Position numbers and translations under genes: made by a program. Below, one piece after another: positions 1 through 64,000 of a stretch of DNA of 64,000 nucleotides. A model generated the notes under the pieces. The model made no database searches, was not told where the DNA came from, and was given only the letters and a program-made list of their open reading frames with translations. Position 1 is the stretch's first letter. Each line of letters begins with the position of its first letter. This stretch comes from Planctomycetota bacterium (GTDB taxonomy: Bacteria > Planctomycetota > Phycisphaerae > Sedimentisphaerales > Anaerobacaceae), in contig JALORE010000029.1 of assembly GCA_025459125.1 (NCBI GenBank), forward strand, positions 1 to 64,000, in the 5' to 3' direction.

Positions 1-848
1 TCACGGTCGGCAGCATCTATGCCATCGTGGCGATCGGGTTCAACATCATCTACGCGTGTACCGGGGTCATCAACTTCGCCCAGGGCGAGTTTCTGATCGT
101 CGGCGCCATGACCGCGATCAGTCTGTCGCACGTGGCGCCGCTGCCGCTGGCGATTTTCGGGGCGGTGCTGATCACGACGGTCCTGGGCGGGCTGATCGAG
201 CTGGTGTTCATCCGGCCGGTCAAGGATGCCCCGGTGCTGCGGCTGATCGTCATCACGATCGGCGTCTCGATCGTCATCCGCGAGGCCATGATGCACCTGT
301 GGGATGAGAAAGTGCGGTCCCTGCCGTACTTCAGCGGGACCTCCGTGTCCACGGTCACCATCCTGGGCGCGGGCGTTTCGCTGCAGGTCTTTTGGGTTCT
401 CGGCGTCAGCGCCGTGATCGTCACGGCGCTGACGCTCTTTTTCCGCTACACGTTGACCGGCCGGGCCATGCGGGCCTGTGCCGACGACCGGATGGCGGCC
501 CGCCTGTGCGGCATCAACGACCGGCGCATGGTGACGTTGTCCTTCATGCTCAGCGCCGGCATCGGCGCCCTGGCCGGCTGCGTGATCTCGCCGGTGACGC
601 AGACCCAGTACGACATGGGGGCCCCCCTGGCGATCAAGGGATTCACCGTCGCCATTCTCGGCGGCCTGGGCAACAGCATGGGCGCCGTCGCGGCGGGCCT
701 GTTGCTGGGCCTGCTGGAGGCCCTGGTCACCAGCCAGTCGTCCGCCTACAAGGAGGCGGTTTCGCTGGTGGTCCTGCTGCTGATCCTGGTTTTCCGGCCG
801 AGCGGCCTGTTTGCCCGCCGTGCCACCAGTGCGTTGAGGACGGCATGA
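1..848 (+). CDS. livH: Branched-chain amino acid ABC transporter permease LivH (5' partial)
   Basis: Inner-membrane permease of a branched-chain/amide/aryl-acid type ABC importer. The reading frame is open from the window edge (first full codon at 3) and the visible start, GSIYAIVAIGFNIIYACTGV, is the LivH first-helix signature followed by INFAQGEF, so the true start lies upstream of the window. About 275 residues of a usual 290-300 are present, with repeated hydrophobic segments and the cytoplasmic loop CADDRMAARLCGIND typical of LivH. The stop overlaps the next permease gene by ATGA, indicating translational coupling. The substrate-binding protein is not in the window. Family assignment is firm; the substrate is not readable from sequence. 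Confidence 0.93.
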   Translation, partial: TVGSIYAIVAIGFNIIYACTGVINFAQGEFLIVGAMTAISLSHVAPLPLAIFGAVLITTVLGGLIELVFIRPVKDAPVLRLIVITIGVSIVIREAMMHLWDEKVRSLPYFSGTSVSTVTILGAGVSLQVFWVLGVSAVIVTALTLFFRYTLTGRAMRACADDRMAARLCGINDRRMVTLSFMLSAGIGALAGCVISPVTQTQYDMGAPLAIKGFTVAILGGLGNSMGAVAAGLLLGLLEALVTSQSSAYKEAVSLVVLLLILVFRPSGLFARRATSALRTA

Positions 849-1909
849 TGCGGTTGCGGATGTATTACCCGGTGTTCGCCGCCGCGGCGTTGATCGTCGT
901 GCTGCACCTCGTGCTCGCGCTGTTCGGCGCCACGTACTACATGACCCAGATCACGATGTCGGCCTACTACGCCCTGGTCGTGATCGGATTGTGCCTGCTC
1001 ATGGGCTACGCCGGCCAAGCCTCGCTGGGCCACGCGGGCTTCTTCGCCATCGGCGGCTACGCCTCGGCAGTCCTGACCACGTATAACCTGAATCCGTTCC
1101 GGGACACGGCCCTGATCGCCCGCTGCCAGGCGCTCGGCCTGACGATGCAGTGGCAGGACATCTACGGCACCGACATTCTCTCGTTTGCCCCCTGGGTAGC
1201 TTGCGTCGCCGCCCTCTTGCTGACGGGCCTGGTGGCCCTGGTCATCGGGGCCTCGGTGATCCAGCTCAAGGGCCACTACCTGGCCATGGCCACGCTCGGC
1301 TTCGGCCTGATCGTTTATCGCATCGCGCTGGGCACGCCGGTCCTGGGCCGGGCCGACGGTGTCTCGAACGTGCCGTCGTTCCACCTGCTGGCCGGCCTGC
1401 AGGTCAACGGCCGGGCCCCCTTCCGCGTCCAGAACTACTATATCGCGTGGGCCGTCGTGCTGGTGGCCATGGTCCTGGCCTTGAACCTGGTGCATTCACG
1501 GGTCGGCCGGGCGATGCGCTCCATTCACGAGAACGAGGAGGCCGCCCACTCCCTGGGCGTCAACACCTACCGCTACAAGCTGGCGGTCTTCATCCTCAGC
1601 GCGATCTTCGCCGCCATCGGCGGCGTGCTCCTGACCCACTACAATGGCAGCATCGGCCCCTCTGAGGTGACGGTCATGAAGTCCGTGCGGTACGTCGCCA
1701 TCGTCGCCGTCGGCGGGATGGCCAACCTCTGGGGCGCCCTGGTGATGGGTATCGTCCTGAACTTCCTCTCGCTGCGCGGCGTCTTCGGCTCGTTCGACGA
1801 TGCCGTCTTCGGCGCCATCCTGATCGCCATCATGATCTTCGCGCCGCAGGGCCTCCTGCGGGTGCCGCGTCTACAGGCACTGACCGCCCTGCTCCGGAGG
1901 AATCCATGA
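845..1909 (+). CDS. livM: Branched-chain amino acid ABC transporter permease LivM
   Basis: Second permease subunit, 354 residues, pairing with LivH in the membrane. The start chosen is the ATG overlapping the livH stop (ATGATG); the open frame extends further upstream but that part is a shadow of livH. Family features are GLCLLMGYAGQASLGHAGFF near residue 50, multiple hydrophobic helices, the loop IHENEEAAHSLGVNTYRYK, and a C-terminal GGMANLWGALVMG. The stop overlaps livG by four bases. Length and order (H-M-G-F) are canonical. Confidence 0.95.
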   Translation: MMRLRMYYPVFAAAALIVVLHLVLALFGATYYMTQITMSAYYALVVIGLCLLMGYAGQASLGHAGFFAIGGYASAVLTTYNLNPFRDTALIARCQALGLTMQWQDIYGTDILSFAPWVACVAALLLTGLVALVIGASVIQLKGHYLAMATLGFGLIVYRIALGTPVLGRADGVSNVPSFHLLAGLQVNGRAPFRVQNYYIAWAVVLVAMVLALNLVHSRVGRAMRSIHENEEAAHSLGVNTYRYKLAVFILSAIFAAIGGVLLTHYNGSIGPSEVTVMKSVRYVAIVAVGGMANLWGALVMGIVLNFLSLRGVFGSFDDAVFGAILIAIMIFAPQGLLRVPRLQALTALLRRNP

Positions 1910-2676
1910 GCAACGTCCTCCTGGAAACCAAAGGTCTGGCTCGTTCCTTCGGCGGGGTGCACGCCGTGCGGGATGTGAGCTTCCACGTGCCCACCGAATC
2001 GATCAAGGCGGTCATCGGGCCCAACGGGGCCGGCAAGACGACCCTGTTCAACCTGATCGCCGGGACGCTCGCACCGCACCGCGGCGAGGTCATCTATCGC
2101 GGTCAGGCCATCACCGGCCATAAGCCCCACGCCGTGGCGGCCCTGGGGATTGCGCGGACCTTCCAGACGACGAAGCTCTTTCCCCACATGACCGTCCTGG
2201 AGAACGTCATGATGGGCCGGCACACGCGCACGCGCTCCGGCTTCCTCGCGGGCATGCTGAACCTGCCCGGGACCTGGCGGGAGCACCGCCAGACGGAAGC
2301 CAAGGCCCACAACATCCTCGCCGACCTGGGCCTGGCCGCCTACGCCGGCGAGACCGCCTGCAACCTCTCCTTCGGCCGCCAGCGGCTGGTGGAGTTCGCC
2401 CGGGCCCTGGCCACGGAGCCGTCGCTGCTGCTGCTGGACGAGCCGGCCGCCGGGCTCAACATCTACGAGACGCAGGAACTTTCGCAGCTCATTCTCAGGA
2501 TCCGCGCCACCGGCATCACCTGCCTGGTGGTCGAGCACGACATGTCCCTGGTCATGAACATCTCGGACGAAGTGGTCGTCCTCGACCAGGGCCAGAAGAT
2601 CGCGGAAGGCCCCCCCGCCCAGATCCAGCGCCATCCCGAAGTCATCCGTGTGTATCTGGGGGACGAGCATGGCTGA
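1906..2676 (+). CDS. livG: Branched-chain amino acid ABC transporter ATP-binding protein LivG
   Basis: First of two ATPase subunits that power the LivHM permease. Walker A is GPNGAGKTT (about residues 38-46), the Q-loop lies in ARTFQTTKLF, the signature is LSFGRQRLVE and Walker B is LLLLDEPAAGL with the catalytic Glu. The LivG-type insertion between Q-loop and signature is present. The start ATG overlaps the livM stop and follows a good CCGGAGGAATCC ribosome site. At 256 residues it has standard length. Confidence 0.96.
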   Translation: MSNVLLETKGLARSFGGVHAVRDVSFHVPTESIKAVIGPNGAGKTTLFNLIAGTLAPHRGEVIYRGQAITGHKPHAVAALGIARTFQTTKLFPHMTVLENVMMGRHTRTRSGFLAGMLNLPGTWREHRQTEAKAHNILADLGLAAYAGETACNLSFGRQRLVEFARALATEPSLLLLDEPAAGLNIYETQELSQLILRIRATGITCLVVEHDMSLVMNISDEVVVLDQGQKIAEGPPAQIQRHPEVIRVYLGDEHG

Positions 2677-2738
2677 GATGGGGGTCACACCTACACATTT
2701 CACTTTCGCGAGCGCTCGCGCGGGCGTGGGGGTGGCGC

Positions 2739-3512
2739 ATGCTTAGGATTCTGAATCTCGAAGCCGGCTACGGCGCCCTGCGGGTCCTCAAGGGGATTTC
2801 GCTGCACGTCTCCCCGGGCGAGATCGTCGCGGTCATCGGGGCCAACGGCGCGGGCAAGACCACCCTGCTCAAGACCATCGCGGGCATCCTGAAAGCCCGC
2901 GCCGGCGAAGTCGAGTTCGACAAGCGTCGGATCCACAACGACCCGGCCGAGCGGATCGTCCGCTACGGCTGTGGCCTCGTGCCGGAAGGCCGGCACATCT
3001 TCAGCACGCTCACGGTGCGCGAGAACCTGCTCCTCGGCGCCTACAGCGTGGCACGGGCCAGCCGCCCCTGGCACTTCTGGCGCCGCCGGACCGACAACCA
3101 GCGCCGCCCCGACGAGACGCTGGCGCAGATCTATGAGCTGTTCGGCATCCTCAAGGAGCGGTCGAGCCAGCTCGCCGGCACGCTCTCCGGCGGCCAGCAG
3201 CAGATGCTCGCCATCGGCCGGGCTCTGATGGCCCGACCCCGGTTGCTGATGATGGACGAGCCCTCGTTGGGCGTGGCGCCCCTGGTCGTGAAGGACATCT
3301 ACAGAACGATCGTCAACCTCAAGCGCACCGGCCTGACGATCCTGCTGGTCGAGCAGAACGCCCGGGCGGCCCTGGCCGTCGCCGATCGCGGCTACGTGAT
3401 CGAGACCGGCCAGATCGTCCTGCAGGGCACGGCCCGGCAACTGTGCGACAGTCCCGAGGTCCAACGGGCGTACCTCGGCAAGGAGTACCGAAGCATCGAT
3501 GAAGACGAATAA
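2739..3512 (+). CDS. livF: Branched-chain amino acid ABC transporter ATP-binding protein LivF
   Basis: Second ATPase of the importer, 257 residues. Walker A GANGAGKTT, signature LSGGQQQMLAIGRALM, Walker B LLMMDEPSLGVAPL and H-loop region ILLVEQN are all intact. Compared with ordinary LivF (about 235 residues), it carries roughly 20 extra residues after LLLGAYS (from DNA about 3049-3117), beginning VARASRPWHFWRRR. That segment reads like an in-frame dispersed repeat and lies in a surface loop between Q-loop and signature. A 62-base gap containing GCGAGCGCTCGC separates it from livG, but co-transcription is likely. Confidence 0.95.
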   Translation: MLRILNLEAGYGALRVLKGISLHVSPGEIVAVIGANGAGKTTLLKTIAGILKARAGEVEFDKRRIHNDPAERIVRYGCGLVPEGRHIFSTLTVRENLLLGAYSVARASRPWHFWRRRTDNQRRPDETLAQIYELFGILKERSSQLAGTLSGGQQQMLAIGRALMARPRLLMMDEPSLGVAPLVVKDIYRTIVNLKRTGLTILLVEQNARAALAVADRGYVIETGQIVLQGTARQLCDSPEVQRAYLGKEYRSIDEDE

Positions 3513-3599
3513 GGAGAAAAGCACAAAGTCCGAGACTCGAGATCCGAAACCCGAAACAAATCGAAGAGCTTCTGACAAAATGAGCGTCCGATCCCCTTC

Positions 3600-3696
3600 T
3601 GTCACCCCCGCGCAGAGCCTACCCGCGCCCCGATCGGGGGCGGGGGTCCAGTAAACACTGCGGCGTGATAGCATTCCCGCCTGCGCGGGAATGACA
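3600..3696. repeat. Dispersed palindromic repeat, TGTCATTCCCGCGC family, copy 1
   Basis: A 97-base element with near-complementary ends: TGTCACCCCCGCGCAG on the left and CTGCGCGGGAATGACA on the right. The middle holds a second GC hairpin around CCCCGATCGGGG and the decamer CCAGTAAACA. A second copy lies in the opposite orientation at 38345-38417 and shares both ends and the decamer. The element is flanked by A/T-rich micro-repeats (about 3525-3565 and 3722-3757, of the form GAAACCCGAAAC and GATTTCGAATTTCG) that are roughly inverted relative to each other. No coding potential. Confidence 0.75.
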
Positions 3697-3780
3697 ATGG
3701 GCGGCAACTTCCTACGGGATGGTCGTTTTGGATTTCGAATTTCGATATTCGGATTTGCTCAAGCTGTGAGGCAGACGCAT

Positions 3781-5097
3781 ATGAACCACACACTCCCCTA
3801 CAATCCGAAATGCGAGATGATCGCCCGCGAGGAACTGCAGCAGCTTCAACTCGAGCGGCTGCAATCCACGCTCAACCGCGTCTACCGCAGCGTCGCCTTC
3901 TACCGGACGGCCTTCGACGCCCACAAGGTCAATCTGGAGAAGCTCAAGGACCTGCGGGCGCTGCGCGAGTTGCCCTTCACGACGAAGGAAGACCTGCAAA
4001 AGAGCTATCCGTACGACATGTTCGCCGTCCCCCTCCGTGACATCGTCCGCATCCACACGACCTCGGGCACGACGGGCAAGCCCATCGTCGTCGGTTACAC
4101 ACAGAACGACCTGCGGAGCTGGCGCGAGTGCGCCGCCCGGCTGCTGACCGCGGCCGGCGTGACCGAGCACGATGTGGTCCAGATCGCCCTGCACTACAGC
4201 CTGGTCGCGGACGGATTCGGTTTTCACCAGGGGGCCGAGCGTCTCGGGGCCTCGGTCATCCCGGCCTCGCTGGCGACCAGCGTCGCCAAGCAGATCGTCG
4301 TCATGCGGGACTTCAAGACGACGGTCTTGATCTCGACGCCGAGCCATGCCCTGACCATCGCGGCCAGTCTCGACGAAGTCCAGGTCCACCTGGAGCGGCT
4401 GCACCTGCGCCTGGGCCTCTTCGGCGGTGAACGCTGGAGCGATGCGGTCCGCCGGCAACTGGAGCAGCAGTTGCGGATCGTCTCGACCGACACCTACGGC
4501 CCGACGGAAGTCCTGGGGCCGGGCGTCGCCGGCGAATGTCACCTGCACCAGGGCCTGCACCTCAACGAGGACCATTTCATCGTCGAGGTCATCGACCCGA
4601 CCACCTTGGAGCCGGTCGGCCCCGGCGAGGAGGGCGAGCTGGTCCTGACGACAATTACCAAAGAGGGTTTTCCGCTCGTCCGCTACCGGACGAGCGACGT
4701 GACGCGGCTCGATCCGGCCCCCTGCCCATGCGGTCGCACGTTCGTCCGCATGGCCCGCGTGATGGGCCGGACCGACGACCTGATTCTCGTCCAAGGCGTG
4801 GGCTTCTTCCCTTCCCAGATCGAAGAGATCCTCGCCGGCATCGACGGTGTCAGCCCCTATTTCCAGATCCTCGTCGATCAGGACCGCGGCGTCGAGACCA
4901 TCGAAGTCAGGGTCGAAATCTCGGACAGAATCCCCTTCCTCGACGAGGTCAAGACCATCGAGACCCTGCGGCAGCAGGTGGCCAAGCGAATCAAGGCGGT
5001 TCTCGACATCGACCCCAAGGTCACGCTCCTCGAGCCCAAGTCCCTGCAATCCCTCCCCGCAGGCACCCCGCGCATCGTGGACAGACGTCCCGGCTGA
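3781..5097 (+). CDS. Phenylacetate-CoA ligase-like aryl-acid:CoA ligase (PaaK family)
   Basis: Predicted cytoplasmic AMP-forming ligase activating an aryl or aryl-acetic acid to its CoA thioester. It has 438 residues, normal for PaaK. The start at 3781 gives MNHTLPYNPKCEM, the usual PaaK opening. Family motifs are SVAFYRTAFD near residue 40, the phosphate loop HTTSGTTGKPIVVGYT, the adenine motif DTYGPTEVLGPG, YRTSDVTRL, CPCGRTF, and the C-terminal lid GRTDDLILVQGVGFFPSQIEEIL. It follows livHMGF, an arrangement known in anaerobes where the same cluster often also carries indolepyruvate:ferredoxin oxidoreductase. No such gene is visible here. The exact acid is not known. Confidence 0.9.
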   Translation: MNHTLPYNPKCEMIAREELQQLQLERLQSTLNRVYRSVAFYRTAFDAHKVNLEKLKDLRALRELPFTTKEDLQKSYPYDMFAVPLRDIVRIHTTSGTTGKPIVVGYTQNDLRSWRECAARLLTAAGVTEHDVVQIALHYSLVADGFGFHQGAERLGASVIPASLATSVAKQIVVMRDFKTTVLISTPSHALTIAASLDEVQVHLERLHLRLGLFGGERWSDAVRRQLEQQLRIVSTDTYGPTEVLGPGVAGECHLHQGLHLNEDHFIVEVIDPTTLEPVGPGEEGELVLTTITKEGFPLVRYRTSDVTRLDPAPCPCGRTFVRMARVMGRTDDLILVQGVGFFPSQIEEILAGIDGVSPYFQILVDQDRGVETIEVRVEISDRIPFLDEVKTIETLRQQVAKRIKAVLDIDPKVTLLEPKSLQSLPAGTPRIVDRRPG

Positions 5098-5119
5098 AAA
5101 CGGCTGATCGCAAATCCTC

Positions 5120-5190
5120 GTAGGGTGGGCGGTGGCCACCATCTGTCGTCCGGTCTCTTCTTTGGGGATTGGTGGCACAGCCCACCCTAC
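5120..5190. repeat. GTAGGGTGGGC inverted-repeat element
   Basis: A 71-base element bounded by perfectly complementary 11-mers, GTAGGGTGGGC and GCCCACCCTAC. The inside includes CCGGTCTCTTC, also found (as CCGGTCTCTTT) in the related element at 55118-55177. Other relatives lie at 42938-43054, 45161-45190, 6721-6752 and 48037-48064. Probably a non-autonomous repeat; function unknown. Confidence 0.75.
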
Positions 5191-5378
5191 CGTTGCGGTT
5201 CTCCCCGCCGGTACCGGCAAAGCGAGAAACGCCGCCCCATTGTCTATCGCTCGGCGCTCGTCGCCCGTCCCGTCCTGGCCGTCGCCAAGGACAGGTTCGT
5301 GTGTTCGGTGGTGGCCTCGCGGACGATTACCAACTCGCCCATGTCCTCCCGCCGCCACTGCTCATTCGCATTCGGCTC

Positions 5379-5399
5379 GTAGGATGGGCCTTAGCCCAT
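5379..5399. repeat. GTAGGATGGGC short palindrome
   Basis: GTAGGATGGGC followed four bases later by GCCCAT, a short hairpin of the same general type as the GTAGGG elements. Shorter and less certain than the other copies. Confidence 0.45.
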
Positions 5400-5472
5400 G
5401 CGGTTCTTGTGGCTCGACAATTCCCACATCGTCTTTCGTTGCGGCCGAAGACCTACGCTGCGATCGCGCCGG

Positions 5473-5763
5473 CTATATCAGGCGGATGCCGCGCTCGGCA
5501 ATCTCGCTGGCCAGGGGATCGTGGGGGCCGAACCGCTCCGGCGTGAACGGCTGCGGCTCGATGCGATCGTCGATCGCGGCCGCCCACCGCATGAGGGGCA
5601 CGCGCTCCTGAAGAAGGTCATCCGAGAAATCCGCCGAGACAACGGCCACGTCGATGTCGCTCCAGGGGCGAGCCGAACCCCGGGCCTGGGAACCGTACAA
5701 GTAGGCGGCCTCGATCCGGCGGTGCTGGCAAACGACCGCCAGAAATCGCTCGACACCTGCCAT
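5473..5763 (-). CDS. MNT-type nucleotidyltransferase domain protein (minimal; HEPN-partner antitoxin type)
   Basis: About 96 residues from the ATG at 5763. The core is YLYGSQARGSARPWSDIDVAVV, the GS-x10-13-DxD active-site motif of minimal nucleotidyltransferases. In intact HEPN/MNT pairs this protein neutralises its HEPN ribonuclease partner, in studied cases by adenylylating it. Here the frame runs upstream without a stop into a shortened HEPN remnant (to 5919), so a fused product from a GTG at 5919 is also possible. Without its partner the gene is likely decaying or has an orphan role. The downstream end, ASEIAERGIRLI, looks intact. Confidence 0.75.
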   Translation of the reverse strand: MAGVERFLAVVCQHRRIEAAYLYGSQARGSARPWSDIDVAVVSADFSDDLLQERVPLMRWAAAIDDRIEPQPFTPERFGPHDPLASEIAERGIRLI

Positions 5764-5991
5764 CACGTCCGGTGCGATTTTGCGCCATGCCAACGCCTCT
5801 CTGATGGCCGCCATCTGCTCGGCGGCATATTCGGGAGTACACCTGCGGCGAAAGTCACCCCCAGGATCAGGATATCTCGCCTCGATATTGAATGCTGTGA
5901 TGATGAGATGATCGGCCACCGTCAGGCTCTCTTGGGCCTCGGTGAATCAGTACTGGGCCGCAGCCCGACCATCAAAGGCCTCTGGACTCAT
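5764..5991 (-). pseudogene. HEPN domain remnant with a stop codon and an internal deletion
   Basis: Read on the minus strand from the ATG at 5991, the protein opens MSPEAFDGRAAAQY, then a TGA stop, then FTEAQESLTVADHL. That matches the HEPN N-terminus, where a Trp normally sits at the stop position (Y-W-x-x-x-A-E-x-x-L). It then jumps to ITAFNIEARYPDPGGDFRRR, which matches the HEPN C-terminal part. The middle, about 60-70 residues, is absent. The remnant continues in frame into the MNT domain. The TGA replaces TGG by one base, so both a nonsense change and a deletion are inferred. Confidence 0.65.
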
Positions 5992-6313
5992 CCATCGTTC
6001 CGATCACCTTCTCGAAGGTAGCGGTTTCAGGGTCTTGCTGACCAGATCTGCCCCTCTACACAGAGACGTCACACGAACGACCATAACAGGTCGGTCTCAG
6101 GGCTGCCAGTCTTTTCGGAGGTGCGAACACGAGGCACCGGAGGGAGCAAGAAACGTACGCCCACCCAGCATGGTCGCGGAGCCAGGCTTGCGCCATCGGG
6201 ATACCAGCGGAGAGGCGACGGGGAGAGGAAATTCCCGCATTCTGGGCTTCCCGCCGGAGCGCACTTTCTGTAGTGGCAGTCAACATGAGAAGCACAAGTA
6301 AAGGAGCAGACCC
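5992..6313. other. Intergenic region, nothing recognised
   Basis: No gene, RNA or repeat could be recognised. The last 20 bases hold the AAAGGAG ribosome site of the next gene. A minus-strand open frame (6056-6295) lacks family resemblance and a ribosome site. Confidence 0.5.
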
Positions 6314-6658
6314 ATGGCCGGGTTAGTGGATAAGAAATGCGTGCCGTGCGACAAAAACGCAAAGCCGATCAAGGGTGAGGACATCGAGAACAGACGGAAG
6401 GAGTTGACATCCGGCTGGCGGGTCGTGGATGAGCACCACCTGGAGCGCCAGCTCACCTACGACGATCTTCGCCAGGCGCTCGATTTCGTCAATGAGGTCG
6501 GCGACCTGGCCGAGGAGGAGGGCCATCATCCCGACCTCTATCTGGGCTACGGCAAAGTCAAGATCCAGCTCCGGACCCACAAGAGCAACGGCCTGCACGA
6601 GGACGATTCCATTATGGCCGCCAAGATCGACGCCCTGCAGCCGGCGCCGGTACGATAG
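6314..6658 (+). CDS. phhB: Pterin-4a-carbinolamine dehydratase
   Basis: A small cytoplasmic enzyme (114 residues) that dehydrates 4a-hydroxytetrahydropterin, the by-product of aromatic amino acid hydroxylases. The diagnostic motif EEEGHHPDLYLGYGKVKIQL supplies the catalytic histidines, and THKSNGLHEDDSIMAAKID is the usual C-terminus. A good AAAGGAG site sits eight bases before the ATG. No aromatic amino acid hydroxylase is adjacent, so its partner is elsewhere or it has another pterin-related or regulatory role. It stands alone as a single transcription unit. Confidence 0.93.
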   Translation: MAGLVDKKCVPCDKNAKPIKGEDIENRRKELTSGWRVVDEHHLERQLTYDDLRQALDFVNEVGDLAEEEGHHPDLYLGYGKVKIQLRTHKSNGLHEDDSIMAAKIDALQPAPVR

Positions 6659-6720
6659 GAGGCTGCTTTCGTCTCCTGCGAACGGATTCCTCGTTGGAAG
6701 TACCGCCTTTGCGCGGGTCA

Positions 6721-6752
6721 GGGTAGGGGCGCATGGTTATTCGCCCCTACCC
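6721..6752. repeat. GTAGGGGCG hairpin repeat, copy 1
   Basis: GGGTAGGGGCG is paired with CGCCCCTACCC across a ten-base loop (CATGGTTATT). The copy at 48037-48064 has the same 28-base core with one loop change. It lies in the gap before the pectate lyase gene. Confidence 0.7.
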
Positions 6753-6910
6753 GCCGGAAGGCGAGACTCCCCGTACACCAAGTGCAGCTAACCAGTAGGG
6801 ATCGTAGAAACGGCAGGCGCCCTTACCGCGTCCAACCATTGAATTGGCGGTCTGGTCTCGGTATCATGGGGGATGTGCATCCGACACAAGTGTCTCAGGA
6901 GGACTACCCT

Positions 6911-8440
6911 ATGATCACAGGTGGAACCACCCAAGCACATCCTGCCGTGTCCGCGATTCGTGGGAGCTGTCTTCCGGTCCTGCTGATTGCCCTTGCCTTC
7001 TTAGTGGAGGACTTTGCCCGGGCCGGCGCGACCTACTATGTGGACCCCAATGGCAGCGACGGCAATCCCGGCTCGCTCGAGAGTCCTTTCGGCACGTTCG
7101 ACCATGCGATTCGGGTGGCCGCACCGGGTGATACCATCTATGCCCGCGGCGGCACCTACCGGCTGGACCATTGTCTGCGGATCGACAAGGCCGGCACGCC
7201 GGAGAGCTCGATCCGCCTCTGGGCCGCGCCCGGCGAAACACCTATCCTCGACTTCAGCAGCAATCCCCTGGCCCCGCCGCAACCGCGCGACGGCGATGAG
7301 GGGCCGGTGAACGACGCCGTCGGCATCCACGTCGCCGCCGCCGGCGACTGGTGGCATTTCAAGGGCCTGACCATCCAGAACGCCCCCTACTACGGCGTCC
7401 GCGTCTACGGGTCCCACAACATCTTTGAGCAGCTCACCCTGCGCTACCACAAAGCCAGCGGGCTCGAGATCACCGGGAAAGAGGGACGGACTCCCAGCCA
7501 TAACCTCGTGCTCAACTGCGACTCCTACCTCAACTTCGATCCGCAGTCGAACGGGGAGGACGCCGACGGCTTCGCGGCGAAGTTCGACACGCTCGGGCCG
7601 GGCAACGTCTTCCGGGGCCTGCGGGCCTGGAGCAACGCCGACGACGGTTTCGACTTCTGGCACGCCGTGCCGGGCGTACTGGTAGAAGACTGCTGGTCCT
7701 TTGACAACGGCTTCAACCGACCACAATGGGCGGCGCAGATCAAGGGAAGCTGGCGCGGCGATGGGCTGGGTTTCAAACTCGGACAGGCGGCGGGGCCGAT
7801 GGTCCTGAACCGGGTGGTCGCGTGGGGCAACAAGGCCTACGGCATCGACGACAACGGCAACGGCCATCCCCAGGGAGTTATCATCCGCAACGCCACCCTG
7901 GTCAACAACGCCAAGGATGGCAATCCCGTGCAGATCAGCCTGGACGACGGCATGCCTCACACCGTCATCAACACCATCGCCTTCGACCTCGACGGCAGCG
8001 GTGTGACCAGCTTCAAGGGCCCGGTCAACCATACCTTCAACACCTGGAACGGGATCGGCGTCCTGGCCGCAGACTTCGAGAGCCTCGACAACAACGCGCT
8101 TCGCGCGGCCGGGACGGCGCCGCGGGACACCGACGGCAGCCGGCCGGCCCTCGGCCTGCGTCTGGCCCCGGCCAGCCACCTGATCGACTCCGGCACCGAC
8201 GTCGGCCTGCCATACCTCGGTGTCGCGCCGGATCTGGGCGCATTCGAGTTCCCGGCTGCAGGTGCGCGGACGGATGGCACGGAGATGTCCCGGCCGGAGT
8301 TGGTGATGTTCGGTCATCGTTCTGCGGCCGGCGCTTCCGAAGTACTGTGCTGCGGCTCGGCCAGCAGCTCGGCGACGCGGTCGCGCATCCACTTGGCCCC
8401 CGGGGCGCCCTGCCAGTTGAGCTCGCCGTACCACCAGTAG
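6911..8440 (+). CDS. Secreted pectate lyase-like right-handed beta-helix protein (PL9 type)
   Basis: Predicted exported polysaccharide lyase cleaving polygalacturonate-like chains by beta-elimination. The ATG at 6911 follows AGGAGG and gives a signal peptide ending near FARAGA. Mature protein begins TYYVDPNGSDGNPGSLESPFGTF (broken here as ...SDGNPG and SPFGTF), the DUF1565/PL9 opening, followed by beta-helix coils. The PL9 calcium site is visible as GEDADGF (about residues 216-220) and NADDGFDFW (Asp 244, 245, 248), and the catalytic Lys as GFKLG (Lys 289). The last 40 residues, after LGAFEFP, overlap the convergent downstream gene by 127 bases and look unlike the fold, so the natural stop may have been lost. 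Confidence 0.85.
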   Translation: MITGGTTQAHPAVSAIRGSCLPVLLIALAFLVEDFARAGATYYVDPNGSDGNPGSLESPFGTFDHAIRVAAPGDTIYARGGTYRLDHCLRIDKAGTPESSIRLWAAPGETPILDFSSNPLAPPQPRDGDEGPVNDAVGIHVAAAGDWWHFKGLTIQNAPYYGVRVYGSHNIFEQLTLRYHKASGLEITGKEGRTPSHNLVLNCDSYLNFDPQSNGEDADGFAAKFDTLGPGNVFRGLRAWSNADDGFDFWHAVPGVLVEDCWSFDNGFNRPQWAAQIKGSWRGDGLGFKLGQAAGPMVLNRVVAWGNKAYGIDDNGNGHPQGVIIRNATLVNNAKDGNPVQISLDDGMPHTVINTIAFDLDGSGVTSFKGPVNHTFNTWNGIGVLAADFESLDNNALRAAGTAPRDTDGSRPALGLRLAPASHLIDSGTDVGLPYLGVAPDLGAFEFPAAGARTDGTEMSRPELVMFGHRSAAGASEVLCCGSASSSATRSRIHLAPGAPCQLSSPYHQ

Positions 8441-9417
8441 CGCACGAACCCGCGCCGGTCGAGCAGGTACACGCTCGGCCAGACGCGATTGGCCCAGGCA
8501 TCCCAGTTGCGGCTTTCGTTGTCCACCGCCACGGGGTACCGGATGCCCGCGGCGGCCGCCTTCTGCCGGACCTTCTCCAGGTCGCGCTCCCCCGGCGTCT
8601 CCGGCCGGTGGATGCCGACGAGCGTGAGTTGGTTCGGGTCGAACCGCGTGTGCCAGTCGTTATAGTGCGGGAGATTGCGGATACAGTTGATGCAGCCCCA
8701 GGTGTAGAAATGGACGACGACCACCTTGCCCCGCAGATGTTCGAGCCGTAGCGGCGGCGAATTGAGCCAAGCGGTCACGCCCTCCAACTCAGGCGCCCGG
8801 CAGGCCACGGCCCGCACGGCCGTAAAATCAAAACGGGGTCCCAAGAGCCCCGCCCACGTGCGCCGTTGCCCCTCGCTCAGGATCGACATAACGGTCCGTT
8901 CCGTCTCCGCGCGGAGCCTGTCGGCAGAGGCGGCCGGGCGTACCATGCGGGCCAGAGCCGCCTGGATTCTCTGCCTCTGGTCAGGCGCGAGAGCCAGGGC
9001 GGCTGCCAACCGGGGTTCCAGGAGGGCGGGCAGGCCCGAGACCTGCAGAACGAGCTGATCGAAACGCTCGCCTTGCCGCGGGGTGAGAGCCACCGCGAGT
9101 TGCGCGTGCAGCGTGTCCAGGAGGGAACTGGCGCTGCGGTTGCGCTCGGCCGGCGGCAGGTCCCTCAGCCGCCACAGCGGCAAATCCACTTCGTTCACTG
9201 CCGTCGCCAGAGCCGCTCGGCGCGCACCGTCCAAGCCCAGCTCGTCATACACCGTTGCGGCGTGCAGGAGCACAGTCATCGGATGCGGGATGAGAACCGG
9301 CGTCTCCTCCGCGGCGAACGAGGAGCTCCCGGCCGGCGCGTCCCTTCGGAAAGGCATGAGAACCAGGCCCAGGAGCGCCGCCGTGCATCCCAGCCGCCAA
9401 GAGAGCGAACGGCCCAT
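8314..9417 (-). CDS. Exported thioredoxin-fold protein (TlpA/DipZ-like C-terminus)
   Basis: About 367 residues with a signal peptide (MGRSLSWRLGCTAALLGLV), an alpha-helical N-terminal region of roughly 200 residues with no clear family, and a C-terminal thioredoxin fold. The redox site is FYTWGCINCIRNLPHYNDW (CxxC), followed by LVGIHRPETPGERDLEKV and the cis-Pro region WPSVYLLDRRGFVRYWWYGE, resembling DipZ/TlpA proteins. It probably acts as an envelope thiol oxidoreductase. The ATG at 9417 is preferred over the GTG at 9432 because AGGTGG precedes it. The 3' end overlaps the pectate lyase gene tail to tail. Confidence 0.82.
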   Translation of the reverse strand: MGRSLSWRLGCTAALLGLVLMPFRRDAPAGSSSFAAEETPVLIPHPMTVLLHAATVYDELGLDGARRAALATAVNEVDLPLWRLRDLPPAERNRSASSLLDTLHAQLAVALTPRQGERFDQLVLQVSGLPALLEPRLAAALALAPDQRQRIQAALARMVRPAASADRLRAETERTVMSILSEGQRRTWAGLLGPRFDFTAVRAVACRAPELEGVTAWLNSPPLRLEHLRGKVVVVHFYTWGCINCIRNLPHYNDWHTRFDPNQLTLVGIHRPETPGERDLEKVRQKAAAAGIRYPVAVDNESRNWDAWANRVWPSVYLLDRRGFVRYWWYGELNWQGAPGAKWMRDRVAELLAEPQHSTSEAPAAER

Positions 9418-9627
9418 CGTCAGCCACCTCACGAATCATCCCGGCACCAGGCGGTCTTCGTCCGTTGTGCCAGGGCCAGTACGGGAGATCCCCCGACAAG
9501 TTCGGTGATTTTCTCTTGCTCTCACCGCTGCGCTTCCGCATAATAGCACCCTCAGAAGCTGGAATCCATGGAACGAGCACGCAGGCGTTGTGCCGCCGGA
9601 CAGCGATCTTGGGCAAAGGCAGGTATC

Positions 9628-10779
9628 ATGGCGACTGAGAAGCTCCCTACGAAGTTCGCTCCGGCCGAGCGGGCTGCCACCGCGGACCTGGCGCGGCAGG
9701 CGGAGTTGTTCACCAATAAGAAGAAGTTGCTGGGCCTTCTGCCCGATACGCAACCGTGTATCCTGCTGATCCTGAATGAGTGCCGCCAGATCGTCTTCGC
9801 CAACGAGCGGTTCCTGGAACTCGTGCCGGAGCAACAGCGCCGGGACGGCGTCCTCGGCCGACGGCTCGGCGAAGTCCTCGGTTGCAGCCACGCCTTCGAG
9901 GACGGCGGCGGCTGCGGTACGTCGGAAGCGTGCTTCGCGTGCGGTGCCGTGAACGCGATCCTGAGCGGCCTGTCCGGCCAGACCGACATGCGGGAATGCC
10001 GCATCCTCCGCGAGAAGACCGGCGAGGCCCTGGACCTGCGCGTGTGGACGACCCCGGTCACGGTGAACGGCAAGACGTTCGCGACGCTGGCCGCTCTGGA
10101 CATCAGCCACGAGAAGCGCCGCCAGTCGCTCGAGCATATCTTCCTGCACGACATCTGCAACGTCGCCTATGGCCTCTCCTGGTACGCGGGCTTTCTCAAG
10201 AAGGCGAACCCCGACCAGGTTCCGGGCTACGTCGACGCCGTCGGGCGGCTCTGCCGCCAACTGATCGAGGAGATCGACGCCCAGCGTATCCTGATGCGCG
10301 CGGAGGCCGGGGAGGTCGAGCTGAAACCGGAGAGCCTCAGTTCCCTGCAGTTGGTGCGCCAAGCCGTCGAGTTGTACCGCGAGCATCCCGTCGCCCTGAA
10401 CCGGGAGTTGTGCATCGATCCGCAGGCCGAAGACGTGAGCGTGGTCGGCGACCACACGCTCCTGTCGCGGGTTCTGTGCAATCTGCTCAAGAACGCCCTG
10501 GAGGCCTGCAAGACCGGTGAGACCGTCACCGCCGGCTGCATGCGGCGGGACGGCGCGGTCGAGTTTCAGGTCCACAATCCCGGCGTCATGCCGCGCGAGG
10601 TCCAGCTCCAGATTTTCCAGCGTTCCTTCTCCACCAAGGGCATCGGCCGGGGCCTGGGCACCTACAGCATCAAGCTGCTGACCGAGCGGTACCTCCACGG
10701 CCACGTCTCGTTCACCAGCGCTCCCGAAACCGGCACGACCTTCCAGGTCCGATACCCGCTGGCCCCACTGGAGATGTGA
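9628..10779 (+). CDS. Sensor histidine kinase with a cysteine-containing PAS-like domain
   Basis: 383 residues, no membrane segment, so probably a soluble sensor. Residues 40-160 form a PAS-like domain containing Cys 86, 96, 102 and 105 (GGGCGTSEACFACGAVNAI), a pattern that could bind a metal or iron-sulfur cluster or sense redox. The phospho-acceptor His is 174 in IFLHDICNVAYGL. The ATPase has N-box CNLLKNALEA, a weak G1 box (FQVHNPGVMP, Asn instead of Asp) and G2 GIGRGLGTYSIKLL. The start at 9628 follows GGCAGG; an ATG at 9568 is possible but lacks a site. No response regulator gene is adjacent. Confidence 0.85.
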   Translation: MATEKLPTKFAPAERAATADLARQAELFTNKKKLLGLLPDTQPCILLILNECRQIVFANERFLELVPEQQRRDGVLGRRLGEVLGCSHAFEDGGGCGTSEACFACGAVNAILSGLSGQTDMRECRILREKTGEALDLRVWTTPVTVNGKTFATLAALDISHEKRRQSLEHIFLHDICNVAYGLSWYAGFLKKANPDQVPGYVDAVGRLCRQLIEEIDAQRILMRAEAGEVELKPESLSSLQLVRQAVELYREHPVALNRELCIDPQAEDVSVVGDHTLLSRVLCNLLKNALEACKTGETVTAGCMRRDGAVEFQVHNPGVMPREVQLQIFQRSFSTKGIGRGLGTYSIKLLTERYLHGHVSFTSAPETGTTFQVRYPLAPLEM

Positions 10780-11442
10780 GCAAGGAGGTCCAATTCCGTT
10801 CGTTCTCTTTGGGAAGCTCTTCCCGCAGGTCGCACCGCCGAAGACTCGCTCCATCACCGTCCTGCCCGGCTCCAACCGGGGCCTTCCGGTCGGCCAATAC
10901 GGTTTCCTGGAGACGTACTGCCTCCCGAAGGACCCGGATTACGTCGAGCGCATCAAGCAGCACTACGCAATGTTCCGCGTCAGCATCGGCCGGTCCCGGC
11001 GGCCCCCGAAACCCGGGCGGAAGAAACGCCGGCAGCCGCCCGAAAAGGGAGCCGGACCGGTCCGGGAGAGCCGAAGGTGGGCGCGATCAAGAAAAGAAAA
11101 ACGTTGCGAAGCTCAGCTTCGCAACGTCTTGCGCGATGCCGTGTGAGAGCCGGCATCGCCGGGGCAGCCAACGATTTGCCGCTGGCTGCCCCCACTCGGC
11201 GGAGGTCCAAACGTCCAGTGGACCCGACGCATCCCGCACCGTGCGAGTCAGCCGGGCTCCAGGGTCGGGTCTCTCGGTCTTCTGTCTACGTACAAGAATA
11301 CGTCGCGACATCAGGAGAGTGCGGGAAATATGGCCGACACGGCAGCAAGGCCCCGAATGAAGAGCCGCGCCCCACCTGAGCGTTGCCCTGGCCGGGCGGA
11401 GCGGGTATGATGAGATGTGTGGCGCTCTGAAGGAGTCGAATC
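10780..11442. other. Intergenic region with an open but start-less frame and hairpins
   Basis: From 10778 to 11146 one plus-strand frame is open and reads partly protein-like (LPGSNRGLPVGQYGFLETYC, then PKDPDYVERIKQHYAMFRVS) but has no credible start before an internal ATG at 10970. It may be a gene fragment. A perfect hairpin lies at 11101-11127, and a second (GGGGCAGCCA and TGGCTGCCCC) at 11161-11192. The rest shows nothing recognisable apart from the pseudopilin promoter region, with TATGAT near 11407. Confidence 0.4.
11101..11127 (-). terminator. Perfect 13-bp hairpin, terminator-like on the minus strand
   Basis: ACGTTGCGAAGCT pairs with AGCTTCGCAACGT across one base. An A-rich run lies directly before it on the plus strand, which reads as a T-run after the hairpin on the minus strand. 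No minus-strand gene ends here, so its purpose is unclear. Confidence 0.45.
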
Positions 11443-12252
11443 ATGAAACGTCCGGCCTTCACGCTGATCGAGCTGCTCGTCGTCATCGCGGTCATTGCCA
11501 TCCTGATGGCGGTTCTCATGCCCGCGTTGCACCTGGCGCGGAATCAGGGACAGAAGATGAAGTGCGCCGCCAATCTCCGCAGCCTGGGGGTAGCCAACGG
11601 CGTCTACGTGGCCAACCACGACGACTGGACCATCCCCTGCCGCTATCTCGTCGGCACCAGTGCGGTCCTGTGGACGGGGAACCGGGCCTTCCGCCAGTAC
11701 ATCGGGTATGAGGGAGCTCAGCCGGGCCTCTCGTCTGTGCAGACGCCGCAGAAGTACAAGTGCCCCAGCGACCAGCAGAAGGCCTGGGCCCACGCGTACA
11801 ACGTCGAGCAAGGCACGACCACCGGCACCCTGGTCAGCTACGGCTACAACATCGAGGACTGGTACCCCTCCGTCGGCTCGCCCTCCTGGGACGCCACGCT
11901 GGGCATGACCGTACTGGGTCACAAAATGACCACCATCCCGCACCCGGCCGAGAAGCTGCAGTTCAACGAGGCCCAGGACTGGTGGAGCAAGTGGAAGGGT
12001 TCCGACTATCTCAACGGCTGGGACGTGCTGGGCCAGTTGGGCACGGTCAACCAGTACAAACAGGCCGGTTGCGGCGGTCCGACCATGTATCGCCACAACG
12101 AGGCCGTCAATCTCGCCTTCTACGACGGGCACGTCGAGGGCCTGCACAAATCCAGGGTCTGGATCCCGGAGGACGCCACGGTCAAGCCCTACCGGCCGGG
12201 CATGTGGGTCGTCCGGCGGGACATCTGGGAGAAGAACGGCGGCGGACGGTAG
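11443..12252 (+). CDS. Type II secretion-like pseudopilin with prepilin N-terminus
   Basis: 269 residues. The N-terminus FTLIELLVVIAVIAILMAVL is the prepilin leader-peptidase and methylation motif (cleavage before Phe), followed by a hydrophobic helix. The C-terminal half contains MYRHNEAVNLAFYDGHVEGL, the H-x9-DG-type end common in the large planctomycete pseudopilin families. The product is probably assembled in the inner membrane; the role of the many copies in such genomes is unknown. A GAAGGAG site precedes the ATG. It stands alone, without type II secretion genes nearby. Confidence 0.88.
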   Translation: MKRPAFTLIELLVVIAVIAILMAVLMPALHLARNQGQKMKCAANLRSLGVANGVYVANHDDWTIPCRYLVGTSAVLWTGNRAFRQYIGYEGAQPGLSSVQTPQKYKCPSDQQKAWAHAYNVEQGTTTGTLVSYGYNIEDWYPSVGSPSWDATLGMTVLGHKMTTIPHPAEKLQFNEAQDWWSKWKGSDYLNGWDVLGQLGTVNQYKQAGCGGPTMYRHNEAVNLAFYDGHVEGLHKSRVWIPEDATVKPYRPGMWVVRRDIWEKNGGGR

Positions 12253-12340
12253 GCAAGGGACTACCACTTCGAGATCCGGATTCTCCTGGCAGCATGTATC
12301 TTCAGATTCCCAAAGGCTTTATGACCATCTAGCAGAGAAC

Positions 12341-12373
12341 GGAGCAGCATGAACTGCGCGTCCATGCTGCTCC
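12341..12373. terminator. Hairpin between convergent genes
   Basis: GGAGCAGCATG pairs perfectly with CATGCTGCTCC across an 11-base loop. It lies between two convergent genes and could serve both, although no clear T-run follows on either strand. Confidence 0.45.
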
Positions 12374-12410
12374 GCCCAGGCACCCACGCAGGCCTCCGAC
12401 CTGCAGCCCC

Positions 12411-12575
12411 CTACCAAATGACGTGAATGTACGATTCCAGACCAACCACCGCCGCCAGGATGAAGGTGACACTGGCGAGGAGCCAGGAAGAGCTCACTTC
12501 GGGGTGATCCGCCCACCGGGACAGAACCAGGAAGAACAGCACGAAGCACAGCAGCATCACAAGGCCCAGCAACAT
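12411..12575 (-). CDS. Small two-helix membrane protein, function unknown
   Basis: 54 residues starting MLLGLVMLLCFVLFFLVLSR, with a second hydrophobic helix ending YIHVIW. The start at 12575 is supported by AAGGAGATGACACC directly upstream; the frame is open further upstream but without support. Predicted to sit in the inner membrane with a short polar loop (ADHPEVSSS). It lies 117 bases downstream of the start-distal end of no gene but in the same direction as, and just after, the propeller gene (12693-14285), so the two could be co-transcribed. Confidence 0.6.
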   Translation of the reverse strand: MLLGLVMLLCFVLFFLVLSRWADHPEVSSSWLLASVTFILAAVVGLESYIHVIW

Positions 12576-12692
12576 GGTGTCATCTCCTTTCTGCCCGGTG
12601 GCAATCATCCATCCTTCAAGGCCCTTGGCCTTTTCTACTGTTACTAGGCTGTCCGCTGCCGAATCTTGCGCAGCACCCACCAATATTTTTTC

Positions 12693-14285
12693 TTAGGGCC
12701 TCAGGCACCACAGCACCCCATCCGTGGTGAAGACATACAGCTCGCGGCCGGGTGCCCCAGCCGCCTGCGTGTAGATGCGGGCGGGTGCTTGCTCAACGCG
12801 GTCGTGCCAGCCGTACTCGATCCCGGAGCCGACGGGGAACTTCGTGGCAAACGACTCCCGGCCGGTCTGGAGGTCCAGGACCATGAGGGCCCGGTCGCTC
12901 GTACAGGCGACTGTGTCTCCGCCCGACCCGCAAATCCCCCCGGAGTAGTGGCTACCGAACGCCCGCTGCCACAGCGTGTCTCCGGTACCGGGGTCCAGGC
13001 AGGTCACGGTCTTGTCGTCCCGGAAGACCAACCTGTCCCGGCCGATCCAGACATTGCCTTCCCCATAACCACCGGCCAGGTCCCCGACCTTTTTGGCCCA
13101 CTTCTGCTGCCCGGTTCTCGGGTCGAAGGCATACGCGCGATCGCTGCGTGAGAAGGCCACGACGGCCTCGTCGGAAGCGACCACGTGCATCGAGTTGCCG
13201 TAGCCCCGCTCGGCGTACGTCCAGAGCGTCCGGCCGGTCTCGGCATCCACAGCCCAGACGCGCGACATCCACAGGCCCACGGCGATGACTCCCGCGGTGT
13301 CGGCGACCGAGCCGATCCGTCGGTCGCCGTTGCCGTCCGCGGCCGGCGCTGTCGCCGTCCAGCGCACGGTCCCCGCGGCCGGGTCCAGCGCGTGAAGCCG
13401 GCCTTGCGATGGGTCCGCGCCCACGATCAGGCCCTTGACCTGCCGGCCCAGAAATACGGCATCGGCGGCGACCGGCAGAGGCACCCTCCGCGGCGGGTCG
13501 CCACCCGGCCGCCGGCAGATTACGTCGGCGGCGTGGCCCTCGATGTGCCACGCCGGACCGCCGTCCCCGGCCTGCACGTACGCGAGAGTCGATCCTTCGT
13601 CCGCTACCACGGCGTGACGGGTACGGTCTACGGTCACCCACCGGCGGGCTCGGTCGTTGACGTAGAGGTGGACATACCGGTCATCGACAAGCATCCGCGC
13701 GGGCTCGGCCGCCACGGAGCCGTCCACCAGGGGCTTCGCCCCCGTCTTCACCTTCCAGGTGTACGACTTGGGGCGCAGCGGGAAGGAACGCACGACGGCC
13801 GGGATCGTGTCCTTCATCTGAACCGCGACGTAGCCACCACTGAGACCGAGCGCACTGATCAGCAGACTGGTCGGCACCACCCGCCGGAAGGGCGCCCGGC
13901 ACCGCAGCCAGCGGAGCCACCGCCACCGACCCAGGAAGCCCAGCACGAGATCGTCCCACGCCAGGGGCAGAAGCAGCACGTAGCAGGCCCCCAGGATCAG
14001 CCGCCTGACATCGGATTCCGTGATGCGATCGAGTTGAAAAACCAGCAGCAGAAGCAGGCAGGGATTCATCAGGACCAGAGAGAAGAGAATGTGCGAGACG
14101 TAGACCGGGCCCATCCGCGTGTCCAGCGCCGGGTTGTCGGCTGCCCGCCAATGGAGGAGCCGGGTTTGAAGCCACGGCGCCAGGAGGGCATAGACGACAA
14201 ACCAGCCGCCGCTAAACCAGAACAGCATCTGGAAAGTCTCGGCGATGGCCGCCGCGATCGCAAACATTGCCATATCGCTGTCCAT
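12693..14285 (-). CDS. Membrane-anchored PQQ-type beta-propeller protein
   Basis: 530 residues. The first 170 carry about four hydrophobic helices (around residues 5-40, 60-85, 95-115 and 135-160); the rest is a beta-propeller built of repeats such as RVWAVDAETGRTLWTYAE, RAYAFDPRTGQQKWAKKVGD and TVTCLDPGTGDTLWQRAFG. These are the PQQ-like/BamB-type WD-like blades, which do not imply bound quinone. Topology suggests an extracytoplasmic propeller tethered by the membrane domain. GAAGGG lies before the ATG. Function unknown; possibly a scaffold or envelope sensor. Confidence 0.8.
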   Translation of the reverse strand: MDSDMAMFAIAAAIAETFQMLFWFSGGWFVVYALLAPWLQTRLLHWRAADNPALDTRMGPVYVSHILFSLVLMNPCLLLLLVFQLDRITESDVRRLILGACYVLLLPLAWDDLVLGFLGRWRWLRWLRCRAPFRRVVPTSLLISALGLSGGYVAVQMKDTIPAVVRSFPLRPKSYTWKVKTGAKPLVDGSVAAEPARMLVDDRYVHLYVNDRARRWVTVDRTRHAVVADEGSTLAYVQAGDGGPAWHIEGHAADVICRRPGGDPPRRVPLPVAADAVFLGRQVKGLIVGADPSQGRLHALDPAAGTVRWTATAPAADGNGDRRIGSVADTAGVIAVGLWMSRVWAVDAETGRTLWTYAERGYGNSMHVVASDEAVVAFSRSDRAYAFDPRTGQQKWAKKVGDLAGGYGEGNVWIGRDRLVFRDDKTVTCLDPGTGDTLWQRAFGSHYSGGICGSGGDTVACTSDRALMVLDLQTGRESFATKFPVGSGIEYGWHDRVEQAPARIYTQAAGAPGRELYVFTTDGVLWCLRP

Positions 14286-14495
14286 AATAAGACCCTTCAG
14301 CTTATGCGCTCATTACCATACTCATTCGGGCACTTCGCCTCGGACCCGACGAACCCATCTGAATCCTCACCCCTTATTGGTCCGCCGGCGGCCACATCTT
14401 TCTCAGAAAGGTCTCTTTTTCCCAAGGCCGCTTCTCCGAAGACCGGCCAGGGGGATCGTCACGTTCTGGCAATTCCTCTGTGGACAGCAGCGCGC

Positions 14496-14583
14496 GGGTG
14501 GCATCGTCAGGCGGAGCTCGGCGATGGTGACTTTCCCGTGCGGCGGACCATCGCCGAGGCCTTCGGCCTTGACGATGCCACCC
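14496..14583. repeat. GGGTGGCATCG palindromic element, copy 1 (upstream of ECF gene)
   Basis: An 88-base element with perfectly complementary 14-base ends GGGTGGCATCGTCA and TGACGATGCCACCC. Inside is a second inverted repeat GGCGATGG / CCATCGCC. Related copies at 29546-29673 and 43074-43161 have the same ends and inner hairpin. All three lie 100-300 bases upstream of ECF sigma genes. This copy ends 163 bases before the sigma start. Confidence 0.7.
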
Positions 14584-14631
14584 GGGGCGCCGGCGGACTT
14601 TGCCTTTGTCCAGGGGACCGATTGGCCAAGA

Positions 14632-14659
14632 TTGCATCGCGTGGGACCCGCGGTATACT
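14632..14659 (+). promoter_or_regulatory. Sigma-70-like promoter for the ECF/kinase operon
   Basis: TTGCAT (14632-14637), 16 bases, TATACT (14654-14659). It lies about 85 bases before the sigma gene start. Read by eye. Confidence 0.5.
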
Positions 14660-14745
14660 GGATCTGGTCCGGCGCTACCTGGGCCGGAGCGTGTCGAGCG
14701 GGAATTGCCGGGAAGGCGTACGGAATTGCGGATCGAGGCGATCGG

Positions 14746-15327
14746 ATGCAGTGGGTCACCACCACGCACGTGTTGGCGCAACTGAAATCCACGGATGAGC
14801 CCCAGGCCTGGGGCCGCTTCTGCGACTGTTTCCGCCCGGTCGTGGTGGAGTTCGCCTTGAAGCTGGGATTGCCGGCCCCGGACGCCGAGGATGCAGCCCA
14901 GGAGACCATGGTCGCCTTCCTCCAGGCACTCCGCGGCGGCAAGTACGACCGGGACAAGGGCCGGCTGAGCCATTGGCTCTTTGGCGTCGCCCGGCGGGTC
15001 ATTCTCAATCTGCGGGACCGCCGGCCCCCGGAGCAGCTCATCGTCGACCGTACTACGGGGACCTCCTTCTGGGATCTGATCGAGGACGATCACGACCTGC
15101 AGCAGTCCTGGGAGACGCAGTGGCGCCAGATGGTCCTGACCCGGTCCCTGGAGCAGGTCCGCCGGGAATTCGAGCCGGGCGTGGTGAACGCCTTCGAGCT
15201 CTATGCCCTGCGGGGCATGCCGGTGGAGGAAGTCACCCGGCAACTGAACGTCTCGCGCAACGCGGTCTACATCGCCAAGAGCCGGGTCCTGTCCCGCCTG
15301 CGTGAACTGGCAGCACAGTTTGAGTAA
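14746..15327 (+). CDS. ECF-type RNA polymerase sigma factor (kinase-associated)
   Basis: 193 residues. Region 2 covers AWGRFCDCFRPVVVEFALKL to DAAQETMVAFLQALRGGKYD, with WLFGVARRVILN as the DNA-melting helix; region 4 ends NVSRNAVYIAKSRVLSRLRELA. The frame is open far upstream, but MQWVTTTHVLAQL at 14746 is the only start giving a normal ECF N-terminus. The downstream gene, 23 bases away, is a zinc-finger Ser/Thr kinase, a pairing typical of planctomycete STK-linked ECF groups. The kinase probably controls this sigma factor. Confidence 0.88.
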   Translation: MQWVTTTHVLAQLKSTDEPQAWGRFCDCFRPVVVEFALKLGLPAPDAEDAAQETMVAFLQALRGGKYDRDKGRLSHWLFGVARRVILNLRDRRPPEQLIVDRTTGTSFWDLIEDDHDLQQSWETQWRQMVLTRSLEQVRREFEPGVVNAFELYALRGMPVEEVTRQLNVSRNAVYIAKSRVLSRLRELAAQFE

Positions 15328-15350
15328 AGGAGCGAACCCCAACGGGTGCC

Positions 15351-17828
15351 ATGACCTGTCCCACACACGAGACCATCGAACACTACGTCTGCGACCGGCT
15401 CTCCGTGACTGAGCGGACGGCCTTTGAGGGGCACGTCCAGGGTTGTCCCGGGTGCGCCGAGAGGCTGGAAGAGGCCCGCGCCAACGAGCAAGTGCTCGCG
15501 GAACTGCGGACGGTCAGCCAGGCGCTGGGCGACAGCCCCCAGGATTCCGCCGGCGGGAGCCTGTCCGTGGGCGAGGCCCAGACCCTGGTGGGAGACCGGT
15601 ATCAGATCGTCCGCCGCGTCGGGCAGGGAGCGGCCGGCCAGGTCTTCCAGGCCATCGACGGTCGGCTGGAACGCCCGGTCGCGATCAAATTCCTGCCCGC
15701 CGACGCGGCCCGACCGGCGGAACAGGCCTGGCGCGAAGCGCGGCTGATGGGCCAGCTCAACCATCCCCATATCGCCCAGGTCCACGAGGTCGGGCAGCGG
15801 GAGAGCCATCGGTTCATTGTCATGGAATGGGTAGAGGGTGTGCCGATTACGGACGCCTGGACCGACCTGCCGCTGGAGCAGCGGCTCCGGCTCTACTGCG
15901 GCGTCCTGGAGGCCATCCGGGCGGCCCATCAGCGCGGGATCGTCCACCGCGACCTCAAGCCCTCCAATATCCTCGTGACCGCCCAGTCCCAGGCCAAGGT
16001 TCTGGACTTCGGGATTGCCGTGGAGACGTCCGCGCAGGCAGGGTTGGAGACCGCCGTCTATCGCGGCACGCCCGCGTACTCCGCCCCGGAGCAGGTCACA
16101 CGGCCGGTCCAGATCGGCCCCGCCACGGATGTGTTCGCGCTGGGCATCCTGCTGTATCAGCTCCTGACGGACAGCCTGCCTTTTCCACAGACGACGATGC
16201 CCGAGCTGTTCGCGGCGATCCGGAGTCAGTACCCCGAGTTTCCCACGGCGATCGTCCAGACGGTGCCCATCCCCCTACAGGACATCTGCCTCAAGGCTCT
16301 GGAGAAGAACGCAGGCCAGCGGTACGCGGACGCCCGGAGCCTGCTGGACGATGTCAACCGCTACCTCCGTGGTGAGCGCGTCTGGTCGAAGCCGTCCTTC
16401 GTGGCGGATAAGGTCCAGCAGGAAGTCTTCCATCACCGCCAAAAGCTCAAGGTCTGGCACGAGAACGGTCTGCTCACGGAACGGGAGTGCGACAAGCTGG
16501 AGGGGATTTACGAGCGGCTGGTCGCCCCATCCGATCCGTCGATCATCGAGGCCCGGGAACTGTCCCTATCGCAGGTGTGGCTGTACTTCGGCGGTTGGAT
16601 CGCGATCATGGGCAGCCTGGTCCTGTTCCTCGGGACGTGGGACCCGGTGCCCGACTACATCTGGCCCTTGCCGGTGACCGCGGCGATGCTGCTGCTGCTA
16701 CTGTTCGGCGTCTGGCGGTGGCGATGCGGGGAGAGCCGGCTGGCCGTCGGATTCCTGGCCACCTCCAACCTGCTGTTTCCGATGGCCGTTCTGCTGATGC
16801 TGTGGCAGTGGCATATTCTCGACTCCGCCCGTTATCCCTGGGGAGCGGAACTCTCGGGAGCCGAACCGGTCGTCCAGGGACTCCGGGCAGAGCCGCCGGA
16901 ACAGAACCTTCAGGAGGAGCCATCACGCCAACCGCCCGGCAACGCCCAGATGTTCACCGCCGCCGCTTTGTGGCTGGGCTGCTCCCTGCTGTTTCTCAGG
17001 ACGACCCGCTCGTCGATCTTCGTGGTCTTCTCGACCGTGGCCTTCCTGGCTGGGTTGACCGTCTGCTATACGATCGCCGGCATGGTGAAAGAGGAATGGC
17101 CGCAGGAGGTCATCGCCGGCCGTTACCTCTATCCGGGTTTCGCCCTCTTCCTGCTCGGGGTCCTCGTCGACCGCCGGAAGTGGGCCCATCACGCCGTCCC
17201 TTTGTGCGTGGCCGGTCTGGCCCTGATCGTTGGTCCCCTCTCAACCATCGCCAGCTCGGACGCCACGCTCTTCGGCTGGCTGGGATACACGCCGGGCTTT
17301 CTGTCCGACAATGAAGATGAACTGATGGGCTTGAGCCTCATCGCCAACGGCCTGTTCTATCTGGCCCTGGCGGGTTTGTGCCGGCGGCTGAACACCCTCC
17401 TCCAGAGGCGGCTCGCCCAGATCCTGAGCTGGCTGGGTCCTCTGCACATCCTCGGCGTCCTTCGTACCCTGGACAGCAACACCTGGCAGGTCGACGACAG
17501 CCATCAACTGGTCTATCGTATCCTGCTGCCGATCGGCTCGGTCGCCTTCGTTTTCGGGAGCATCTCGCGTCAGATGAAGTCGTTCTTCTTCTCGGGCCTG
17601 GCAGGCATCGCCGCCTCCGTGTACCGGCTCACCACCAAGCATTGGGACGAGTTCTTCGCCTGGCCGGTTTCCCTGATCGTGGCAGGAACCCTCTGCATGC
17701 TGGTCTCCTGGCTGGTCCCCAGACTCCAGGCGAGCACCAGGCTGCGCGGCCCGCGGACCGCACCCGCGCCCCCCGGTGTTCCCCCCGTGTCAAGCAGACG
17801 CCCGGCCCAAGGCCAGGGGCCAAGCTGA
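15351..17828 (+). CDS. Zinc-finger (anti-sigma type) Ser/Thr protein kinase with polytopic membrane C-terminus
   Basis: 825 residues in three parts. Residues 1-45 are a zf-HC2-like anti-sigma zinc finger (EHYVC ... HVQGCPGC). Residues 84-345 are a complete Hanks kinase: G-loop GQGAAGQV (91-98), Lys 113, HRDLKPSN (199-206), DFG (219-221) and GTPAYSAPEQ. After an acidic/basic linker (VWHENGLLTERECDKLEGIY) come about ten hydrophobic helices resembling DUF2157-type membrane proteins. It is encoded directly after the ECF gene, so the zinc finger likely binds the sigma factor and phosphorylation releases it. A distant AAAGGAG is the only ribosome site seen. Confidence 0.9.
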   Translation: MTCPTHETIEHYVCDRLSVTERTAFEGHVQGCPGCAERLEEARANEQVLAELRTVSQALGDSPQDSAGGSLSVGEAQTLVGDRYQIVRRVGQGAAGQVFQAIDGRLERPVAIKFLPADAARPAEQAWREARLMGQLNHPHIAQVHEVGQRESHRFIVMEWVEGVPITDAWTDLPLEQRLRLYCGVLEAIRAAHQRGIVHRDLKPSNILVTAQSQAKVLDFGIAVETSAQAGLETAVYRGTPAYSAPEQVTRPVQIGPATDVFALGILLYQLLTDSLPFPQTTMPELFAAIRSQYPEFPTAIVQTVPIPLQDICLKALEKNAGQRYADARSLLDDVNRYLRGERVWSKPSFVADKVQQEVFHHRQKLKVWHENGLLTERECDKLEGIYERLVAPSDPSIIEARELSLSQVWLYFGGWIAIMGSLVLFLGTWDPVPDYIWPLPVTAAMLLLLLFGVWRWRCGESRLAVGFLATSNLLFPMAVLLMLWQWHILDSARYPWGAELSGAEPVVQGLRAEPPEQNLQEEPSRQPPGNAQMFTAAALWLGCSLLFLRTTRSSIFVVFSTVAFLAGLTVCYTIAGMVKEEWPQEVIAGRYLYPGFALFLLGVLVDRRKWAHHAVPLCVAGLALIVGPLSTIASSDATLFGWLGYTPGFLSDNEDELMGLSLIANGLFYLALAGLCRRLNTLLQRRLAQILSWLGPLHILGVLRTLDSNTWQVDDSHQLVYRILLPIGSVAFVFGSISRQMKSFFFSGLAGIAASVYRLTTKHWDEFFAWPVSLIVAGTLCMLVSWLVPRLQASTRLRGPRTAPAPPGVPPVSSRRPAQGQGPS

Positions 17829-18063
17829 AGAAGTGAGGAGGGAACGCTCTGTGACCTTTGTCCCTTCGCGCCCTGCATACCCTTCATACCCTCCGCCCCC
17901 CTCTCGGTGCCTTTCGTAGCCAGAACTGGGCCCCGAACGGGCCGCCGTGTCTGAAAGATCCCGGCTTTCCCAGAAAGATACGCCGCCCTGGCGGCCAATA
18001 CCCTGCAGAGGCCGGAGCGCCGGCCGATTCCAAACTGCCACCTGGAATCTGAAGGAGAACGCC

Positions 18064-18753
18064 ATGGCCAGATGGGCCTTCGTGACCGTGTTGCTCTACA
18101 TGCTGCTCGTCGTCGTGCTGCTGATTCCGGCAGCCTGCCTGTGTGCCGACCGCCTCGCCGGGGAAACAACCGGCATCCCGGAAATCATGGAAGCGTATTT
18201 CTATTGGGGCTTCTGGCCGGCGTGTGCGGTCGTTCTTGCGGTGCAGGCGCTGCTCCTGCTCTTTCCCGTCGCCAAAGCGAAAGGCAGGCCCACCCCCGGC
18301 GCCAGTATCTGGGTCACCGTCATCACCGCCGCCGTGCTGTTCTCCGTGTTGCACCTGGGTCTGATGGTGTCCCTGGCCGCCGCCATCTGGGGTGATGACC
18401 TGGAAGGGCAGGGACCGTCCGCCTTCGGGATCCTCGGCTTCTTCATTGCCGGCTGGGTCCTCTGGGCGTTCATTTTCTACCGTTTCGGACACCAGTACGA
18501 CCGCCCGACTTTCGTCGGGACCCTTATGGGCTGGCTGTTCAAAGGCAGCATTCTCGAGTTGCTGATCGCCCTGCCCTGCCACGTGATCGTCCGCCACAAG
18601 GATACGTGCTGTGCCCCGGGTCTGACGTTCTTCGGGATTTCCGCCGGTTTCGTCATCATGGCCCTGGCCTTCGGCCCCGGCCTGTTCTTCCTCGTCGCCA
18701 AACGCCTCCGGGACATCCGTCCCCGGTGTCCCCGGGCCATCGCAGGCACCTGA
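18064..18753 (+). CDS. Polytopic membrane protein, function unknown
   Basis: 229 residues with about six hydrophobic helices (for example FVTVLLYMLLVVVLLIPAAC at the N-terminus). Near the C-terminus are VRHKDTCCAPGLTFFGISAG and a basic tail. The start at 18064 has GAAGGAG seven to eight bases upstream; the frame is open earlier but without support. It follows the kinase gene after 235 bases, so it may be a separate unit. No family was recognised. Confidence 0.7.
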   Translation: MARWAFVTVLLYMLLVVVLLIPAACLCADRLAGETTGIPEIMEAYFYWGFWPACAVVLAVQALLLLFPVAKAKGRPTPGASIWVTVITAAVLFSVLHLGLMVSLAAAIWGDDLEGQGPSAFGILGFFIAGWVLWAFIFYRFGHQYDRPTFVGTLMGWLFKGSILELLIALPCHVIVRHKDTCCAPGLTFFGISAGFVIMALAFGPGLFFLVAKRLRDIRPRCPRAIAGT

Positions 18754-18880
18754 CCGCCCGCTCACGCAGCCGTCACTGGTTCTCTTGCTGCTTCCGGCGG
18801 AACATCAAGAACTCGCTGGGAGAGAAAACCCTCATCGCTCGGGACGGCGCGACAGGGAAATGCACGCGATCGCCGGGGCT

Positions 18881-21199
18881 TTACGGGAGAGAGCGCCCGT
18901 ATCCGATGTCGTCGACGTACAGGATGCCGGTGCCACCCTTGGCGGGATTGGCCCGGTTGCCGACGCCGATCGTCAGCGTCTTGACGGCAGTGATCTTCAC
19001 GCCGGCGGCGGTGAACTCACTGAGCGGGATCTTCCACTGCTGCCAGCTCGTCTTCGCCGTAGCGGCTGCATCCGGATGCGCCACCGTCTTCGACTTGCCG
19101 GCAGTGTCCTTGACTGTGAGGTACAAGCCCTGCGCCGTGCTGCCGGGCAGCGGCGCAGCACCCTGGAAGTAGACGCGTAAGGTGTCGGCTCCGTGGGCGG
19201 TCCAGTCCTGGGGCGTGTCGAAGGTTCGGTCGGCTTCGGAATAGAATGGCGCAACTGAGTTGTCGAACTTCAGGGGCATGGCCTGCCGGCCGGCGTGGAC
19301 GATGGTTCGCTCGGCGAACGGCGCCTCCAGGTACCCCACGGTGGAGCCGCTGGCGCCGCTGGTCAGGCCGTCAATCCAGGTCTCGTAGATCCGGCCGCCC
19401 TCGCTGTCCGTGTAGCTCTCGAAGTCATCGATCGCAGCGAAATCCTGGGTCGTGAAACTCCAGACGGGACCCGGATAGGTGAGCGCATTGACCTCATTGA
19501 CCCGCCAATAGTAGGTGGTGCCGAAGTTGAGGGAGCCCGGAGCATAGCGGTGGTCGGCCACCGTCTGGGCTTTGGCCAGGGCGTTCCGGTCCGTGCCGAG
19601 GAAGACATCGTGCGAGGCCGCTTCCCGGCCGGGCCGCCAATTCAGCGCGGTCTCGACACTGACGCCCGTGGCGGCGTCCGCCGGCTGCGGTTGGAACGCC
19701 TCGACCGGGACATAGAAGAACCGCACTTCGCTCAGGCCGGTTTGCGGCGCCATGCCGCCCCAGTTGCCGTCGATCGTCAGCTTGACATACTTGGCCGTGA
19801 CACCGCCGAAACTGACGGTCGTATTGGCGGTGTACGTCGGCAGGCCGGTGGCCCGGGCGAATTCCGGCACGCCCGCCAGCAGCGTCCACGTCTGGCCGTC
19901 GGCGGAGTACTCGATCCTGACGCTCTTGGCGCCGAAGCCCACGAAGGTCTCGACCGCCTGGTTCGAGTTCCAAACCCGCATCTCGTGCAGCTTGCAGGCC
20001 GTCGCGAACGCGAACTGGATCCAGGCCGGTTTGGCGCCGGTGGTCAGCCACATGTCCTTCGCGTTGGTCGAGTGCTGGTCGATGCTGTTGAGCCCGGAGC
20101 CGTTGACCGTATTCTGCGGTCCCATGTCGGTCTGGTAGCTGGAGGCGGTGGCGGTGACACCCGTGACAGGGTAGGCAAACGGCTCGGTCGTGAAGCTCCA
20201 GGTCTGGCCTTTGAAGACGGTGCGGTCGGGGGCCCCGTTGACCTCATCGATCCGCCAATAGTAGGTCCGGCCGTATTCGAGCCGGCCGTCCGGGTCGTAC
20301 GTGACCGCCGCCTGATCCTGGCTGACGAGGACGCCCCGCGGGGCTGTCCGGCCGGCGTCGTTCACGTCCGCCAGCGTCTTGCCGAAGTAGACATCGTGCG
20401 TGACGGCCATCTCGCCCGCCTTCCAGTTCAGCACCGTGTCGCACGGGACATCCACCGCCTGGTCCTCGGGATGGGGGTCCTGCGCGCGGGAGGCATCCCC
20501 CAGGCCGCTCATAACCTTCGCGATTTCGGTCTGGGCCAGTGCCCGGCTCCAGAGCTGAACATCGTCGATCATGCCGTTGAAGAAGGTCCCGCCCCGGCTG
20601 CGCCGGCCGATGGTGACGGCGGCCGTGTTCTTGGGCATCGCGCCCGCGTAGGCCCACTCCTCCCCCAGAACCCCATCGATGTAGCACTTGAAGACCTTGC
20701 CGTCATAGGTGGCAGTGATGTGGTGCCACTCCCCCGCCGGCGGCGAATTGGGGGAGCAAGTGTCCCGGCCCTCGTCGTTGTAGAACTGCCAGAAAATCAC
20801 GGCTCCGGCCTCCTCCGTGAGCTCGTAGGGCAAGTCGTTGGCGGCCCAGCCGCCCTTGCTGACAATCGCCATCTCCCCCGTGGCAGTGCGGCGCATGTTG
20901 GTCCACGCGGCGATGGTGATTTCCCCGGTGATGGATAGCAGCGGATGGTGCGGAATCTCCACATAGGCACTGCTGCCGTTGAAATCCAGGGCCCCGCCCA
21001 CTTGGCCGACCACCCACGTCGGGCCACCGCGCAGCGTACCGTCGAGACCGTTGCCGGAGGAGTCGAAGGCGGTGGCGCCCTGCCCCTCGTCAAAAGTCCA
21101 GTACCCGACCAAGCCAGCCGGACCAGCAGCCGTCCGGTATCCGAGGGTCAGGACAACCACCACGGCCGCGCACCACACAATGAGTTGTCTTCCTCCCAT
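18881..21199 (-). CDS. Secreted LamG / discoidin-like multidomain protein
   Basis: 772 residues with an N-terminal signal peptide (LIVWCAAVVVVLTLGYRTAAG). Domain order: LamG/concanavalin-type lectin (LVGYWTFDEGQGATAFDSSG to DDVQLWSRALAQTEI); an Ig-like fold with YYWRIDEVNG; an F5/8 discoidin-like domain (ATASSYQTDMGPQNTVNGSG ... WIQFAFATACKLHEMRVWN); a second YYWRVNEVN fold; and a C-terminal carbohydrate-binding-like jellyroll starting DDFESYTDSEGGRIYETWID. This architecture is common in Sedimentisphaerales and suggests surface binding of polysaccharides. AGGAGGTTCGCC precedes the ATG. It is a paralogue of the next upstream gene. Confidence 0.85.
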   Translation of the reverse strand: MGGRQLIVWCAAVVVVLTLGYRTAAGPAGLVGYWTFDEGQGATAFDSSGNGLDGTLRGGPTWVVGQVGGALDFNGSSAYVEIPHHPLLSITGEITIAAWTNMRRTATGEMAIVSKGGWAANDLPYELTEEAGAVIFWQFYNDEGRDTCSPNSPPAGEWHHITATYDGKVFKCYIDGVLGEEWAYAGAMPKNTAAVTIGRRSRGGTFFNGMIDDVQLWSRALAQTEIAKVMSGLGDASRAQDPHPEDQAVDVPCDTVLNWKAGEMAVTHDVYFGKTLADVNDAGRTAPRGVLVSQDQAAVTYDPDGRLEYGRTYYWRIDEVNGAPDRTVFKGQTWSFTTEPFAYPVTGVTATASSYQTDMGPQNTVNGSGLNSIDQHSTNAKDMWLTTGAKPAWIQFAFATACKLHEMRVWNSNQAVETFVGFGAKSVRIEYSADGQTWTLLAGVPEFARATGLPTYTANTTVSFGGVTAKYVKLTIDGNWGGMAPQTGLSEVRFFYVPVEAFQPQPADAATGVSVETALNWRPGREAASHDVFLGTDRNALAKAQTVADHRYAPGSLNFGTTYYWRVNEVNALTYPGPVWSFTTQDFAAIDDFESYTDSEGGRIYETWIDGLTSGASGSTVGYLEAPFAERTIVHAGRQAMPLKFDNSVAPFYSEADRTFDTPQDWTAHGADTLRVYFQGAAPLPGSTAQGLYLTVKDTAGKSKTVAHPDAAATAKTSWQQWKIPLSEFTAAGVKITAVKTLTIGVGNRANPAKGGTGILYVDDIGYGRSLP

Positions 21200-21890
21200 G
21201 GCGAACCTCCTTCCAGCAAAAGTGATGGGTCAGAGGAACCGCCTCTGTCGCACGGGTGCCCATGCGTTTCCCCGGGTGTCCGGCGTAGCCATCTGCCGCG
21301 GCCGCAGGAAGAGATGCCCCGTGTGCCACAGAGGTCCTCCCGGTCCAATTGTCTACATCCGGGAGTCATTATGACAGTCAACGGGACGTGTGTCCAGCAC
21401 AAACTGCCGGACCGCGCCGGAGGGGCGGGCGGCATTCCGTGGCGCATTCCCGTGGCACGGCCTGCGACGCAAGAGGTTCGCGTCCAGAGCCCCGCCCCCG
21501 ATCGGGTCGAGGGCGGGCTCTGCACGGGGAGAGGGGACCCGAACTCGAGCCTGCCCCCGGGCTGGACCGGGGGCACGAGTTGGGGCGTTGATCGCATTGG
21601 AGGCTTCCAGTCGCAGTAGGAACGGAGCTTCTTCCCGGGGCCGAGGCGGAGGAGAGGCGCCGACGATTACTCTCTACACTCGCGGGCCGTGTCAAGAGTC
21701 GAGAGTTGACCCTGACGTCCCGCGCGATCCCGTTCGTCGTGAAAGATCACCCGCCGCTCGTTGCCGCGGTGGAGCACTCTGTGAAATGGGGACAGGATCA
21801 AAACAGAGCGGGGCGTGGTCTGGACGACCAACGCCCCGCTTTCATATCCCCAGCGACCCGGCCGGCTCGGGCAGATCCCGGCGCCGGACC
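21200..21890. other. Intergenic region between two LamG genes
   Basis: Leader of the shorter LamG gene on the right-hand strand and downstream region of the longer one. It contains a GC-rich inverted repeat at 21485-21522 (CAGAGCCC ... GGGCTCTG) and the terminator at 21807-21840. No riboswitch family or gene could be supported. Confidence 0.5.
21807..21840 (-). terminator. Rho-independent terminator of the long LamG gene
   Basis: AGCGGGGCGTGGTC pairs with GACCAACGCCCCGCT (one bulge). On the minus strand the hairpin is followed by CTGTTTTG. It lies about 50 bases past the stop of the 994-residue protein. Confidence 0.65.
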
Positions 21891-24875
21891 TCAGAACGGC
21901 TTGTGCAGAGGCGTGGTCTGCCCGGCCAGGCCGGCGACCTCCGCCTGCGACAGCGGCCGGCTGTAGACCCGCACGTCGTCGATCAGGCCGTCCCAGAAGT
22001 TCGTCAACGCCTTCTGGCATCCGATATAGAAGGTCCCTTCGGAATTCTCCACGTTTCTGGTGGTCGCCGCCCCGGCGGGCCGGCCATCGAGGTAGATCTG
22101 CACGGTGTCCGCCGTGCCGCCCTCCGTCACCACCAAGGCGGCATGGTACCACCTGCTGGCTTCGACGGCGAAGCCCGTTTGGGTCGCGACGTTGCCGAGC
22201 GAGCTGCGGACCTCGGCGGTCTGATAGATGAGCAGCCACGTCCGCCCGGTCCCATTGAGATCCCCCTGCTGAAAGATCACCTTGTATTCCGTGGGGAGGG
22301 CCCGCGCTTGGAACCACGCGGTCAGCGTGAAGCCGTCCCCCCGGTTCTTGACCCGCAGGCTCTCGCTGAAGGGGACCGTAACGTGCTGGGTCGTCCCCGC
22401 GAACGACAGCGCGCCGCCCTGCCGGCCCGCCACCCACGACGGCGTGCCCACGGCAGTCCCATGATTGTTGTTGCCGGAGGAGTCGCCCACCTTGCTGCCG
22501 GTCCCTTCGTCAAACGTGTAGTGCGCGGCCAGTCCCGTGGCCGCCGGCTGGATGGGGGTGAGGTACTCGGGTGCCTTGGGATACAGGCGGAGGTCATCGA
22601 AATACAGAGTGCCTTTGGCCCCGGCGCCCTCGATGCCGATGGTCAGCGAGCGCACACTGCTGACTTTGCCCGCCTTCGACAGATCAAGGTTCCACACCTG
22701 CCAGGTGGGCCGGGCCAGGTCCGCGGCGTCCCCGTCGTAGGAGACCTTGGTGCTGTTGATCTTGACGTACAACTGCCCGCCGTTGCCGGCCACGCCCCGG
22801 AACCACAGCGACAGGCTCTTGATCCCACGGGCGGTCCAGTCCTGCGGCGCAGCGAAGGTCCGCGTGGCTTCGGAGTGGGCGTACTTGGCCGTGTTGTCGT
22901 ACGCGATCGGCATGGCCTGCTTGCCGCCGTGCAGGATGGTCCGCTCGGCGAACGGGGCCGTCGCATTCCCCACGTAGGAGCCGCTGAGCCCGTCGGTGAA
23001 GCCGTCGATCCAGGTATCATAGATCGTGGTCTGGGCGGCCACATCGTCGTCGTAACTCTCGAAATCGTCGACGGCCGCGTATTCCTGCGTGGTGAAGGTC
23101 CAAACTTCGCCCGGCGTGGTGACGGTGTTGACTTCATCGACCCGCCAATAGTAGGTCGTGCCGTAGTTGAGCGTGCCGGGAGTGTAGGTGTGCTCGGTGA
23201 CGGTCCGGGCCGCTGCGGTTCCCGCGGCCACGGCGTTCGGGTCGGTGCCGAAATAGACGTGGTGCGAACCCGCCGCGCGGCCCGGCCGCCAATCCAAGGC
23301 GGTATCCACGCTGACCCCCGTGGCGGCGGTGGCCGGCTGCGGGCTGCGGGCCTGCAAGGGGACAGAGGAGAACCGCACTTCGCTCAGGCCCGTGGTGGGC
23401 AAGCCGCCCCAGGAGGCGGTGATCGTCAGTTTGACGTACCGCGCCTCGCTCCCGCCCAGGTTGACGACGGTGTTGGCGGCGTAGCCCGCCGTACCGGTCG
23501 CCCGGGCGAATTCCGGCACGCTGGCCACCGGCGCCCACGTCGCACCGTCCACCGATGTCTCTACGGTGACGGTCTTGGCCCCGAAGCCGAGGAAGGCTTC
23601 GATCATCTGATTGGAGTTCCAGACCAGCAGCTCGTGCAGCTTGTAGATCCGGTCGAACTCATATTGGATCCAGTTGGGCCCGTCCCCGACGCTGAGCCAC
23701 ATCGCGGTCGGCTCGGTGCCGTGCAGGTCCCCGGTCAGGCCGGAGCCGTCGATGGTCTTCTCCGGACCCATGCCCGCCTGCGCACTGGAGGCCGTGGCGG
23801 CCACCGGCTGGAGCGGGTAGCCATAGGGCTCGATGGTAAAGGACCAGACCGCGCCCTTGAAAATGGTGCGGTCGGGCGTCTGGTTGACTTCGTCGATCCG
23901 CCAATAGTACGTCTGCCCATAGGCGAAGGCACCGGCGGGATCGTAACTGGTGTCGGTCTGGCCCTGACTGACCAGCACGCCCCTCGCATCGGTCCTGCCG
24001 GCGGTGTTGACATCGGCCAACGTCGTACCGACATAGACGTCGCGCGTGCTCGTGCCCTCGCCCGCCGTCCAACTCAACGTCGTATCCCGCAGGACATCCA
24101 CGGCCTTGTCTGCGGGATTCGGCCCGGAGGCCTGGCCGGCGGGTGCCCCGCGCATGATCTGCTGGATCTCGGCGGCCGTCAGCTCATGATCGTAGATCCG
24201 GACCTCGTCCAGGGCGCCATCGAGGCCGTAGGTCGCTGTGGCATGGCCCGAATTGCCCAGGACCACCGACGTGCTGGCAGTGTCGATCACGGCTGTGGCC
24301 ACGGGGCCGGTCATCGGGTCCGGTTTGCCATCCACATAGAATTTGACTTGCCCGATCTGGGCCCCGGTGCCATGGGTCAGCGCGATATGATGCCACTGAC
24401 GATCGTTGACGGGGGTCGTGGCCACGGCCCGCGAGCCTTGAATCTCGAGCCGCAACGCATTCAACGCCCCGTCCGCCGCGGTCTTGTTGAACCGAAAACT
24501 GTACCGCTGACTCGTCACGTTGGCGCCCCAGCCCACTATGACACCATTGTTGGTCTGGGTGGGCTCAGCCCTCATCCAGGCCGTGACGGACCGTGCCGCC
24601 TGACCGACCACGCCCGGGTGGCTCGTCTCCACCCGGTCGGCGCTGGTCGATTTGAAGAACAGCGCCGCTTTCGTGCCGGCAATCGGCGCCAGGTCGGCCG
24701 TAATCCAGGTCGCCCCCACCAGCCGGCCATCGGCCTGCGGCCCGCCGACGGCCGCCGTGGTCGTGGTGCCCGCTGCCTCCTCCAGAGTCCAGTAGGCCAC
24801 CAGGCCTCCGGAGGCATCACCCGCCGCTCCCAGAGCGCCCATGACCATCGCGAAATATACCAGTCTCTTTCTCAT
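21891..24875 (-). CDS. Secreted LamG / discoidin-like multidomain protein, long paralogue
   Basis: 994 residues with a signal peptide (LVYFAMVMGALGAAGDASGG). It repeats the architecture of the 18881-21199 protein: N-terminal LamG (LVAYWTLEEAAGTTTTAAVG), YYWRIDEVNQ fold, F5/8-like domain (WIQYEFDRIYKLHELLVWNS), YYWRVDEVNT fold and jellyroll DDFESYDDD. It adds a second C-terminal LamG domain (LAAHYTFDEGTGSKVGDSSG to DDVRVYSRPLSQAEVAGLAG). Probably a cell-surface glycan-binding protein. GAAGGAGGACCGGC precedes the ATG. The two genes likely arose by tandem duplication. Confidence 0.86.
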   Translation of the reverse strand: MRKRLVYFAMVMGALGAAGDASGGLVAYWTLEEAAGTTTTAAVGGPQADGRLVGATWITADLAPIAGTKAALFFKSTSADRVETSHPGVVGQAARSVTAWMRAEPTQTNNGVIVGWGANVTSQRYSFRFNKTAADGALNALRLEIQGSRAVATTPVNDRQWHHIALTHGTGAQIGQVKFYVDGKPDPMTGPVATAVIDTASTSVVLGNSGHATATYGLDGALDEVRIYDHELTAAEIQQIMRGAPAGQASGPNPADKAVDVLRDTTLSWTAGEGTSTRDVYVGTTLADVNTAGRTDARGVLVSQGQTDTSYDPAGAFAYGQTYYWRIDEVNQTPDRTIFKGAVWSFTIEPYGYPLQPVAATASSAQAGMGPEKTIDGSGLTGDLHGTEPTAMWLSVGDGPNWIQYEFDRIYKLHELLVWNSNQMIEAFLGFGAKTVTVETSVDGATWAPVASVPEFARATGTAGYAANTVVNLGGSEARYVKLTITASWGGLPTTGLSEVRFSSVPLQARSPQPATAATGVSVDTALDWRPGRAAGSHHVYFGTDPNAVAAGTAAARTVTEHTYTPGTLNYGTTYYWRVDEVNTVTTPGEVWTFTTQEYAAVDDFESYDDDVAAQTTIYDTWIDGFTDGLSGSYVGNATAPFAERTILHGGKQAMPIAYDNTAKYAHSEATRTFAAPQDWTARGIKSLSLWFRGVAGNGGQLYVKINSTKVSYDGDAADLARPTWQVWNLDLSKAGKVSSVRSLTIGIEGAGAKGTLYFDDLRLYPKAPEYLTPIQPAATGLAAHYTFDEGTGSKVGDSSGNNNHGTAVGTPSWVAGRQGGALSFAGTTQHVTVPFSESLRVKNRGDGFTLTAWFQARALPTEYKVIFQQGDLNGTGRTWLLIYQTAEVRSSLGNVATQTGFAVEASRWYHAALVVTEGGTADTVQIYLDGRPAGAATTRNVENSEGTFYIGCQKALTNFWDGLIDDVRVYSRPLSQAEVAGLAGQTTPLHKPF

Positions 24876-25458
24876 GCCGGTCCTCCTTCTCGAATCGGTG
24901 TCGTTGTGGCGTGATTGTCTGTCGCGACAAAGTCAATGATCTTGGCGCCGACCACACACTATCCGTATGGTACCGTATCGGCCGTCCCGGCACAAGACCG
25001 ATCTGGCTGCGGCGTGTTTCGAGCCGCCCCGCGGCAAACGCCCAAAGCGGGAAGAACCGCGGTCACGTCTTAACTGCTCATTGTGCCTCCTCATAGTGTT
25101 ATTTGAGCCGGATGAGCCCATGTTTCTTGGTTGGCGGTCTTCGGGAAATCTGGCCAATCTCGCGGGTGGTGGACCGGCGAGCGAGAACCCGGCCTCCGCG
25201 TCGGCTGCCACCCCATCGTGGGGTGCGTATCACGCACCATCTCTATCTGCGGGCCTGTCACCCCCACCGGAGAAAGCGGTGCGTGGTACGCGTCGGCCCG
25301 GGCCAGGACCGGGGATGGATCGGTCCGCACGCGGGCGGTTATAATGCCTGCCGGTGATTTTCTGGATTTTCCGCGCTCATTTGGCACGGATCGATACACC
25401 TATATACGAACGCTGACGCTGATATCAGCACACCGGTGACAAGCGACAGGTTTGACCA
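24876..25458. other. Divergent intergenic region with an inverted repeat and a promoter-like -10
   Basis: Carries divergent promoters for the long LamG gene and the first ECF operon. GCGTATCACGCACC (25224-25237) is repeated inverted as GGTGCGTGGTACGC (about 25279-25292), one mismatch. A TATAAT lies at 25340-25345, about 114 bases before the sigma gene, with no good -35. The sequence after it is unusually A/T-rich for this genome. No gene seen. Confidence 0.5.
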
Positions 25459-26040
25459 ATGAGAATCGAGTCTCTGGAACAATCCGATGCGGATCTGGTC
25501 GAGGCGGCCCAGCAAGGCCGGTTGGACAGCTTCGGCGTTCTTTACCAACGTTATCACAACCCCATGGTGGCCCTGGCCTATGCCCAGTTGGGCGACAAGC
25601 ATACGGCGGAAGATGCCGCACAGGAGGTCTTCGCCGTGGCCTGCCGGGACCTGCGGTCGCTGCGGGAGCGGGAGAAGTTCGGGCCCTGGCTCGGCGGCAT
25701 CTGCCGGAACGTATGTCGGCAGATGCTCCGCGTCAAGACCCGAGCCACCCCGCTGCCGGGCCGCCCCGCCACCCCGGGCCGGGAACCAGATGCCGTCCCG
25801 GAGGACGGACCGGAGCAACAGGAACAATGGGAAGCGGTGCGGCGCGCCGTCTGGCAGTTGCCGACCGACGAGAGAGAATTGATCGTGATGAGATACTTCA
25901 ACGGGTTCTCGCAGGCCCGGATCTCCGAGGTCCTGGACCTGACCCCGGCGGCCGTCAACGGCCGGCTCACACGAGCCAAACGCAAGATCGCAGAGTGGTT
26001 GGAACACAGTGGTTTCGGGAGTGAATCATGGGACGCGTAA
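25459..26040 (+). CDS. ECF sigma factor (FecR-paired)
   Basis: 193 residues. Region 2 is LYQRYHNPMVALAYAQLGDK with AEDAAQEVFAVACRDL; region 4 is ELIVMRYFNGFSQARISEVLDLTPAAVNGRLTRAK (split here at FSQAR). It directs RNA polymerase to a specific promoter set. The stop overlaps the FecR-type gene by 13 bases, the usual sigma/regulator pairing. Start ATG at 25459; the ribosome site is weak (GACAGG). Confidence 0.9.
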   Translation: MRIESLEQSDADLVEAAQQGRLDSFGVLYQRYHNPMVALAYAQLGDKHTAEDAAQEVFAVACRDLRSLREREKFGPWLGGICRNVCRQMLRVKTRATPLPGRPATPGREPDAVPEDGPEQQEQWEAVRRAVWQLPTDERELIVMRYFNGFSQARISEVLDLTPAAVNGRLTRAKRKIAEWLEHSGFGSESWDA

Positions 26041-27107
26041 ATGACGACCAATGGCTGGACAAGGCACTGAACCAGGCCCTCCACTCGGACGACACGCGGC
26101 CCGATTTCCAGAAGTGGCTCGCCGATCACCCCGAGGCCGTGAACCGGTTCACCGCGCGGACGCCGCTACGGCAGCGCCCGCCCCGAATAAGGAGAATCCT
26201 CATGAACGTTACCGCAGTCAAACTCGCGGCCGCCGCCGTCCTCGCCGTCGCCGCCGTGGTCGGAATCACCCAACTGACGAGCAACCACCAGCCCGCCACT
26301 TCCGCACCAGTCGCCCAGCAGACCCTGATGGGCCCGCTGACCCACCCGTTTGCCGACGGCTCCACCGTAAAGCTGGCCCCCGGCGCCAGCATCCGCACGT
26401 TCGCCGACGCGGGTAAGAGAGGCTTCGAGCACCTCGCCGGCCGGATCGACGTGACTGTCGCCAAGGGCAAGGGCGAGTTCATCGTGACGAGCCCTTATGG
26501 GCAGGTGAAAGCCCTCGGGACCGAGTTCACCATGAACGTGATGGACGAGGTTGCCGCCAACACCAAGGAACAGGTAAAGCTGCTCGCCGTGAAAGTCACG
26601 GAAGGCTCCGTGGAAGTCCGCAACACCCAGGGGGTGAGAACGCTGCGTGCGAATCAGGACCTCGTGGTCGCAGCGAACGCGGCCCCGTACGACTTCAACA
26701 ACGATGAGAGCCTGCCGCAGCCGTTGCGGACCAGGGTTCAGGCGATGGTCGAGGCCCTCCAGGCCAAGGACGGCGCCGCCTGGGTCGCCAACTACAACCT
26801 GAACTACCTGTACCAGCTTGCCAAGGGCCAGGTCGCGTACGACGCCAACCTCTTCGGCGGCACGGCCGAGGACGCCCAGCGCTTCCAGCAGGGGCTTGGC
26901 CACGTGCAAAGCCCCGCGGAGCTGGCCAAGATCGTGGGCGGCAGTCTCAACAGCAGCGATGGCGAGATCTACATCACCGCGATCGTACTCAACGAAGCCC
27001 GCGACCACGCCCGGGGCAAGTGCGTCAACCAGAGCCAGAACCGCACGGTCATCATGAGCCCTCAGTGGCACTTCTTCGACGGTGCCTGGTGGCAGATCGA
27101 CGACTGA
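26028..27107 (+). CDS. FecR-domain membrane protein, putative anti-sigma factor
   Basis: 359 residues: a cytoplasmic N-terminus of about 57 residues (DKALNQALHSDDTRPDFQKW), one membrane helix (VKLAAAAVLAVAAVVGITQL), then a FecR domain (FADGSTVKLAPGASIRTFAD ... GEFIVTSPYGQVKALGTEFT) and a C-terminal region of about 140 residues that includes YNLNYLYQLAKGQVAYDANL. It overlaps the sigma gene by 13 bases. FecR proteins usually bind their sigma factor with the cytoplasmic part and sense an envelope signal. An in-frame second start at 26202, with a much stronger ribosome site, would remove the cytoplasmic part. Confidence 0.85.
   Translation: MGRVNDDQWLDKALNQALHSDDTRPDFQKWLADHPEAVNRFTARTPLRQRPPRIRRILMNVTAVKLAAAAVLAVAAVVGITQLTSNHQPATSAPVAQQTLMGPLTHPFADGSTVKLAPGASIRTFADAGKRGFEHLAGRIDVTVAKGKGEFIVTSPYGQVKALGTEFTMNVMDEVAANTKEQVKLLAVKVTEGSVEVRNTQGVRTLRANQDLVVAANAAPYDFNNDESLPQPLRTRVQAMVEALQAKDGAAWVANYNLNYLYQLAKGQVAYDANLFGGTAEDAQRFQQGLGHVQSPAELAKIVGGSLNSSDGEIYITAIVLNEARDHARGKCVNQSQNRTVIMSPQWHFFDGAWWQIDD
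26189..26204 (+). promoter_or_regulatory. Internal Shine-Dalgarno and ATG in the FecR gene
   Basis: AAGGAGAATCCTCATG: GGAG seven bases before an in-frame ATG (26202) that begins MNVTAVKLAAAAVLAV, right at the membrane helix. The Arg-Arg codons are AGG AGA. One of seven such sites in the window. Confidence 0.55.
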
Positions 27108-27140
27108 TCCCCCTGCTCCATCCGTTCAAGCCAACCCCAG

Positions 27141-27169
27141 GCCGGGCTTCCTGCAAGCCCGGCTTTTTT
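27141..27169 (+). terminator. Rho-independent terminator after the FecR gene
   Basis: GCCGGGCTT, five-base loop, AAGCCCGGC, then TTTTTT. Perfect nine-base stem. Ends the first ECF operon. Confidence 0.88.
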
Positions 27170-27207
27170 CATGCGCGGCCGCGAGAAAATGCAACCGCGC
27201 GAGAACT

Positions 27208-27220
27208 CGTGCATTATGAT
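27208..27220 (+). promoter_or_regulatory. Promoter-like CGTGCATTATGAT before an ECF gene
   Basis: CGTGC followed by a -10-like ATTAT/TATGAT. The same CGTGC-TTAT core precedes the ECF genes at 29966, 38558 and 43261. Confidence 0.45.
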
Positions 27221-27248
27221 AGAGGAAGACCGGCTCCGGAGCAGCGCG

Positions 27249-27857
27249 ATGACGAATGACGCATTCGAGTGCGACTTGGCTTCTCAGGCCGAGATCAGGG
27301 ACGACGACCGGACCATGGTCTGGGCGGCCCAGCGGGACCCGCAGACCGCGGGCAGACTCTATGACAAGTACTATGGTGAGATCTTCGGCTACATCTATCA
27401 CTCCACCCTGGACCGCACCGCGACCGAAGATTTGACCTCGAACGTCTTTCTGGCGGCGTTTCGGCACCTGGGGCGTTACCGCTGGCGGCAGATCCCCTTC
27501 CGCGCCTGGCTCTATCGGATTGCCACCAACGAGATCCGGATGCATTGTCGCCGGCACAAGTGCGACCAGGCCGCCAGCCTCCGGATGCAGCGCGACAGCC
27601 AGGACTGTGCTCCCGCCGCCGGGGAAAGACCGGCGGCCGAGGAAGAGTACCGCCTGCTCCATCGGGCACTGTTGGCGTTGAGACAGAAGTATCGCACGGT
27701 GATCGTCCTGCGATACTTCGAAGGCAAGACCATGGCAGAGATTGCCGAGATCACCGGGGCGCGAGAAGGCACAATCAAGTCCCAACTGCATCGGGGACTG
27801 GCCCAGTTGCAGGAGATCCTGGTGCGGTGGGGTGTTCTGGCGGAACAACAGGAATAG
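27249..27857 (+). CDS. ECF sigma factor
   Basis: 202 residues from the ATG at 27249. Region 2 is YDKYYGEIFGYIYHSTLDRT with EDLTSNVFLAAFRHLGRYRW and RAWLYRIATNEI; region 4 is TVIVLRYFEGKTMAEIAEIT followed by EGTIKSQLHRGLAQLQEIL. An alternative ATG lies at 27216. Only four bases separate it from the following anti-sigma-like gene. It belongs to a different ECF subgroup from the later four. Confidence 0.88.
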   Translation: MTNDAFECDLASQAEIRDDDRTMVWAAQRDPQTAGRLYDKYYGEIFGYIYHSTLDRTATEDLTSNVFLAAFRHLGRYRWRQIPFRAWLYRIATNEIRMHCRRHKCDQAASLRMQRDSQDCAPAAGERPAAEEEYRLLHRALLALRQKYRTVIVLRYFEGKTMAEIAEITGAREGTIKSQLHRGLAQLQEILVRWGVLAEQQE

Positions 27858-27861
27858 GACC

Positions 27862-29037
27862 ATGGACAACCACACGGAACGAATCGAGCAGTACCTTCAG
27901 GGTATCGGCGTGCCGGCGTGCGGCTCCGATCTTCATCGGCAGCGGCTGCGCCGGCAGATTCTGGGAGAAATCGAAAGGAGGCAGACCATGTCTGCACGGG
28001 GAAAAGCATGGCGTATTGCCGCGATGATCGCCCTGATCGGCACCGGCGCCGTCATGGGAGCGGCCGGAATGAAGATGCAACGATACCGTTTCGTCGAAAG
28101 ACAGCCCCAGCGGGGTTACGTGGTGCAGAGCGAAGACGGACGCAACACGATGCTCGTCTCCGAAGTGCACGCGAACACTCCGGAGGAGGCGGTGCAGTAT
28201 GCCGAGAAGCTGGCGATGTTCAAGCAACAGGGCCGGCGGCGACTGGTCGGCGTCGTCGAGACCGCGGTCAACGGCCAGCATGATATGCGGGTGCTCACCT
28301 ATGAGTACCGTCTGCCCAACGGTCAAACGACCTACCTGGGCGAGCGAGATCCCAACGATACCGGGCCCGCCACGCTGGCCAACGAGCGGCTGGAAGCAGC
28401 GTTCCGCGAGATTGACGAACGCAATATCGTGTCCTACGAGCGGGACGTGCAGGGCCGGCGGTTCTCCTTCCAGGCCCGGCAGTTGGTCCTCGACGACGGC
28501 ACGCAGATCCTCCGCGCCTACGGCCGACCCAAGGATGCGCCGGAGCAGGCGGGCCGCGCGTCGGAGATCCTGTGGCACCTGGAACTGACGCTGGAGATGC
28601 AGGGATTGAAGCCCCCGGCGCTGCAATGGGCGGTCTTCGACGAGGACCCCCTGCCCGGGTTCGTAGAACGCCTGGAGCGAAGGCGCAAGACCCTGCCGGC
28701 CGCGGTGAAGGCCGCGCCGGAACAGGAAGAGGTAGCGGCCCGGAACGCCCGGATCTCCGTCAACTGGGATCTGGCCTTCCGCAAGATCACCGCCGACGAG
28801 GCCTACCTGCTGACGCCCGCGCCCCGGGGATCGCACGGCTACACCACGAATGGTCCCGCCGGTCCCAAGTGGATCGTAACCAAGACGGTTATGATCGACG
28901 GCAAGCCCCACTGCTGGTGCGTGCCGGTGGAAGTCAAGGCCGGCAAGGAGATCGCCCTGATTCTGCGGGCGAAGAATATCACCGACCTGACCGGCATCTA
29001 TGATGAAGTCATGAATGCGCCGTCGCCGGAGAAATGA
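27862..29037 (+). CDS. Single-pass membrane protein, putative anti-sigma factor
   Basis: 391 residues. Cytoplasmic N-terminus of about 42 residues with a basic amphipathic helix (LHRQRLRRQILGEIERR), one membrane helix (RIAAMIALIGTGAVMGAAG), and a large extracytoplasmic part starting YRFVERQPQRGYVVQSEDGR. That last motif, followed by a repeat of the form G.R.LVGVVE..VNG, is shared with the 30502-31668 protein, so the two are paralogues. The position right after an ECF gene indicates a role as its regulator. An internal start lies at 27988. Confidence 0.75.
   Translation: MDNHTERIEQYLQGIGVPACGSDLHRQRLRRQILGEIERRQTMSARGKAWRIAAMIALIGTGAVMGAAGMKMQRYRFVERQPQRGYVVQSEDGRNTMLVSEVHANTPEEAVQYAEKLAMFKQQGRRRLVGVVETAVNGQHDMRVLTYEYRLPNGQTTYLGERDPNDTGPATLANERLEAAFREIDERNIVSYERDVQGRRFSFQARQLVLDDGTQILRAYGRPKDAPEQAGRASEILWHLELTLEMQGLKPPALQWAVFDEDPLPGFVERLERRRKTLPAAVKAAPEQEEVAARNARISVNWDLAFRKITADEAYLLTPAPRGSHGYTTNGPAGPKWIVTKTVMIDGKPHCWCVPVEVKAGKEIALILRAKNITDLTGIYDEVMNAPSPEK
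27974..27990 (+). promoter_or_regulatory. Internal Shine-Dalgarno and ATG in the anti-sigma-like gene
   Basis: AAAGGAGGCAGACCATG: GGAGG six bases before an in-frame ATG (27988), just ahead of the membrane helix. Arg-Arg codons are AGG AGG. Confidence 0.55.
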
Positions 29038-29123
29038 AGGCAACCAACGGCTTGACAGGCGGACGCAACGATCGTAGTGTGATTCTCAGGATCGAGCGAG
29101 GGGATCATGGGAAAGGGAATGTC

Positions 29124-29522
29124 ATGAGACGAGCAGGTTTGTTTCTCCGCGTCGGCGTGATGGTGGTCGGGGCCGCTCTGTGCGTGGGAGCGGTAGCGCC
29201 GGTTTCTTCGCCCGGGTCTTCCGAGATCGAGCAACTCCGCCAGGAGGTGGCGGCCCTCCGCCAGCGGATCGAGCTTCTGGAGGAACGCCTGAGGACGGAT
29301 CTGGTCCCCGCCGCCGTCAAGAAGAGCACGGAGAGACCGGACGTGATCAACCCCTATCCCAGTCCGCGCCGCACGCCGCCCAATTGGCGCAGCTTCGAGT
29401 TCAACGGCATGCCCTGCTACATCTGCCCCATTGAGGCAACAGAGAAACCCGACGGTGCGGGCGCAAGGCCGATCCCGCCCCAGGAGTCCCCGGCAGCCTC
29501 CCAAGCGGCAGGCCGCCCGTGA
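29124..29522 (+). CDS. Small exported coiled-coil protein, function unknown
   Basis: 132 residues: signal peptide or membrane anchor (GLFLRVGVMVVGAALCVGAV), a coiled coil (EIEQLRQEVAALRQRIELLE), then a Pro-rich tail with a Cys pair (FNGMPCYICPIE). The start at 29124 is preferred because AAAGGGA precedes it; an ATG overlapping the previous stop (29034) gives a non-signal N-terminus. A promoter-like TTGACA (29052), 17 bases, TAGTGT lies in between. No family recognised. Confidence 0.6.
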   Translation: MRRAGLFLRVGVMVVGAALCVGAVAPVSSPGSSEIEQLRQEVAALRQRIELLEERLRTDLVPAAVKKSTERPDVINPYPSPRRTPPNWRSFEFNGMPCYICPIEATEKPDGAGARPIPPQESPAASQAAGRP

Positions 29523-29545
29523 TACTCTGCCCCAGCCGAAGTGAC

Positions 29546-29673
29546 GGGTGGCATCGGCAAAGGCCGCAGGCCCTGGCGATGGCCTATCGCACAGGCAATC
29601 CGCCATCGCCAGGCTCCGCGTGGGGACCTCAAACGCGATTCATCGCGTTTGGGACCCCTTGACGATGCCACCC
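29546..29673. repeat. GGGTGGCATCG palindromic element, copy 2 (upstream of ECF gene)
   Basis: A 128-base element with ends GGGTGGCATCG / CGATGCCACCC, an inner stem CCTGGCGATGG / CCATCGCCAGG and an extra hairpin AAACGCGAT / ATCGCGTTT. It shares AAGGCCGCAGGCC and a 22-base core beginning CACAGGCAATCC with copy 3 at 43074-43161. The sequence after it (CCCGGGCAATTCTGAGC) also resembles the flank of copy 3. Confidence 0.75.
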
Positions 29674-29754
29674 GGGCAATTCTGAGCTTCTCACACAGCC
29701 TCTCAGAAGAATCACCATGGATAAGAGGCTATCTCAGAAGCCGCACGCCGAGTA

Positions 29755-29831
29755 TGTCATTGCGAGCAAAGCGAAGCAATCTCACTCTCTGGGGTCGAGA
29801 TTGCTTCGTCGCTGCGCTCCTCGCAATGACA
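29755..29831. repeat. TGTCATTGCGAGC palindromic repeat
   Basis: A 77-base element: left arm starts TGTCATTGCGAGCAAAGCG and continues GAAGCAATCTC; right arm starts GAGATTGCTTCGTCGC and ends CCTCGCAATGACA. Elements with this sequence type occur in many unrelated bacteria. Only one copy is in the window. Confidence 0.75.
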
Positions 29832-29902
29832 GTCCTGAGTCTCCTCCGATTCCTGTGCGAGCGCCTTACAGCCGGGGGGAGAAAAGGGCGACACGGCATA
29901 AT

Positions 29903-29947
29903 AAAACCCGCGGCCGGACGTGCTATTATGTGAGAATGGTCATTCTT
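29903..29947 (+). promoter_or_regulatory. Promoter and operator-like dyad of an ECF operon
   Basis: AAAACCC (29903-29909), 14 bases, TATTAT (29924-29929) preceded by CGTGC, then the dyad AGAATGGTCATTCTT (29933-29947). The same arrangement, at the same spacing, precedes the ECF gene at 36825. Possible autoregulatory control region. Confidence 0.5.
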
Positions 29948-29965
29948 CATTGGGTGTGAGCGACG

Positions 29966-30505
29966 ATGCTCAAAGATCAGTGGCTCAAGTGGAAGCTCCG
30001 GCGTGGTAGTCAGGAGGCCCTGGCGCGGGTCTACGAGAAGTATGTCGATGCGATGCTGACCCTGGCCTTGGGCCTGCTGAACCACCGCGCGGCGGCCGAG
30101 GACGTGGTGCAGGACGTGTTTCTCTCCTTCGCTCGATCGGCCAAGGACCTGCGGGCGCAGGGGAGCCTGCGCAGCTACCTGATGACCAGCGTCCTGAATC
30201 GCGTGCGGGACAGCCGCCGGCAACGGCTGCGGCAGGCCCGCCGGGATGCGGGGCTGGGCTGCGGTGGCGAAACGCCCGGCCCCGAGGAGGCGGCCATCCA
30301 GGTGGAACAAGCCGTGCGGCTCAACCACGCTGTGGCCGAGCTTCCCGATGAGCAGCGCGAGGTCGTGCTGCTGCGGCTCAAGGCGAACCTGAAGTTCCGG
30401 GAGATCGCCCGCCTGCAGCAGACGTCCATCAGCACGGTTCTGGGCCGGTATCGCTACGGCCTGGACCGGCTGCGGTCGCGGCTGAACGGTGAGGTGGAAC
30501 CATGA
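29966..30505 (+). CDS. ECF sigma factor
   Basis: 179 residues. It opens MLKDQWLKWKLRRGSQEALA, with region 2 ARVYEKYVDAMLTLALGLL and AEDVVQDVFLSFARSAKDLR, and region 4 EQREVVLLRLKANLKFREIA then TSISTVLGRYRYGLDRLRSR. Closely related to the sigma factors at 36825, 38558 and 43261, indicating recent duplications. The stop overlaps the next gene by ATGA. Confidence 0.92.
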   Translation: MLKDQWLKWKLRRGSQEALARVYEKYVDAMLTLALGLLNHRAAAEDVVQDVFLSFARSAKDLRAQGSLRSYLMTSVLNRVRDSRRQRLRQARRDAGLGCGGETPGPEEAAIQVEQAVRLNHAVAELPDEQREVVLLRLKANLKFREIARLQQTSISTVLGRYRYGLDRLRSRLNGEVEP

Positions 30506-31668
30506 GATCGAGAAAAGCAATGGCAGAAACCATCCGCAAGAAGCTCGGCTTCGTGGTCGATCCGCCCCTGCGCGACCGGCTGTTGGCGCACGCCCTGCAG
30601 GAACAGGAACAATCATGGACCAGCCAACCGGCTCCTGCGAAGCCGGGCACAAGGAGAATGATCATGAGGATTTCGACAACCAAGATCGTAGTTGCCGCCC
30701 TGGTCGGCGCCGGCGTGGTAGCCGCCGCGGCGGTGGGCGTGAAGTACCACTATGTGGACAGAGACCCCCAGCGCGGCTATCTCGTACAGAGCGAAGACGG
30801 GCACAGCATGATGAACATCGGCGACGAGCATGCCGCCAGTCCGGAGCAGGCCGTCGCGAGGGCCGAGGAGATCGCCGGGCTGAAGCAACAAGGCCAGCGC
30901 GAGCTGGTGGGCGTAATCGAGATCGAGGTGAACGGGGAATTGGACCATCGGGGATTCAGCTACCGGTACCAGCTTGCGGACGGCCAAACGATCGAGGTGT
31001 ACGAGCGCGACCCCGACAGCGGGGCCCCGGGTACCCTGACCGGCGAACGCCACGCCGAAGCGGTGCGCCTGATGTGCGAAACCAGCGGCCACACGGAAAT
31101 GGTCATGATCGACGGAAGAACGTACCGTGTCCCCGCCGAGGGCGAGGAGCCGGCCGCCTATGAACGTGTCGTGCAGGGCCGGACCTTCGTCTTCGACAAA
31201 CACAGCTTCACCCTCTCCGACGGCACCCGGGTCGCCTGGTCGAACGGGCGGCTCCCCGAGGATGGCGCCGGCCTGATGCCCGGCGCCATCACGGAAGGCC
31301 CCATCGTGAACGATCTGCGGGAGGTCGCGTCCCTGCGGAGGAAGAACCTGCGGCAGTGGATCGCGATCGACGAGCTGACCGCCAACGGCGCCCTGGACCG
31401 GCGCGTCTTCGTGTACCGGTACCAGCTCTCCGACGGCCGAACGACGGACATGCGGGAAGCCGCCGACGCCGCCGCCTTCCAGCCCATCCTCAGCGCCGCA
31501 CAACGGCGAGAATGGGCCCAGGCCAAGAACGCCGGCTTCGGACAGGAGCTCGGCGCCTATGAGCAAGAGATCCAGGGGCACACCTTCGCCTTCACGCGGC
31601 AACGGTTCGTCCTGGGCGACGGCACCGAGCTCATCTGGTCCTACGGCAAACTGAAGGACAACCAGTAA
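30502..31668 (+). CDS. Single-pass membrane protein, putative anti-sigma factor
   Basis: 388 residues. Cytoplasmic N-terminus of about 54 residues with the helix LRDRLLAHALQEQEQS, membrane helix IVVAALVGAGVVAAAAVGV, then two tandem extracytoplasmic repeats. The first starts HYVDRDPQRGYLVQSEDGHS; both contain F.YRYQL.DG, LSDGTRVAWSNGRL in one and LGDGTELIWSYGKL in the other. The ATGA overlap with the ECF gene and the shared architecture suggest it holds the sigma factor at the membrane. Paralogue of 27862-29037. An internal start lies at 30664. Confidence 0.75.
   Translation: MRSRKAMAETIRKKLGFVVDPPLRDRLLAHALQEQEQSWTSQPAPAKPGTRRMIMRISTTKIVVAALVGAGVVAAAAVGVKYHYVDRDPQRGYLVQSEDGHSMMNIGDEHAASPEQAVARAEEIAGLKQQGQRELVGVIEIEVNGELDHRGFSYRYQLADGQTIEVYERDPDSGAPGTLTGERHAEAVRLMCETSGHTEMVMIDGRTYRVPAEGEEPAAYERVVQGRTFVFDKHSFTLSDGTRVAWSNGRLPEDGAGLMPGAITEGPIVNDLREVASLRRKNLRQWIAIDELTANGALDRRVFVYRYQLSDGRTTDMREAADAAAFQPILSAAQRREWAQAKNAGFGQELGAYEQEIQGHTFAFTRQRFVLGDGTELIWSYGKLKDNQ
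30651..30666 (+). promoter_or_regulatory. Internal Shine-Dalgarno and ATG in the anti-sigma-like gene
   Basis: AAGGAGAATGATCATG: GGAG seven bases before an in-frame ATG (30664), just before the membrane helix. Arg-Arg codons are AGG AGA. Confidence 0.55.
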
Positions 31669-31685
31669 TCCGGCAGCCACTCATC

Positions 31686-31722
31686 AAGGCGAGAGCGACC
31701 CAGCCCAAGCCGCTCTCGCCTT
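31686..31722 (+). terminator. Terminator-like hairpin after an ECF operon
   Basis: AAGGCGAGAGCG pairs perfectly with CGCTCTCGCCTT across 13 bases; only a weak T tract (TTGTCATT) follows. Confidence 0.6.
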
Positions 31723-31757
31723 GTCATTGAAAATCAGCACAACGGTATTTTTTCTTC

Positions 31758-31803
31758 TTGACTTCTACGACAACGTGTCGTATGGCTACGACAAGTTATC
31801 GTA
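31758..31803 (+). promoter_or_regulatory. Promoter with two BlaI-type operators
   Basis: TTGACT (31758-31763), 17 bases, TATGGC (31781-31786). Two dyads, TACGACAACGTGTCGTA (31766-31782, perfect arms) and TACGACAAGTTATCGTA (31787-31803), lie 21 bases centre to centre, two helical turns. The first fills the space between -35 and -10. They resemble the TACA-type dyads bound by BlaI/MecI and lie just before the blaI-like gene, indicating autorepression. Confidence 0.8.
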
Positions 31804-31831
31804 AAAGACTGGGGTCCTGGGGATCACAAAA

Positions 31832-32221
31832 ATGAAATCACAACCATTGGCCAACGCGGAATTGGCGGTCATGGAACTGCTGTGGCAGAGCGAGCGTCTG
31901 ACAGCCCGCGACATACGCGAGCGACTCTACTCCGACGCGACCAAGGCCCAGCACGGAACCGTCCAGAGACTCCTGCAACGTCTGGAGGACAAGGGTTTCG
32001 TGACGGTGGATCGCAGTCTGTTCGTCCACCTGTTCTCGGCGGCGATCTCCCGGCAGTCCTACGCCGGACAGCAACTGGAGTCCCTTGCGGATAAGCTGAC
32101 CGCCGGGTCCTTCACGCCGCTGATCACGCATCTCATCGAGCACAAGAAGATCTCCCGCGACGAGATTGACCGGATCAGGGCCCTCCTCGACGGACAGAAA
32201 GATGAGGCGGGGCCGGTATGA
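31832..32221 (+). CDS. BlaI/MecI-family transcriptional repressor
   Basis: 129 residues: winged helix NAELAVMELLWQSERLTARD, with the recognition part AQHGTVQRLLQRLEDKGFV, and a C-terminal dimerisation region ITHLIEHKKISRDEIDRIRA. Members bind as dimers to palindromic operators and are inactivated by proteolysis driven by an M56 partner. That partner overlaps here by four bases (ATGA), and two matching operators lie upstream. In planctomycetes such pairs are widespread and usually not related to beta-lactams. Confidence 0.93.
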   Translation: MKSQPLANAELAVMELLWQSERLTARDIRERLYSDATKAQHGTVQRLLQRLEDKGFVTVDRSLFVHLFSAAISRQSYAGQQLESLADKLTAGSFTPLITHLIEHKKISRDEIDRIRALLDGQKDEAGPV

Positions 32222-33585
32222 TGGACCTCTGTCTGAGCATGGGCTTGAGCAACGCATGTTTCGCGCTGGCTCTGGCACTCGCGGCCACGGCGGCGGGAGC
32301 CAAGACCAGGCGTCCTCATCTGGCGCACCTGTTCTGGCTGCTGGTCTTCGTCAAACTGGTGACGCCGCCGCTCGTGACGATTCCCGTAAGTGTGTTCTCG
32401 CCGCCGACGGGTGACGCGGGCGCCGGCGCTCGTGCGTTCGTGGCCGGGGCGCCGTCTGCAATGGGCGATACAACTCCCGGATCCCCCCTGCTGTCCCGTC
32501 TCGCACCGCTATGGAATCGCGTCAAGCCAGGCGTGGCTGCCCTCTGGTTGGTTGGGAGCCTCGTGGTATTGGTCTGGTCGATGGTCAGGGTCTATCGCTT
32601 CGGGCGGCTGTTGACCACCCAGTCGGAGGTGGCGCCGCTGGAATTGCAGCAGGAGGCCGAGCGAATTGCCCGGCGGCTGGGGCTGGCCACCACACCGGCG
32701 ATCCGCACGGTAGCGGCGCATCTATCGCCCCTGGTCTGGTGGGTGGGTGGACGGGTGCGGATCTTCATTCCCCGGGCCTTGCTCAATGAAATGGATGTCC
32801 GCAATTGGCACTGGATCCTGGCCCACGAGCTGGCACATGTCCGGCGGCGCGATCACCTGGTCCGCTGGGTCGAGTGGCTGGCGTGCGTCGGTTTCTGGTG
32901 GAATCCGGTGGTGTGGTGGGCCCAGCGGAACCTGCGGGCGATGGAGGAGATCTGCTGTGACGACCTGGTGCTCTCCCGCCTGCATCCTGCACCGAAGTCC
33001 TATGCGGCTTCCCTCTTCTCGGCCGTCGAGTTTCTTGCCCGGCCGGCGGTGCGCATACCGGCGCTGGCAAGTGAAATCAACAGTGGCAGATGCCTGGAAA
33101 GGAGATTCAGAATGATTGTATCAGCCAACCCAAATCGATCGAGCTCACGTTGGTCGCACCGGTGTGTCCTGGTGTGCATGCTGGCCGTCCTGCCCCTGGG
33201 TCTGGCCTCGGCCCAAGACTATGACGCGGTCGCCCAGCGGCTCAAGGAGGCCGTGACGAAAGGCGAAATCACGCAACCACAGGCCGGCGCCATGATGGCC
33301 GCCCTGAAGAAGGAGGCCGGCCGGAAGCGCAGCCGTGCCGATCTGGCCGCCATCTGGGAGAAGCTGCAAGCCCAGGTGCGGGCAGGCGAGCTGACAAAGG
33401 AACAGGCTCGGGAGAAGATGACGGCGCTCAGGGCCCAGGCTGCCCCGAAAGACGGCAAGGACAAGAAGACCGTCAAGAAGGACGCCAGCAAGAAGGATCA
33501 GAGCCCGGCCGACCAGAACGCCATCTGGGGAGGAATTGCAGGCCCAGGTTCGCGCGGGGGAGCTGACCAAGGAGCAAGCCCGTGA
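32218..33585 (+). CDS. BlaR1-like M56 membrane metallopeptidase with helical repeat tail (frameshifted at 3' end)
   Basis: Reads to 455 residues. Membrane helices lie at the N-terminus (ACFALALALAATAAG; FWLLVFVKLVTPPLVTI) and near VALWLVGSLVVLVWS (approximate). The zinc site is HELAHVRRRDHL with the third ligand in RAMEEICCDD. After RRFRMIVSANP comes a last hydrophobic segment (CVLVCMLAVLPLGLASAQ) and then a repeat domain: YDAVAQRLKEAVTKGEITQP, then AAIWEKLQAQVRAGELTKEQ. There is no penicillin-binding sensor domain. At about 33528 an extra G shifts the frame, ending the protein early. It should cleave the BlaI partner on receiving a signal. Confidence 0.85.
   Translation: MMDLCLSMGLSNACFALALALAATAAGAKTRRPHLAHLFWLLVFVKLVTPPLVTIPVSVFSPPTGDAGAGARAFVAGAPSAMGDTTPGSPLLSRLAPLWNRVKPGVAALWLVGSLVVLVWSMVRVYRFGRLLTTQSEVAPLELQQEAERIARRLGLATTPAIRTVAAHLSPLVWWVGGRVRIFIPRALLNEMDVRNWHWILAHELAHVRRRDHLVRWVEWLACVGFWWNPVVWWAQRNLRAMEEICCDDLVLSRLHPAPKSYAASLFSAVEFLARPAVRIPALASEINSGRCLERRFRMIVSANPNRSSSRWSHRCVLVCMLAVLPLGLASAQDYDAVAQRLKEAVTKGEITQPQAGAMMAALKKEAGRKRSRADLAAIWEKLQAQVRAGELTKEQAREKMTALRAQAAPKDGKDKKTVKKDASKKDQSPADQNAIWGGIAGPGSRGGADQGASP
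33101..33114 (+). promoter_or_regulatory. Internal Shine-Dalgarno and ATG in the M56 gene
   Basis: AAAGGAGATTCAGAATG: GGAG seven bases before an in-frame ATG (33112) that starts MIVSANPNRSSSRWSHR and a signal-peptide-like helix ending LGLASA. It could give a separate exported repeat protein. Arg-Arg codons are AGG AGA. Confidence 0.45.
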
Positions 33586-33904
33586 CAAGATGACGGCGCT
33601 CAGGGCCGAGGCCGCCAGAAAAGACGGCAAGGACAAGAAGGTCATCAAGAAGGACCGGGCCCCGGAGAAGGCAACAACCGGTCCGACGAAGGTGAAGAAG
33701 GCCCCGGAGGCTGCGGTCGAGGCCGGCAAGCAGGACGCCTCCGCGAAAGCCATCAAGAAGAAGCCGGCGGCCCAACCTGATTACGACGCCATCGGCAGAG
33801 AGCTCAAGGCCGCCGTGCAGGCGGGCAAGCTGACGAAGGAAGAAGCCAAGGCGAAGTGGGAGGCGCTCAAGAAAGAGGCCGCCGGAGACAAGGATAAGAA
33901 TTAG
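33529..33904 (+). pseudogene. Out-of-frame C-terminal continuation of the M56 protein
   Basis: Skipping one G in TGGGGAGG at about 33528 restores the repeat: AIW then EELQAQVRAGELTKEQARDK, matching the preceding unit AIWEKLQAQVRAGELTKEQAREK. The frame then runs through Lys/Ala-rich linkers to DYDAIGRELKAAVQAGKLTK and ends KKEAAGDKDKN. The restored protein would be about 562 residues. It may be a true frameshift, a slippage site or an assembly error in a G run. Confidence 0.75.
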
Positions 33905-33972
33905 GGTGCCGCCTGATACGCTGTGCCATACGGGTGTTTGCGTGCTGACTGGCAAATCAACGAGGTGACCTG

Positions 33973-36657
33973 ATGAAGACGATGCCGGCCATGATGTTAA
34001 GCTTGTCCCTCTTGGCGGTCCTATCCTTCAGTGACTCTGTCGTGCAGGCCCAAGCGAAAGTCTCCCAAGGTTGGGCCATGGCCGGGGCCAATCCGCAGCG
34101 GACTTCGTGGGTGCCCGAGGCTGCCCCCGGACTGCTGAAGCCGCTCTGGGTCAAGCCCGTCGAGCCCTATATCGCGCAGAAGGTGCAGATCGTCGCGGCC
34201 TCGGGAACCCTGTTCCTTTCCACCGCGCGGGGACTGTACGCGTTCGACGCGGCTACGGGCGCCCAGCGCTGGGTTTATCCCACCGAGCTTCCCCTGGGGC
34301 ACTCTCCGACGTATGTCGACGGCCGGCTCTACGTGGGCGGACTGGATCGCAAGATCCACGCCCTCGACGCCGATACCGGCGCGGGGCTTTGGACCTTCAG
34401 CGCCACGGGGGGATTCCACACCAGTCCGCTGGTCGTCGAGGGACGCGTCTACGCCGGCAGCCGTGACGGCTGTATGTATGCGGTCCAGGCGGGGACCGGA
34501 GCGTTGGTATGGAAGCACCCCACCGGGGGACAAATCCTGCAATCCGCCGCGTACCAGGACGGCGTCATCTTGTTTGGCTCGCAGGACGCGCATGCGTATG
34601 CCCTGGACGCCCGGACCGGGACGCAGGTCTGGCGCTCGGAGAAGCTGCCCGGTATGGGCTGGCATTCCTGGTGGCCCGTGATTTACCGGGACGTGGTCCT
34701 GTTCACCCGAACCGAGGTCGAAAAGGGCCTGGTGGGGTTCCAGAACGATTGGCTGTTCTCAAAGAGCAAGACCGCGAAGAACCTGCCGGGAATTCGAGGA
34801 ACCGAGCCGGGCGACTGGGTGGCGGAAACGCCCACGGTCGATCTTCGCACCAACCCGAACGGCGGCACGATCTCGGACTGGTTCGAGCAGTATCCATGGC
34901 GACGAAGCCTGATCGTCCTGGACCGTAAGACCGGCAAGGAAGTCGCCTTCGACCTGGATCAGGATGGAACCACGGATGCCGCCCCGATGCTGTGGGCGTG
35001 GACCCATGCCGGGACGTGTTACCCCCCGCTGGTCAGCGGTTACGATCATGTGATCTACTTCCGCAGTATCAGTCACGCCGTCGGGTCCAGCATCCCGGGG
35101 GCGGTGCTGGTTGGCTGGAAATACGGCACGCCTTTCTTGAGCCTGCCGGTTTCGCAGATGTCGGGCCAGAGCGGCTTCTGGCCCGGCGACGAGCCGGTGG
35201 GGATCTCGGCGGGCGGGAGCTGCGTCTATTGGAACCTGTGCAACGACCGCTACGTGGGCAGCGCGGACCTGTCCGTCGCCAACACGTCCTTTCCCGACCC
35301 TGACGGCCGCCGGCAGTGGCGGCACATGACCGGCGATGGATTCAAGACGAGCAGCCTGCCGGCCGGCTACAATAGCCAGGTCTCCCCGTATCTCTGGAGC
35401 GTCGGCCCCGCGAACATCAAGCCCATGTATTGGGCGCACGGCGACAACGTCGGGCCGACGATCTACGACGGACGAATGTACGTGCAGCGCGGCAACGCCA
35501 TCGTTGCTTTCAGTCCTGACGGCCCGGGCAGCAGCGCTCCGGTCTTGCCGGTAGCGCGGATCGCTCCCGGAGGAACTGGACCCGAGCCTCTTTCGGAAAC
35601 GGAACTCCGCGCGCGGCTGGCGACGGAGGTGCGGAACATTCTCGACCAGGGGCACTTGATGGCCGGTTTTGCCAAGATCGGTCTCATCGATTTCCGCACG
35701 GTGAACAGCCTGGGCGATTATCTGCTCCATTATTGGCACAATCCCGCGGACATGCTGCTGGTGTTGCTGCAGGCGTTGCCGCACCTGCCGCCCGACATGC
35801 AGGACCAGGTGCGTCAGTATCTTCAGAAGGAATACACCACCTTTCCTCCGTACCAGTACACACACATCGGGTTCAGGGACGGAGCGCCGCGTGAGCCCTT
35901 CGCGTATCCGCCCTCCACGTCCCGAGCCATCGACCACGATTTCGGGCCTCTGACGGGCAATTCCTTCCGCGGCTGGAGCAAGCCGCCTCACAACGTCTAT
36001 GCCATGTGGAAATACGCCCAAGCGGGTCTGGCCGACGCGGCCACGGTGTTCCAGCAAGCCTCCGGCGTGATCGGTGCCACCCCGCCCGACCCCTATCTCC
36101 AGGCGTTTCCGCACGTGCACAACGCCTATATCGCGGGCCATGTGGGCTACGTCGAATTGGCCAAAATGGCGGGCCGGCCCCATGCCGCGCAACAGCAGGA
36201 GTTGAATCGCCTGCTGGAGCTTCGGGCCCGGACGTTCCGCTGGGACGTGCCGGCGGACACCGGCAATGCGGGAAGCGATCAATACTTCTACACCTTGATC
36301 ACGGCGTGGAACTTCATGCATCTGGTCCCGGAGTTGGCGGACTATCTGCGGCAGAACGCGCTCGTGAAGGTCCAGGACGCCATCGAGCGCTACACCCGCA
36401 TGGCGCCGTATTGGATGGTCGGCCACAACGAAGAAGTGCAGCACGAGAATGGGATCACGCCCCTCTACCAGACCCACGCCCTGTTCCAGGCCAAGGCTCA
36501 GATTCTCCGGGTGTCCCGCGACGCATTGGCCCAGGTCCTGGATACGCCGCTGGTCCCCGCGGGGGATCTCTTCTACTTGCAGGATCTCCTGGCCGCCCTG
36601 GAGGCCCCCGCCACGAGTTCCGGCGGCCCAGAGCAGCCGCCGGCCCAGGCCAAGTAG
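33973..36657 (+). CDS. Secreted PQQ-type beta-propeller protein
   Basis: 894 residues with a signal peptide (MMLSLSLLAVLSFSDSVVQA). The first 400 residues form propeller blades: GLYAFDAATGAQRWVYPTEL, KIHALDADTGAGLWTFSATG, CMYAVQAGTGALVWKHPTGG, HAYALDARTGTQVWRSEKLP. The last 350 residues, beginning about LSETELRARLATEVRNILDQ, are alpha-helical and of unknown family. Probably an envelope or extracellular protein; no enzymatic motif was identified. It follows the M56 gene after 68 bases (from 33904) and may be its target. A strong terminator follows. Confidence 0.82.
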   Translation: MKTMPAMMLSLSLLAVLSFSDSVVQAQAKVSQGWAMAGANPQRTSWVPEAAPGLLKPLWVKPVEPYIAQKVQIVAASGTLFLSTARGLYAFDAATGAQRWVYPTELPLGHSPTYVDGRLYVGGLDRKIHALDADTGAGLWTFSATGGFHTSPLVVEGRVYAGSRDGCMYAVQAGTGALVWKHPTGGQILQSAAYQDGVILFGSQDAHAYALDARTGTQVWRSEKLPGMGWHSWWPVIYRDVVLFTRTEVEKGLVGFQNDWLFSKSKTAKNLPGIRGTEPGDWVAETPTVDLRTNPNGGTISDWFEQYPWRRSLIVLDRKTGKEVAFDLDQDGTTDAAPMLWAWTHAGTCYPPLVSGYDHVIYFRSISHAVGSSIPGAVLVGWKYGTPFLSLPVSQMSGQSGFWPGDEPVGISAGGSCVYWNLCNDRYVGSADLSVANTSFPDPDGRRQWRHMTGDGFKTSSLPAGYNSQVSPYLWSVGPANIKPMYWAHGDNVGPTIYDGRMYVQRGNAIVAFSPDGPGSSAPVLPVARIAPGGTGPEPLSETELRARLATEVRNILDQGHLMAGFAKIGLIDFRTVNSLGDYLLHYWHNPADMLLVLLQALPHLPPDMQDQVRQYLQKEYTTFPPYQYTHIGFRDGAPREPFAYPPSTSRAIDHDFGPLTGNSFRGWSKPPHNVYAMWKYAQAGLADAATVFQQASGVIGATPPDPYLQAFPHVHNAYIAGHVGYVELAKMAGRPHAAQQQELNRLLELRARTFRWDVPADTGNAGSDQYFYTLITAWNFMHLVPELADYLRQNALVKVQDAIERYTRMAPYWMVGHNEEVQHENGITPLYQTHALFQAKAQILRVSRDALAQVLDTPLVPAGDLFYLQDLLAALEAPATSSGGPEQPPAQAK

Positions 36658-36689
36658 TTCCTGTCGCTCCGAAATCCTGACCAAGGACC

Positions 36690-36722
36690 AGGCCGGACCG
36701 ACAGGGGTCCGGCCTTCTTTTT
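36690..36722 (+). terminator. Rho-independent terminator after the propeller gene
   Basis: AGGCCGGACC, six-base loop, GGTCCGGCCT, then TCTTTTT. Perfect ten-base stem. Confidence 0.88.
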
Positions 36723-36756
36723 GCGGCGCTCCGCTCCCCCCAGAACTCATTAGAAT

Positions 36757-36801
36757 AAAAGCCCTGCCTGGGCGTAGTATAGGGTGAGAATGATCGTTCT
36801 T
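36757..36801 (+). promoter_or_regulatory. Promoter and operator-like dyad of an ECF operon
   Basis: AAAAGCC (36757-36763), 14 bases, TATAGG (36778-36783; TAGTAT overlaps), then the dyad AGAATGATCGTTCTT (36787-36801). It matches the control region at 29903-29947 in order and spacing. Confidence 0.5.
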
Positions 36802-36824
36802 GCGACCGCGCGGGCAGGCAGCCG

Positions 36825-37373
36825 ATGTTCGACGACCAACGACTGAAGTGGAAGTTCAAACGGGGCAGCGATGAGGCGTTGACGCTCATCTATGAGAAGT
36901 ACCTCGACTCGATGCTGACCCTGGCTCTGGGTCTGCTCAATGACGCGGCCGCGGCGGAGGATGTCGTGCAGGATGTCTTTGTCGCCTTCGCCCAGTCCCG
37001 CCGGAGTTTTCAGATGTGGGGCAGCCTCAGCGGTTACCTGGCGACCAGTGTCGTCAACCGCGCCCGCGATTACCAGAGGCGCCGGCGGCGCCACGCTCGC
37101 CTGGGTCCGGAGTTGCATACCGGCGCCGAGCCGGCGGACCCCGGGCAGGCGGTGATCCTCAGCGAGCAGGCGCGTCTGCTCCAGGAGGCGGTCGCCCAGT
37201 TGCCCGACGAGCAGCGGGAAGTCGTGCTGCTGCGGCTGAAGGCGGACATGAAGTTCCGGGACATCGCCAGGCTGCAGCAGACGTCCATCAACACCGTTCT
37301 GAGCCGGTACCGGTACGGTTTGGAGCGCTTACGATCCTTGTTGGACGGCGAGGTAGAGAAATGGGGTCGATAA
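36825..37373 (+). CDS. ECF sigma factor
   Basis: 182 residues, MFDDQRLKWKFKRGSDEALT, region 2 IYEKYLDSMLTLALGLLNDA then AEDVVQDVFVAFAQSRRSFQ, region 4 EQREVVLLRLKADMKFRDIA then TSINTVLSRYRYGLERLRSL. Nearest relative in the window is the 29966 protein. The stop overlaps the next gene by 13 bases. AGGCAGCCG precedes the ATG. Confidence 0.92.
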   Translation: MFDDQRLKWKFKRGSDEALTLIYEKYLDSMLTLALGLLNDAAAAEDVVQDVFVAFAQSRRSFQMWGSLSGYLATSVVNRARDYQRRRRRHARLGPELHTGAEPADPGQAVILSEQARLLQEAVAQLPDEQREVVLLRLKADMKFRDIARLQQTSINTVLSRYRYGLERLRSLLDGEVEKWGR

Positions 37374-38200
37374 GAAGTATCGAAGAAGCTATTCGGAGCA
37401 GATTCAGCGTTGCCGCCGGTCCGGGGTTGCACGAGCGTGTGCTCGCCCGGGTCCGGCGTGCCCAGGAACAATCCAAGGTGACAACGCCGGCTCCCAAGCC
37501 GGTTACAGGGAGAACCATTATGAGAAGTCCGATAGTCAAACTGGGTATCGCCGCGGTGCTCATCGCCGTGTTGGGTGTGGGGATCATGGAGTTCATCGGC
37601 ACCGGCAGCCCGTCCGGCGTGGTCTGGGCCGAGGTCGCCAAGAATGTGGAGGCAAGCCCGAGCGTCATCTTCCGGGCCAGATCGACCGGTTCGCGCGATC
37701 CGAATGACGACTGGCCCAAGGCCTACAGGACCTTCTGGCGTTCTGCGACGCTCGATCGTGCAGACTGGTATCGAAATGGTCAGATCCATCGTACGATCTT
37801 CACGAATCTGGATACGAAGACCCTGACGGGGGTGCTCCACGATCACAAGAGGTACACCAAGGAAGCCCTGAGCGAGGAGCGGGTCCAGAGCGCGCGAGCG
37901 CAGAAGGGTTGGACCGACCCTCAGGATTTGATCAACATGGCCCTGTCTGTCGAACACCGTACGTTGGGCCAGAAGACGATCGACGGCGTGCTCTGCGAGG
38001 GCATCGAAGCGGCGGGCCCGGACGGCTCTACCGGGCGGATCTGGGTCGCCGTGGAAACGGGCTACCCCGTCGTCATAGAATTCGAGGGCACCAAGGGAGG
38101 CACGCGTACTACGGGCACGCTGGACCAGTTCCGGTGGAACGCGGACCTGCTGGCCGAGGGTATCGAGCCGGGAATCCCCGCCGGCTACGACCCCTTGTAG
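37361..38200 (+). CDS. Single-pass membrane protein, putative anti-sigma factor
   Basis: 279 residues. Cytoplasmic N-terminus of 53 residues with the helix LHERVLARVRRAQEQS, then RTIMRSPIVKLGIAAVLIAVLG as the membrane segment, and an extracytoplasmic part (AEVAKNVEASPSVIFRARST ... TIDGVLCEGIEAAGPDGS). The C-terminal half resembles the lipoprotein-carrier-like fold (outer-membrane lipoprotein/LolA type) often seen in such regulators, a weak similarity. It overlaps its ECF gene. An internal start lies at 37520. Confidence 0.75.
   Translation: MGSIRSIEEAIRSRFSVAAGPGLHERVLARVRRAQEQSKVTTPAPKPVTGRTIMRSPIVKLGIAAVLIAVLGVGIMEFIGTGSPSGVVWAEVAKNVEASPSVIFRARSTGSRDPNDDWPKAYRTFWRSATLDRADWYRNGQIHRTIFTNLDTKTLTGVLHDHKRYTKEALSEERVQSARAQKGWTDPQDLINMALSVEHRTLGQKTIDGVLCEGIEAAGPDGSTGRIWVAVETGYPVVIEFEGTKGGTRTTGTLDQFRWNADLLAEGIEPGIPAGYDPL
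37507..37522 (+). promoter_or_regulatory. Internal Shine-Dalgarno and ATG in the anti-sigma-like gene
   Basis: AGGGAGAACCATTATG: GGAG seven bases before an in-frame ATG (37520) starting MRSPIVKL at the membrane helix. The codons are GGG AGA (Gly-Arg). Confidence 0.5.
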
Positions 38201-38237
38201 TCGCAGACGATTCGCTGCACAAGACGATTCTTCCCAC

Positions 38238-38265
38238 GGCCGGGCCGCTTGGCCCGGCCTTCTTC
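38238..38265 (+). terminator. Rho-independent terminator after an ECF operon
   Basis: GGCCGGGCC, GCTT loop, GGCCCGGCC, then TTCTTC. Perfect nine-base stem, modest T tract. Confidence 0.8.
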
Positions 38266-38344
38266 ATGCGCCTCCACTTCTCTGCGCGAGCGGTCCTTTA
38301 GAGCATCTAACACCATGACCGCTCCACAGATGGCCCCCGCTCCT

Positions 38345-38417
38345 TGTCATTCCCGCGCAGGCGGGCCTCCATTCGCGCCTCGATGTTTACTGGCCCCCCG
38401 CCTGCGCGGGGGTGACA
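38345..38417. repeat. TGTCATTCCCGCGC family repeat, copy 2
   Basis: Starts TGTCATTCCCGCGCAGGCGG and ends CCTGCGCGGGGGTGACA, with TGTTTACTGG in the middle. Opposite orientation to the copy at 3600-3696. Confidence 0.75.
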
Positions 38418-38504
38418 AGAGGGGGACGAGCACGCATTCTGTTGGAGGCTCTAGTTGCGGCCGCAGGCCGCACTGGCATATTTCCATCATCCGTCCTTGA
38501 TACT

Positions 38505-38549
38505 AAAACCCCGGGTCTGGGTGTGCTATAAGAGAAGGAAGATCTTTCT
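38505..38549 (+). promoter_or_regulatory. Promoter-like region of an ECF operon
   Basis: AAAACCCC (38505-38512), 14 bases ending GTGTGC, TATAAG (38527-38532), then AGAAGGAAGATCTTTCT, a looser dyad than in the two related operons. Confidence 0.45.
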
Positions 38550-38557
38550 GGAGTTCG

Positions 38558-39124
38558 ATGCGTTCGATGATGGAAGACCGGCTCCTCCTCTGGACGTTCA
38601 AACGCGGCAGCCCCGATGCCCTGCGGCGGGTCTATGAGAAGTACAAGAACGACCTGCTGAAGCTGGCCGTCGCGCTGGTGACCGACGTCAACACTGCTGA
38701 GGACGTGGTGCAGGACGTGTTCGTGTGCTTCGCCCAGTCGGCGGCGCGGATTGGTATCACGGGCGATCTGCGGAAGTACCTGGTGACCTGCGTCGCCAAC
38801 CGGATTCGCAACCGGCGTCGCGATCAACAAAGGCACGAAGCCATCGGTCTCGACGGCGCGGAGAGCCTGGTCTGCGGGTTCCGCCGGCCGGAACAGTGGG
38901 CCATCCTGAATGAGCAACTGCGGCTCCTGAGCGGGGCGCTGGCCCAGCTGCCCTATGAACAACGGGAAGTGGTCAGCCTCCATACGCAGGGCGACCTGAC
39001 GTTCCGCGAGATCGCCGCGATTCAGAAAGCCCCGATCAATACCGTCCAAGGCCGATACCGGTATGGCATGAGCAAACTGCGGTCCCTTTTGAATGGTGAG
39101 CTCGATAATGAGACCGGCGGATAA
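38558..39124 (+). CDS. ECF sigma factor
   Basis: Up to 188 residues. MRSMMEDRLLLWTFKRGSPD: by comparison with its paralogues the ATG at 38567 or 38570 may be the true start. Region 2 is RVYEKYKNDLLKLAVALVTD then AEDVVQDVFVCFAQSAARIG; region 4 is YEQREVVSLHTQGDLTFREI then PINTVQGRYRYGMSKLRSLL. The stop overlaps the following gene by 17 bases. Confidence 0.9.
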   Translation: MRSMMEDRLLLWTFKRGSPDALRRVYEKYKNDLLKLAVALVTDVNTAEDVVQDVFVCFAQSAARIGITGDLRKYLVTCVANRIRNRRRDQQRHEAIGLDGAESLVCGFRRPEQWAILNEQLRLLSGALAQLPYEQREVVSLHTQGDLTFREIAAIQKAPINTVQGRYRYGMSKLRSLLNGELDNETGG

Positions 39125-40334
39125 CATAAAGCGCTTCATCGACAAGGCAGCGGTCAGCACCCATCCCCACGCGGACGAAGCCGTGCTGGAGGCGGTGCTG
39201 GCCGCCCAGAGGAAGGCAACAGACAAGACCTCGGCCGCCACCCGGCCGAGCCTGAGGAGTATTGCTATGAGAAGTCCCATCACAACCCTGGCCGCGGCGG
39301 CTGTCGTCGTGGCGGCCGTGGTGCTATTCATCGGCCTCTGGGACAAGTCGGCCCCGGCGGCTTATGCCCTCGACATGACGATCGAGGCCAATCAGAGCGT
39401 TCGCTGGCTGCACATCAAGAACTTCACGATCGGTCATGCCGAACCCCGGGAGGGGTGGATCGAATTCGGCGCGGATGGGCAGGCCCGCCGGGCACGCTCG
39501 CAAGTGCCGGACTGGGCCAGCCCCGTGGAGGGCGCCTGGGTGCTCGCCTGGAAGGACGACACCGTGCAAAGGTGGACCAAGAAAGAGAACCGGCTGATGA
39601 TCGCGAAGGCGGGCAATGTACGGGAGCAACTGACCGCCGTGCTGCAAGAGCTCGACCCCAGGCAGATCGTCGCCCACATTGCCGACCTGGAGCAACGGGG
39701 CCAGGTCGAGATCGTCACCGAGGAGCCGCCCGACAAAACCAAGCCGATCGTCGTGACCGTCACGTACCTGCCCGGCAGCGACAAGCCCGGCCGGCGCAAG
39801 GTCCTGGCCGTCGATCCGGTGACGAAGCTCGTCAACACGATCGGGCTCTACGAGTTCCAGGATGGTCAGTACCGTCAGGAAGGCACGATCGAGTTGCGGG
39901 AGTACAACCAACCGATTGACCCCAAGAGGTTCGACCTGACCAGCGAGGCGCCCCCGAGCGCGCAACGTCTCGACCTGTCGGCCACGAACCTCGGCTTTCC
40001 CCAGGGCCTGCTCAATGATGAGCAGGCGGCCACGGAAACGGTCCGCGCCTTCTTCGAAGCCCTGATCGATCAGGACTACGAGGAGGCCGGCCGACTGATC
40101 CCCATCGGTACCGCCGCCCTGAAGGAGCACTTCGGCAAGGCGAAGGTCCTGCGGATCGTCTCCGTCGGACCGGCGACGCCCACGGCCCAATCGCAGGACA
40201 AGGAACTGACCGTACCCTGCACGATCGAGTACGAGGAGGACGGCAAGAAAGCCACGATCACGCTCCAGGGTATCCGGGTCGGGGAGCTGCCCCAACAGCC
40301 GGGCCGCTGGATCATCCAAACCCTCGGGGACTGA
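39108..40334 (+). CDS. Single-pass membrane protein, putative anti-sigma factor
   Basis: 408 residues from the ATG at 39108. Cytoplasmic N-terminus of 53 residues with HADEAVLEAVLAAQRK, membrane segment ITTLAAAAVVVAAVVLFIGL, then an extracytoplasmic region. The latter has a LolA-like beta-sheet pattern (VRWLHIKNFTIGHAEPREGW ... VLAVDPVTKLVNTIGLYEF) and a C-terminal NTF2-like segment (TETVRAFFEALIDQDYEEAG). It shares the RSPIT-LAAAA pre-membrane motif with its paralogues. An internal start lies at 39267. Confidence 0.75.
   Translation: MRPADNIKRFIDKAAVSTHPHADEAVLEAVLAAQRKATDKTSAATRPSLRSIAMRSPITTLAAAAVVVAAVVLFIGLWDKSAPAAYALDMTIEANQSVRWLHIKNFTIGHAEPREGWIEFGADGQARRARSQVPDWASPVEGAWVLAWKDDTVQRWTKKENRLMIAKAGNVREQLTAVLQELDPRQIVAHIADLEQRGQVEIVTEEPPDKTKPIVVTVTYLPGSDKPGRRKVLAVDPVTKLVNTIGLYEFQDGQYRQEGTIELREYNQPIDPKRFDLTSEAPPSAQRLDLSATNLGFPQGLLNDEQAATETVRAFFEALIDQDYEEAGRLIPIGTAALKEHFGKAKVLRIVSVGPATPTAQSQDKELTVPCTIEYEEDGKKATITLQGIRVGELPQQPGRWIIQTLGD
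39254..39269 (+). promoter_or_regulatory. Internal Shine-Dalgarno and ATG in the anti-sigma-like gene
   Basis: GAGGAGTATTGCTATG: GGAG seven bases before an in-frame ATG (39267) starting MRSPITTLAAAAVVVA. The codons are AGG AGT (Arg-Ser). Confidence 0.55.
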
Positions 40335-40363
40335 CCCCCCTTCCCACAGGCCACGTCGTCTCC

Positions 40364-40397
40364 AAGGCCAAGCCCCTGCGGCTTGGCCTTTTCTCTT
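40364..40397 (+). terminator. Rho-independent terminator after an ECF operon
   Basis: AAGGCCAAGCC, five-base loop, GGCTTGGCCTT, then TTCTCTT. Perfect 11-base stem. Confidence 0.88.
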
Positions 40398-40411
40398 GCG
40401 CGGGAAATGTA

Positions 40412-40440
40412 TTGACAAATGACAATTAGTTTAGTATAAT
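40412..40440 (+). promoter_or_regulatory. Perfect consensus sigma-70 promoter
   Basis: TTGACA (40412-40417), exactly 17 bases, TATAAT (40435-40440), in an A/T-rich island inside GC-rich DNA. It is the only full-consensus promoter noticed here. No convincing gene starts within the next 400 bases. Confidence 0.85.
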
Positions 40441-40865
40441 ATACACCCAAATATGGTGGATCGCGGAATGGAGACCATCGCTTCGACGTGGCTGGTCACG
40501 AACGGCCCAGAGCCGTCACCCAAAATCCCGTATGGTTCAGAAGCCAGCCGTCCGGTGTCACGTTGGAGGAGATGCCACGTGTTCCGCCAAGCAAGGCCGA
40601 GACGGCCTCTTGACGGATGGGCGGGTTGTCGGAAGGAAAACGCGTTGGGGCGGTATACTAAACGACCGGCTCGTACGTGGTACAGGGGAAGACGGCCGTT
40701 GGGAACGTGCGGGCAGGCCCGCGCGACCCGGTCTTGTTGGAGGCGGGGCCTGAAAATGGTAGAATGGGTAATATGCTCATTGTCCTGTCACGTTTGAGGT
40801 CCGGGGAACGGTCCCTGGTGCTTGCCACCCCAGACAGAAGGCCGGGCGGCAGGTCGCCTGGCATC
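40441..40865 (+). other. Long leader or possible non-coding RNA downstream of a consensus promoter
   Basis: Open frames here have no ribosome site and no protein-like features. A small hairpin AGGCCG-AGA-CGGCCT lies at 40594-40608, about 150 bases from the expected start point, with no T-run. A second -10-like TATACT is at 40654-40659. It is either the leader of the beta-helix gene or an independent RNA; no known RNA family could be recognised. Confidence 0.4.
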
Positions 40866-42941
40866 ATGTGTGGCCTTACCGCGCTGCTGTGCGCGCTCCT
40901 TCTGGCCTCCTCCGGGCGGGCCGCGATCACGATCGAGGGGGTCACGGACAAGAAGGTCTACGCGGACCGCGTCTCTTTTGTCGTCCGCGCGGAGGCGGGC
41001 TTCGAGACGACGGCCGAGCTCAATGGCAAACCGGTGGCCACGGATATCTCTATGAAGGTGGAGGAGCCGGAATACTACGAATTGAACGTGCACAAGCTGT
41101 CGCGGGTCGCGCGGACGCAGGAGAGCCGGCTGGTGCGCTTCATCGTCCGCGCGAGCGACCGGGGCAACTCGGAGTGGGGCCTGCCGCGTTGGACACCCTA
41201 TCCGACGATCGCTTCCGCGGCCGCCGAGTTCACGGGCGCCCGCCTTATGGTTGTGACACCCGCTCAGTACCCCCCGGGACTGGAAATCCCGGTGATTGCC
41301 CGAATCGAGGACGCCTCCGGCCGGCGTGTCGGCGTCAACGGCAGACTCACGGCTCCCGGTTTCCCGAATCAACCGCTATCGCTTCTGCGCGGAGTCGGAT
41401 CGGTCTTTCTGCCCGCCGCCCGCGAGCCGAATACCATCTCCTACACCGCCGGAATCCACGCGCTGGCGGTGACCAGGAGAATCGCCATCGAGAAGGCCAC
41501 GAAGTGGCGCATCATTCGCGCCGGCGATGTCAGCGCCACGGACTGGGGCGAAAACGCGCGGATTCGCATCACGGGTGATCTGACCATTCCTGCGGGGGCT
41601 ACGTTGACCATCGGCAGCGGGAGCGTGATCGTGATCGATCCGGGTATCGCCCTAGCGGTCGAGGGCCGGATCGTGGTCAATGGAACCACGGAGCGGCCGG
41701 TGGTCTTCACCTGCCAGGATCGCAAGGTCCCCTGGGGCGGGCTGGTCTTCGAGAAGAGCACCTCCCGCGGGGACTTCACCGGCACAATCTTCACCGGCAG
41801 CGGCGCCGACCCGGTCTGGTTCGATCATAACCCCGGCCACGGCAGCAGTCACCGGCACGACGAATGCCTGCTGTATCTCGCCAACGGCGCCAACGTGACG
41901 TTGACCGACTGCTGGCTCATCGAGAACCACGGCCAGGCGGGACATGGGGAGAAGGCCTTTCTCACCATGACCCGCTGCCTCGTACAGAAGTGCGTCACCG
42001 GCGGCCAGTACAACGGCGGTGCCCTGACTCTCACGGACTGCGCCCTGATCGAGTTCCCCGCGGCGACGGCCCCCTACACCGACGGTGACAACGACGGTCT
42101 CTACCTGACCGGCGGGACCAACCTATTCACGGACTGCCTGATCGGCTGGTCGCTGGACGACGGGATTGACGCAGGCGGCAGCAGCGCCGGTGCGGTGACC
42201 GTCCGCCGCTGCTGGTTCGAAGCGTCGTATCACGAGGCGACGGCGTGGTCGGGCACCCGGATGCGCACGGCGATCGACTGCGTCGCGCTCAACTGCGGTC
42301 AGGGATTCGAGTGCGGCTACGAGGCCCCGGACGTGAACACCGTCCACTGCCTCAGCACCGCCAACCTCGTCGGCGCCCGCTTCGGCGACAACTACGACTG
42401 GACCTACAAGGGTTTCCTGACGGTCCGCAACTCGCTGCTCTTGTTCAATCACCGGGACCTCTGGGGCCGGGCCTGGGACAACTGGACCGTCCACGTGTCG
42501 CAAATGGACGTGCGGGACAACTACCTGACGGTCCTGGACAACGATTTCCTCGACAATCAGCTCTGGTATCCGCAGGCCGACCCGCGCCAGTTGGATGCGC
42601 TGGCCTTTTTCCTGCCGACTCCCGCCGACCCGGTGGGCCTCGGCCTGGCCGTCCGGGAGGACACACTCGACCCGGCCGCCCTTGCCCAGGGGATTCCCGT
42701 GCGGCTGAGCACCTTCACGATCAATCCGGTGGCGGTCGACTACACCATCGCCACGGCGCAGGGCCCCCTGACTATCGGTATCCTGCATTTCGCGCCGGGT
42801 GAGACGGTGAAACAGATCCCCTGCGCAGGTCTTGACCTCCAGAACCTGAATCCGGTCGAGGTGACCCTGAGCAGTCCGGTCAATGCCGAGTTGACCGGGC
42901 GGCGCCGGATCACCTTTCAGGACTCGCGCGGCAACCTGTAG
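40866..42941 (+). CDS. Secreted right-handed beta-helix protein
   Basis: 691 residues from the ATG at 40866, which starts a clean signal peptide (MCGLTALLCALLLASSGRA). Earlier in-frame ATGs at 40764 and 40773 would give a long basic N-region, so the start is uncertain. Residues 30-210 look like beta-sandwich domains (ITIEGVTDKKVYADRVSFVV); the rest is beta-helix with short coils (LTIPAGATLTIGSGSVIVID; GGALTLTDCALIEF; AGAVTVRRCWFEA). It resembles exported polysaccharide-binding or lyase-like proteins, but no catalytic set was identified. The stop codon TAG is part of a GTAGGG repeat. Confidence 0.75.
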   Translation: MCGLTALLCALLLASSGRAAITIEGVTDKKVYADRVSFVVRAEAGFETTAELNGKPVATDISMKVEEPEYYELNVHKLSRVARTQESRLVRFIVRASDRGNSEWGLPRWTPYPTIASAAAEFTGARLMVVTPAQYPPGLEIPVIARIEDASGRRVGVNGRLTAPGFPNQPLSLLRGVGSVFLPAAREPNTISYTAGIHALAVTRRIAIEKATKWRIIRAGDVSATDWGENARIRITGDLTIPAGATLTIGSGSVIVIDPGIALAVEGRIVVNGTTERPVVFTCQDRKVPWGGLVFEKSTSRGDFTGTIFTGSGADPVWFDHNPGHGSSHRHDECLLYLANGANVTLTDCWLIENHGQAGHGEKAFLTMTRCLVQKCVTGGQYNGGALTLTDCALIEFPAATAPYTDGDNDGLYLTGGTNLFTDCLIGWSLDDGIDAGGSSAGAVTVRRCWFEASYHEATAWSGTRMRTAIDCVALNCGQGFECGYEAPDVNTVHCLSTANLVGARFGDNYDWTYKGFLTVRNSLLLFNHRDLWGRAWDNWTVHVSQMDVRDNYLTVLDNDFLDNQLWYPQADPRQLDALAFFLPTPADPVGLGLAVREDTLDPAALAQGIPVRLSTFTINPVAVDYTIATAQGPLTIGILHFAPGETVKQIPCAGLDLQNLNPVEVTLSSPVNAELTGRRRITFQDSRGNL

Positions 42942-43054
42942 GGTGTGCGGTGCACACCTTTTCCATGGGCAGGGATCGGACGCTCATCGTGAGAACAGGG
43001 TAGGAACATCTCCCGGCTTTCACAGTCGGCGATGGTGTGCACAGCACACCCTAC
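42938..43054. repeat. GTAGGGTGTGC inverted-repeat element
   Basis: Perfectly complementary ends GTAGGGTGTGC and GCACACCCTAC enclose 95 bases; each end also has a nearby shorter dyad (GGTGCACACC; GGTGTGCACAGC). It begins inside the last codons of the beta-helix gene, whose TAG stop it provides. Confidence 0.75.
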
Positions 43055-43073
43055 AAGTGACTACAGACCAATC

Positions 43074-43161
43074 GGGTGGCAGCCTCAAGGCCGCAGGCCG
43101 TGGGGATGGTCCATGGCACAGGCAATCCGCCATCGCCAAGCGGCGCTTGACGATGCCACCC
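43074..43161. repeat. GGGTGGC palindromic element, copy 3 (upstream of ECF gene)
   Basis: An 88-base element with short ends GGGTGGC / GCCACCC and a long core shared with copy 2 (AAGGCCGCAGGCC; CACAGGCAATCCGCCATCGC). It ends 99 bases before an ECF start. Together with the repeat at 42938-43054 it fills most of the 319-base gap; nothing else is seen there except the promoter. Confidence 0.75.
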
Positions 43162-43210
43162 GGACAGTCCTGAGCGTCTTCCACACGCTCGTAGAGGAAG
43201 CCGGGCGGGT

Positions 43211-43223
43211 CGTGCGTTATATT
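43211..43223 (+). promoter_or_regulatory. Promoter-like CGTGCGTTATATT before an ECF gene
   Basis: CGTGC followed by TTATAT/TATATT, matching the core before the other ECF operons; the -35 side (AGGAAGCC) is only loosely similar. Confidence 0.4.
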
Positions 43224-43260
43224 GGTGAGTATTCGCGGTTCTGACGTTCGGGCGCCGGCG

Positions 43261-43818
43261 ATGATGCTCGAAGATCGATATCTCGTGTGGAAGCTCAAGC
43301 GGGGCAGCGCGCAGGCTCTGTGCCGGATCTATAACCGCTACGAGAACGATCTGCTGACGCTGGCGACGAACCTGCTGGGCAGGACAGGGCTGGCGGAGGA
43401 TGTCCTGCAGGACGTATTCGTGAAGTTTATCGAGTCGATCGACACCTTCGAGCTGACCGGCAGTCTCAAGGGCTATCTGGCGACCTGCGTGGCCAACCGG
43501 GCCCGGGATTATCTGCGAAAGGGCCGGGGACGTGCCGGTGAGACGATGGCGGAGGGCGGCGGGCGGGTTGCGGAGTATGGAGTCGCGCCCAGTCCGGTCG
43601 AATGCGCGATCGCCGGCGAAGAGCGGCAGCGGGTCGTCGCCGCCCTGGCCGAGCTGCCGGGCGAGCAGCGGGAAGCCGTGCTGCTGCACCTGCAGGGTGG
43701 CTTGAAGTTCCGCGAGATTGCCAGCATTCAAGATGTCGCCGCCAAGACGGCGGAAAGCCGGTACCGGTACGGAATCGAGAGACTGCGGTTTTTGCTCAAT
43801 GGTCAGGTGGAAACATGA
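43261..43818 (+). CDS. ECF sigma factor
   Basis: 185 residues from the ATG at 43261 (a second ATG follows directly). MLEDRYLVWKLKRGSAQALC is the paralogue-type opening. Region 2 is RIYNRYENDLLTLATNLLGR then AEDVLQDVFVKFIESIDTFE; region 4 is EQREAVLLHLQGGLKFREIA then KTAESRYRYGIERLRFLL. The stop overlaps the following gene by ATGA. The far-upstream TTG start is not supported. Confidence 0.92.
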   Translation: MMLEDRYLVWKLKRGSAQALCRIYNRYENDLLTLATNLLGRTGLAEDVLQDVFVKFIESIDTFELTGSLKGYLATCVANRARDYLRKGRGRAGETMAEGGGRVAEYGVAPSPVECAIAGEERQRVVAALAELPGEQREAVLLHLQGGLKFREIASIQDVAAKTAESRYRYGIERLRFLLNGQVET

Positions 43819-45050
43819 AACGTGCCCGTGAGGTCGAGAGGATCGTCAAGGATCTGCACCAGGCGGCCGAGGCCGAAACCCACGACCGCATCCTGAACCG
43901 CCTGCTCAACGTTCTCAACCAACACCAGAAGCTGTCTCCGGCTGCCAACCAGCCGACGTTAAGGAGAATCGTCATGAAAAGTCCTATTACCAGACTGGCC
44001 GCGGCGGCGGTCGTTGTTCTGGCCCTTGTATTGTCCGTCTCGTTATTCGTGACCTCCACCCCTTCGGCGTCCGCCGCAGAGGTCTTCTACCAGGCGGCCC
44101 AGGCCATGGGGAGGATGACGTCCTTCCATATCCGCGTGGAGATGCGCACGCCGCCCGGCGACAACTTCGCCCACATCGGCCTGGATTATGACTTTGTGAC
44201 CATCGACTTCTGGAAGCAGTTCACCGAGGACGAATGGGGCAAGTGGCGGCTGGAATCGCCCGGCCGGATCGTCGTCATGGACGGCCAGAAGTCAATCATG
44301 CTCTCGAAGCCCGAGCACGTCGTGGAGTCGGTCGACCGGAATCCGGAGCGGTACTGGCGGGAAAGCCTCGTGCAGGCCGGCGCCGTCATGACGCGGGAGG
44401 CCCAGCATGCCGCGGAGCGTCCCGCGGACTTCTCCACGCACCGCGAACCCGGGGCCGACGGCCGCGACAAGATCGTCATCGCGGTCGAAGCCCCGGCCCG
44501 GGTGGCCGAAGGAGACTACCTGCGGAACAAGTACATCGAGGACTCCGACCATCTCAAGGTCTACTCCTTCGACGCCGAGACGAAACTGCTGGAGGATCTG
44601 CAGATCTTCGTCCATGCCGGCGGCAAGGATGTCCTCGTCTACCGCCTGGTCCGGGCCGAATACAACGTCGCTCTCGATCCGCGTCTGTTCCGCCTGGAGT
44701 TGCCCCCCAACGCGATCTACTACAAACCGCTGGAGGTCCTCCCGGACAATGCGAAACATGAGAACATGACGCCCAAGGAGGCCGCCACGGCGTTCTTCAC
44801 GGCCTGCGCCAGCGAGGACTGGGATGAAGCGCTCAAGTTCATGAACCAGACCCGCGTCTCGCAGCGCTTCAAGGACTACCTGGGCAGCCTGGAGATCATC
44901 GAGATCGGCGAGCCCTTCCAGTCGGGGAGCTATGCCGGCTGGTTCGTACCCTATCAGCTCCGCCTGAAATCGGGGGCTCTCAAGAGCCAGAACCTCGCCT
45001 TGGTGAAGGACCCCAGCGCCAACCGCTTCGTGTACGACGGCGGGATTTGA
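43815..45050 (+). CDS. Single-pass membrane protein, putative anti-sigma factor
   Basis: 411 residues. Cytoplasmic N-terminus of 53 residues with THDRILNRLLNVLNQHQ, membrane segment ITRLAAAAVVVLALVLSVSL, then AAEVFYQAAQAMGRMTSFHI leading a LolA/MucB-like extracytoplasmic domain, and a C-terminal NTF2-like segment (TPKEAATAFFTACASEDWDE). Same layout as 39108-40334. Overlap with the ECF gene and a following terminator make a closed two-gene operon. An internal start lies at 43974. Confidence 0.75.
   Translation: MKRAREVERIVKDLHQAAEAETHDRILNRLLNVLNQHQKLSPAANQPTLRRIVMKSPITRLAAAAVVVLALVLSVSLFVTSTPSASAAEVFYQAAQAMGRMTSFHIRVEMRTPPGDNFAHIGLDYDFVTIDFWKQFTEDEWGKWRLESPGRIVVMDGQKSIMLSKPEHVVESVDRNPERYWRESLVQAGAVMTREAQHAAERPADFSTHREPGADGRDKIVIAVEAPARVAEGDYLRNKYIEDSDHLKVYSFDAETKLLEDLQIFVHAGGKDVLVYRLVRAEYNVALDPRLFRLELPPNAIYYKPLEVLPDNAKHENMTPKEAATAFFTACASEDWDEALKFMNQTRVSQRFKDYLGSLEIIEIGEPFQSGSYAGWFVPYQLRLKSGALKSQNLALVKDPSANRFVYDGGI
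43961..43976 (+). promoter_or_regulatory. Internal Shine-Dalgarno and ATG in the anti-sigma-like gene
   Basis: AAGGAGAATCGTCATG: GGAG seven bases before an in-frame ATG (43974) starting MKSPITRLAAAAVVVLA. Arg-Arg codons are AGG AGA. Confidence 0.55.
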
Positions 45051-45081
45051 CGACCCCTTCGACGACACACCAACTGCTCGC

Positions 45082-45111
45082 AAAGGCCAGGCCGATTCGA
45101 CCTGGCCTTTT
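45082..45111 (+). terminator. Rho-independent terminator after an ECF operon
   Basis: AAAGGCCAGG, nine-base loop, CCTGGCCTTT, then T. Confidence 0.82.
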
Positions 45112-45160
45112 CCCTGCGCCGCGTGGAGAATCCCGCGGGCACGCGGATCGGACCAGTCTT

Positions 45161-45190
45161 CGTAGGGCGAGCGTCCCCACTCGCCCTACG
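45161..45190. repeat. CGTAGGGCGAG short palindromic repeat
   Basis: CGTAGGGCGAG and CTCGCCCTACG around eight bases; a short member of the GTAGGG family. Confidence 0.65.
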
Positions 45191-45255
45191 AGGAGCACCG
45201 CACTACGCGTTTCCTGTCAGCTTGGCGCTGGTGGACTCGCCGGCCCGGCAGATGG

Positions 45256-45261
45256 TATAAT
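45256..45261 (+). promoter_or_regulatory. TATAAT -10 element before the secA-like gene
   Basis: TATAAT 50 bases before the start; the -35 side (TGGACT, 18 bases upstream) is weak. Confidence 0.4.
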
Positions 45262-45311
45262 CCATCCTGTCAAGCGATCTTCAGGAATGCTCGGTGGCAG
45301 GCGGAGCGGCT

Positions 45312-47681
45312 ATGATTGGCGGTAGATTGCGGCAGGTGTTCCATCGTTTCCAGGGCAGGCTCATCGAGTTTGATCTGGCGCCCTACCGGAAGCTACTGGC
45401 CCGGATCGACGCGCACGGCGAGAACATCGGCAAGCTGGCCGACAGCCGGTTGCAGGAACTGTCGGGCGAATTGCGCGCGCGGGCCCGGGCGGGCACGAAC
45501 CTGGAGGAGTTGCTCGTCGAGGCTTTTGCCCTGGGGCGAGAGGTCTCCCGCCGCGTGCTGGGGATGCGGCACTTCGACGTCCAGGTTTACGGTGGAATCG
45601 CCCTGCACCAGGGCAAGCTCGTCGAGATGCAGACCGGCGAAGGCAAGACCCTGGCGGCGGTGCTGCCGGCTTATCTCAACGCCCTGACCGGCCGGGGTGT
45701 GCACGTCCTGACCTTCAACGATTACCTCGCCCGCCGGGATGCCCAGTGGATGGGACCGGTCTATCAATTCCTGGGCCTGAGTGTCGGCTTGATCCAGGAG
45801 GGAATGACGCCGCGCGACCGGCGGCAGGCCTACGCCTGTGACCTCACGTACGCGACGGCCAAGGAAGCGGGCTTCGATTACCTCCGCGACCACCTGTGCC
45901 GGAACTCGGACGACCTCGCCCACCGGCCTTTCCACTACGCCATCGTGGATGAGGCCGATTCGATCCTGATCGATGAGGCCCGCATCCCGCTGGTGATCGC
46001 AGGCAATACCGAGGAAGTGATCGTCGATCCGTACGCCCTGGCGGAACTGGTGCGCCGGCTCCGGTCGGGCGTCGACTACGACACGGACGAGAACGCCCGC
46101 AACGCCTACCTGACGGACGCCGGACTGGACCGGGCGGAGAAGGCCCTCGGTTGCCACAACCTACCCGAGAACATGCTGCTGCTGGGCCAACTCTATCAGG
46201 CCCTGCACGCAGAGGTCCTGCTCAGTCGCGACGTCGACTACATCGTGCGCCAAGGCAAGGTTGAGATCGTCGATGAGTTCACCGGCCGGGTCGTGGAGAA
46301 CCGGCACTGGCCGCACGGGCTGCAGGCCGCGGTCGAGGCCAAGGAGGGGCTGGCGATCCAGGCCGAGGGCCTGATCCGCGGCTCGATCACGCTGATCCAT
46401 TTCGCCCAGTTGTACCCGAAGCTGGCCGGCATGACCGCCACCGCCCAGGCGGCCGCGGAGGAGTTCACGCAGTTCTACCGCCTGCCGGTCGTGGTCATCC
46501 CGCCGAACCGCCCTTCCATTCGCGGGGATGCTCCGGACCTGGTGTTCGTGACGAAGGAGGCCAAGCGCCGGGCCCTGGTCGAGGAGATCACGACGGTCCG
46601 CGCCACCGGCCGGCCCATCCTGGTGGGCACGACCAGCGTGGCCGAGTCCGAGGAGCTGGCCGCGGCCCTGGGCCGTAAGGGCGTGACGTGCCAGATCCTC
46701 AATGCCAAGAACGATGAGCTCGAAGCCGAGATCGTCGCCCAGGCGGGCGCGCCCCGGGCCGTGACAATCTCGACCAACATGGCCGGCCGCGGCACCGATA
46801 TCCGTCTCGGCGGCCAGGCCGGGCAGTACCACGATGAAGTCGCCGCCCTGGGCGGTCTGTACGTCATCGGCACGAACCGCCACGAGAGCCGCCGCGTGGA
46901 CGACCAGTTGCGCGGCCGGGCGGCCCGCCAGGGCGATCCCGGTTCCTCGCGCTTCTTTGTCAGCCTCCAGGACGATCTGTTCCAGCGCTTCGGCATCGAC
47001 GAGTCCCTGGCCCGCGACACCGATGCACGCGCGGCGGACCGGCCCCTCGACAGCCCCGAGGTCACCGCCGAGATCGCCCACGTGCAGCGGGTGATCGAAG
47101 GCCAGAACCTGGAGATCCGCAAGACCCTCTGGAAGTACTCCTACGTCGTCGACCACCAGCGCCAGGTCATCCACGCCCGCCGCCAGAACCTGCTGACGGG
47201 CCAGGCTTCCCGCTCGCTGCTGCGGGAGCGGGCCCCGGAGCGCTACCAGCAGTTGCTCTTGCAGTTCGGCCCGGCGGTCCTCGACAAGGTCGAGCGGCAG
47301 CTCACCCTCTACCACATCGACCGCTGCTGGTCGGAGCACCTCGACTACGTCGCCCACATCCGCGACGGCATTCACCTGATGACCCCCGCCGACCGCAGCC
47401 CCTTGGATACGTTCCACGTAACCGTCGGCAGGGCCTTCCGGGACCTCCTGACCTCAACCGACGACGCCATCGTGGAGACCTTCTTCGCCGTCGAAGTCAC
47501 CGCCGACGGGATCGACATGGAGAAGGCCGGTCTCAAGGGCCCCTCGTCCACCTGGACCTACCTGATCAACGATCACCCCTTCGGCGACTGGTTCCAGCGT
47601 TTCTACAAGACCCTCACCCACTCCGGCGAGTTGATCCGCAGTCTCAAACGCGCCCTGACCGACCAGTCCTCCGGTGCGTAG
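45312..47681 (+). CDS. SecA-like preprotein translocase ATPase (divergent, without C-terminal zinc motif)
   Basis: 789 residues from the ATG at 45312 (GGCGGAG upstream). Motor domain: Walker A EMQTGEGKTLAAVLPAYLNA, FNDYLARRDAQWMGP, Walker B VDEADSILIDEARIPL, motif SKP-equivalent region VGTTSVAESEELAAAL, TNMAGRGTDIRLGGQ, and QLRGRAARQGDPGSSRF. The last has Ala where most SecA proteins have Gly. The scaffold and wing regions are present (LYHIDRCWSEHLDYVAHIRD), but the protein ends KRALTDQSSGA without the usual Cys-rich SecB/zinc tail. It may be a second or lineage-specific SecA. It stands alone. Confidence 0.88.
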   Translation: MIGGRLRQVFHRFQGRLIEFDLAPYRKLLARIDAHGENIGKLADSRLQELSGELRARARAGTNLEELLVEAFALGREVSRRVLGMRHFDVQVYGGIALHQGKLVEMQTGEGKTLAAVLPAYLNALTGRGVHVLTFNDYLARRDAQWMGPVYQFLGLSVGLIQEGMTPRDRRQAYACDLTYATAKEAGFDYLRDHLCRNSDDLAHRPFHYAIVDEADSILIDEARIPLVIAGNTEEVIVDPYALAELVRRLRSGVDYDTDENARNAYLTDAGLDRAEKALGCHNLPENMLLLGQLYQALHAEVLLSRDVDYIVRQGKVEIVDEFTGRVVENRHWPHGLQAAVEAKEGLAIQAEGLIRGSITLIHFAQLYPKLAGMTATAQAAAEEFTQFYRLPVVVIPPNRPSIRGDAPDLVFVTKEAKRRALVEEITTVRATGRPILVGTTSVAESEELAAALGRKGVTCQILNAKNDELEAEIVAQAGAPRAVTISTNMAGRGTDIRLGGQAGQYHDEVAALGGLYVIGTNRHESRRVDDQLRGRAARQGDPGSSRFFVSLQDDLFQRFGIDESLARDTDARAADRPLDSPEVTAEIAHVQRVIEGQNLEIRKTLWKYSYVVDHQRQVIHARRQNLLTGQASRSLLRERAPERYQQLLLQFGPAVLDKVERQLTLYHIDRCWSEHLDYVAHIRDGIHLMTPADRSPLDTFHVTVGRAFRDLLTSTDDAIVETFFAVEVTADGIDMEKAGLKGPSSTWTYLINDHPFGDWFQRFYKTLTHSGELIRSLKRALTDQSSGA

Positions 47682-48171
47682 ACACGCTCCCCACGCCTAT
47701 CAAGGTTGACTCGTCAACGGTGCCTATGAAGCGCACAGACCCTGCGCGTCCGCACTTTACGTGGTTATGTCGCTCGGCGCCAGGAAGAAGACCTGGATCA
47801 GTGGAAGCAGCGTCTTACCGGCTGGAGCGACCTTCTCATGATGCTCTCGCCAGAGTCCGATCAGTCTGTCCTGATCCATGGTGTCAATGTGCCTGTGAGA
47901 TGACCTGATCTCACGTTCTCCCTCGGCGGTGACTCCAGCCGACGGTTCTGAACGTGCTGCGCGGCCATGAAGATGAATGATCGCCCACCCGTGCGACGGA
48001 ATGATGATCCGCAGGTGGTGGCGTGCGGCCCGACGGTAGGGGCGCATGATTATTCGCCCCTACGAGAACAGGCCTTCGTCTTTGCTTTTCATCGGGCCGC
48101 CGCGGAAGCCCTGCGCTTCTACGAGGGTCTTTGAAACGGCGGGCGCGAGGAGGGCGAGCGTCGTCGATCGC
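47682..48171. other. Intergenic region, one short repeat
   Basis: Contains the repeat at 48037-48064. A minus-strand frame (47757-48047) could encode about 96 residues (LRIIIPSHGWAIIHLHGRAA) but lacks a ribosome site and starts inside the repeat, so it is left uncalled. Nothing else recognised. Confidence 0.45.
48037..48064. repeat. GTAGGGGCG hairpin repeat, copy 2
   Basis: GTAGGGGCG, ten-base loop CATGATTATT, CGCCCCTAC; 27 of 28 bases match the core at 6724-6751. Confidence 0.7.
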
Positions 48172-48576
48172 TCAAATGTCCTTGCCGCACTTGGGACAGT
48201 AGTCGAAGTCCGGACGCGCCCGGGCACCGCAGAATGGACAGAACTCCCCCTCGAACTTCCGGGGCTCGTTGCTCTCCGGTTTCTTGTTGCCCGGCGCACG
48301 CGGTGCATGCCCCAGAGCCCGCGCGATGGGGTCCTGCTCCTCGTCTGGCGTCGTGATGTCGAATTCGCTCATCCGGTTCTTCTGGGTGGCGTTGCAGGCG
48401 TTATAGACCACGCCCGCAATCGCAAGGCCCACGAACACGAGACCAAATAGGGTAAAGGACGGCGGCGCTCCCGCCGACGCCGCCCCCATCATCCAGATCA
48501 CACCAAACACCGCCGCCGCAATGCCCCCTACCACCCCCATCATCGACGGCCCGCGCCCCGGCTTCACACTGTACAT
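48172..48576 (-). CDS. Two-helix membrane protein with C-terminal zinc ribbon
   Basis: 134 residues. Two hydrophobic helices (MMGVVGGIAAAVFGVIWMMG; FTLFGLVFVGLAIAGVVYNA), a polar linker, and CPFCGARARPDFDYCPKCGK at the end, a CxxC-x11-CxxC zinc ribbon in the cytoplasm. GGGAGGTGAGGC gives strong support for the ATG at 48576. Such proteins are common and mostly uncharacterised; no partner is suggested by the neighbours. Confidence 0.8.
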   Translation of the reverse strand: MYSVKPGRGPSMMGVVGGIAAAVFGVIWMMGAASAGAPPSFTLFGLVFVGLAIAGVVYNACNATQKNRMSEFDITTPDEEQDPIARALGHAPRAPGNKKPESNEPRKFEGEFCPFCGARARPDFDYCPKCGKDI

Positions 48577-48991
48577 GCCTCACCTCCCAGGCCGAGAGGA
48601 ACTCAGCCTTTACCTCTCAGTTTTACCGCACTCCAAGTACGATCGCGGCGCATGGGCAAGACCGCAACCGTGGATTTCGCTTGGATGCCTGCGACCCACC
48701 CACCGTGCGGATGATAACCCACAGCGGACGGGCGGGTCAAGAGAGTCGGGCACAAGCGGCGCCGGGTGAGCAAACCGCAGGAACCTGAAGCTTCTGCGGT
48801 ACATGGGCGGCCTTGGTTTCACGCGGGGCCAACCAAGGGCCAAAGGGCCAACTTCACGGGCGAATTTGTATTGTCAGGGCAGAACGCGGCTTATACCATG
48901 CTGGGATGATGAACCATGGGGCGAGCCCGGGTCCCCACTCGCCCCCGGAAGGTTGTGCGTCCGGCGTCCGCGGATCGCAAGGAGCCCTGGC
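48577..48991. other. Divergent intergenic region
   Basis: Leader region of two divergent genes. It includes a hairpin ACCGCAG / CTGCGGT (48775-48801), three close copies of GGGCCAA near 48835-48860 and a weak promoter-like TTGTCA ... TATACC near 48870-48898. No gene seen. Confidence 0.4.
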
Positions 48992-50881
48992 ATGAAGGCA
49001 CGTGGATTGATTCTGTACCCGATGATTCTCCTGGTCTTGGGGAGTGGTTGCGTCACGCGCGTGGAGCGCGGACGGGGCACGGTGATTGTCGCGGGCGAGC
49101 AGAAGCAGTGGCACGATGTGATGCTGACGTTCGAAGGACCCTGGCTGGATGAGGCCGGCCGGACGAATCCCTTCCTCGATTACCGGCTGGACGTGACGTT
49201 CACCAAGGACGATCGGCAGTACGTCGTGCCGGGCTACTACGCCGCGGACGGCAACGCCGGCCAGACCGGCGCCACCGGCGGGAACAGATGGCGGGCCCAT
49301 TTCCTGCCGCCGGAGCCGGGCACGTGGACGTACTTCGCCGCGTTCCGTTCCGGGCCGGACGTCGCCCTCGACAGCAGCGTCCCGGCCCCGCATGTCATTG
49401 CGGCGCAGGAACTGGCCGCGGCGGCGGAGAAGAAGCCCCACCGGCGCCGCGCCGCCGGGCAACAGGCCCTCGGCATGATCAAGACGGGGACGATCGCCAT
49501 CGCCCCGACCGATAAGACCGGACGGGACTTCCGCGCGCAGGGTCTGCTCCAGTACATCGGCGAGCGGTATCTGCGGTTCGCCCACACCGGGACGCACTTC
49601 CTCAAGGGCGGCGCCGACAGCCCCGAGAACTTCCTCGCCTATGCGGATTTCGACCAGACGTTCGACAGCGCCGAGCTGACACGCTCGGGCGAGGCCGCGG
49701 GCGCGAAGTTCATCCATCGGTATCGACCCCACGTTGAGGACTGGCAGCCCGGCGATCCGACCTGGCGCAACGGCAAGGGCAAAGGCATCATCGGAGCCCT
49801 CAACTACCTTGCGTCCAAGAGCATGAACAGCGTCTACTTCCTCACCTATAACATCGACGGCGGTGACGGCCAGGATGTCTGGCCCTGGTCCCGGCCCGAC
49901 CAGCGGCTCCGTTACGACTGCAGCAAGCTGGACCAGTGGGAGATTGTCTTCGCGCACATGGACCGGCTGGGCCTGGCACTGCACCTGGTGACGCAGGAGA
50001 CCGAGAACGATCAGGGCCTTGACGGCGGCGCGCTGGGCCGGCAGCGGAAGCTCTACTACCGCGAGTTGATCGCGCGTTTCGCCCACCATCCAGCCCTCAT
50101 CTGGAACCTTGGCGAGGAGAACACCAACACCGACGAGCAGCGCAAGGCCTTCGCCCGGTACATCCGGGACCTGGACCCGTACGACCACCCGATCGTCTGC
50201 CATACCTATCCCGGCCAATACGACCAGGTCTACAGCCCACTGCTGGGCCACGCGTCCTTCGAGGGCCCGTCGCTCCAGACCACCGACACCCACCGTCAAA
50301 CGATGAAATGGCTGGATCTGTCCGCCCAGGCCGGCCGGCCGTGGTTCGTCTGCCTCGACGAGCTCGGCCCCTCCCATATCGGGGTGAAGCCCGATAATGA
50401 CGATCCCAGCCACGATGAGCCGCGCATCCGCCATCTGTGGGGCAATCTGATGGCCGGCGGCGCGGGCGTCGAGTGGTACTTCGGCTTCAGCTTCCCCCAC
50501 AACGACCTCAACTGCGAGAACTGGCGCACCCGGGACCACATGTGGGATTTGACGCGGTATGCCCTGGTGTTCTTCCGCGACCACCTGCCGTTCTCGAAGA
50601 TGACCCACCACGATGGGCTGACCTCGGCGTCGAAAGACTATTGCTTTGCCTACCCCGGCGAGGTCTACGCCATTTACCTGCCCGACGGGGAGCCCACCGA
50701 TCTGGATCTGGGTTCCAGCACGGACACGTTCCTGATCCGCTGGTTCAATCCGCGGGCGGGCGGTCCGCTGCAGATCGGCACCGTCGCCTCGGCCGCCGGC
50801 CCCGGCAAGGTCGCCCTCGGGCAGCCGCAGGAGGATACCGACCGGGACTGGGTCGCCCTGGTCAAACGCTGTGAGCAATAA
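48992..50881 (+). CDS. Exported DUF5060/DUF4038-type glycoside hydrolase-like lipoprotein
   Basis: 629 residues. Signal with a lipoprotein-like end (MILLVLGSGCVTR), then a DUF5060-like sandwich (WHDVMLTFEGPWLDEAGRTN), a TIM-barrel-like DUF4038 core (LNYLASKSMNSVYFLTYNID; HHPALIWNLGEENTNTDEQR; WFVCLDELGPSHIG; AGGAGVEWYFGFSF), and a C-terminal collagen-binding-type sandwich (FLIRWFNPRAGGPLQIGTVA). Related families act on complex plant or host glycans. Glu in NLGEEN and Glu/Asp in CLDELG are candidate catalytic acids by position only. CAAGGAG precedes the ATG at 48992. Confidence 0.8.
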   Translation: MKARGLILYPMILLVLGSGCVTRVERGRGTVIVAGEQKQWHDVMLTFEGPWLDEAGRTNPFLDYRLDVTFTKDDRQYVVPGYYAADGNAGQTGATGGNRWRAHFLPPEPGTWTYFAAFRSGPDVALDSSVPAPHVIAAQELAAAAEKKPHRRRAAGQQALGMIKTGTIAIAPTDKTGRDFRAQGLLQYIGERYLRFAHTGTHFLKGGADSPENFLAYADFDQTFDSAELTRSGEAAGAKFIHRYRPHVEDWQPGDPTWRNGKGKGIIGALNYLASKSMNSVYFLTYNIDGGDGQDVWPWSRPDQRLRYDCSKLDQWEIVFAHMDRLGLALHLVTQETENDQGLDGGALGRQRKLYYRELIARFAHHPALIWNLGEENTNTDEQRKAFARYIRDLDPYDHPIVCHTYPGQYDQVYSPLLGHASFEGPSLQTTDTHRQTMKWLDLSAQAGRPWFVCLDELGPSHIGVKPDNDDPSHDEPRIRHLWGNLMAGGAGVEWYFGFSFPHNDLNCENWRTRDHMWDLTRYALVFFRDHLPFSKMTHHDGLTSASKDYCFAYPGEVYAIYLPDGEPTDLDLGSSTDTFLIRWFNPRAGGPLQIGTVASAAGPGKVALGQPQEDTDRDWVALVKRCEQ

Positions 50882-50908
50882 GGCCGGCCGCTATCCGCAA
50901 AATACCTA

Positions 50909-50936
50909 TTGCAGGATAGGTCGGCGGCGCTATAAT
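50909..50936 (+). promoter_or_regulatory. Promoter of the TPR/alpha-CTD gene
   Basis: TTGCAG (50909-50914), 16 bases, TATAAT (50931-50936), 63 bases before the start. Confidence 0.55.
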
Positions 50937-50999
50937 ATTCTTTCGTCAAAATCCCGGTTGACAGAACCAAGATGACTATGTCCTTTGGAGACGATATCC

Positions 51000-52310
51000 A
51001 TGGAACAAACTGCCGAATTACAGGTTCACCTGTTTCGGGAGCAACTGCCTTCGATGGACGAGCTGCGCACGCTGTCGCACCTGGTCCACTGCAGCGAGAG
51101 CAACCAGCAGCGATTCGCGGAACAGGTGGAGCAGCACCTAAGCAAGACCTCGCCCCTGACCCTGCTGGAAACCGGCATCGGCCTGTTCATTCTCGGCCGC
51201 GACACCGAGGCGGTGGTCAAACTGCAAAAGGGCCAGGATTGCAGGGAGAAGTTCATGTACCTGGCCTTTGCCCAGCGCCGGTTGCGGCGTTTCGACGAGG
51301 CGCTGCAGAGTCTCCAGCGGGCGAAGGACGCGGGCGCGGAAGCCCTGAACGTCAGCCTCGAGAGAGTGGCCACTTACCGCTACGCCGGCAACATGGAGGC
51401 CGCGGCCAAGGAAATCCGCACCTGCGCCAACTTCGCCAACGTCAGCGCCGAGTATCACTATCAACTGGCCCGCTTGCAGGAAGTGCAGGGCGAGTATGAC
51501 AAGGCGATCGAGAACTGCAAGACCGCCCTGCAGTTGGCTCCCAATCACCAGCGGGCCCTGTTCCACCTGGCGTACCGGTACGACCTGTCGGGCTTCGAGG
51601 ACGAGGCGATCGAACACTACAAGAAAGTGGTGGCTACGTCGCCGACGTACGTCAGCGCGCTGCTCAATCTTGCGGTGCTCTACGAGGACCGCGGGGAGTT
51701 CGAGAAGGCCAGCGCCTGCGTGGACAAGGTCCTGGAAGCTCATCCCAATCACCCGCGGGCCAACCTGTTCCACCGGGACGTGGAAAGCTCCAAGACCATG
51801 TTCTACGACGAGGAACGGGAGAAGAAGAAGAGCCGCAAGAACCAGATCCTGGAGACGCCGATCTCCGATTTCGAGCTGTCGGTCCGCAGCCGCAACTGCC
51901 TGCGGAAGATGAACCTGCGCACACTGGGCGACCTGCTGAACATCACGGAAGCCGAGCTGCTCTCCTACAAGAACTTCGGCGAGACCTCCCTGCGGGAGAT
52001 CAAGGCCGTGCTGGAACAGAAGGGCTTGCACCTGGGCCAGGCCCTGGAGGACAAGCAACTGCAGCCGGATGAGCCGGAGCCGCAGGGCAGCCCGGAAGAC
52101 CGGGGCTTGCTGAACAAATCGGTCGACGACCTCCAGTTGTCGGTCCGGGCCCGCAAGTGCCTCCAGAAGTTGAACATCCGGACGCTGGGCGAGTTGGTCC
52201 GCACGACGGACGCCGAGTTGCTCGGCTGCAAGAACTTCGGGGTTACGAGCCTGAACGAGATCAAGAGGATGCTGTCCGGCTTCGGTCTGTCCCTGCGGAG
52301 TCTGGACTGA
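51000..52310 (+). CDS. TPR protein with two C-terminal RNA polymerase alpha-CTD-like domains
   Basis: 436 residues from the ATG at 51000 (GGAG nine bases upstream). The N-terminal 280 residues are tetratricopeptide repeats (YDKAIENCKTALQLAPNHQR; AIEHYKKVVATSPTYVSALL). The C-terminus has two copies of the alpha-CTD helix-hairpin-helix fold: LSVRSRNCLRKMNLRTLGDL with YKNFGETSLREIKAVL, then LSVRARKCLQKLNIRTLGEL with CKNFGVTSLNEIKRML. In RNA polymerase this fold contacts UP-element DNA and activators. The architecture suggests a protein that binds DNA or transcription factors and a partner through TPRs. Role not established from sequence. Confidence 0.88.
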   Translation: MEQTAELQVHLFREQLPSMDELRTLSHLVHCSESNQQRFAEQVEQHLSKTSPLTLLETGIGLFILGRDTEAVVKLQKGQDCREKFMYLAFAQRRLRRFDEALQSLQRAKDAGAEALNVSLERVATYRYAGNMEAAAKEIRTCANFANVSAEYHYQLARLQEVQGEYDKAIENCKTALQLAPNHQRALFHLAYRYDLSGFEDEAIEHYKKVVATSPTYVSALLNLAVLYEDRGEFEKASACVDKVLEAHPNHPRANLFHRDVESSKTMFYDEEREKKKSRKNQILETPISDFELSVRSRNCLRKMNLRTLGDLLNITEAELLSYKNFGETSLREIKAVLEQKGLHLGQALEDKQLQPDEPEPQGSPEDRGLLNKSVDDLQLSVRARKCLQKLNIRTLGELVRTTDAELLGCKNFGVTSLNEIKRMLSGFGLSLRSLD

Positions 52311-52328
52311 GCCGGGCACCTGTGCGGA

Positions 52329-53876
52329 ATGTCCTTGCCGAATCCTGAAGACCACGAACTGAAAACGGGGGACGGCGGACCGGCGACAGAGGACCAGGAA
52401 CGAAAGGCCCAAGAGACGACGGCCGGGAGCGAAGGCGGTACGCGGCACGTCCCGCCTTCGGCTTTCTTGGGGCGTCTGTCTTGTTCTCGTCGGGCGGCCT
52501 CTATCCGCCGACCCACCAGACTTCTGTTGTACCTGGCAGCGGTGTGTCTGTGCTTGGCGGGAGCGATTCTCCTGCTCCGCAGCGGCGCCGGTCGTCCGCT
52601 CCAGAGCCCGACTCCCCAGATGGGCGTCGATTCCCGTTTCTGGGTCCGCGTCTTGCTGCTGAACGACGCCACCGCCTGCATGATCGAAGCCGGCTCGCCC
52701 CTGCACCTCGGATCGGCCGGCGGCCCCCTGTTGGGACGGACCAGCGTTCCGGTGCCAGTCCGCCTCGTCGGCGGACAACTCCAACTCGGCGCCACGCCGC
52801 GGCACGACGATGACGTGCTCCTGAGTCCGGAACAACCGCACATCTTCAGGCTGGATGGCAAGGAATACCGCGGTCGGCTGCGGCTGATCGTCAACCCGGA
52901 CGGGCAGTCGTTCGATGCCGTCAACCTGGTCCCGCTGGAACCATATCTGGCGGGAGTCGTCGGCAGGGAGATGCACGATTGCTGGGAGCCGCCGGCCCTG
53001 CAGGCCCAGGCCATCGCGGCCCGCACGTATTGCCTCTTCACCAAGAATCGCTTCGGGGTCAACCGTCATTACGACGTCCGCCGGACGCAGGCCAGCCAGG
53101 TTTACGACGGTGTTGCCGCCGAGTCCGCTCCCGTGTGGGACGCCGTCAATCGTACCTGTGGCCAAGTCCTGATCGAGCTTGACGGGCAGAGGGCGGATCG
53201 CAGCTCCGCATCAAGGGCCGGGGCGCCACCATGGTGGACGGCCGCCTGGAATCCAGACGCGGGTTCAGAGAATGAAACCCTGCCTTCTCCAGCTACAGGC
53301 AGGGGCTGTAACCTGCCGCGGTGCAGTCTGTTTCCGGCATACTACAGTTCGACCTGCGGCGGTCACACCAGCAGCAGTGAAGAGGCCTTTGGCGTCTCCT
53401 ACGGGCCGCTCCAGGGTGTCGCGTGCCCCTATTGCCGGGACGTGGCCAGACCGGAGATCTTCTATTGGCCGACGGCTACCTTCGACCGCGAGACCATCAC
53501 CAAGCAGTTGCTGGGCCGATATCCGAACCTGGCGGCCCTCAGGGAAATCACGGACATCACGGTCATGGCCGAGAGGTCGTTCGGATCGTTCTCCCGCTTC
53601 GAGAGAATCCGTTTGACCGGGTCCACCGGCAAGACGGATACGCTGCGCGGCGAGGACCTGCGTCTGGCCCTCGATCCGAGCGGGCGCAAGATCCGCAGCG
53701 CCGCCTGCCGGATCGTGCCGTGGGGCACCGGTTGGGCGTTTGTCTCGGGCCAGGGCTGGGGTCATGGTGTCGGGATGTGCCAGCACGGCGCGCAAGGCAT
53801 GGCCCGGCTGGGCCACGAGGCGCAGAGCATCCTGCAGTACTACTACTCGGGCGCCCAGATCGTGAATGTCTACTGA
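52329..53876 (+). CDS. SpoIID/LytB-domain protein
   Basis: 515 residues, 18 bases after the previous gene. A charged, low-complexity N-terminus of about 60 residues precedes a membrane helix (LLLYLAAVCLCLAGAILLL) and the SpoIID domain: PLEPYLAGVVGREMHDCWEP, LQAQAIAARTYCLFTKNRF, YYSSTCGGHTSSSEEAF, and GQGWGHGVGMCQHGAQGMAR at the end. SpoIID proteins are lytic transglycosylases that cut denuded glycan strands. About 45 residues between ELDGQ and FPAYYSS (DNA roughly 53185-53330) are an unusual insertion with hairpin DNA. Probably a cell-wall remodelling enzyme. Confidence 0.88.
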   Translation: MSLPNPEDHELKTGDGGPATEDQERKAQETTAGSEGGTRHVPPSAFLGRLSCSRRAASIRRPTRLLLYLAAVCLCLAGAILLLRSGAGRPLQSPTPQMGVDSRFWVRVLLLNDATACMIEAGSPLHLGSAGGPLLGRTSVPVPVRLVGGQLQLGATPRHDDDVLLSPEQPHIFRLDGKEYRGRLRLIVNPDGQSFDAVNLVPLEPYLAGVVGREMHDCWEPPALQAQAIAARTYCLFTKNRFGVNRHYDVRRTQASQVYDGVAAESAPVWDAVNRTCGQVLIELDGQRADRSSASRAGAPPWWTAAWNPDAGSENETLPSPATGRGCNLPRCSLFPAYYSSTCGGHTSSSEEAFGVSYGPLQGVACPYCRDVARPEIFYWPTATFDRETITKQLLGRYPNLAALREITDITVMAERSFGSFSRFERIRLTGSTGKTDTLRGEDLRLALDPSGRKIRSAACRIVPWGTGWAFVSGQGWGHGVGMCQHGAQGMARLGHEAQSILQYYYSGAQIVNVY

Positions 53877-53939
53877 GGACCGGAAGCTCGGGAAGGCAGG
53901 ACGGACGGGATTTATGGGACTGATGGGACGCATGAACTG

Positions 53940-55121
53940 ATGGCCGTGTCGCATTTCGAGTTGCTCAGCACAGATTCGCGCAGCGCGGCCCGACGGGGCG
54001 TGTTGCGGACTGCTCACGGGGATGTCCAGACGCCGGCCTTCATGCCGGTGGGAACGGCCGGAGCGGTCAAAGGCATCACCCCCGAGTATTTGCAGACGGC
54101 GGGGGCCGAGATCATTCTGGCCAACACCTACCACCTGATGCTCCGACCGGGCGTCGACGTCGTCGAAAGCCTCGGCGGCCTGCACCGGCTGATGGCATGG
54201 GACCGCCCGATCCTGACCGACAGCGGCGGCTACCAGGTCTTCTCGCTCGGCGCGCTGACCCGGGTCGATGACGAAGGCGTCGAGTTCGCCAGCCACGTGG
54301 ATGGGGCGCGCATCCGCCTGAACGCGGAGATCGCCACCGACATCCAATACCGTCTCGGGTCCGATATTGTCATGTGCTTCGACGAGTGCACCCCCCTGCC
54401 GGCGGACCGGGCCCGGCTCCAACGGGCCGCCGACCGCACCCTCGACTGGGCCCGGCGCTGCAAGGCCGCGCTGCTCCGAGAACAGACGACAGAAGACAAA
54501 GGACCGATTTCCGATTCCCGTTGTCCTGCGTCCGCTGTCGTCCTCCCTCCGCTTCTTTTCGGCATCGTCCAGGGCGGAACCGACCTCGAGCTGCGTGAAC
54601 GCTGCGCGGCGCAGATCGCCGAGATCGGGTTCGACGGCTACGCCCTCGGCGGCCTGAGCGTGGGCGAAGGCCACGAGGAGATGGTCAAGACGGTCCGATA
54701 TACGGCCCCGCGGCTGCCCTCGGACCGCCCCCGATACCTGATGGGCGTCGGCATGCCCGCGGACATCCTGGCGGCGGTCCTGGCCGGGGTGGACATGTTC
54801 GACTGCGTCCTGCCGACCCGAAACGGCCGCAACGCCTTCGCCTTCCTGCCCGGCGGCTCCCTGCGCCTCCGCAACAGCGTCCATATCGGCTCCACCGAGC
54901 CTGTCCAGCCGGGCTGCGACTGCTACTGCTGCCGGCACTTCACCCGGGGCGCCATCCGCCACTTCTTCAACTGCGACGAAATGCTCGGGCCCATCCTGCT
55001 ATCCATCCATAACCTGAGATTCTACCAGCGGCTTATGGCCGACATCCGGGCGCACCTCGAACAGGGCAACTTCGGTACCTGGGCGACCCAGGAGCTCGAG
55101 AAGTACCTACAGGTTGGGTAG
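53940..55121 (+). CDS. tgt: tRNA-guanine(34) transglycosylase
   Basis: 393 residues. Exchanges G34 for preQ1 in tRNAs with GUN anticodons, a step in queuosine synthesis; the tRNA-Asp(GTC) at 63749 is a substrate type. Motifs: LTDSGGYQVFSL with the active-site Asp, LFGIVQGG, YALGGLSVGE, nucleophile GVDMFDCVLPTR, and the zinc site CDCYCCRHFTRGAIRHFFNC. About 15 residues before LFGIVQGG (REQTTEDKGPISDSRCPASA) are an extra loop of repeat-like DNA. The TAG stop lies in a GTAGGG repeat. Upstream of yajC-secDF, a common order. Confidence 0.95.
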   Translation: MAVSHFELLSTDSRSAARRGVLRTAHGDVQTPAFMPVGTAGAVKGITPEYLQTAGAEIILANTYHLMLRPGVDVVESLGGLHRLMAWDRPILTDSGGYQVFSLGALTRVDDEGVEFASHVDGARIRLNAEIATDIQYRLGSDIVMCFDECTPLPADRARLQRAADRTLDWARRCKAALLREQTTEDKGPISDSRCPASAVVLPPLLFGIVQGGTDLELRERCAAQIAEIGFDGYALGGLSVGEGHEEMVKTVRYTAPRLPSDRPRYLMGVGMPADILAAVLAGVDMFDCVLPTRNGRNAFAFLPGGSLRLRNSVHIGSTEPVQPGCDCYCCRHFTRGAIRHFFNCDEMLGPILLSIHNLRFYQRLMADIRAHLEQGNFGTWATQELEKYLQVG

Positions 55122-55177
55122 GGTGTGCCAGGCACAGCTTTCCCCCGGTCTCTTTGTCACGGCAGAGTGCACGCTAC
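55118..55177. repeat. GTAGGGTGTGC element, degenerate right end
   Basis: GTAGGGTGTGC with a decayed partner GTGCACGCTAC; the inside shares CCGGTCTCTTT with the element at 5120-5190. It provides the tgt stop codon. The remaining 200 bases up to yajC show nothing else. Confidence 0.6.
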
Positions 55178-55374
55178 GCATCGCCTCCGCCCGCACGGGG
55201 CAAGGTACATGATACGCATCCTGCGCCGGCAGCGGCAGCGCGGGTGGAAGGTTCGTGGATCGGCGACGTCCCGGACCCTGTCCGGAACTTGAGCAGGCTA
55301 CTTTGAATTTGACATTCTCGCCTTGCTGATATAGTCTGTCTCGATTCTCTGGCCATATACGAAAGGAACCCAGT

Positions 55375-55800
55375 ATGGATTACACGTGGATACTCGCGCA
55401 GGCGGGCGCGCCGGAGGCTCCTTCGAGCATCCGTTCGGAGCCTGTGGAGGGCGGCGGCCAGTCGGGCACGCAGGCACCGGGCAGTCCCAACGCCGCGCCT
55501 TCGGACACGCCGTCCAGACCGTCGTCGCTGCCCATGACCCTGCTGATGATGCTGATGGTCTTCGCGGTCATGTACCTGATCGTCTTCCGCGGCCCGCGCA
55601 AGCAGCAGCAACAGCAGCGGCAGATGATCCAGTCACTCAAGAAGAACGATCGGGTCCGGACGATCGGCGGCATCTACGGGACCGTCATGGACGTCAAAGG
55701 CGACGAGGTCGTCCTGAAGATCGACGAGGCAACCAACACGAAGATTCACGTCAGCGCGTCGGCGATCGGCAAGAATCTTTCGCAAGAAAAGCAAGGGTAG
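55375..55800 (+). CDS. yajC: Sec translocon accessory protein YajC
   Basis: 141 residues. A Pro/Ser-rich N-terminus of about 50 residues, longer than usual, precedes the membrane helix (SLPMTLLMMLMVFAVMYLIV), then FRGPRKQQQQQRQMIQSLKK and the typical DRVRTIGGIYGTVMDVKGDE. It associates with SecDF at the inner membrane. AAAGGAA precedes the ATG. Confidence 0.95.
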   Translation: MDYTWILAQAGAPEAPSSIRSEPVEGGGQSGTQAPGSPNAAPSDTPSRPSSLPMTLLMMLMVFAVMYLIVFRGPRKQQQQQRQMIQSLKKNDRVRTIGGIYGTVMDVKGDEVVLKIDEATNTKIHVSASAIGKNLSQEKQG

Positions 55801-55814
55801 GGACGATACACTAC

Positions 55815-55940
55815 TATCTATGATTTATGATCGACGATTTATGAGTTGCGACACACGGTCCCCGATCCCGGGCGGCGGTGGTCCTGCGCCAATCTCCGCG
55901 AAATCATGAATCCTGAATCGTAAATCATAAATCATGAATC
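55815..55940. repeat. A/T-rich micro-repeats around AAATCATGAATC
   Basis: GATTTATGATCGACGATTTA near 55820-55842 and AAATCATGAATCCTGAATCG near 55901-55920, continuing TAAATCATAAATCATGAATC, are roughly inverted copies of one 6-8 base unit. They contrast sharply with the GC-rich surroundings and fill the yajC-secDF gap. Together they could form a long hairpin. Confidence 0.65.
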
Positions 55941-55962
55941 TCACATTCTATAGGGCGGTATT

Positions 55963-58900
55963 ATGAGTAGAAACCTGGTGCCGAAGTTCATTCTGATCCT
56001 TGTCCTGGTGGCCGCGGCCGTGTTGGCCCTGTATCCCCCCAGTCAAACGCTGAAACCGGGCATCGACCTCGCCGGGGGAACGAGTCTGATCTACGCCATC
56101 GACGCGGAAGGCATGTCCGCCGACCAGCAAAAGGATCTGGCCCAGAAGATGATCACGGTCCTGCGCCGCCGTATCGACCCGGCCAACATCCAGAACCTTG
56201 TCTGGCGGCCCTTGGGCAACACGCGGTTCGAGATCCAGATGCCTCTGGCCAGCAAAGAGACCCGGGAGAAGCGCGACCAGTTCCTGGCGGCGATGGACGA
56301 GATCCTCAAGAAGAATGTCCATCCGGCCACCGTCATGCGGGCGCTGAAGCTGCCGTCCGAGCAGCGACAGGCGGAGTTTGAGCGCTTCGCACACGGGGAC
56401 CCAAACCAGCTCAAGATCCTGACCAGTCTGGCCAAGGCGTATGACGAGCGTCAGCAGTTGCAGCAGACCCGCGATACGCTGACCAAGGAGCTGCAAGCGC
56501 AGGAGGAGAAGTTCAAGGCCGCCGGTCTCGATGTCGCCCAAATCGACATGAACCGGGCCAAATGGGCCGCGCTGGACGAGGAAGCCCGGAAGAAAGCACT
56601 GACGGACTTCCTCGGCGCCCAGGCCGAGCAGAATCTGGCCGCCGTGCAGACCTACCTCCAAACGTACGCCCAGCGGGCCCAGGCCGTCAACCAACTGACC
56701 GCCGCCGGCGGGATCAATGAGAAGTACGCTCAGGCCCGCGAGCAACTGGACCAGCTCAGCCTGACCCAGGAGCGCGTGACCGCCGTCGCGGACCTGGAGA
56801 CCGGAACGGCCAAGCGGAAGGAGAACATCGCCGAGCTTAAAGCAGCCTACCCGGACCGCGTCAATGAAATCGACCGTGTCCTGGCCGCATACGAGGGCTA
56901 CAAACCCTTCCAGGGCCGGCTCGACGATCCTGCCGACCTGCGCCGCATGCTCAAGGGCGCCGGCATTCTCGGATTCCGCATCCTGCCGACGACGGACCGG
57001 TCGGAACTCAGCGCCGCCGAGATGCAGCGCTACCTGGACGACCTGAAGTCGAAAGGGCCCAAGGCGGCCTCCGACAGCCAGTACGCATGGGTGGAAATCG
57101 AGAGCCTCGAAGAGTGGCAGCAGTTGATGACCGTCACGGTCGTAGGCCAGTTCGGCGACAAGTCCTACGTGCTGGCCAGCAACAAGCTGCCCGACGAAGC
57201 CTTGCTGCATGGCGCCGGCGCCAAAGAGTGGAAACTGGAGGGCGCCCACCCCACCAACGACGAGATCGGACGCCGGGCCATCGGCTTCAGCCTCGATATC
57301 CGGGGCGGCGATCTCTTCTACAACGTGACCAGCAAGAATCTGAACCGGCCGCTGGCCATCATCCTCGACGACAAGGCCATCTCGGCGCCCAATATCAACA
57401 GTGCGATCCGCAACAACGGCATCATCCAGGGCAGCTTCACCCTCACGCAGGTCAGCGACATGGTGGACAAGCTCAACGCCGGCTCGCTGCCGGCCCGGCT
57501 GATCGAGCAGCCGATCTCGGAACGGGTGATCGGGCCGTCGATCGGAGCGGACAACCGTGACCGCGGCATCGAGTCCGGCATTATCGGCCTGATCCTGGTG
57601 ATCGCCTTCATGATGGTCTACTACTTCCTCGGCGGCGCCATCGCGGATGCCGCCCTGCTGATGAACATCCTGTTCACGCTGGCCATCATGGCGGAACTGC
57701 GGGCCACCTTCACCCTGCCCGGCATCGCGGGCATGATCCTCACGATCGGCATGAGCGTCGATGCCAACGTGCTGATCTTCGAGAGAATTCGCGAAGAGCA
57801 GGCGAAAGGCGTCGGCCTGGCCACCGCCATCAAGAACGGCTACCAGCGGGCCTTCAGCGCGATCGTCGACTCGAACCTCACCACGATCCTGACCGCGGCC
57901 ATCCTCTATGCCGTCGCCACCGAGGAGGTCAAGGGCTTTGCCCTGGTCCTGATGCTCGGTATCGGCTCGAGTATGTTCACCGCGATCTTTGTGACCCGCA
58001 CGATCCTGGAGTTCCTGGTCGCGAAACGCATCATCAAGAACCATCTGCCCATGCTCCACCTGGTCAAGGTGTGGAACATCAATTGGATGGGCCTGCGGCC
58101 CTACTTCTTCGCGGTCTCGGCCGTGCTCGTCTTCGGCGGCATGGCCCTGTTCTTCGTCCGCGGCAAGTCCAAGTACGATATCGAGTTCACCGGCGGTACC
58201 AGCGTCCAGATCGCTTTCAAGGAAGGCGAAAGGCTCACACGCCAGGACGTGGAAAACCGTATCGTCGCCATGGGCGAGAAGCTCAAGAGCGCTGATCTGA
58301 GATCGGCCAACGTCTACAGCGTCGGCGACCCGATCGGGCGGGCGGACGGCGGCGAACGCGTCTACAGCCAGTACGAGGTCACCTCCGCGGCGGCCAACAA
58401 GCTGCTGACGCCGGTGACGTTCCCCGCCGGTAACGCGCCGACACCCGACGCGCTGGCGGCCGCTCTCCGCAAAACCGCAACCGAGTCGGAAGCTCCGCTG
58501 GGCGATTTCACCGTCGTGCCGGACGCCAACGCGCTCGTTGTCACCACCAGCCGCGTGAGCCCAACGATGGTCCAAAACCTGATCAAAACGGCCTACCCTC
58601 AGGCCCAGGTGACGGACGCGCGGGTCCAGGACATCGTCTCCGAGGCTATCCGGGAGGCTTTTGCCGGACAGTTGGCGGTTCAGCAGAATCTCCGGCCCAC
58701 GATTGCCTCGGTCCAGAAGATCACCGATGAGGTGGTCGAGACGTACCCGGAGTTGGCTCCGTACGTCGGCGGAGTCAAGATCGATACCACACTGGGTACG
58801 GCCGCCGGGCTTCCGGAGGTCGATCAACGGCTGAAGGACCTGACGTTCCGGCCCGATACGCAGGACCTGGCCTCGTATACCTACCAGATCTTCGGGGCCA

Positions 58901-59700
58901 ATCTCAAGCCCGTCGAGGCCGGCCGGCCGCTTGACAGCTTCACGTTCGTCAGCGCACATCCCGAGGCCGGGCTGCGGGAGCTCAGCGAACAGGAATGGAC
59001 GCAATTCGTCGAGAATGAGAGGGCCCGCGTGCTCCAGGCCACCGAGCGTGAGACTTCACTGCCGCGCGTGATCCAGATCGATCCGTTCGTCGGCTCGGAG
59101 ACCCGCACCCGCGCCATCATCTCGGTGGTGTTGTCGCTGGCGGCCATCGTGGCCTACATCTGGCTGCGGTTCGGCACGCTGCGGTTCGGACTGGCGGCCA
59201 TCATCGCCTGCTTCCACGATGTCTCGGTCGCCCTGGGTGCGATCGCCATCTCGGCGTTCCTGGCGAGTACGTTCCTCGGCCAAGCCCTGCTGATCGGCGA
59301 TTTCCGGGTCAACAGCACCGTGATCGCCGCCATCCTGACCTTGCTGGGCTATTCGCTGAACGACACGATTGTCGTGTTCGACCGGATTCGTGAGAACCGG
59401 CGTAAGGTGCAGTTGACGGCCCGGTCGATCACGGACAGCATCAACCAGACGTTGTCGCGAACCCTGATCACGGGCATCACGACGTTCATGGTCGTGACGA
59501 TCATGTACATCTTCGGCGGCTCGGGCCTCCGGGGCTTCAACTTCGTGATCTTCCTTGGCCTGGTGGTCGGCACCTACTCCTCGATCGCCATCGCCGCCCC
59601 GCTGCTGCTCGTCGGCTTGACGAACAACCAGGAGAAGGCGAAGCCGGCCGCGAAGATCGAGGGCATCCGGACCCGGACGAAGACCGAAGGCGCGGCGTGA
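55963..59700 (+). CDS. secDF: Fused protein translocase subunit SecDF
   Basis: 1245 residues joining SecD and SecF. They use the proton-motive force to complete protein export. SecD part: first helix FILILVLVAAAVLALYP, LKPGIDLAGGTSLIYAID, GFSLDIRGGDLFYNVTSKNL, and ADAALLMNILFTLAIMAELR then MSVDANVLIFERIREEQAKG. SecF part from about residue 700: FTGGTSVQIAFKEGERLTRQ ... YSLNDTIVVFDRIRENRRKV. Between about residues 95 and 310 is a helical, coiled-coil-rich insertion (for example QQLQQTRDTLTKELQAQEEK) not present in standard SecD. The ribosome site is weak (GGGCGG). Confidence 0.95.
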   Translation: MSRNLVPKFILILVLVAAAVLALYPPSQTLKPGIDLAGGTSLIYAIDAEGMSADQQKDLAQKMITVLRRRIDPANIQNLVWRPLGNTRFEIQMPLASKETREKRDQFLAAMDEILKKNVHPATVMRALKLPSEQRQAEFERFAHGDPNQLKILTSLAKAYDERQQLQQTRDTLTKELQAQEEKFKAAGLDVAQIDMNRAKWAALDEEARKKALTDFLGAQAEQNLAAVQTYLQTYAQRAQAVNQLTAAGGINEKYAQAREQLDQLSLTQERVTAVADLETGTAKRKENIAELKAAYPDRVNEIDRVLAAYEGYKPFQGRLDDPADLRRMLKGAGILGFRILPTTDRSELSAAEMQRYLDDLKSKGPKAASDSQYAWVEIESLEEWQQLMTVTVVGQFGDKSYVLASNKLPDEALLHGAGAKEWKLEGAHPTNDEIGRRAIGFSLDIRGGDLFYNVTSKNLNRPLAIILDDKAISAPNINSAIRNNGIIQGSFTLTQVSDMVDKLNAGSLPARLIEQPISERVIGPSIGADNRDRGIESGIIGLILVIAFMMVYYFLGGAIADAALLMNILFTLAIMAELRATFTLPGIAGMILTIGMSVDANVLIFERIREEQAKGVGLATAIKNGYQRAFSAIVDSNLTTILTAAILYAVATEEVKGFALVLMLGIGSSMFTAIFVTRTILEFLVAKRIIKNHLPMLHLVKVWNINWMGLRPYFFAVSAVLVFGGMALFFVRGKSKYDIEFTGGTSVQIAFKEGERLTRQDVENRIVAMGEKLKSADLRSANVYSVGDPIGRADGGERVYSQYEVTSAAANKLLTPVTFPAGNAPTPDALAAALRKTATESEAPLGDFTVVPDANALVVTTSRVSPTMVQNLIKTAYPQAQVTDARVQDIVSEAIREAFAGQLAVQQNLRPTIASVQKITDEVVETYPELAPYVGGVKIDTTLGTAAGLPEVDQRLKDLTFRPDTQDLASYTYQIFGANLKPVEAGRPLDSFTFVSAHPEAGLRELSEQEWTQFVENERARVLQATERETSLPRVIQIDPFVGSETRTRAIISVVLSLAAIVAYIWLRFGTLRFGLAAIIACFHDVSVALGAIAISAFLASTFLGQALLIGDFRVNSTVIAAILTLLGYSLNDTIVVFDRIRENRRKVQLTARSITDSINQTLSRTLITGITTFMVVTIMYIFGGSGLRGFNFVIFLGLVVGTYSSIAIAAPLLLVGLTNNQEKAKPAAKIEGIRTRTKTEGAA

Positions 59701-59718
59701 CGTAACGATGAGCAGACG

Positions 59719-59771
59719 GTTACGGGTGCGCGGCTCGTTCCGGGGCTGGAACGAGCCGCGTGGCCCGTAAC
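59719..59771. terminator. Long hairpin after secDF
   Basis: CGCGGCTCGTTCC (59729-59741) pairs perfectly with GGAACGAGCCGCG (59748-59760), extended outward by GTTACGGG / CCCGTAAC. About 21 paired bases in all. No T-run, so it may act as an attenuator or RNA-stability element rather than a classical terminator. Confidence 0.55.
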
Positions 59772-59791
59772 GATCTGCGGTGCTGGCGGCA

Positions 59792-60286
59792 ATGGGTAAA
59801 GACTACCGAATCGGATTGATGGTGGGAGCGGTCCTGGTGGTGGTCGCCTTGGTCTGGGTGGCGACCCGGCCCAGTCTCAGTTCCCGCCCGCTGCCGACGC
59901 GAACGCCGCCCGCCAACGACTTGCCCGCCCCGCCCAGCGGCAATCCCGCTGTCGCACGCCTGCCCAGCCCGGCTCCGGTGGCCGGTGGGCCTGTGCCCCA
60001 GGCAGCCGAGCGTCTCGAAACCGCAAGACGCGACACAACGGAACGGCCGGCGGACGCCTCGCCGGTTCCCCCTGCCTCCAGCCCCGGAGACCTGACGATC
60101 TACGAGAAAGACGAGCCGATCAAGACGACCCGCTTCCACATCGTCCGCCCGGGCGAGAGTCTGTCCTCCATCGCGCAACAGTACTACGGCACGCCCAACC
60201 AGTGGCGCAAGATCCTGGCCGCCAACGAGAAAGCCGTCAAGGACGCCAACAAGATCGCCCCGGGCACGAAGTTGATTCTCCCCTAG
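59792..60286 (+). CDS. Membrane-anchored LysM-domain protein
   Basis: 164 residues from the ATG at 59792. One N-terminal membrane helix (GLMVGAVLVVVALVWVA), a Pro-rich linker, and a C-terminal LysM (HIVRPGESLSSIAQQYYGTP then NKIAPGTKLILP). It would bind peptidoglycan in the periplasm. It lies 20 bases past the long hairpin after secDF and may share its transcript. A GTG at 59780 is an alternative start. Confidence 0.85.
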   Translation: MGKDYRIGLMVGAVLVVVALVWVATRPSLSSRPLPTRTPPANDLPAPPSGNPAVARLPSPAPVAGGPVPQAAERLETARRDTTERPADASPVPPASSPGDLTIYEKDEPIKTTRFHIVRPGESLSSIAQQYYGTPNQWRKILAANEKAVKDANKIAPGTKLILP

Positions 60287-60356
60287 AGCCGCCCGCCAAG
60301 CAGGACGATCTCGGATCGCCGCATTCCCTGGCGGGAAGCGCCGCCATGAAGCACTC

Positions 60357-61130
60357 TCAATCCGAAAGGTGGACCTGCGACATTTCGCTGGCCGCGGCAC
60401 GGTCCACCAGCCACGTGACCTTGTCCAAGACCGGCCAAAGCACGTGAATGCGGTACTTCACGTCGTCCGCCTCGCTCGTCAACACGGCCTTGAGTGCTAC
60501 CGCCTTCTCCCGGCCGGAGACCAATACCACCAGACGCCGGGCCGCCAACAGAACCGGCGGCGTCAGGGTGATCCGATTCCTCGTCGCATTGTCCTTGACG
60601 TACACGACGCAAGCCAGATCGTCCTTGTCGAACCGCGCGTAGGAGCCTGGGAACAGGGACCCGGTGTGCCCGTCGCCCCCCATGCCCAGCACGATCAGAT
60701 CGAACTCGGGGATTCCGCCCGGCTCCAGGTCGAAGACCACGCGGATCGTCCGCTCGTAGGCGCGGGTCGCGTCATTCATGTCCTCGTAATCCGTCGCGAT
60801 CCGGTGGATATTCCCCGGCGGCAGACCGACCCGGCTCAAAAACGTGTCGGCCGCCAGCTTGTAGTTGCTCGCCTCGGAATCCGGCGGCACGTAACGCTCA
60901 TCCACCCAGAAGACGTGAATCCGGTCCCAGGGCAGGGCGCGTGCTTCCGGGGTGGCCGCCAATAGACGAAAGAACCGTCCCGGCGTGTGCCCGCCGGAAA
61001 TCGCGAGGCGGAAGACCTGCCGCGCGTCGAGGGCTTCATGGGCCGTCGCGATGAACAACTGAACCGCCCGGCGGGCAAGGTCGTCCGCGTCGGACGCGGT
61101 CTCGATGTTGATTCTTGCGGTCATCTCCAT
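60357..61130 (-). CDS. pgl: 6-phosphogluconolactonase
   Basis: 257 residues. Hydrolyses 6-phosphogluconolactone in the oxidative pentose phosphate pathway. Motifs: RLAISGGHTPGRFFRLLA, WVDERYVPPDSEASNY, and GMGGDGHTGSLFPG. It is convergent with the LysM gene. Zwf and Gnd genes are not in the window. Confidence 0.93.
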   Translation of the reverse strand: MEMTARINIETASDADDLARRAVQLFIATAHEALDARQVFRLAISGGHTPGRFFRLLAATPEARALPWDRIHVFWVDERYVPPDSEASNYKLAADTFLSRVGLPPGNIHRIATDYEDMNDATRAYERTIRVVFDLEPGGIPEFDLIVLGMGGDGHTGSLFPGSYARFDKDDLACVVYVKDNATRNRITLTPPVLLAARRLVVLVSGREKAVALKAVLTSEADDVKYRIHVLWPVLDKVTWLVDRAAASEMSQVHLSD

Positions 61131-61249
61131 ACCTGCACCCCCGCGGGAGCCCTGCTCTCCTGAATCCCATCATCGTTCCCACGGCGCCGGACACCAGCAG
61201 GATTTGCCTATGGTGACGACGTCAGGACAGGCGAGGGCGGAGTGCCGGT

Positions 61250-62815
61250 CTACTGCGCGCCCGGCCGGCGGCCCACCTCCTGAGCCGAACGATCGGAGGA
61301 ACGGCCCTGCTCCCCCGGCGTGGCACCCTGCGGCGGCGGCGTCTCACCCATGGTCTCACCCACCGTCGGTTCCGTCTGCGCCCCTACGACCGTGCCCATG
61401 GCCCGCTGCACTGCCAGCTTGGCCACCACGTGAGAATGGATCGCCTGGTAGTAATTCACGCGGGCCGTGGTCAACGCCGACTGGGCGTCGATCACCTCCA
61501 CTTGCGTGTTGACGCCCTGCTCGTAGCCAACTTGGGCGAGCCGCAGCCCCTCCTTCGCCCGCGTCAGGTTCAGGCGCTGCGACTGGACGAATTCCTCCGC
61601 GTTTTCCATGCTTAGAATCGCCTGGGTCAACTCGAAAACCGCGGTCTCCTCCGCGTCGATCAGGCCGATCTGCGCCTGCCGGAGCCGGGCTTTCTCCTGC
61701 CGGATGGTGCCTTCCCGCTGGAAGCCGTCAAAGAGGGGCCACGCGCCCTGCAGCCCCGTCGTCCACTGCGAACCCCAGTCGTCCGCGGCGGTGAACTGAT
61801 GCGGCGCGGGATTGGCCCACGTGTAGTTGAAGAATCCGTTGACGCGCGGCAGATAGCGGCTGCGGGCGAGCCGAAGCTGCTCGCGCTGCTGGCGAATCTG
61901 GTACTCCCGGCTGTACAGGTCGGGACGGTTCGTGAAAGCGGTCTGGACCGCCTCCTCCATCGTCACCTTGACCGGGGCGAACACGAACTCATCCGACAGC
62001 ACGAAGTCGCTGTCCTGCGAGACCCCCATGGTCTTGATCAGGTTGGCCCGGGCGATGTTGATGGCATTCTTGCTCCGGCTCAGCTCCGCCTCGAAATTGG
62101 ACAGCTCCACCTGGGCCCGCAGAACATCGAAATTGGAGGCGACGCCGCCGGCACGCTTTTTCTCCACGTCTTCGAGGTGAACCTTCGCCGTGCGGACCGC
62201 CTCCGCGCTGATATCGACCAGGTGATGGCTGAGCAACAGGTCGTAGTAGGCCGTCTCGGCCGCGTAGGCCACATCCTGCGTGGCCGCCCGGACCGTCTGA
62301 TCGGCCCCCAGGGAAGAAAGCCGGGCAAGCTGAACTTGGGCGCCGATGGCCCCACCTGCATAGAACGGCTGCGTTACCACCAGGCCGGCCGAGTAATTGT
62401 TCAACGTGCTGATCGGGATGGGCTGGTCCCCGAAAGCGGGAAAAGCCGGCAGAACGGTCGCTTCGTCCAGCCGTCGGTATTCCGCGGACAGGCTCGCGTT
62501 GGGCAGGTACGCGGCACGCGCGCTCAGGACTTGGCCCTCGGCGATGCTACGCTCTTCCAGGGTCCGTTGCAGCATCTTGTTATGGACGAGCGTCAGCTTG
62601 ACGGCATCCTGGACGCTCAGCTTGCCGCTGATCAACGGCTGCTGGCTCTGCTCCTGCGTCTTGCGGCTCTCCCACTGCCGGTACGCCGTCTCCCGCGACA
62701 TGCCGACGTCGCTGGCGAACTCCTCCCGGCTCGTGCAGCCTCCCAGGAACATGCCCCCGGCCAGGACCATTGTCAGACCCCACCTTGTTGTTTGCAGTGC
62801 TCTCATACGCTCCAT
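61250..62815 (-). CDS. TolC-like outer-membrane efflux lipoprotein
   Basis: 521 residues from the ATG at 62815, giving a lipoprotein signal (RWGLTMVLAGGMFLGGC). Two OEP repeats follow: SVQDAVKLTLVHNKMLQRTL ... TQPFYAGGAIGAQVQLARLS, and TMEEAVQTAFTNRPDLYSRE ... AWPLFDGFQREGTIRQEK, with long heptad helices. It forms a trimeric outer-membrane and periplasmic tunnel for efflux or type I secretion. No RND or membrane-fusion gene lies next to it. The frame opens further upstream (TTG at 62917 overlapping the TetR stop), consistent with one operon. Confidence 0.9.
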   Translation of the reverse strand: MERMRALQTTRWGLTMVLAGGMFLGGCTSREEFASDVGMSRETAYRQWESRKTQEQSQQPLISGKLSVQDAVKLTLVHNKMLQRTLEERSIAEGQVLSARAAYLPNASLSAEYRRLDEATVLPAFPAFGDQPIPISTLNNYSAGLVVTQPFYAGGAIGAQVQLARLSSLGADQTVRAATQDVAYAAETAYYDLLLSHHLVDISAEAVRTAKVHLEDVEKKRAGGVASNFDVLRAQVELSNFEAELSRSKNAINIARANLIKTMGVSQDSDFVLSDEFVFAPVKVTMEEAVQTAFTNRPDLYSREYQIRQQREQLRLARSRYLPRVNGFFNYTWANPAPHQFTAADDWGSQWTTGLQGAWPLFDGFQREGTIRQEKARLRQAQIGLIDAEETAVFELTQAILSMENAEEFVQSQRLNLTRAKEGLRLAQVGYEQGVNTQVEVIDAQSALTTARVNYYQAIHSHVVAKLAVQRAMGTVVGAQTEPTVGETMGETPPPQGATPGEQGRSSDRSAQEVGRRPGAQ

Positions 62816-62913
62816 CGACTCTCCCGGAGTTCCCGTTTCGCTCCACCAGGGTTCCACCTCACGTATCCCGGACCAGTTGGCGGCCAACCCGCCCCGTTTC
62901 CCAGACATCCCCC

Positions 62914-63588
62914 TCAACCCCTCTGTACCTCCGTGCAGCCGCGAACACCTGCCGCGGAGAATTTGACAACATGATTTACAATACTGTCAAGGTCGATTCT
63001 GGACAACTCCGGATGCGTGCTTCCCTCGAACATTTCCTTTACGCACACGGTATGCATCAACAACTGCCCCACAATCGAGAACACCACCATGGGCACGGTA
63101 CCTGCATCCAGCCACGGACAGATCTTCAGCAGAGCCTCGCGGAACGCCTCCAGCACCGGCGTGACCATCTCCTCCACGTACATGTCGCGCGGCAGATGGG
63201 GGTCGATCATCTCCCGGGCCATCAGGTTGATGAACCGGCAATGCGGGCCCCCCTCCACCAGGGGCTCGATGAATGAAACCGCGTACGAGTGCAGCAGATT
63301 CTCCAACTGGGGAGGATTCGGCGCCGACATGACCTTCTCAATACTGGCGAGGCGGTGGGTCCGCATGAACGCCAGCCGGCGCCGCCAGACCTCGACGTAC
63401 AGGTTGTCCTTGCCGCCGAAGTAGTAATTCACCGACGCCACATTGCAGCCTGCAATCGCAGCGATATCACGCACGCTGGTCTCGTTGTAACCGCGCCGAC
63501 AGAACAACTCCTCCGCGGCCTCGACCAGCCGGTCCTGAACGCTGCGTTCGCTCGTATCTGGTTGCACGCCTTGGTTGGGCGCCGTCAT
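62914..63588 (-). CDS. TetR-family transcriptional regulator
   Basis: 224 residues. Helix-turn-helix: LVEAAEELFCRRGYNETSVR then AGCNVASVNYYFGGKDNLYV; the C-terminal part contains HCRFINLMAREMIDPHLPRD, a DUF1956/CerR-like pattern. The start at 63588 follows an ideal GGAGGTGATAGA site. It is directly upstream of the TolC-like gene, and an operator lies before it, so it probably represses this efflux operon and itself. Confidence 0.92.
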   Translation of the reverse strand: MTAPNQGVQPDTSERSVQDRLVEAAEELFCRRGYNETSVRDIAAIAGCNVASVNYYFGGKDNLYVEVWRRRLAFMRTHRLASIEKVMSAPNPPQLENLLHSYAVSFIEPLVEGGPHCRFINLMAREMIDPHLPRDMYVEEMVTPVLEAFREALLKICPWLDAGTVPMVVFSIVGQLLMHTVCVKEMFEGSTHPELSRIDLDSIVNHVVKFSAAGVRGCTEVQRG

Positions 63589-63600
63589 TCTATCACCTCC

Positions 63601-63638
63601 AAACAAGCGTTTCATACGGTCATTTTAAACGTTTGTTT
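63601..63638 (-). promoter_or_regulatory. Operator-like dyad upstream of the tetR gene
   Basis: AAACAAGCGTTT, 14 bases, AAACGTTTGTTT: the arms are complementary with one mismatch. It lies 12 bases upstream of the start codon, so the bound regulator would block initiation. Likely TetR autoregulatory site. Confidence 0.7.
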
Positions 63639-63700
63639 GAAGAACCACCAGTGTCTTGTTGGTCTCAGGTAGATTCGACGCAAAATCTCGGCAAAAACCG

Positions 63701-63730
63701 TTGACAGAAGGGGACCAGTCCGGCTATAGT
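63701..63730 (+). promoter_or_regulatory. Promoter of tRNA-Asp
   Basis: TTGACA (63701-63706), 18 bases, TATAGT (63725-63730), about 19 bases before the mature tRNA. Confidence 0.75.
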
Positions 63731-63748
63731 TGCCATTCTGTAGCCTAC

Positions 63749-63822
63749 GGGGCCGTAGCTCAATTGGTTAGAGCATCGGACTGTCGATCCGAAGGTTGAG
63801 GGTTCGAGACCCTTCGGCCTCG
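63749..63822 (+). tRNA. tRNA-Asp (GTC)
   Basis: 74 bases forming a standard cloverleaf. Acceptor GGGGCCG / CGGCCTC, discriminator G; D-arm AGCTCAATTGGTTAGAGC; anticodon stem TCGGA / TCCGA with loop CTGTCGA, anticodon GTC at 63783-63785; T-arm GAGGGTTCGAGACCCTT. The CCA end is not encoded. It is a substrate for the Tgt encoded in this window. Confidence 0.97.
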
Positions 63823-63834
63823 TTGCGTAAGACC

Positions 63835-63873
63835 AAGGCTGACAAGCACTTAGGTGCGTCAGCCTTTCTTTTT
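63835..63873 (+). terminator. Rho-independent terminator after tRNA-Asp
   Basis: AAGGCTGAC with inner GCAC, TTAG loop, GTGC, GTCAGCCTT, then TCTTTTT. Confidence 0.85.
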
Positions 63874-64000
63874 GAGTCGCTGAAAAACGCCTCTGCACCA
63901 ATTTGCACCAATTTCCGACGCGTCATACCGTTGGACATGGGCGTCTCCGGCGGCATTTTTCCATCAGCTCCGGCCTCACTTCATGGGTAATTGCACGCCT
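63874..64000. other. Right edge, unassigned
   Basis: Contains a tandem TGCACCAATT TGCACCAATT near 63895-63914. No gene is supported inside the window; an integrated element beyond the edge next to the tRNA cannot be excluded. Confidence 0.3.

What the first reader, a model, noticed from the sequence alone, without database searches (positions are those of the whole stretch)
26028..45050. Conserved in-frame second start in all six anti-sigma-like genes and the M56 gene
Each of the six genes after an ECF sigma factor has an in-frame ATG immediately before the membrane helix, preceded by a strong Shine-Dalgarno at near-constant spacing: 26202, 27988, 30664, 37520, 39267 and 43974 (GGAG then 7, 6, 7, 7, 7, 7 bases). 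The M56 gene has the same at 33112 (7 bases). The site usually falls on Arg codons AGG AGA, while these genes otherwise mostly use CGN. The part upstream is also a conserved protein segment in most copies (LRDRLLAHALQEQEQS, LHERVLARVRRAQEQS, THDRILNRLLNVLNQHQ). This predicts two products: a full-length anti-sigma factor and a shorter membrane sensor lacking the sigma-binding part. It would be an unusual way to tune ECF signalling through decoys or sensor multimers.
Basis: partly seen in the sequence, partly recalled or inferred. Interest (0 to 1): 0.78.

Follow-up and report, generated by a model that had tools for sequence, protein, structure and literature searches.

The report
Hidden second start in sensor genes
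In an order of planctomycete bacteria, well over a hundred membrane stress-sensor genes carry a strongly conserved second ribosome start site in the middle of the gene, which should make a shorter sensor without its signalling end, so one receptor gene probably makes two proteins.

Summary
All six anti-sigma-like genes and the M56 gene have an in-frame ATG exactly 7 nt after GGAG, just before the membrane helix. Among 129 relatives from many genomes of the same order, 121 have GGAG exactly 7 nt before the ATG; a synonymous-codon null gives a mean of 27 and a maximum of 45. The encoded residues vary (W/R/G, then R/S) but the bases do not. Arg here is AGA/AGG in 151 cases and CGN in 6; elsewhere it is 753 to 1969. 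SD and ATG shift together in some orthologues, mRNA structure is weakest at the ATG, and ten divergent M56 genes keep GAA AGG AGA without exception. The upstream part is under purifying selection, and all 30 other members read were fused. Best reading: two in-frame products, a full-length anti-sigma factor (or M56 protease) and a sensor-only form. Two modelled sensor domains have the LolA/RseB fold, so the short form resembles a membrane-anchored RseB. Internal initiation is strongly supported by comparison but not shown directly; the short form's function (mixed oligomers or ligand buffering) is inferred. No earlier report was found in the papers searched.

The parts
25459..26040 (+). ECF sigma factor 1
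   Evidence: Sigma70_r2 and r4_2
26028..27107 (+). anti-sigma-like gene 1 (FecR sensor domain), full-length product
   Evidence: PF04773 FecR 8.8e-11
26191..26204 (+). internal SD (TAAGGAG, GGAG 26191-26194) and ATG 26202
27246..27857 (+). ECF sigma factor 2
27862..29037 (+). anti-sigma-like gene 2
27977..27990 (+). internal SD (AAGGAGG) and ATG 27988
   Evidence: relative L114 keeps AGG AGA CAA GAA ATG
29966..30505 (+). ECF sigma factor 3
30502..31668 (+). anti-sigma-like gene 3
30653..30666 (+). internal SD (AAGGAG) and ATG 30664
31832..32221 (+). BlaI/MecI-type repressor
   Evidence: PF03965 4e-25
32218..33585 (+). M56 (BlaR1-like) membrane protease gene; its frame breaks near 33527-33540
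   Evidence: PF05569 3.7e-31
33101..33114 (+). internal SD (AAAGGAG) and ATG 33112 in the M56 gene; the short product looks like a preprotein with a signal peptide (..LPLGLASA-QDY)
   Evidence: GAA AGG AGA invariant in 10/10 orthologues
36825..37373 (+). ECF sigma factor 4
37361..38200 (+). anti-sigma-like gene 4; two N-terminal helices, TM, LolA/RseB-fold sensor
37509..37522 (+). internal SD (GGAG) and ATG 37520
   Evidence: this Met is one of five invariant columns in 36 proteins
38558..39124 (+). ECF sigma factor 5
39093..40334 (+). anti-sigma-like gene 5 (actual start may be ATG 39108)
39256..39269 (+). internal SD (AGGAG, codons AGG AGT) and ATG 39267
43264..43818 (+). ECF sigma factor 6
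43815..45050 (+). anti-sigma-like gene 6; RseB-fold sensor plus C-terminal NTF2-like domain
43963..43976 (+). internal SD (TAAGGAG) and ATG 43974
   Evidence: orthologues

Best explanation
Each gene has two working in-frame translation starts. Start 1 overlaps the stop of the sigma gene (NTGA), has its own SD (often GAGGTG, encoded by the sigma C-terminus) and gives the full-length protein: an N-terminal sigma-binding segment, one membrane helix and a periplasmic sensor. Start 2 is a second ribosome-binding site built into the hinge codons just before the helix (GGAG, 7 nt, ATG, low mRNA structure). It gives the same helix and sensor without the sigma-binding segment. The M56 (BlaR1-like) gene uses the same layout to release its C-terminal periplasmic part without the protease. 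Shown by comparison: the SD-ATG unit is selected at the nucleotide level, and the upstream part is translated protein. Inferred: start 2 is used in the cell, and its product inserts in the same orientation. Most likely role (inferred, about 0.45): because start 1 is coupled to sigma translation and start 2 is not, the cell makes extra sensor subunits independent of the sigma. These form mixed oligomers with the full-length anti-sigma factor, or act like a membrane-tethered RseB, and so set the threshold for releasing the sigma factor.
For: 121/129 genes have GGAG exactly 7 nt before the ATG, 125/129 some SD core at 4-10 nt; null mean 27, max 45. GGAG positions carry 1.77-1.93 bits and ATG 1.82-2.0, with flanking -12 and -4 at 0.45 and 0.23. 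Dipeptides at the SD vary: WR 66, RR 33, GR 15, RS 4, WS 2, GS 1. L038 makes the SD in another frame (CCA GGA GGT), and L245 and L252 move SD and ATG together by a codon, keeping 7 nt. mRNA folding at the ATG is 5.5 kcal/mol weaker than the gene mean, z>0 in 97%. M56: only 5 of 44 invariant residues use one codon throughout, and three of the five are the adjacent GAA AGG AGA. The upstream segment is coding: pN below pS in close pairs, and all 30 pattern hits read are fused, none stand-alone. zf-HC2-type N-termini joined to the same hinge keep the site (L020, L058). Sensor fold: LolA Z 13.6 and 14.1, RseB Z 9.8 and 10.8.
Against: No direct evidence of initiation or of a short protein. At least six related anti-sigma-like genes in the same genome lack the site (L013, L018, L025, L030/L003, L035, L048), so it is not obligatory. 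The genes are paralogues and orthologues, so counts are not independent. Internal SDs are often only the 4-base core GGAG (81 of 128). No stand-alone sensor gene using the same start was found.
Confidence: 0.84

Rival explanations
1. The SD-like codons are a programmed elongation pause that helps membrane targeting, not a start site.
For: SD-like sequences are associated with pausing in E. coli membrane proteins, and the site sits before the helix (PMC4359368).
Against: The ATG is kept as strictly as the SD and at fixed 7-nt spacing, and both move together. The published pauses lie at codons 16-36 and before the second helix, not near codon 54 before the only helix. A pause needs no start codon and no minimum of mRNA structure centred on the ATG.
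Confidence: 0.07
2. The conservation reflects a juxtamembrane protein motif (positive charge plus Met) and chance codon use.
For: Arg before a helix fits the positive-inside rule, and part of the SD (TGG, ATG) has no synonymous choice.
Against: W, R and G alternate, as do R and S, always through codons that spell GGAG; Arg avoids CGN even in GC-rich genes (49 AGR to 3 CGN, elsewhere 208 to 1022); homologues without the motif exist.
Confidence: 0.02
3. The hinge is a recombination or gene-conversion cassette that shuffles sigma-binding and sensor domains, so DNA is conserved for reasons unrelated to translation.
For: Several N-terminal types and several sensors meet at the same hinge, and bases outside SD-ATG are also partly conserved (CCG at -22 to -20, T at -14).
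Against: Information peaks on GGAG and ATG, with weakly conserved bases between. M56 genes share no hinge sequence but keep the SD-ATG. Synonymous sites upstream are near saturation in many pairs (pS 0.5-0.8).
Confidence: 0.05
4. The site is a fossil: the start of an ancestral stand-alone sensor gene that later fused to the sigma-binding segment.
For: Would explain why one SD-ATG-helix module is joined to different N-termini.
Against: A fossil would decay at synonymous sites, which differ widely between members, while the GGAG is kept in 94%. No stand-alone relative was found.
Confidence: 0.02

Closest known systems
PBP1b (MrcB) long and short proteoforms of enterobacteria
   Same: In-frame internal start that removes a cytoplasmic tail (42 aa) just before the membrane anchor; both forms made (PMC11005335)
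   Different: The tail is not a signalling domain and this is a single gene; here a whole receptor class uses the layout and the lost part is the output domain
Two-polypeptide phage endolysins
   Same: Internal in-frame start makes a C-terminal-only subunit; in the example studied in detail the two forms assemble 1:5 (PMC9430671)
   Different: Soluble lytic enzymes of phages, no membrane or signalling role
E. coli RseA/RseB control of sigma-E
   Same: Anti-sigma segment plus membrane helix, with a LolA-fold sensor (RseB); folds matched here
   Different: RseA and RseB are separate genes; here they are fused, and the internal start would restore a separate sensor
BlaI/BlaR1-type M56 systems
   Same: BlaI repressor followed by an M56 membrane protease with a C-terminal periplasmic part
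   Different: C-terminal part is not a penicillin-binding domain, and it carries an internal start
Cas11b made inside cas8b
   Same: Second product from an internal in-frame start (PMC11899642)
   Different: Unrelated function

Membership tests
Genes with a functional internal in-frame translation start | In-frame start codon with SD at a start-like distance | tested here: met
   121/129 GGAG at 7 nt; ATG 125, GTG 2, TTG 1, ATA 1
Genes with a functional internal in-frame translation start | SD and start selected beyond the amino-acid need | tested here: met
Genes with a functional internal in-frame translation start | Reduced mRNA structure at the start | tested here: met
Genes with a functional internal in-frame translation start | Full-length product also under selection | tested here: met
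   pN below pS upstream; 30/30 fused
Genes with a functional internal in-frame translation start | Short protein detected | not testable with these tools
   needs Ribo-RET or N-terminomics
ECF sigma / membrane anti-sigma pairs | ECF sigma gene directly upstream | tested here: met
   (window); NTGA start overlaps in 121 of 128
ECF sigma / membrane anti-sigma pairs | Known anti-sigma domain in the N-terminus | tested here: inconclusive
   NF052375 at 1e-3 to 1e-4, below cut-off; two predicted helices, low confidence
ECF sigma / membrane anti-sigma pairs | Binding and inhibition of the sigma factor | not testable with these tools
   needs an experiment
RseB/LolA-fold sensors | LolA-like half-barrel fold | tested here: met
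   gene 4: 4mxt Z 13.6, rmsd 4.3, 174 aa, RseB Z 9.8; gene 6: 4mxt Z 14.1, RseB Z 10.8
RseB/LolA-fold sensors | Sequence relationship to RseB | tested here: inconclusive
   no sequence match to solved structures
BlaR1-like receptors | M56 protease domain next to a BlaI repressor gene | tested here: met
BlaR1-like receptors | Penicillin-binding sensor domain | tested here: not met
   no such Pfam match in the C-terminal part
SD-like pause elements of membrane proteins | Position at codons 16-36 or before the second helix, no start codon needed | tested here: not met
   site near codon 54 before the only helix, with an invariant start codon

The most novel reading that the evidence does not exclude
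In Sedimentisphaerales, splitting a receptor by an internal start is a general design rule: dozens of unrelated membrane receptors per genome (ECF anti-sigma factors of several N-terminal types, and BlaR1-like M56 proteases) each make a second, sensor-only protein that co-assembles with the full receptor and sets its response.
Probability: 0.4. Interest if true: 0.86.

Novelty: new variant of a known kind. Interest (0 to 1): 0.75.

Why it matters
Internal starts in bacteria are usually found one gene at a time and are often hard to tell from noise. Here a start-like signal has been selected in more than a hundred receptor genes of one bacterial order, including an unrelated protease receptor. 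If used, current annotations miss a second protein for each of dozens of receptors per genome, and ECF signalling would have an extra control layer: sensor dose set apart from anti-sigma dose. It also gives a natural set for testing what sensor-only isoforms do.

Tried and rejected
(2) read minus-strand loci L004-L033 in the wrong direction; redone. The 129-gene set used all six frames and is not affected. (3) The first window gene filter was too strict and was replaced. (4) Stand-alone sensor genes using the same start would have proved the start; none among 30 read. (5) Profile A1 could not seed search for related loci; a single protein found only six records. (6) Sequence searches for solved relatives gave nothing useful. 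(7) A promoter reading of the AT-rich hinge was considered but not tested: a -10 there would start transcription past the SD. (8) Per-column codon conservation in 19 orthologues of gene 6 did not by itself single out the site (Arg at -3: 78% AGA, outside the top 15 columns); the signal shows in the whole family and in M56. (9) Literature searches found no report of this in anti-sigma genes; the library lacks most subscription papers.
Full report
WHAT WAS CHECKED. The seven reported sites are all present, in frame, with GGAG ending 7 nt before ATG (GGAGG and 6 nt at 27988). The upstream genes are six ECF sigma factors (Sigma70 regions 2 and 4). The seventh site is in an M56 protease gene that follows a BlaI-type repressor. 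The codons at the site are not always AGG AGA: GGG AGA at 37520, AGG AGT at 39267 and AGG AGG at 27988. That variation turned out to be the key.

OWN GENOME. The genome holds 84 ECF sigma factors over the family cut-off. At least 23 of the genes next to them carry the same layout: a variable N-terminal segment of about 50 aa, then xGG AGN NNN NNN ATG, then one membrane helix. Anti-sigma-like genes of other kinds, mostly with zinc-finger-type or other N-termini (L005, L007-L009, L024, L028, L032, L046, L064), have no GGAG core with a start codon at that place; some have weak partial SD matches. Two zinc-finger-type genes joined to the same hinge (L020, L058) do have it. At least six relatives lack it (L013, L018, L025, L030/L003, L035, L048), so the proteins do not need the motif in order to fold.

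RELATIVES. A profile of 16 members (A1) matches 124 of 161 genomes of the same order. It matches only a few genomes elsewhere in the class and phylum, and two of the phylum-level hits (L253, L254) also carry the site. Record titles of close relatives read Sedimentisphaerales and Phycisphaerae; the order name is inferred from them. From 129 distinct genes, 121 have GGAG exactly 7 nt before the ATG. Synonymous reshuffling with each gene's own codon use gives 27 on average and 45 at most in 2000 trials. Arg at the two site codons is AGA/AGG in 151 and CGN in 6; elsewhere in the same genes it is 753 and 1969 (p about 3e-71; the count ignores relatedness). In GC-rich genes the contrast is 49 to 3 against 208 to 1022. 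The two codons spell W, R or G, then R or S, always by way of GGAG. L038 forms the SD in another frame (CCA GGA GGT), L053 and gene 2 use slightly different spacing, and L245 and L252 move SD and ATG together by one codon. L048 and L003, which have CGA or CGC at the site, have lost both SD and ATG. Information content is 1.77-1.93 bits at GGAG and 1.82-2.0 at ATG, against 0.45 and 0.23 at nearby positions -12 and -4. In 50-nt windows, predicted mRNA structure is weakest at the ATG, 5.5 kcal/mol above the gene mean, with positive z in 97% of genes. The internal Met is one of five invariant columns in 36 proteins at 22-53% identity to gene 4.

UPSTREAM PART IS REAL PROTEIN. Of 128 genes examined, 121 have an upstream start written NTGA, the form that overlaps the sigma stop, often after GAGGTG. 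In close pairs non-synonymous change is lower than synonymous change (for example pN 0.011, pS 0.247 for L133/L130). All 30 pattern hits read have an open fused upstream segment, of at least five kinds, and none is a stand-alone sensor. So the long product and the internal start are both maintained.

M56. Ten M56 orthologues, counting the window's own (53-79% identity to it), all read GAA AGG AGA before the ATG. Only 5 of 44 invariant residues use a single codon in all of them, and three of the five are these adjacent codons. Arg elsewhere in these genes is mostly CGN. The short product would begin like a preprotein (basic start, hydrophobic stretch, ASA-QDY). The same layout in an unrelated receptor argues that the feature is about releasing sensors, not about one protein family.

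SENSORS. AlphaFold models of genes 4 and 6 (mean pLDDT 82.6 and 77.5; the N-terminal and hinge parts are of low confidence) show two N-terminal helices, a flexible hinge that contains the site, one membrane helix and a beta-rich domain. That domain matches LolA (Z 13.6 and 14.1), LprG and RseB (Z 9.8 and 10.8) by fold; a sequence search against solved structures found no relative for gene 4. Gene 6 adds an NTF2-like domain whose best match is in RsgI9 (Z 8.6). Gene 1 has a FecR domain. A shared fold does not show function. It does suggest that the long protein is like RseA fused to RseB and that the short one is like a membrane-tethered RseB.

MECHANISM. Shown by comparison: nucleotide-level selection for an SD-ATG unit, and protein-level selection on both sides. 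Inferred: the start is used. Further inferred: because start 1 is coupled to the sigma gene and start 2 is not, the sensor can be made in excess, to form mixed oligomers or bind signal, setting the release threshold. I give about 0.84 to two products and about 0.45 to this role.

RIVALS. A targeting pause (PMC4359368), a protein motif, a recombination cassette and a fossil start were weighed. The fixed spacing, co-movement of SD and ATG, the start codon and the M56 case speak against each.

NOVELTY. Internal starts that give shorter forms are known: MrcB (PMC11005335), endolysins (PMC9430671), Cas11b (PMC11899642). I found no report of this in anti-sigma or M56 receptors. It is therefore a new variant of a known kind, unusual for its spread across a receptor class.

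LIMITS. No expression data; related genes are not independent samples; many members were read from draft assemblies.

Noticed in passing
window 33527-33585: The M56 reading frame breaks near 33527-33540 and continues in another frame to 33904; several relatives have longer open frames (up to 675 aa). Either a real frameshift or a sequencing error.
   Followed up: partly
window 25459-45050: Six tandem ECF sigma/anti-sigma-like pairs and a BlaI/M56 pair lie in 20 kb; the genome has 84 ECF sigma factors over the cut-off.
   Followed up: partly
ends of the ECF sigma genes, e.g. window 37350-37363: The sigma C-terminus often encodes GEV-type residues whose codons form GAGGTG, the SD of the overlapping anti-sigma start: another SD embedded in coding sequence.
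   Followed up: partly
L020, L058, L203, L212, L218, L219: At least five kinds of N-terminal segment (including a zinc-finger type) are joined to the same hinge and helix, which suggests extensive domain shuffling.
   Followed up: partly
L224-L232, M56 orthologues, after the internal ATG: Bases after the internal ATG (GTA TCA) are also nearly constant in most orthologues, perhaps part of the initiation region.
   Followed up: no
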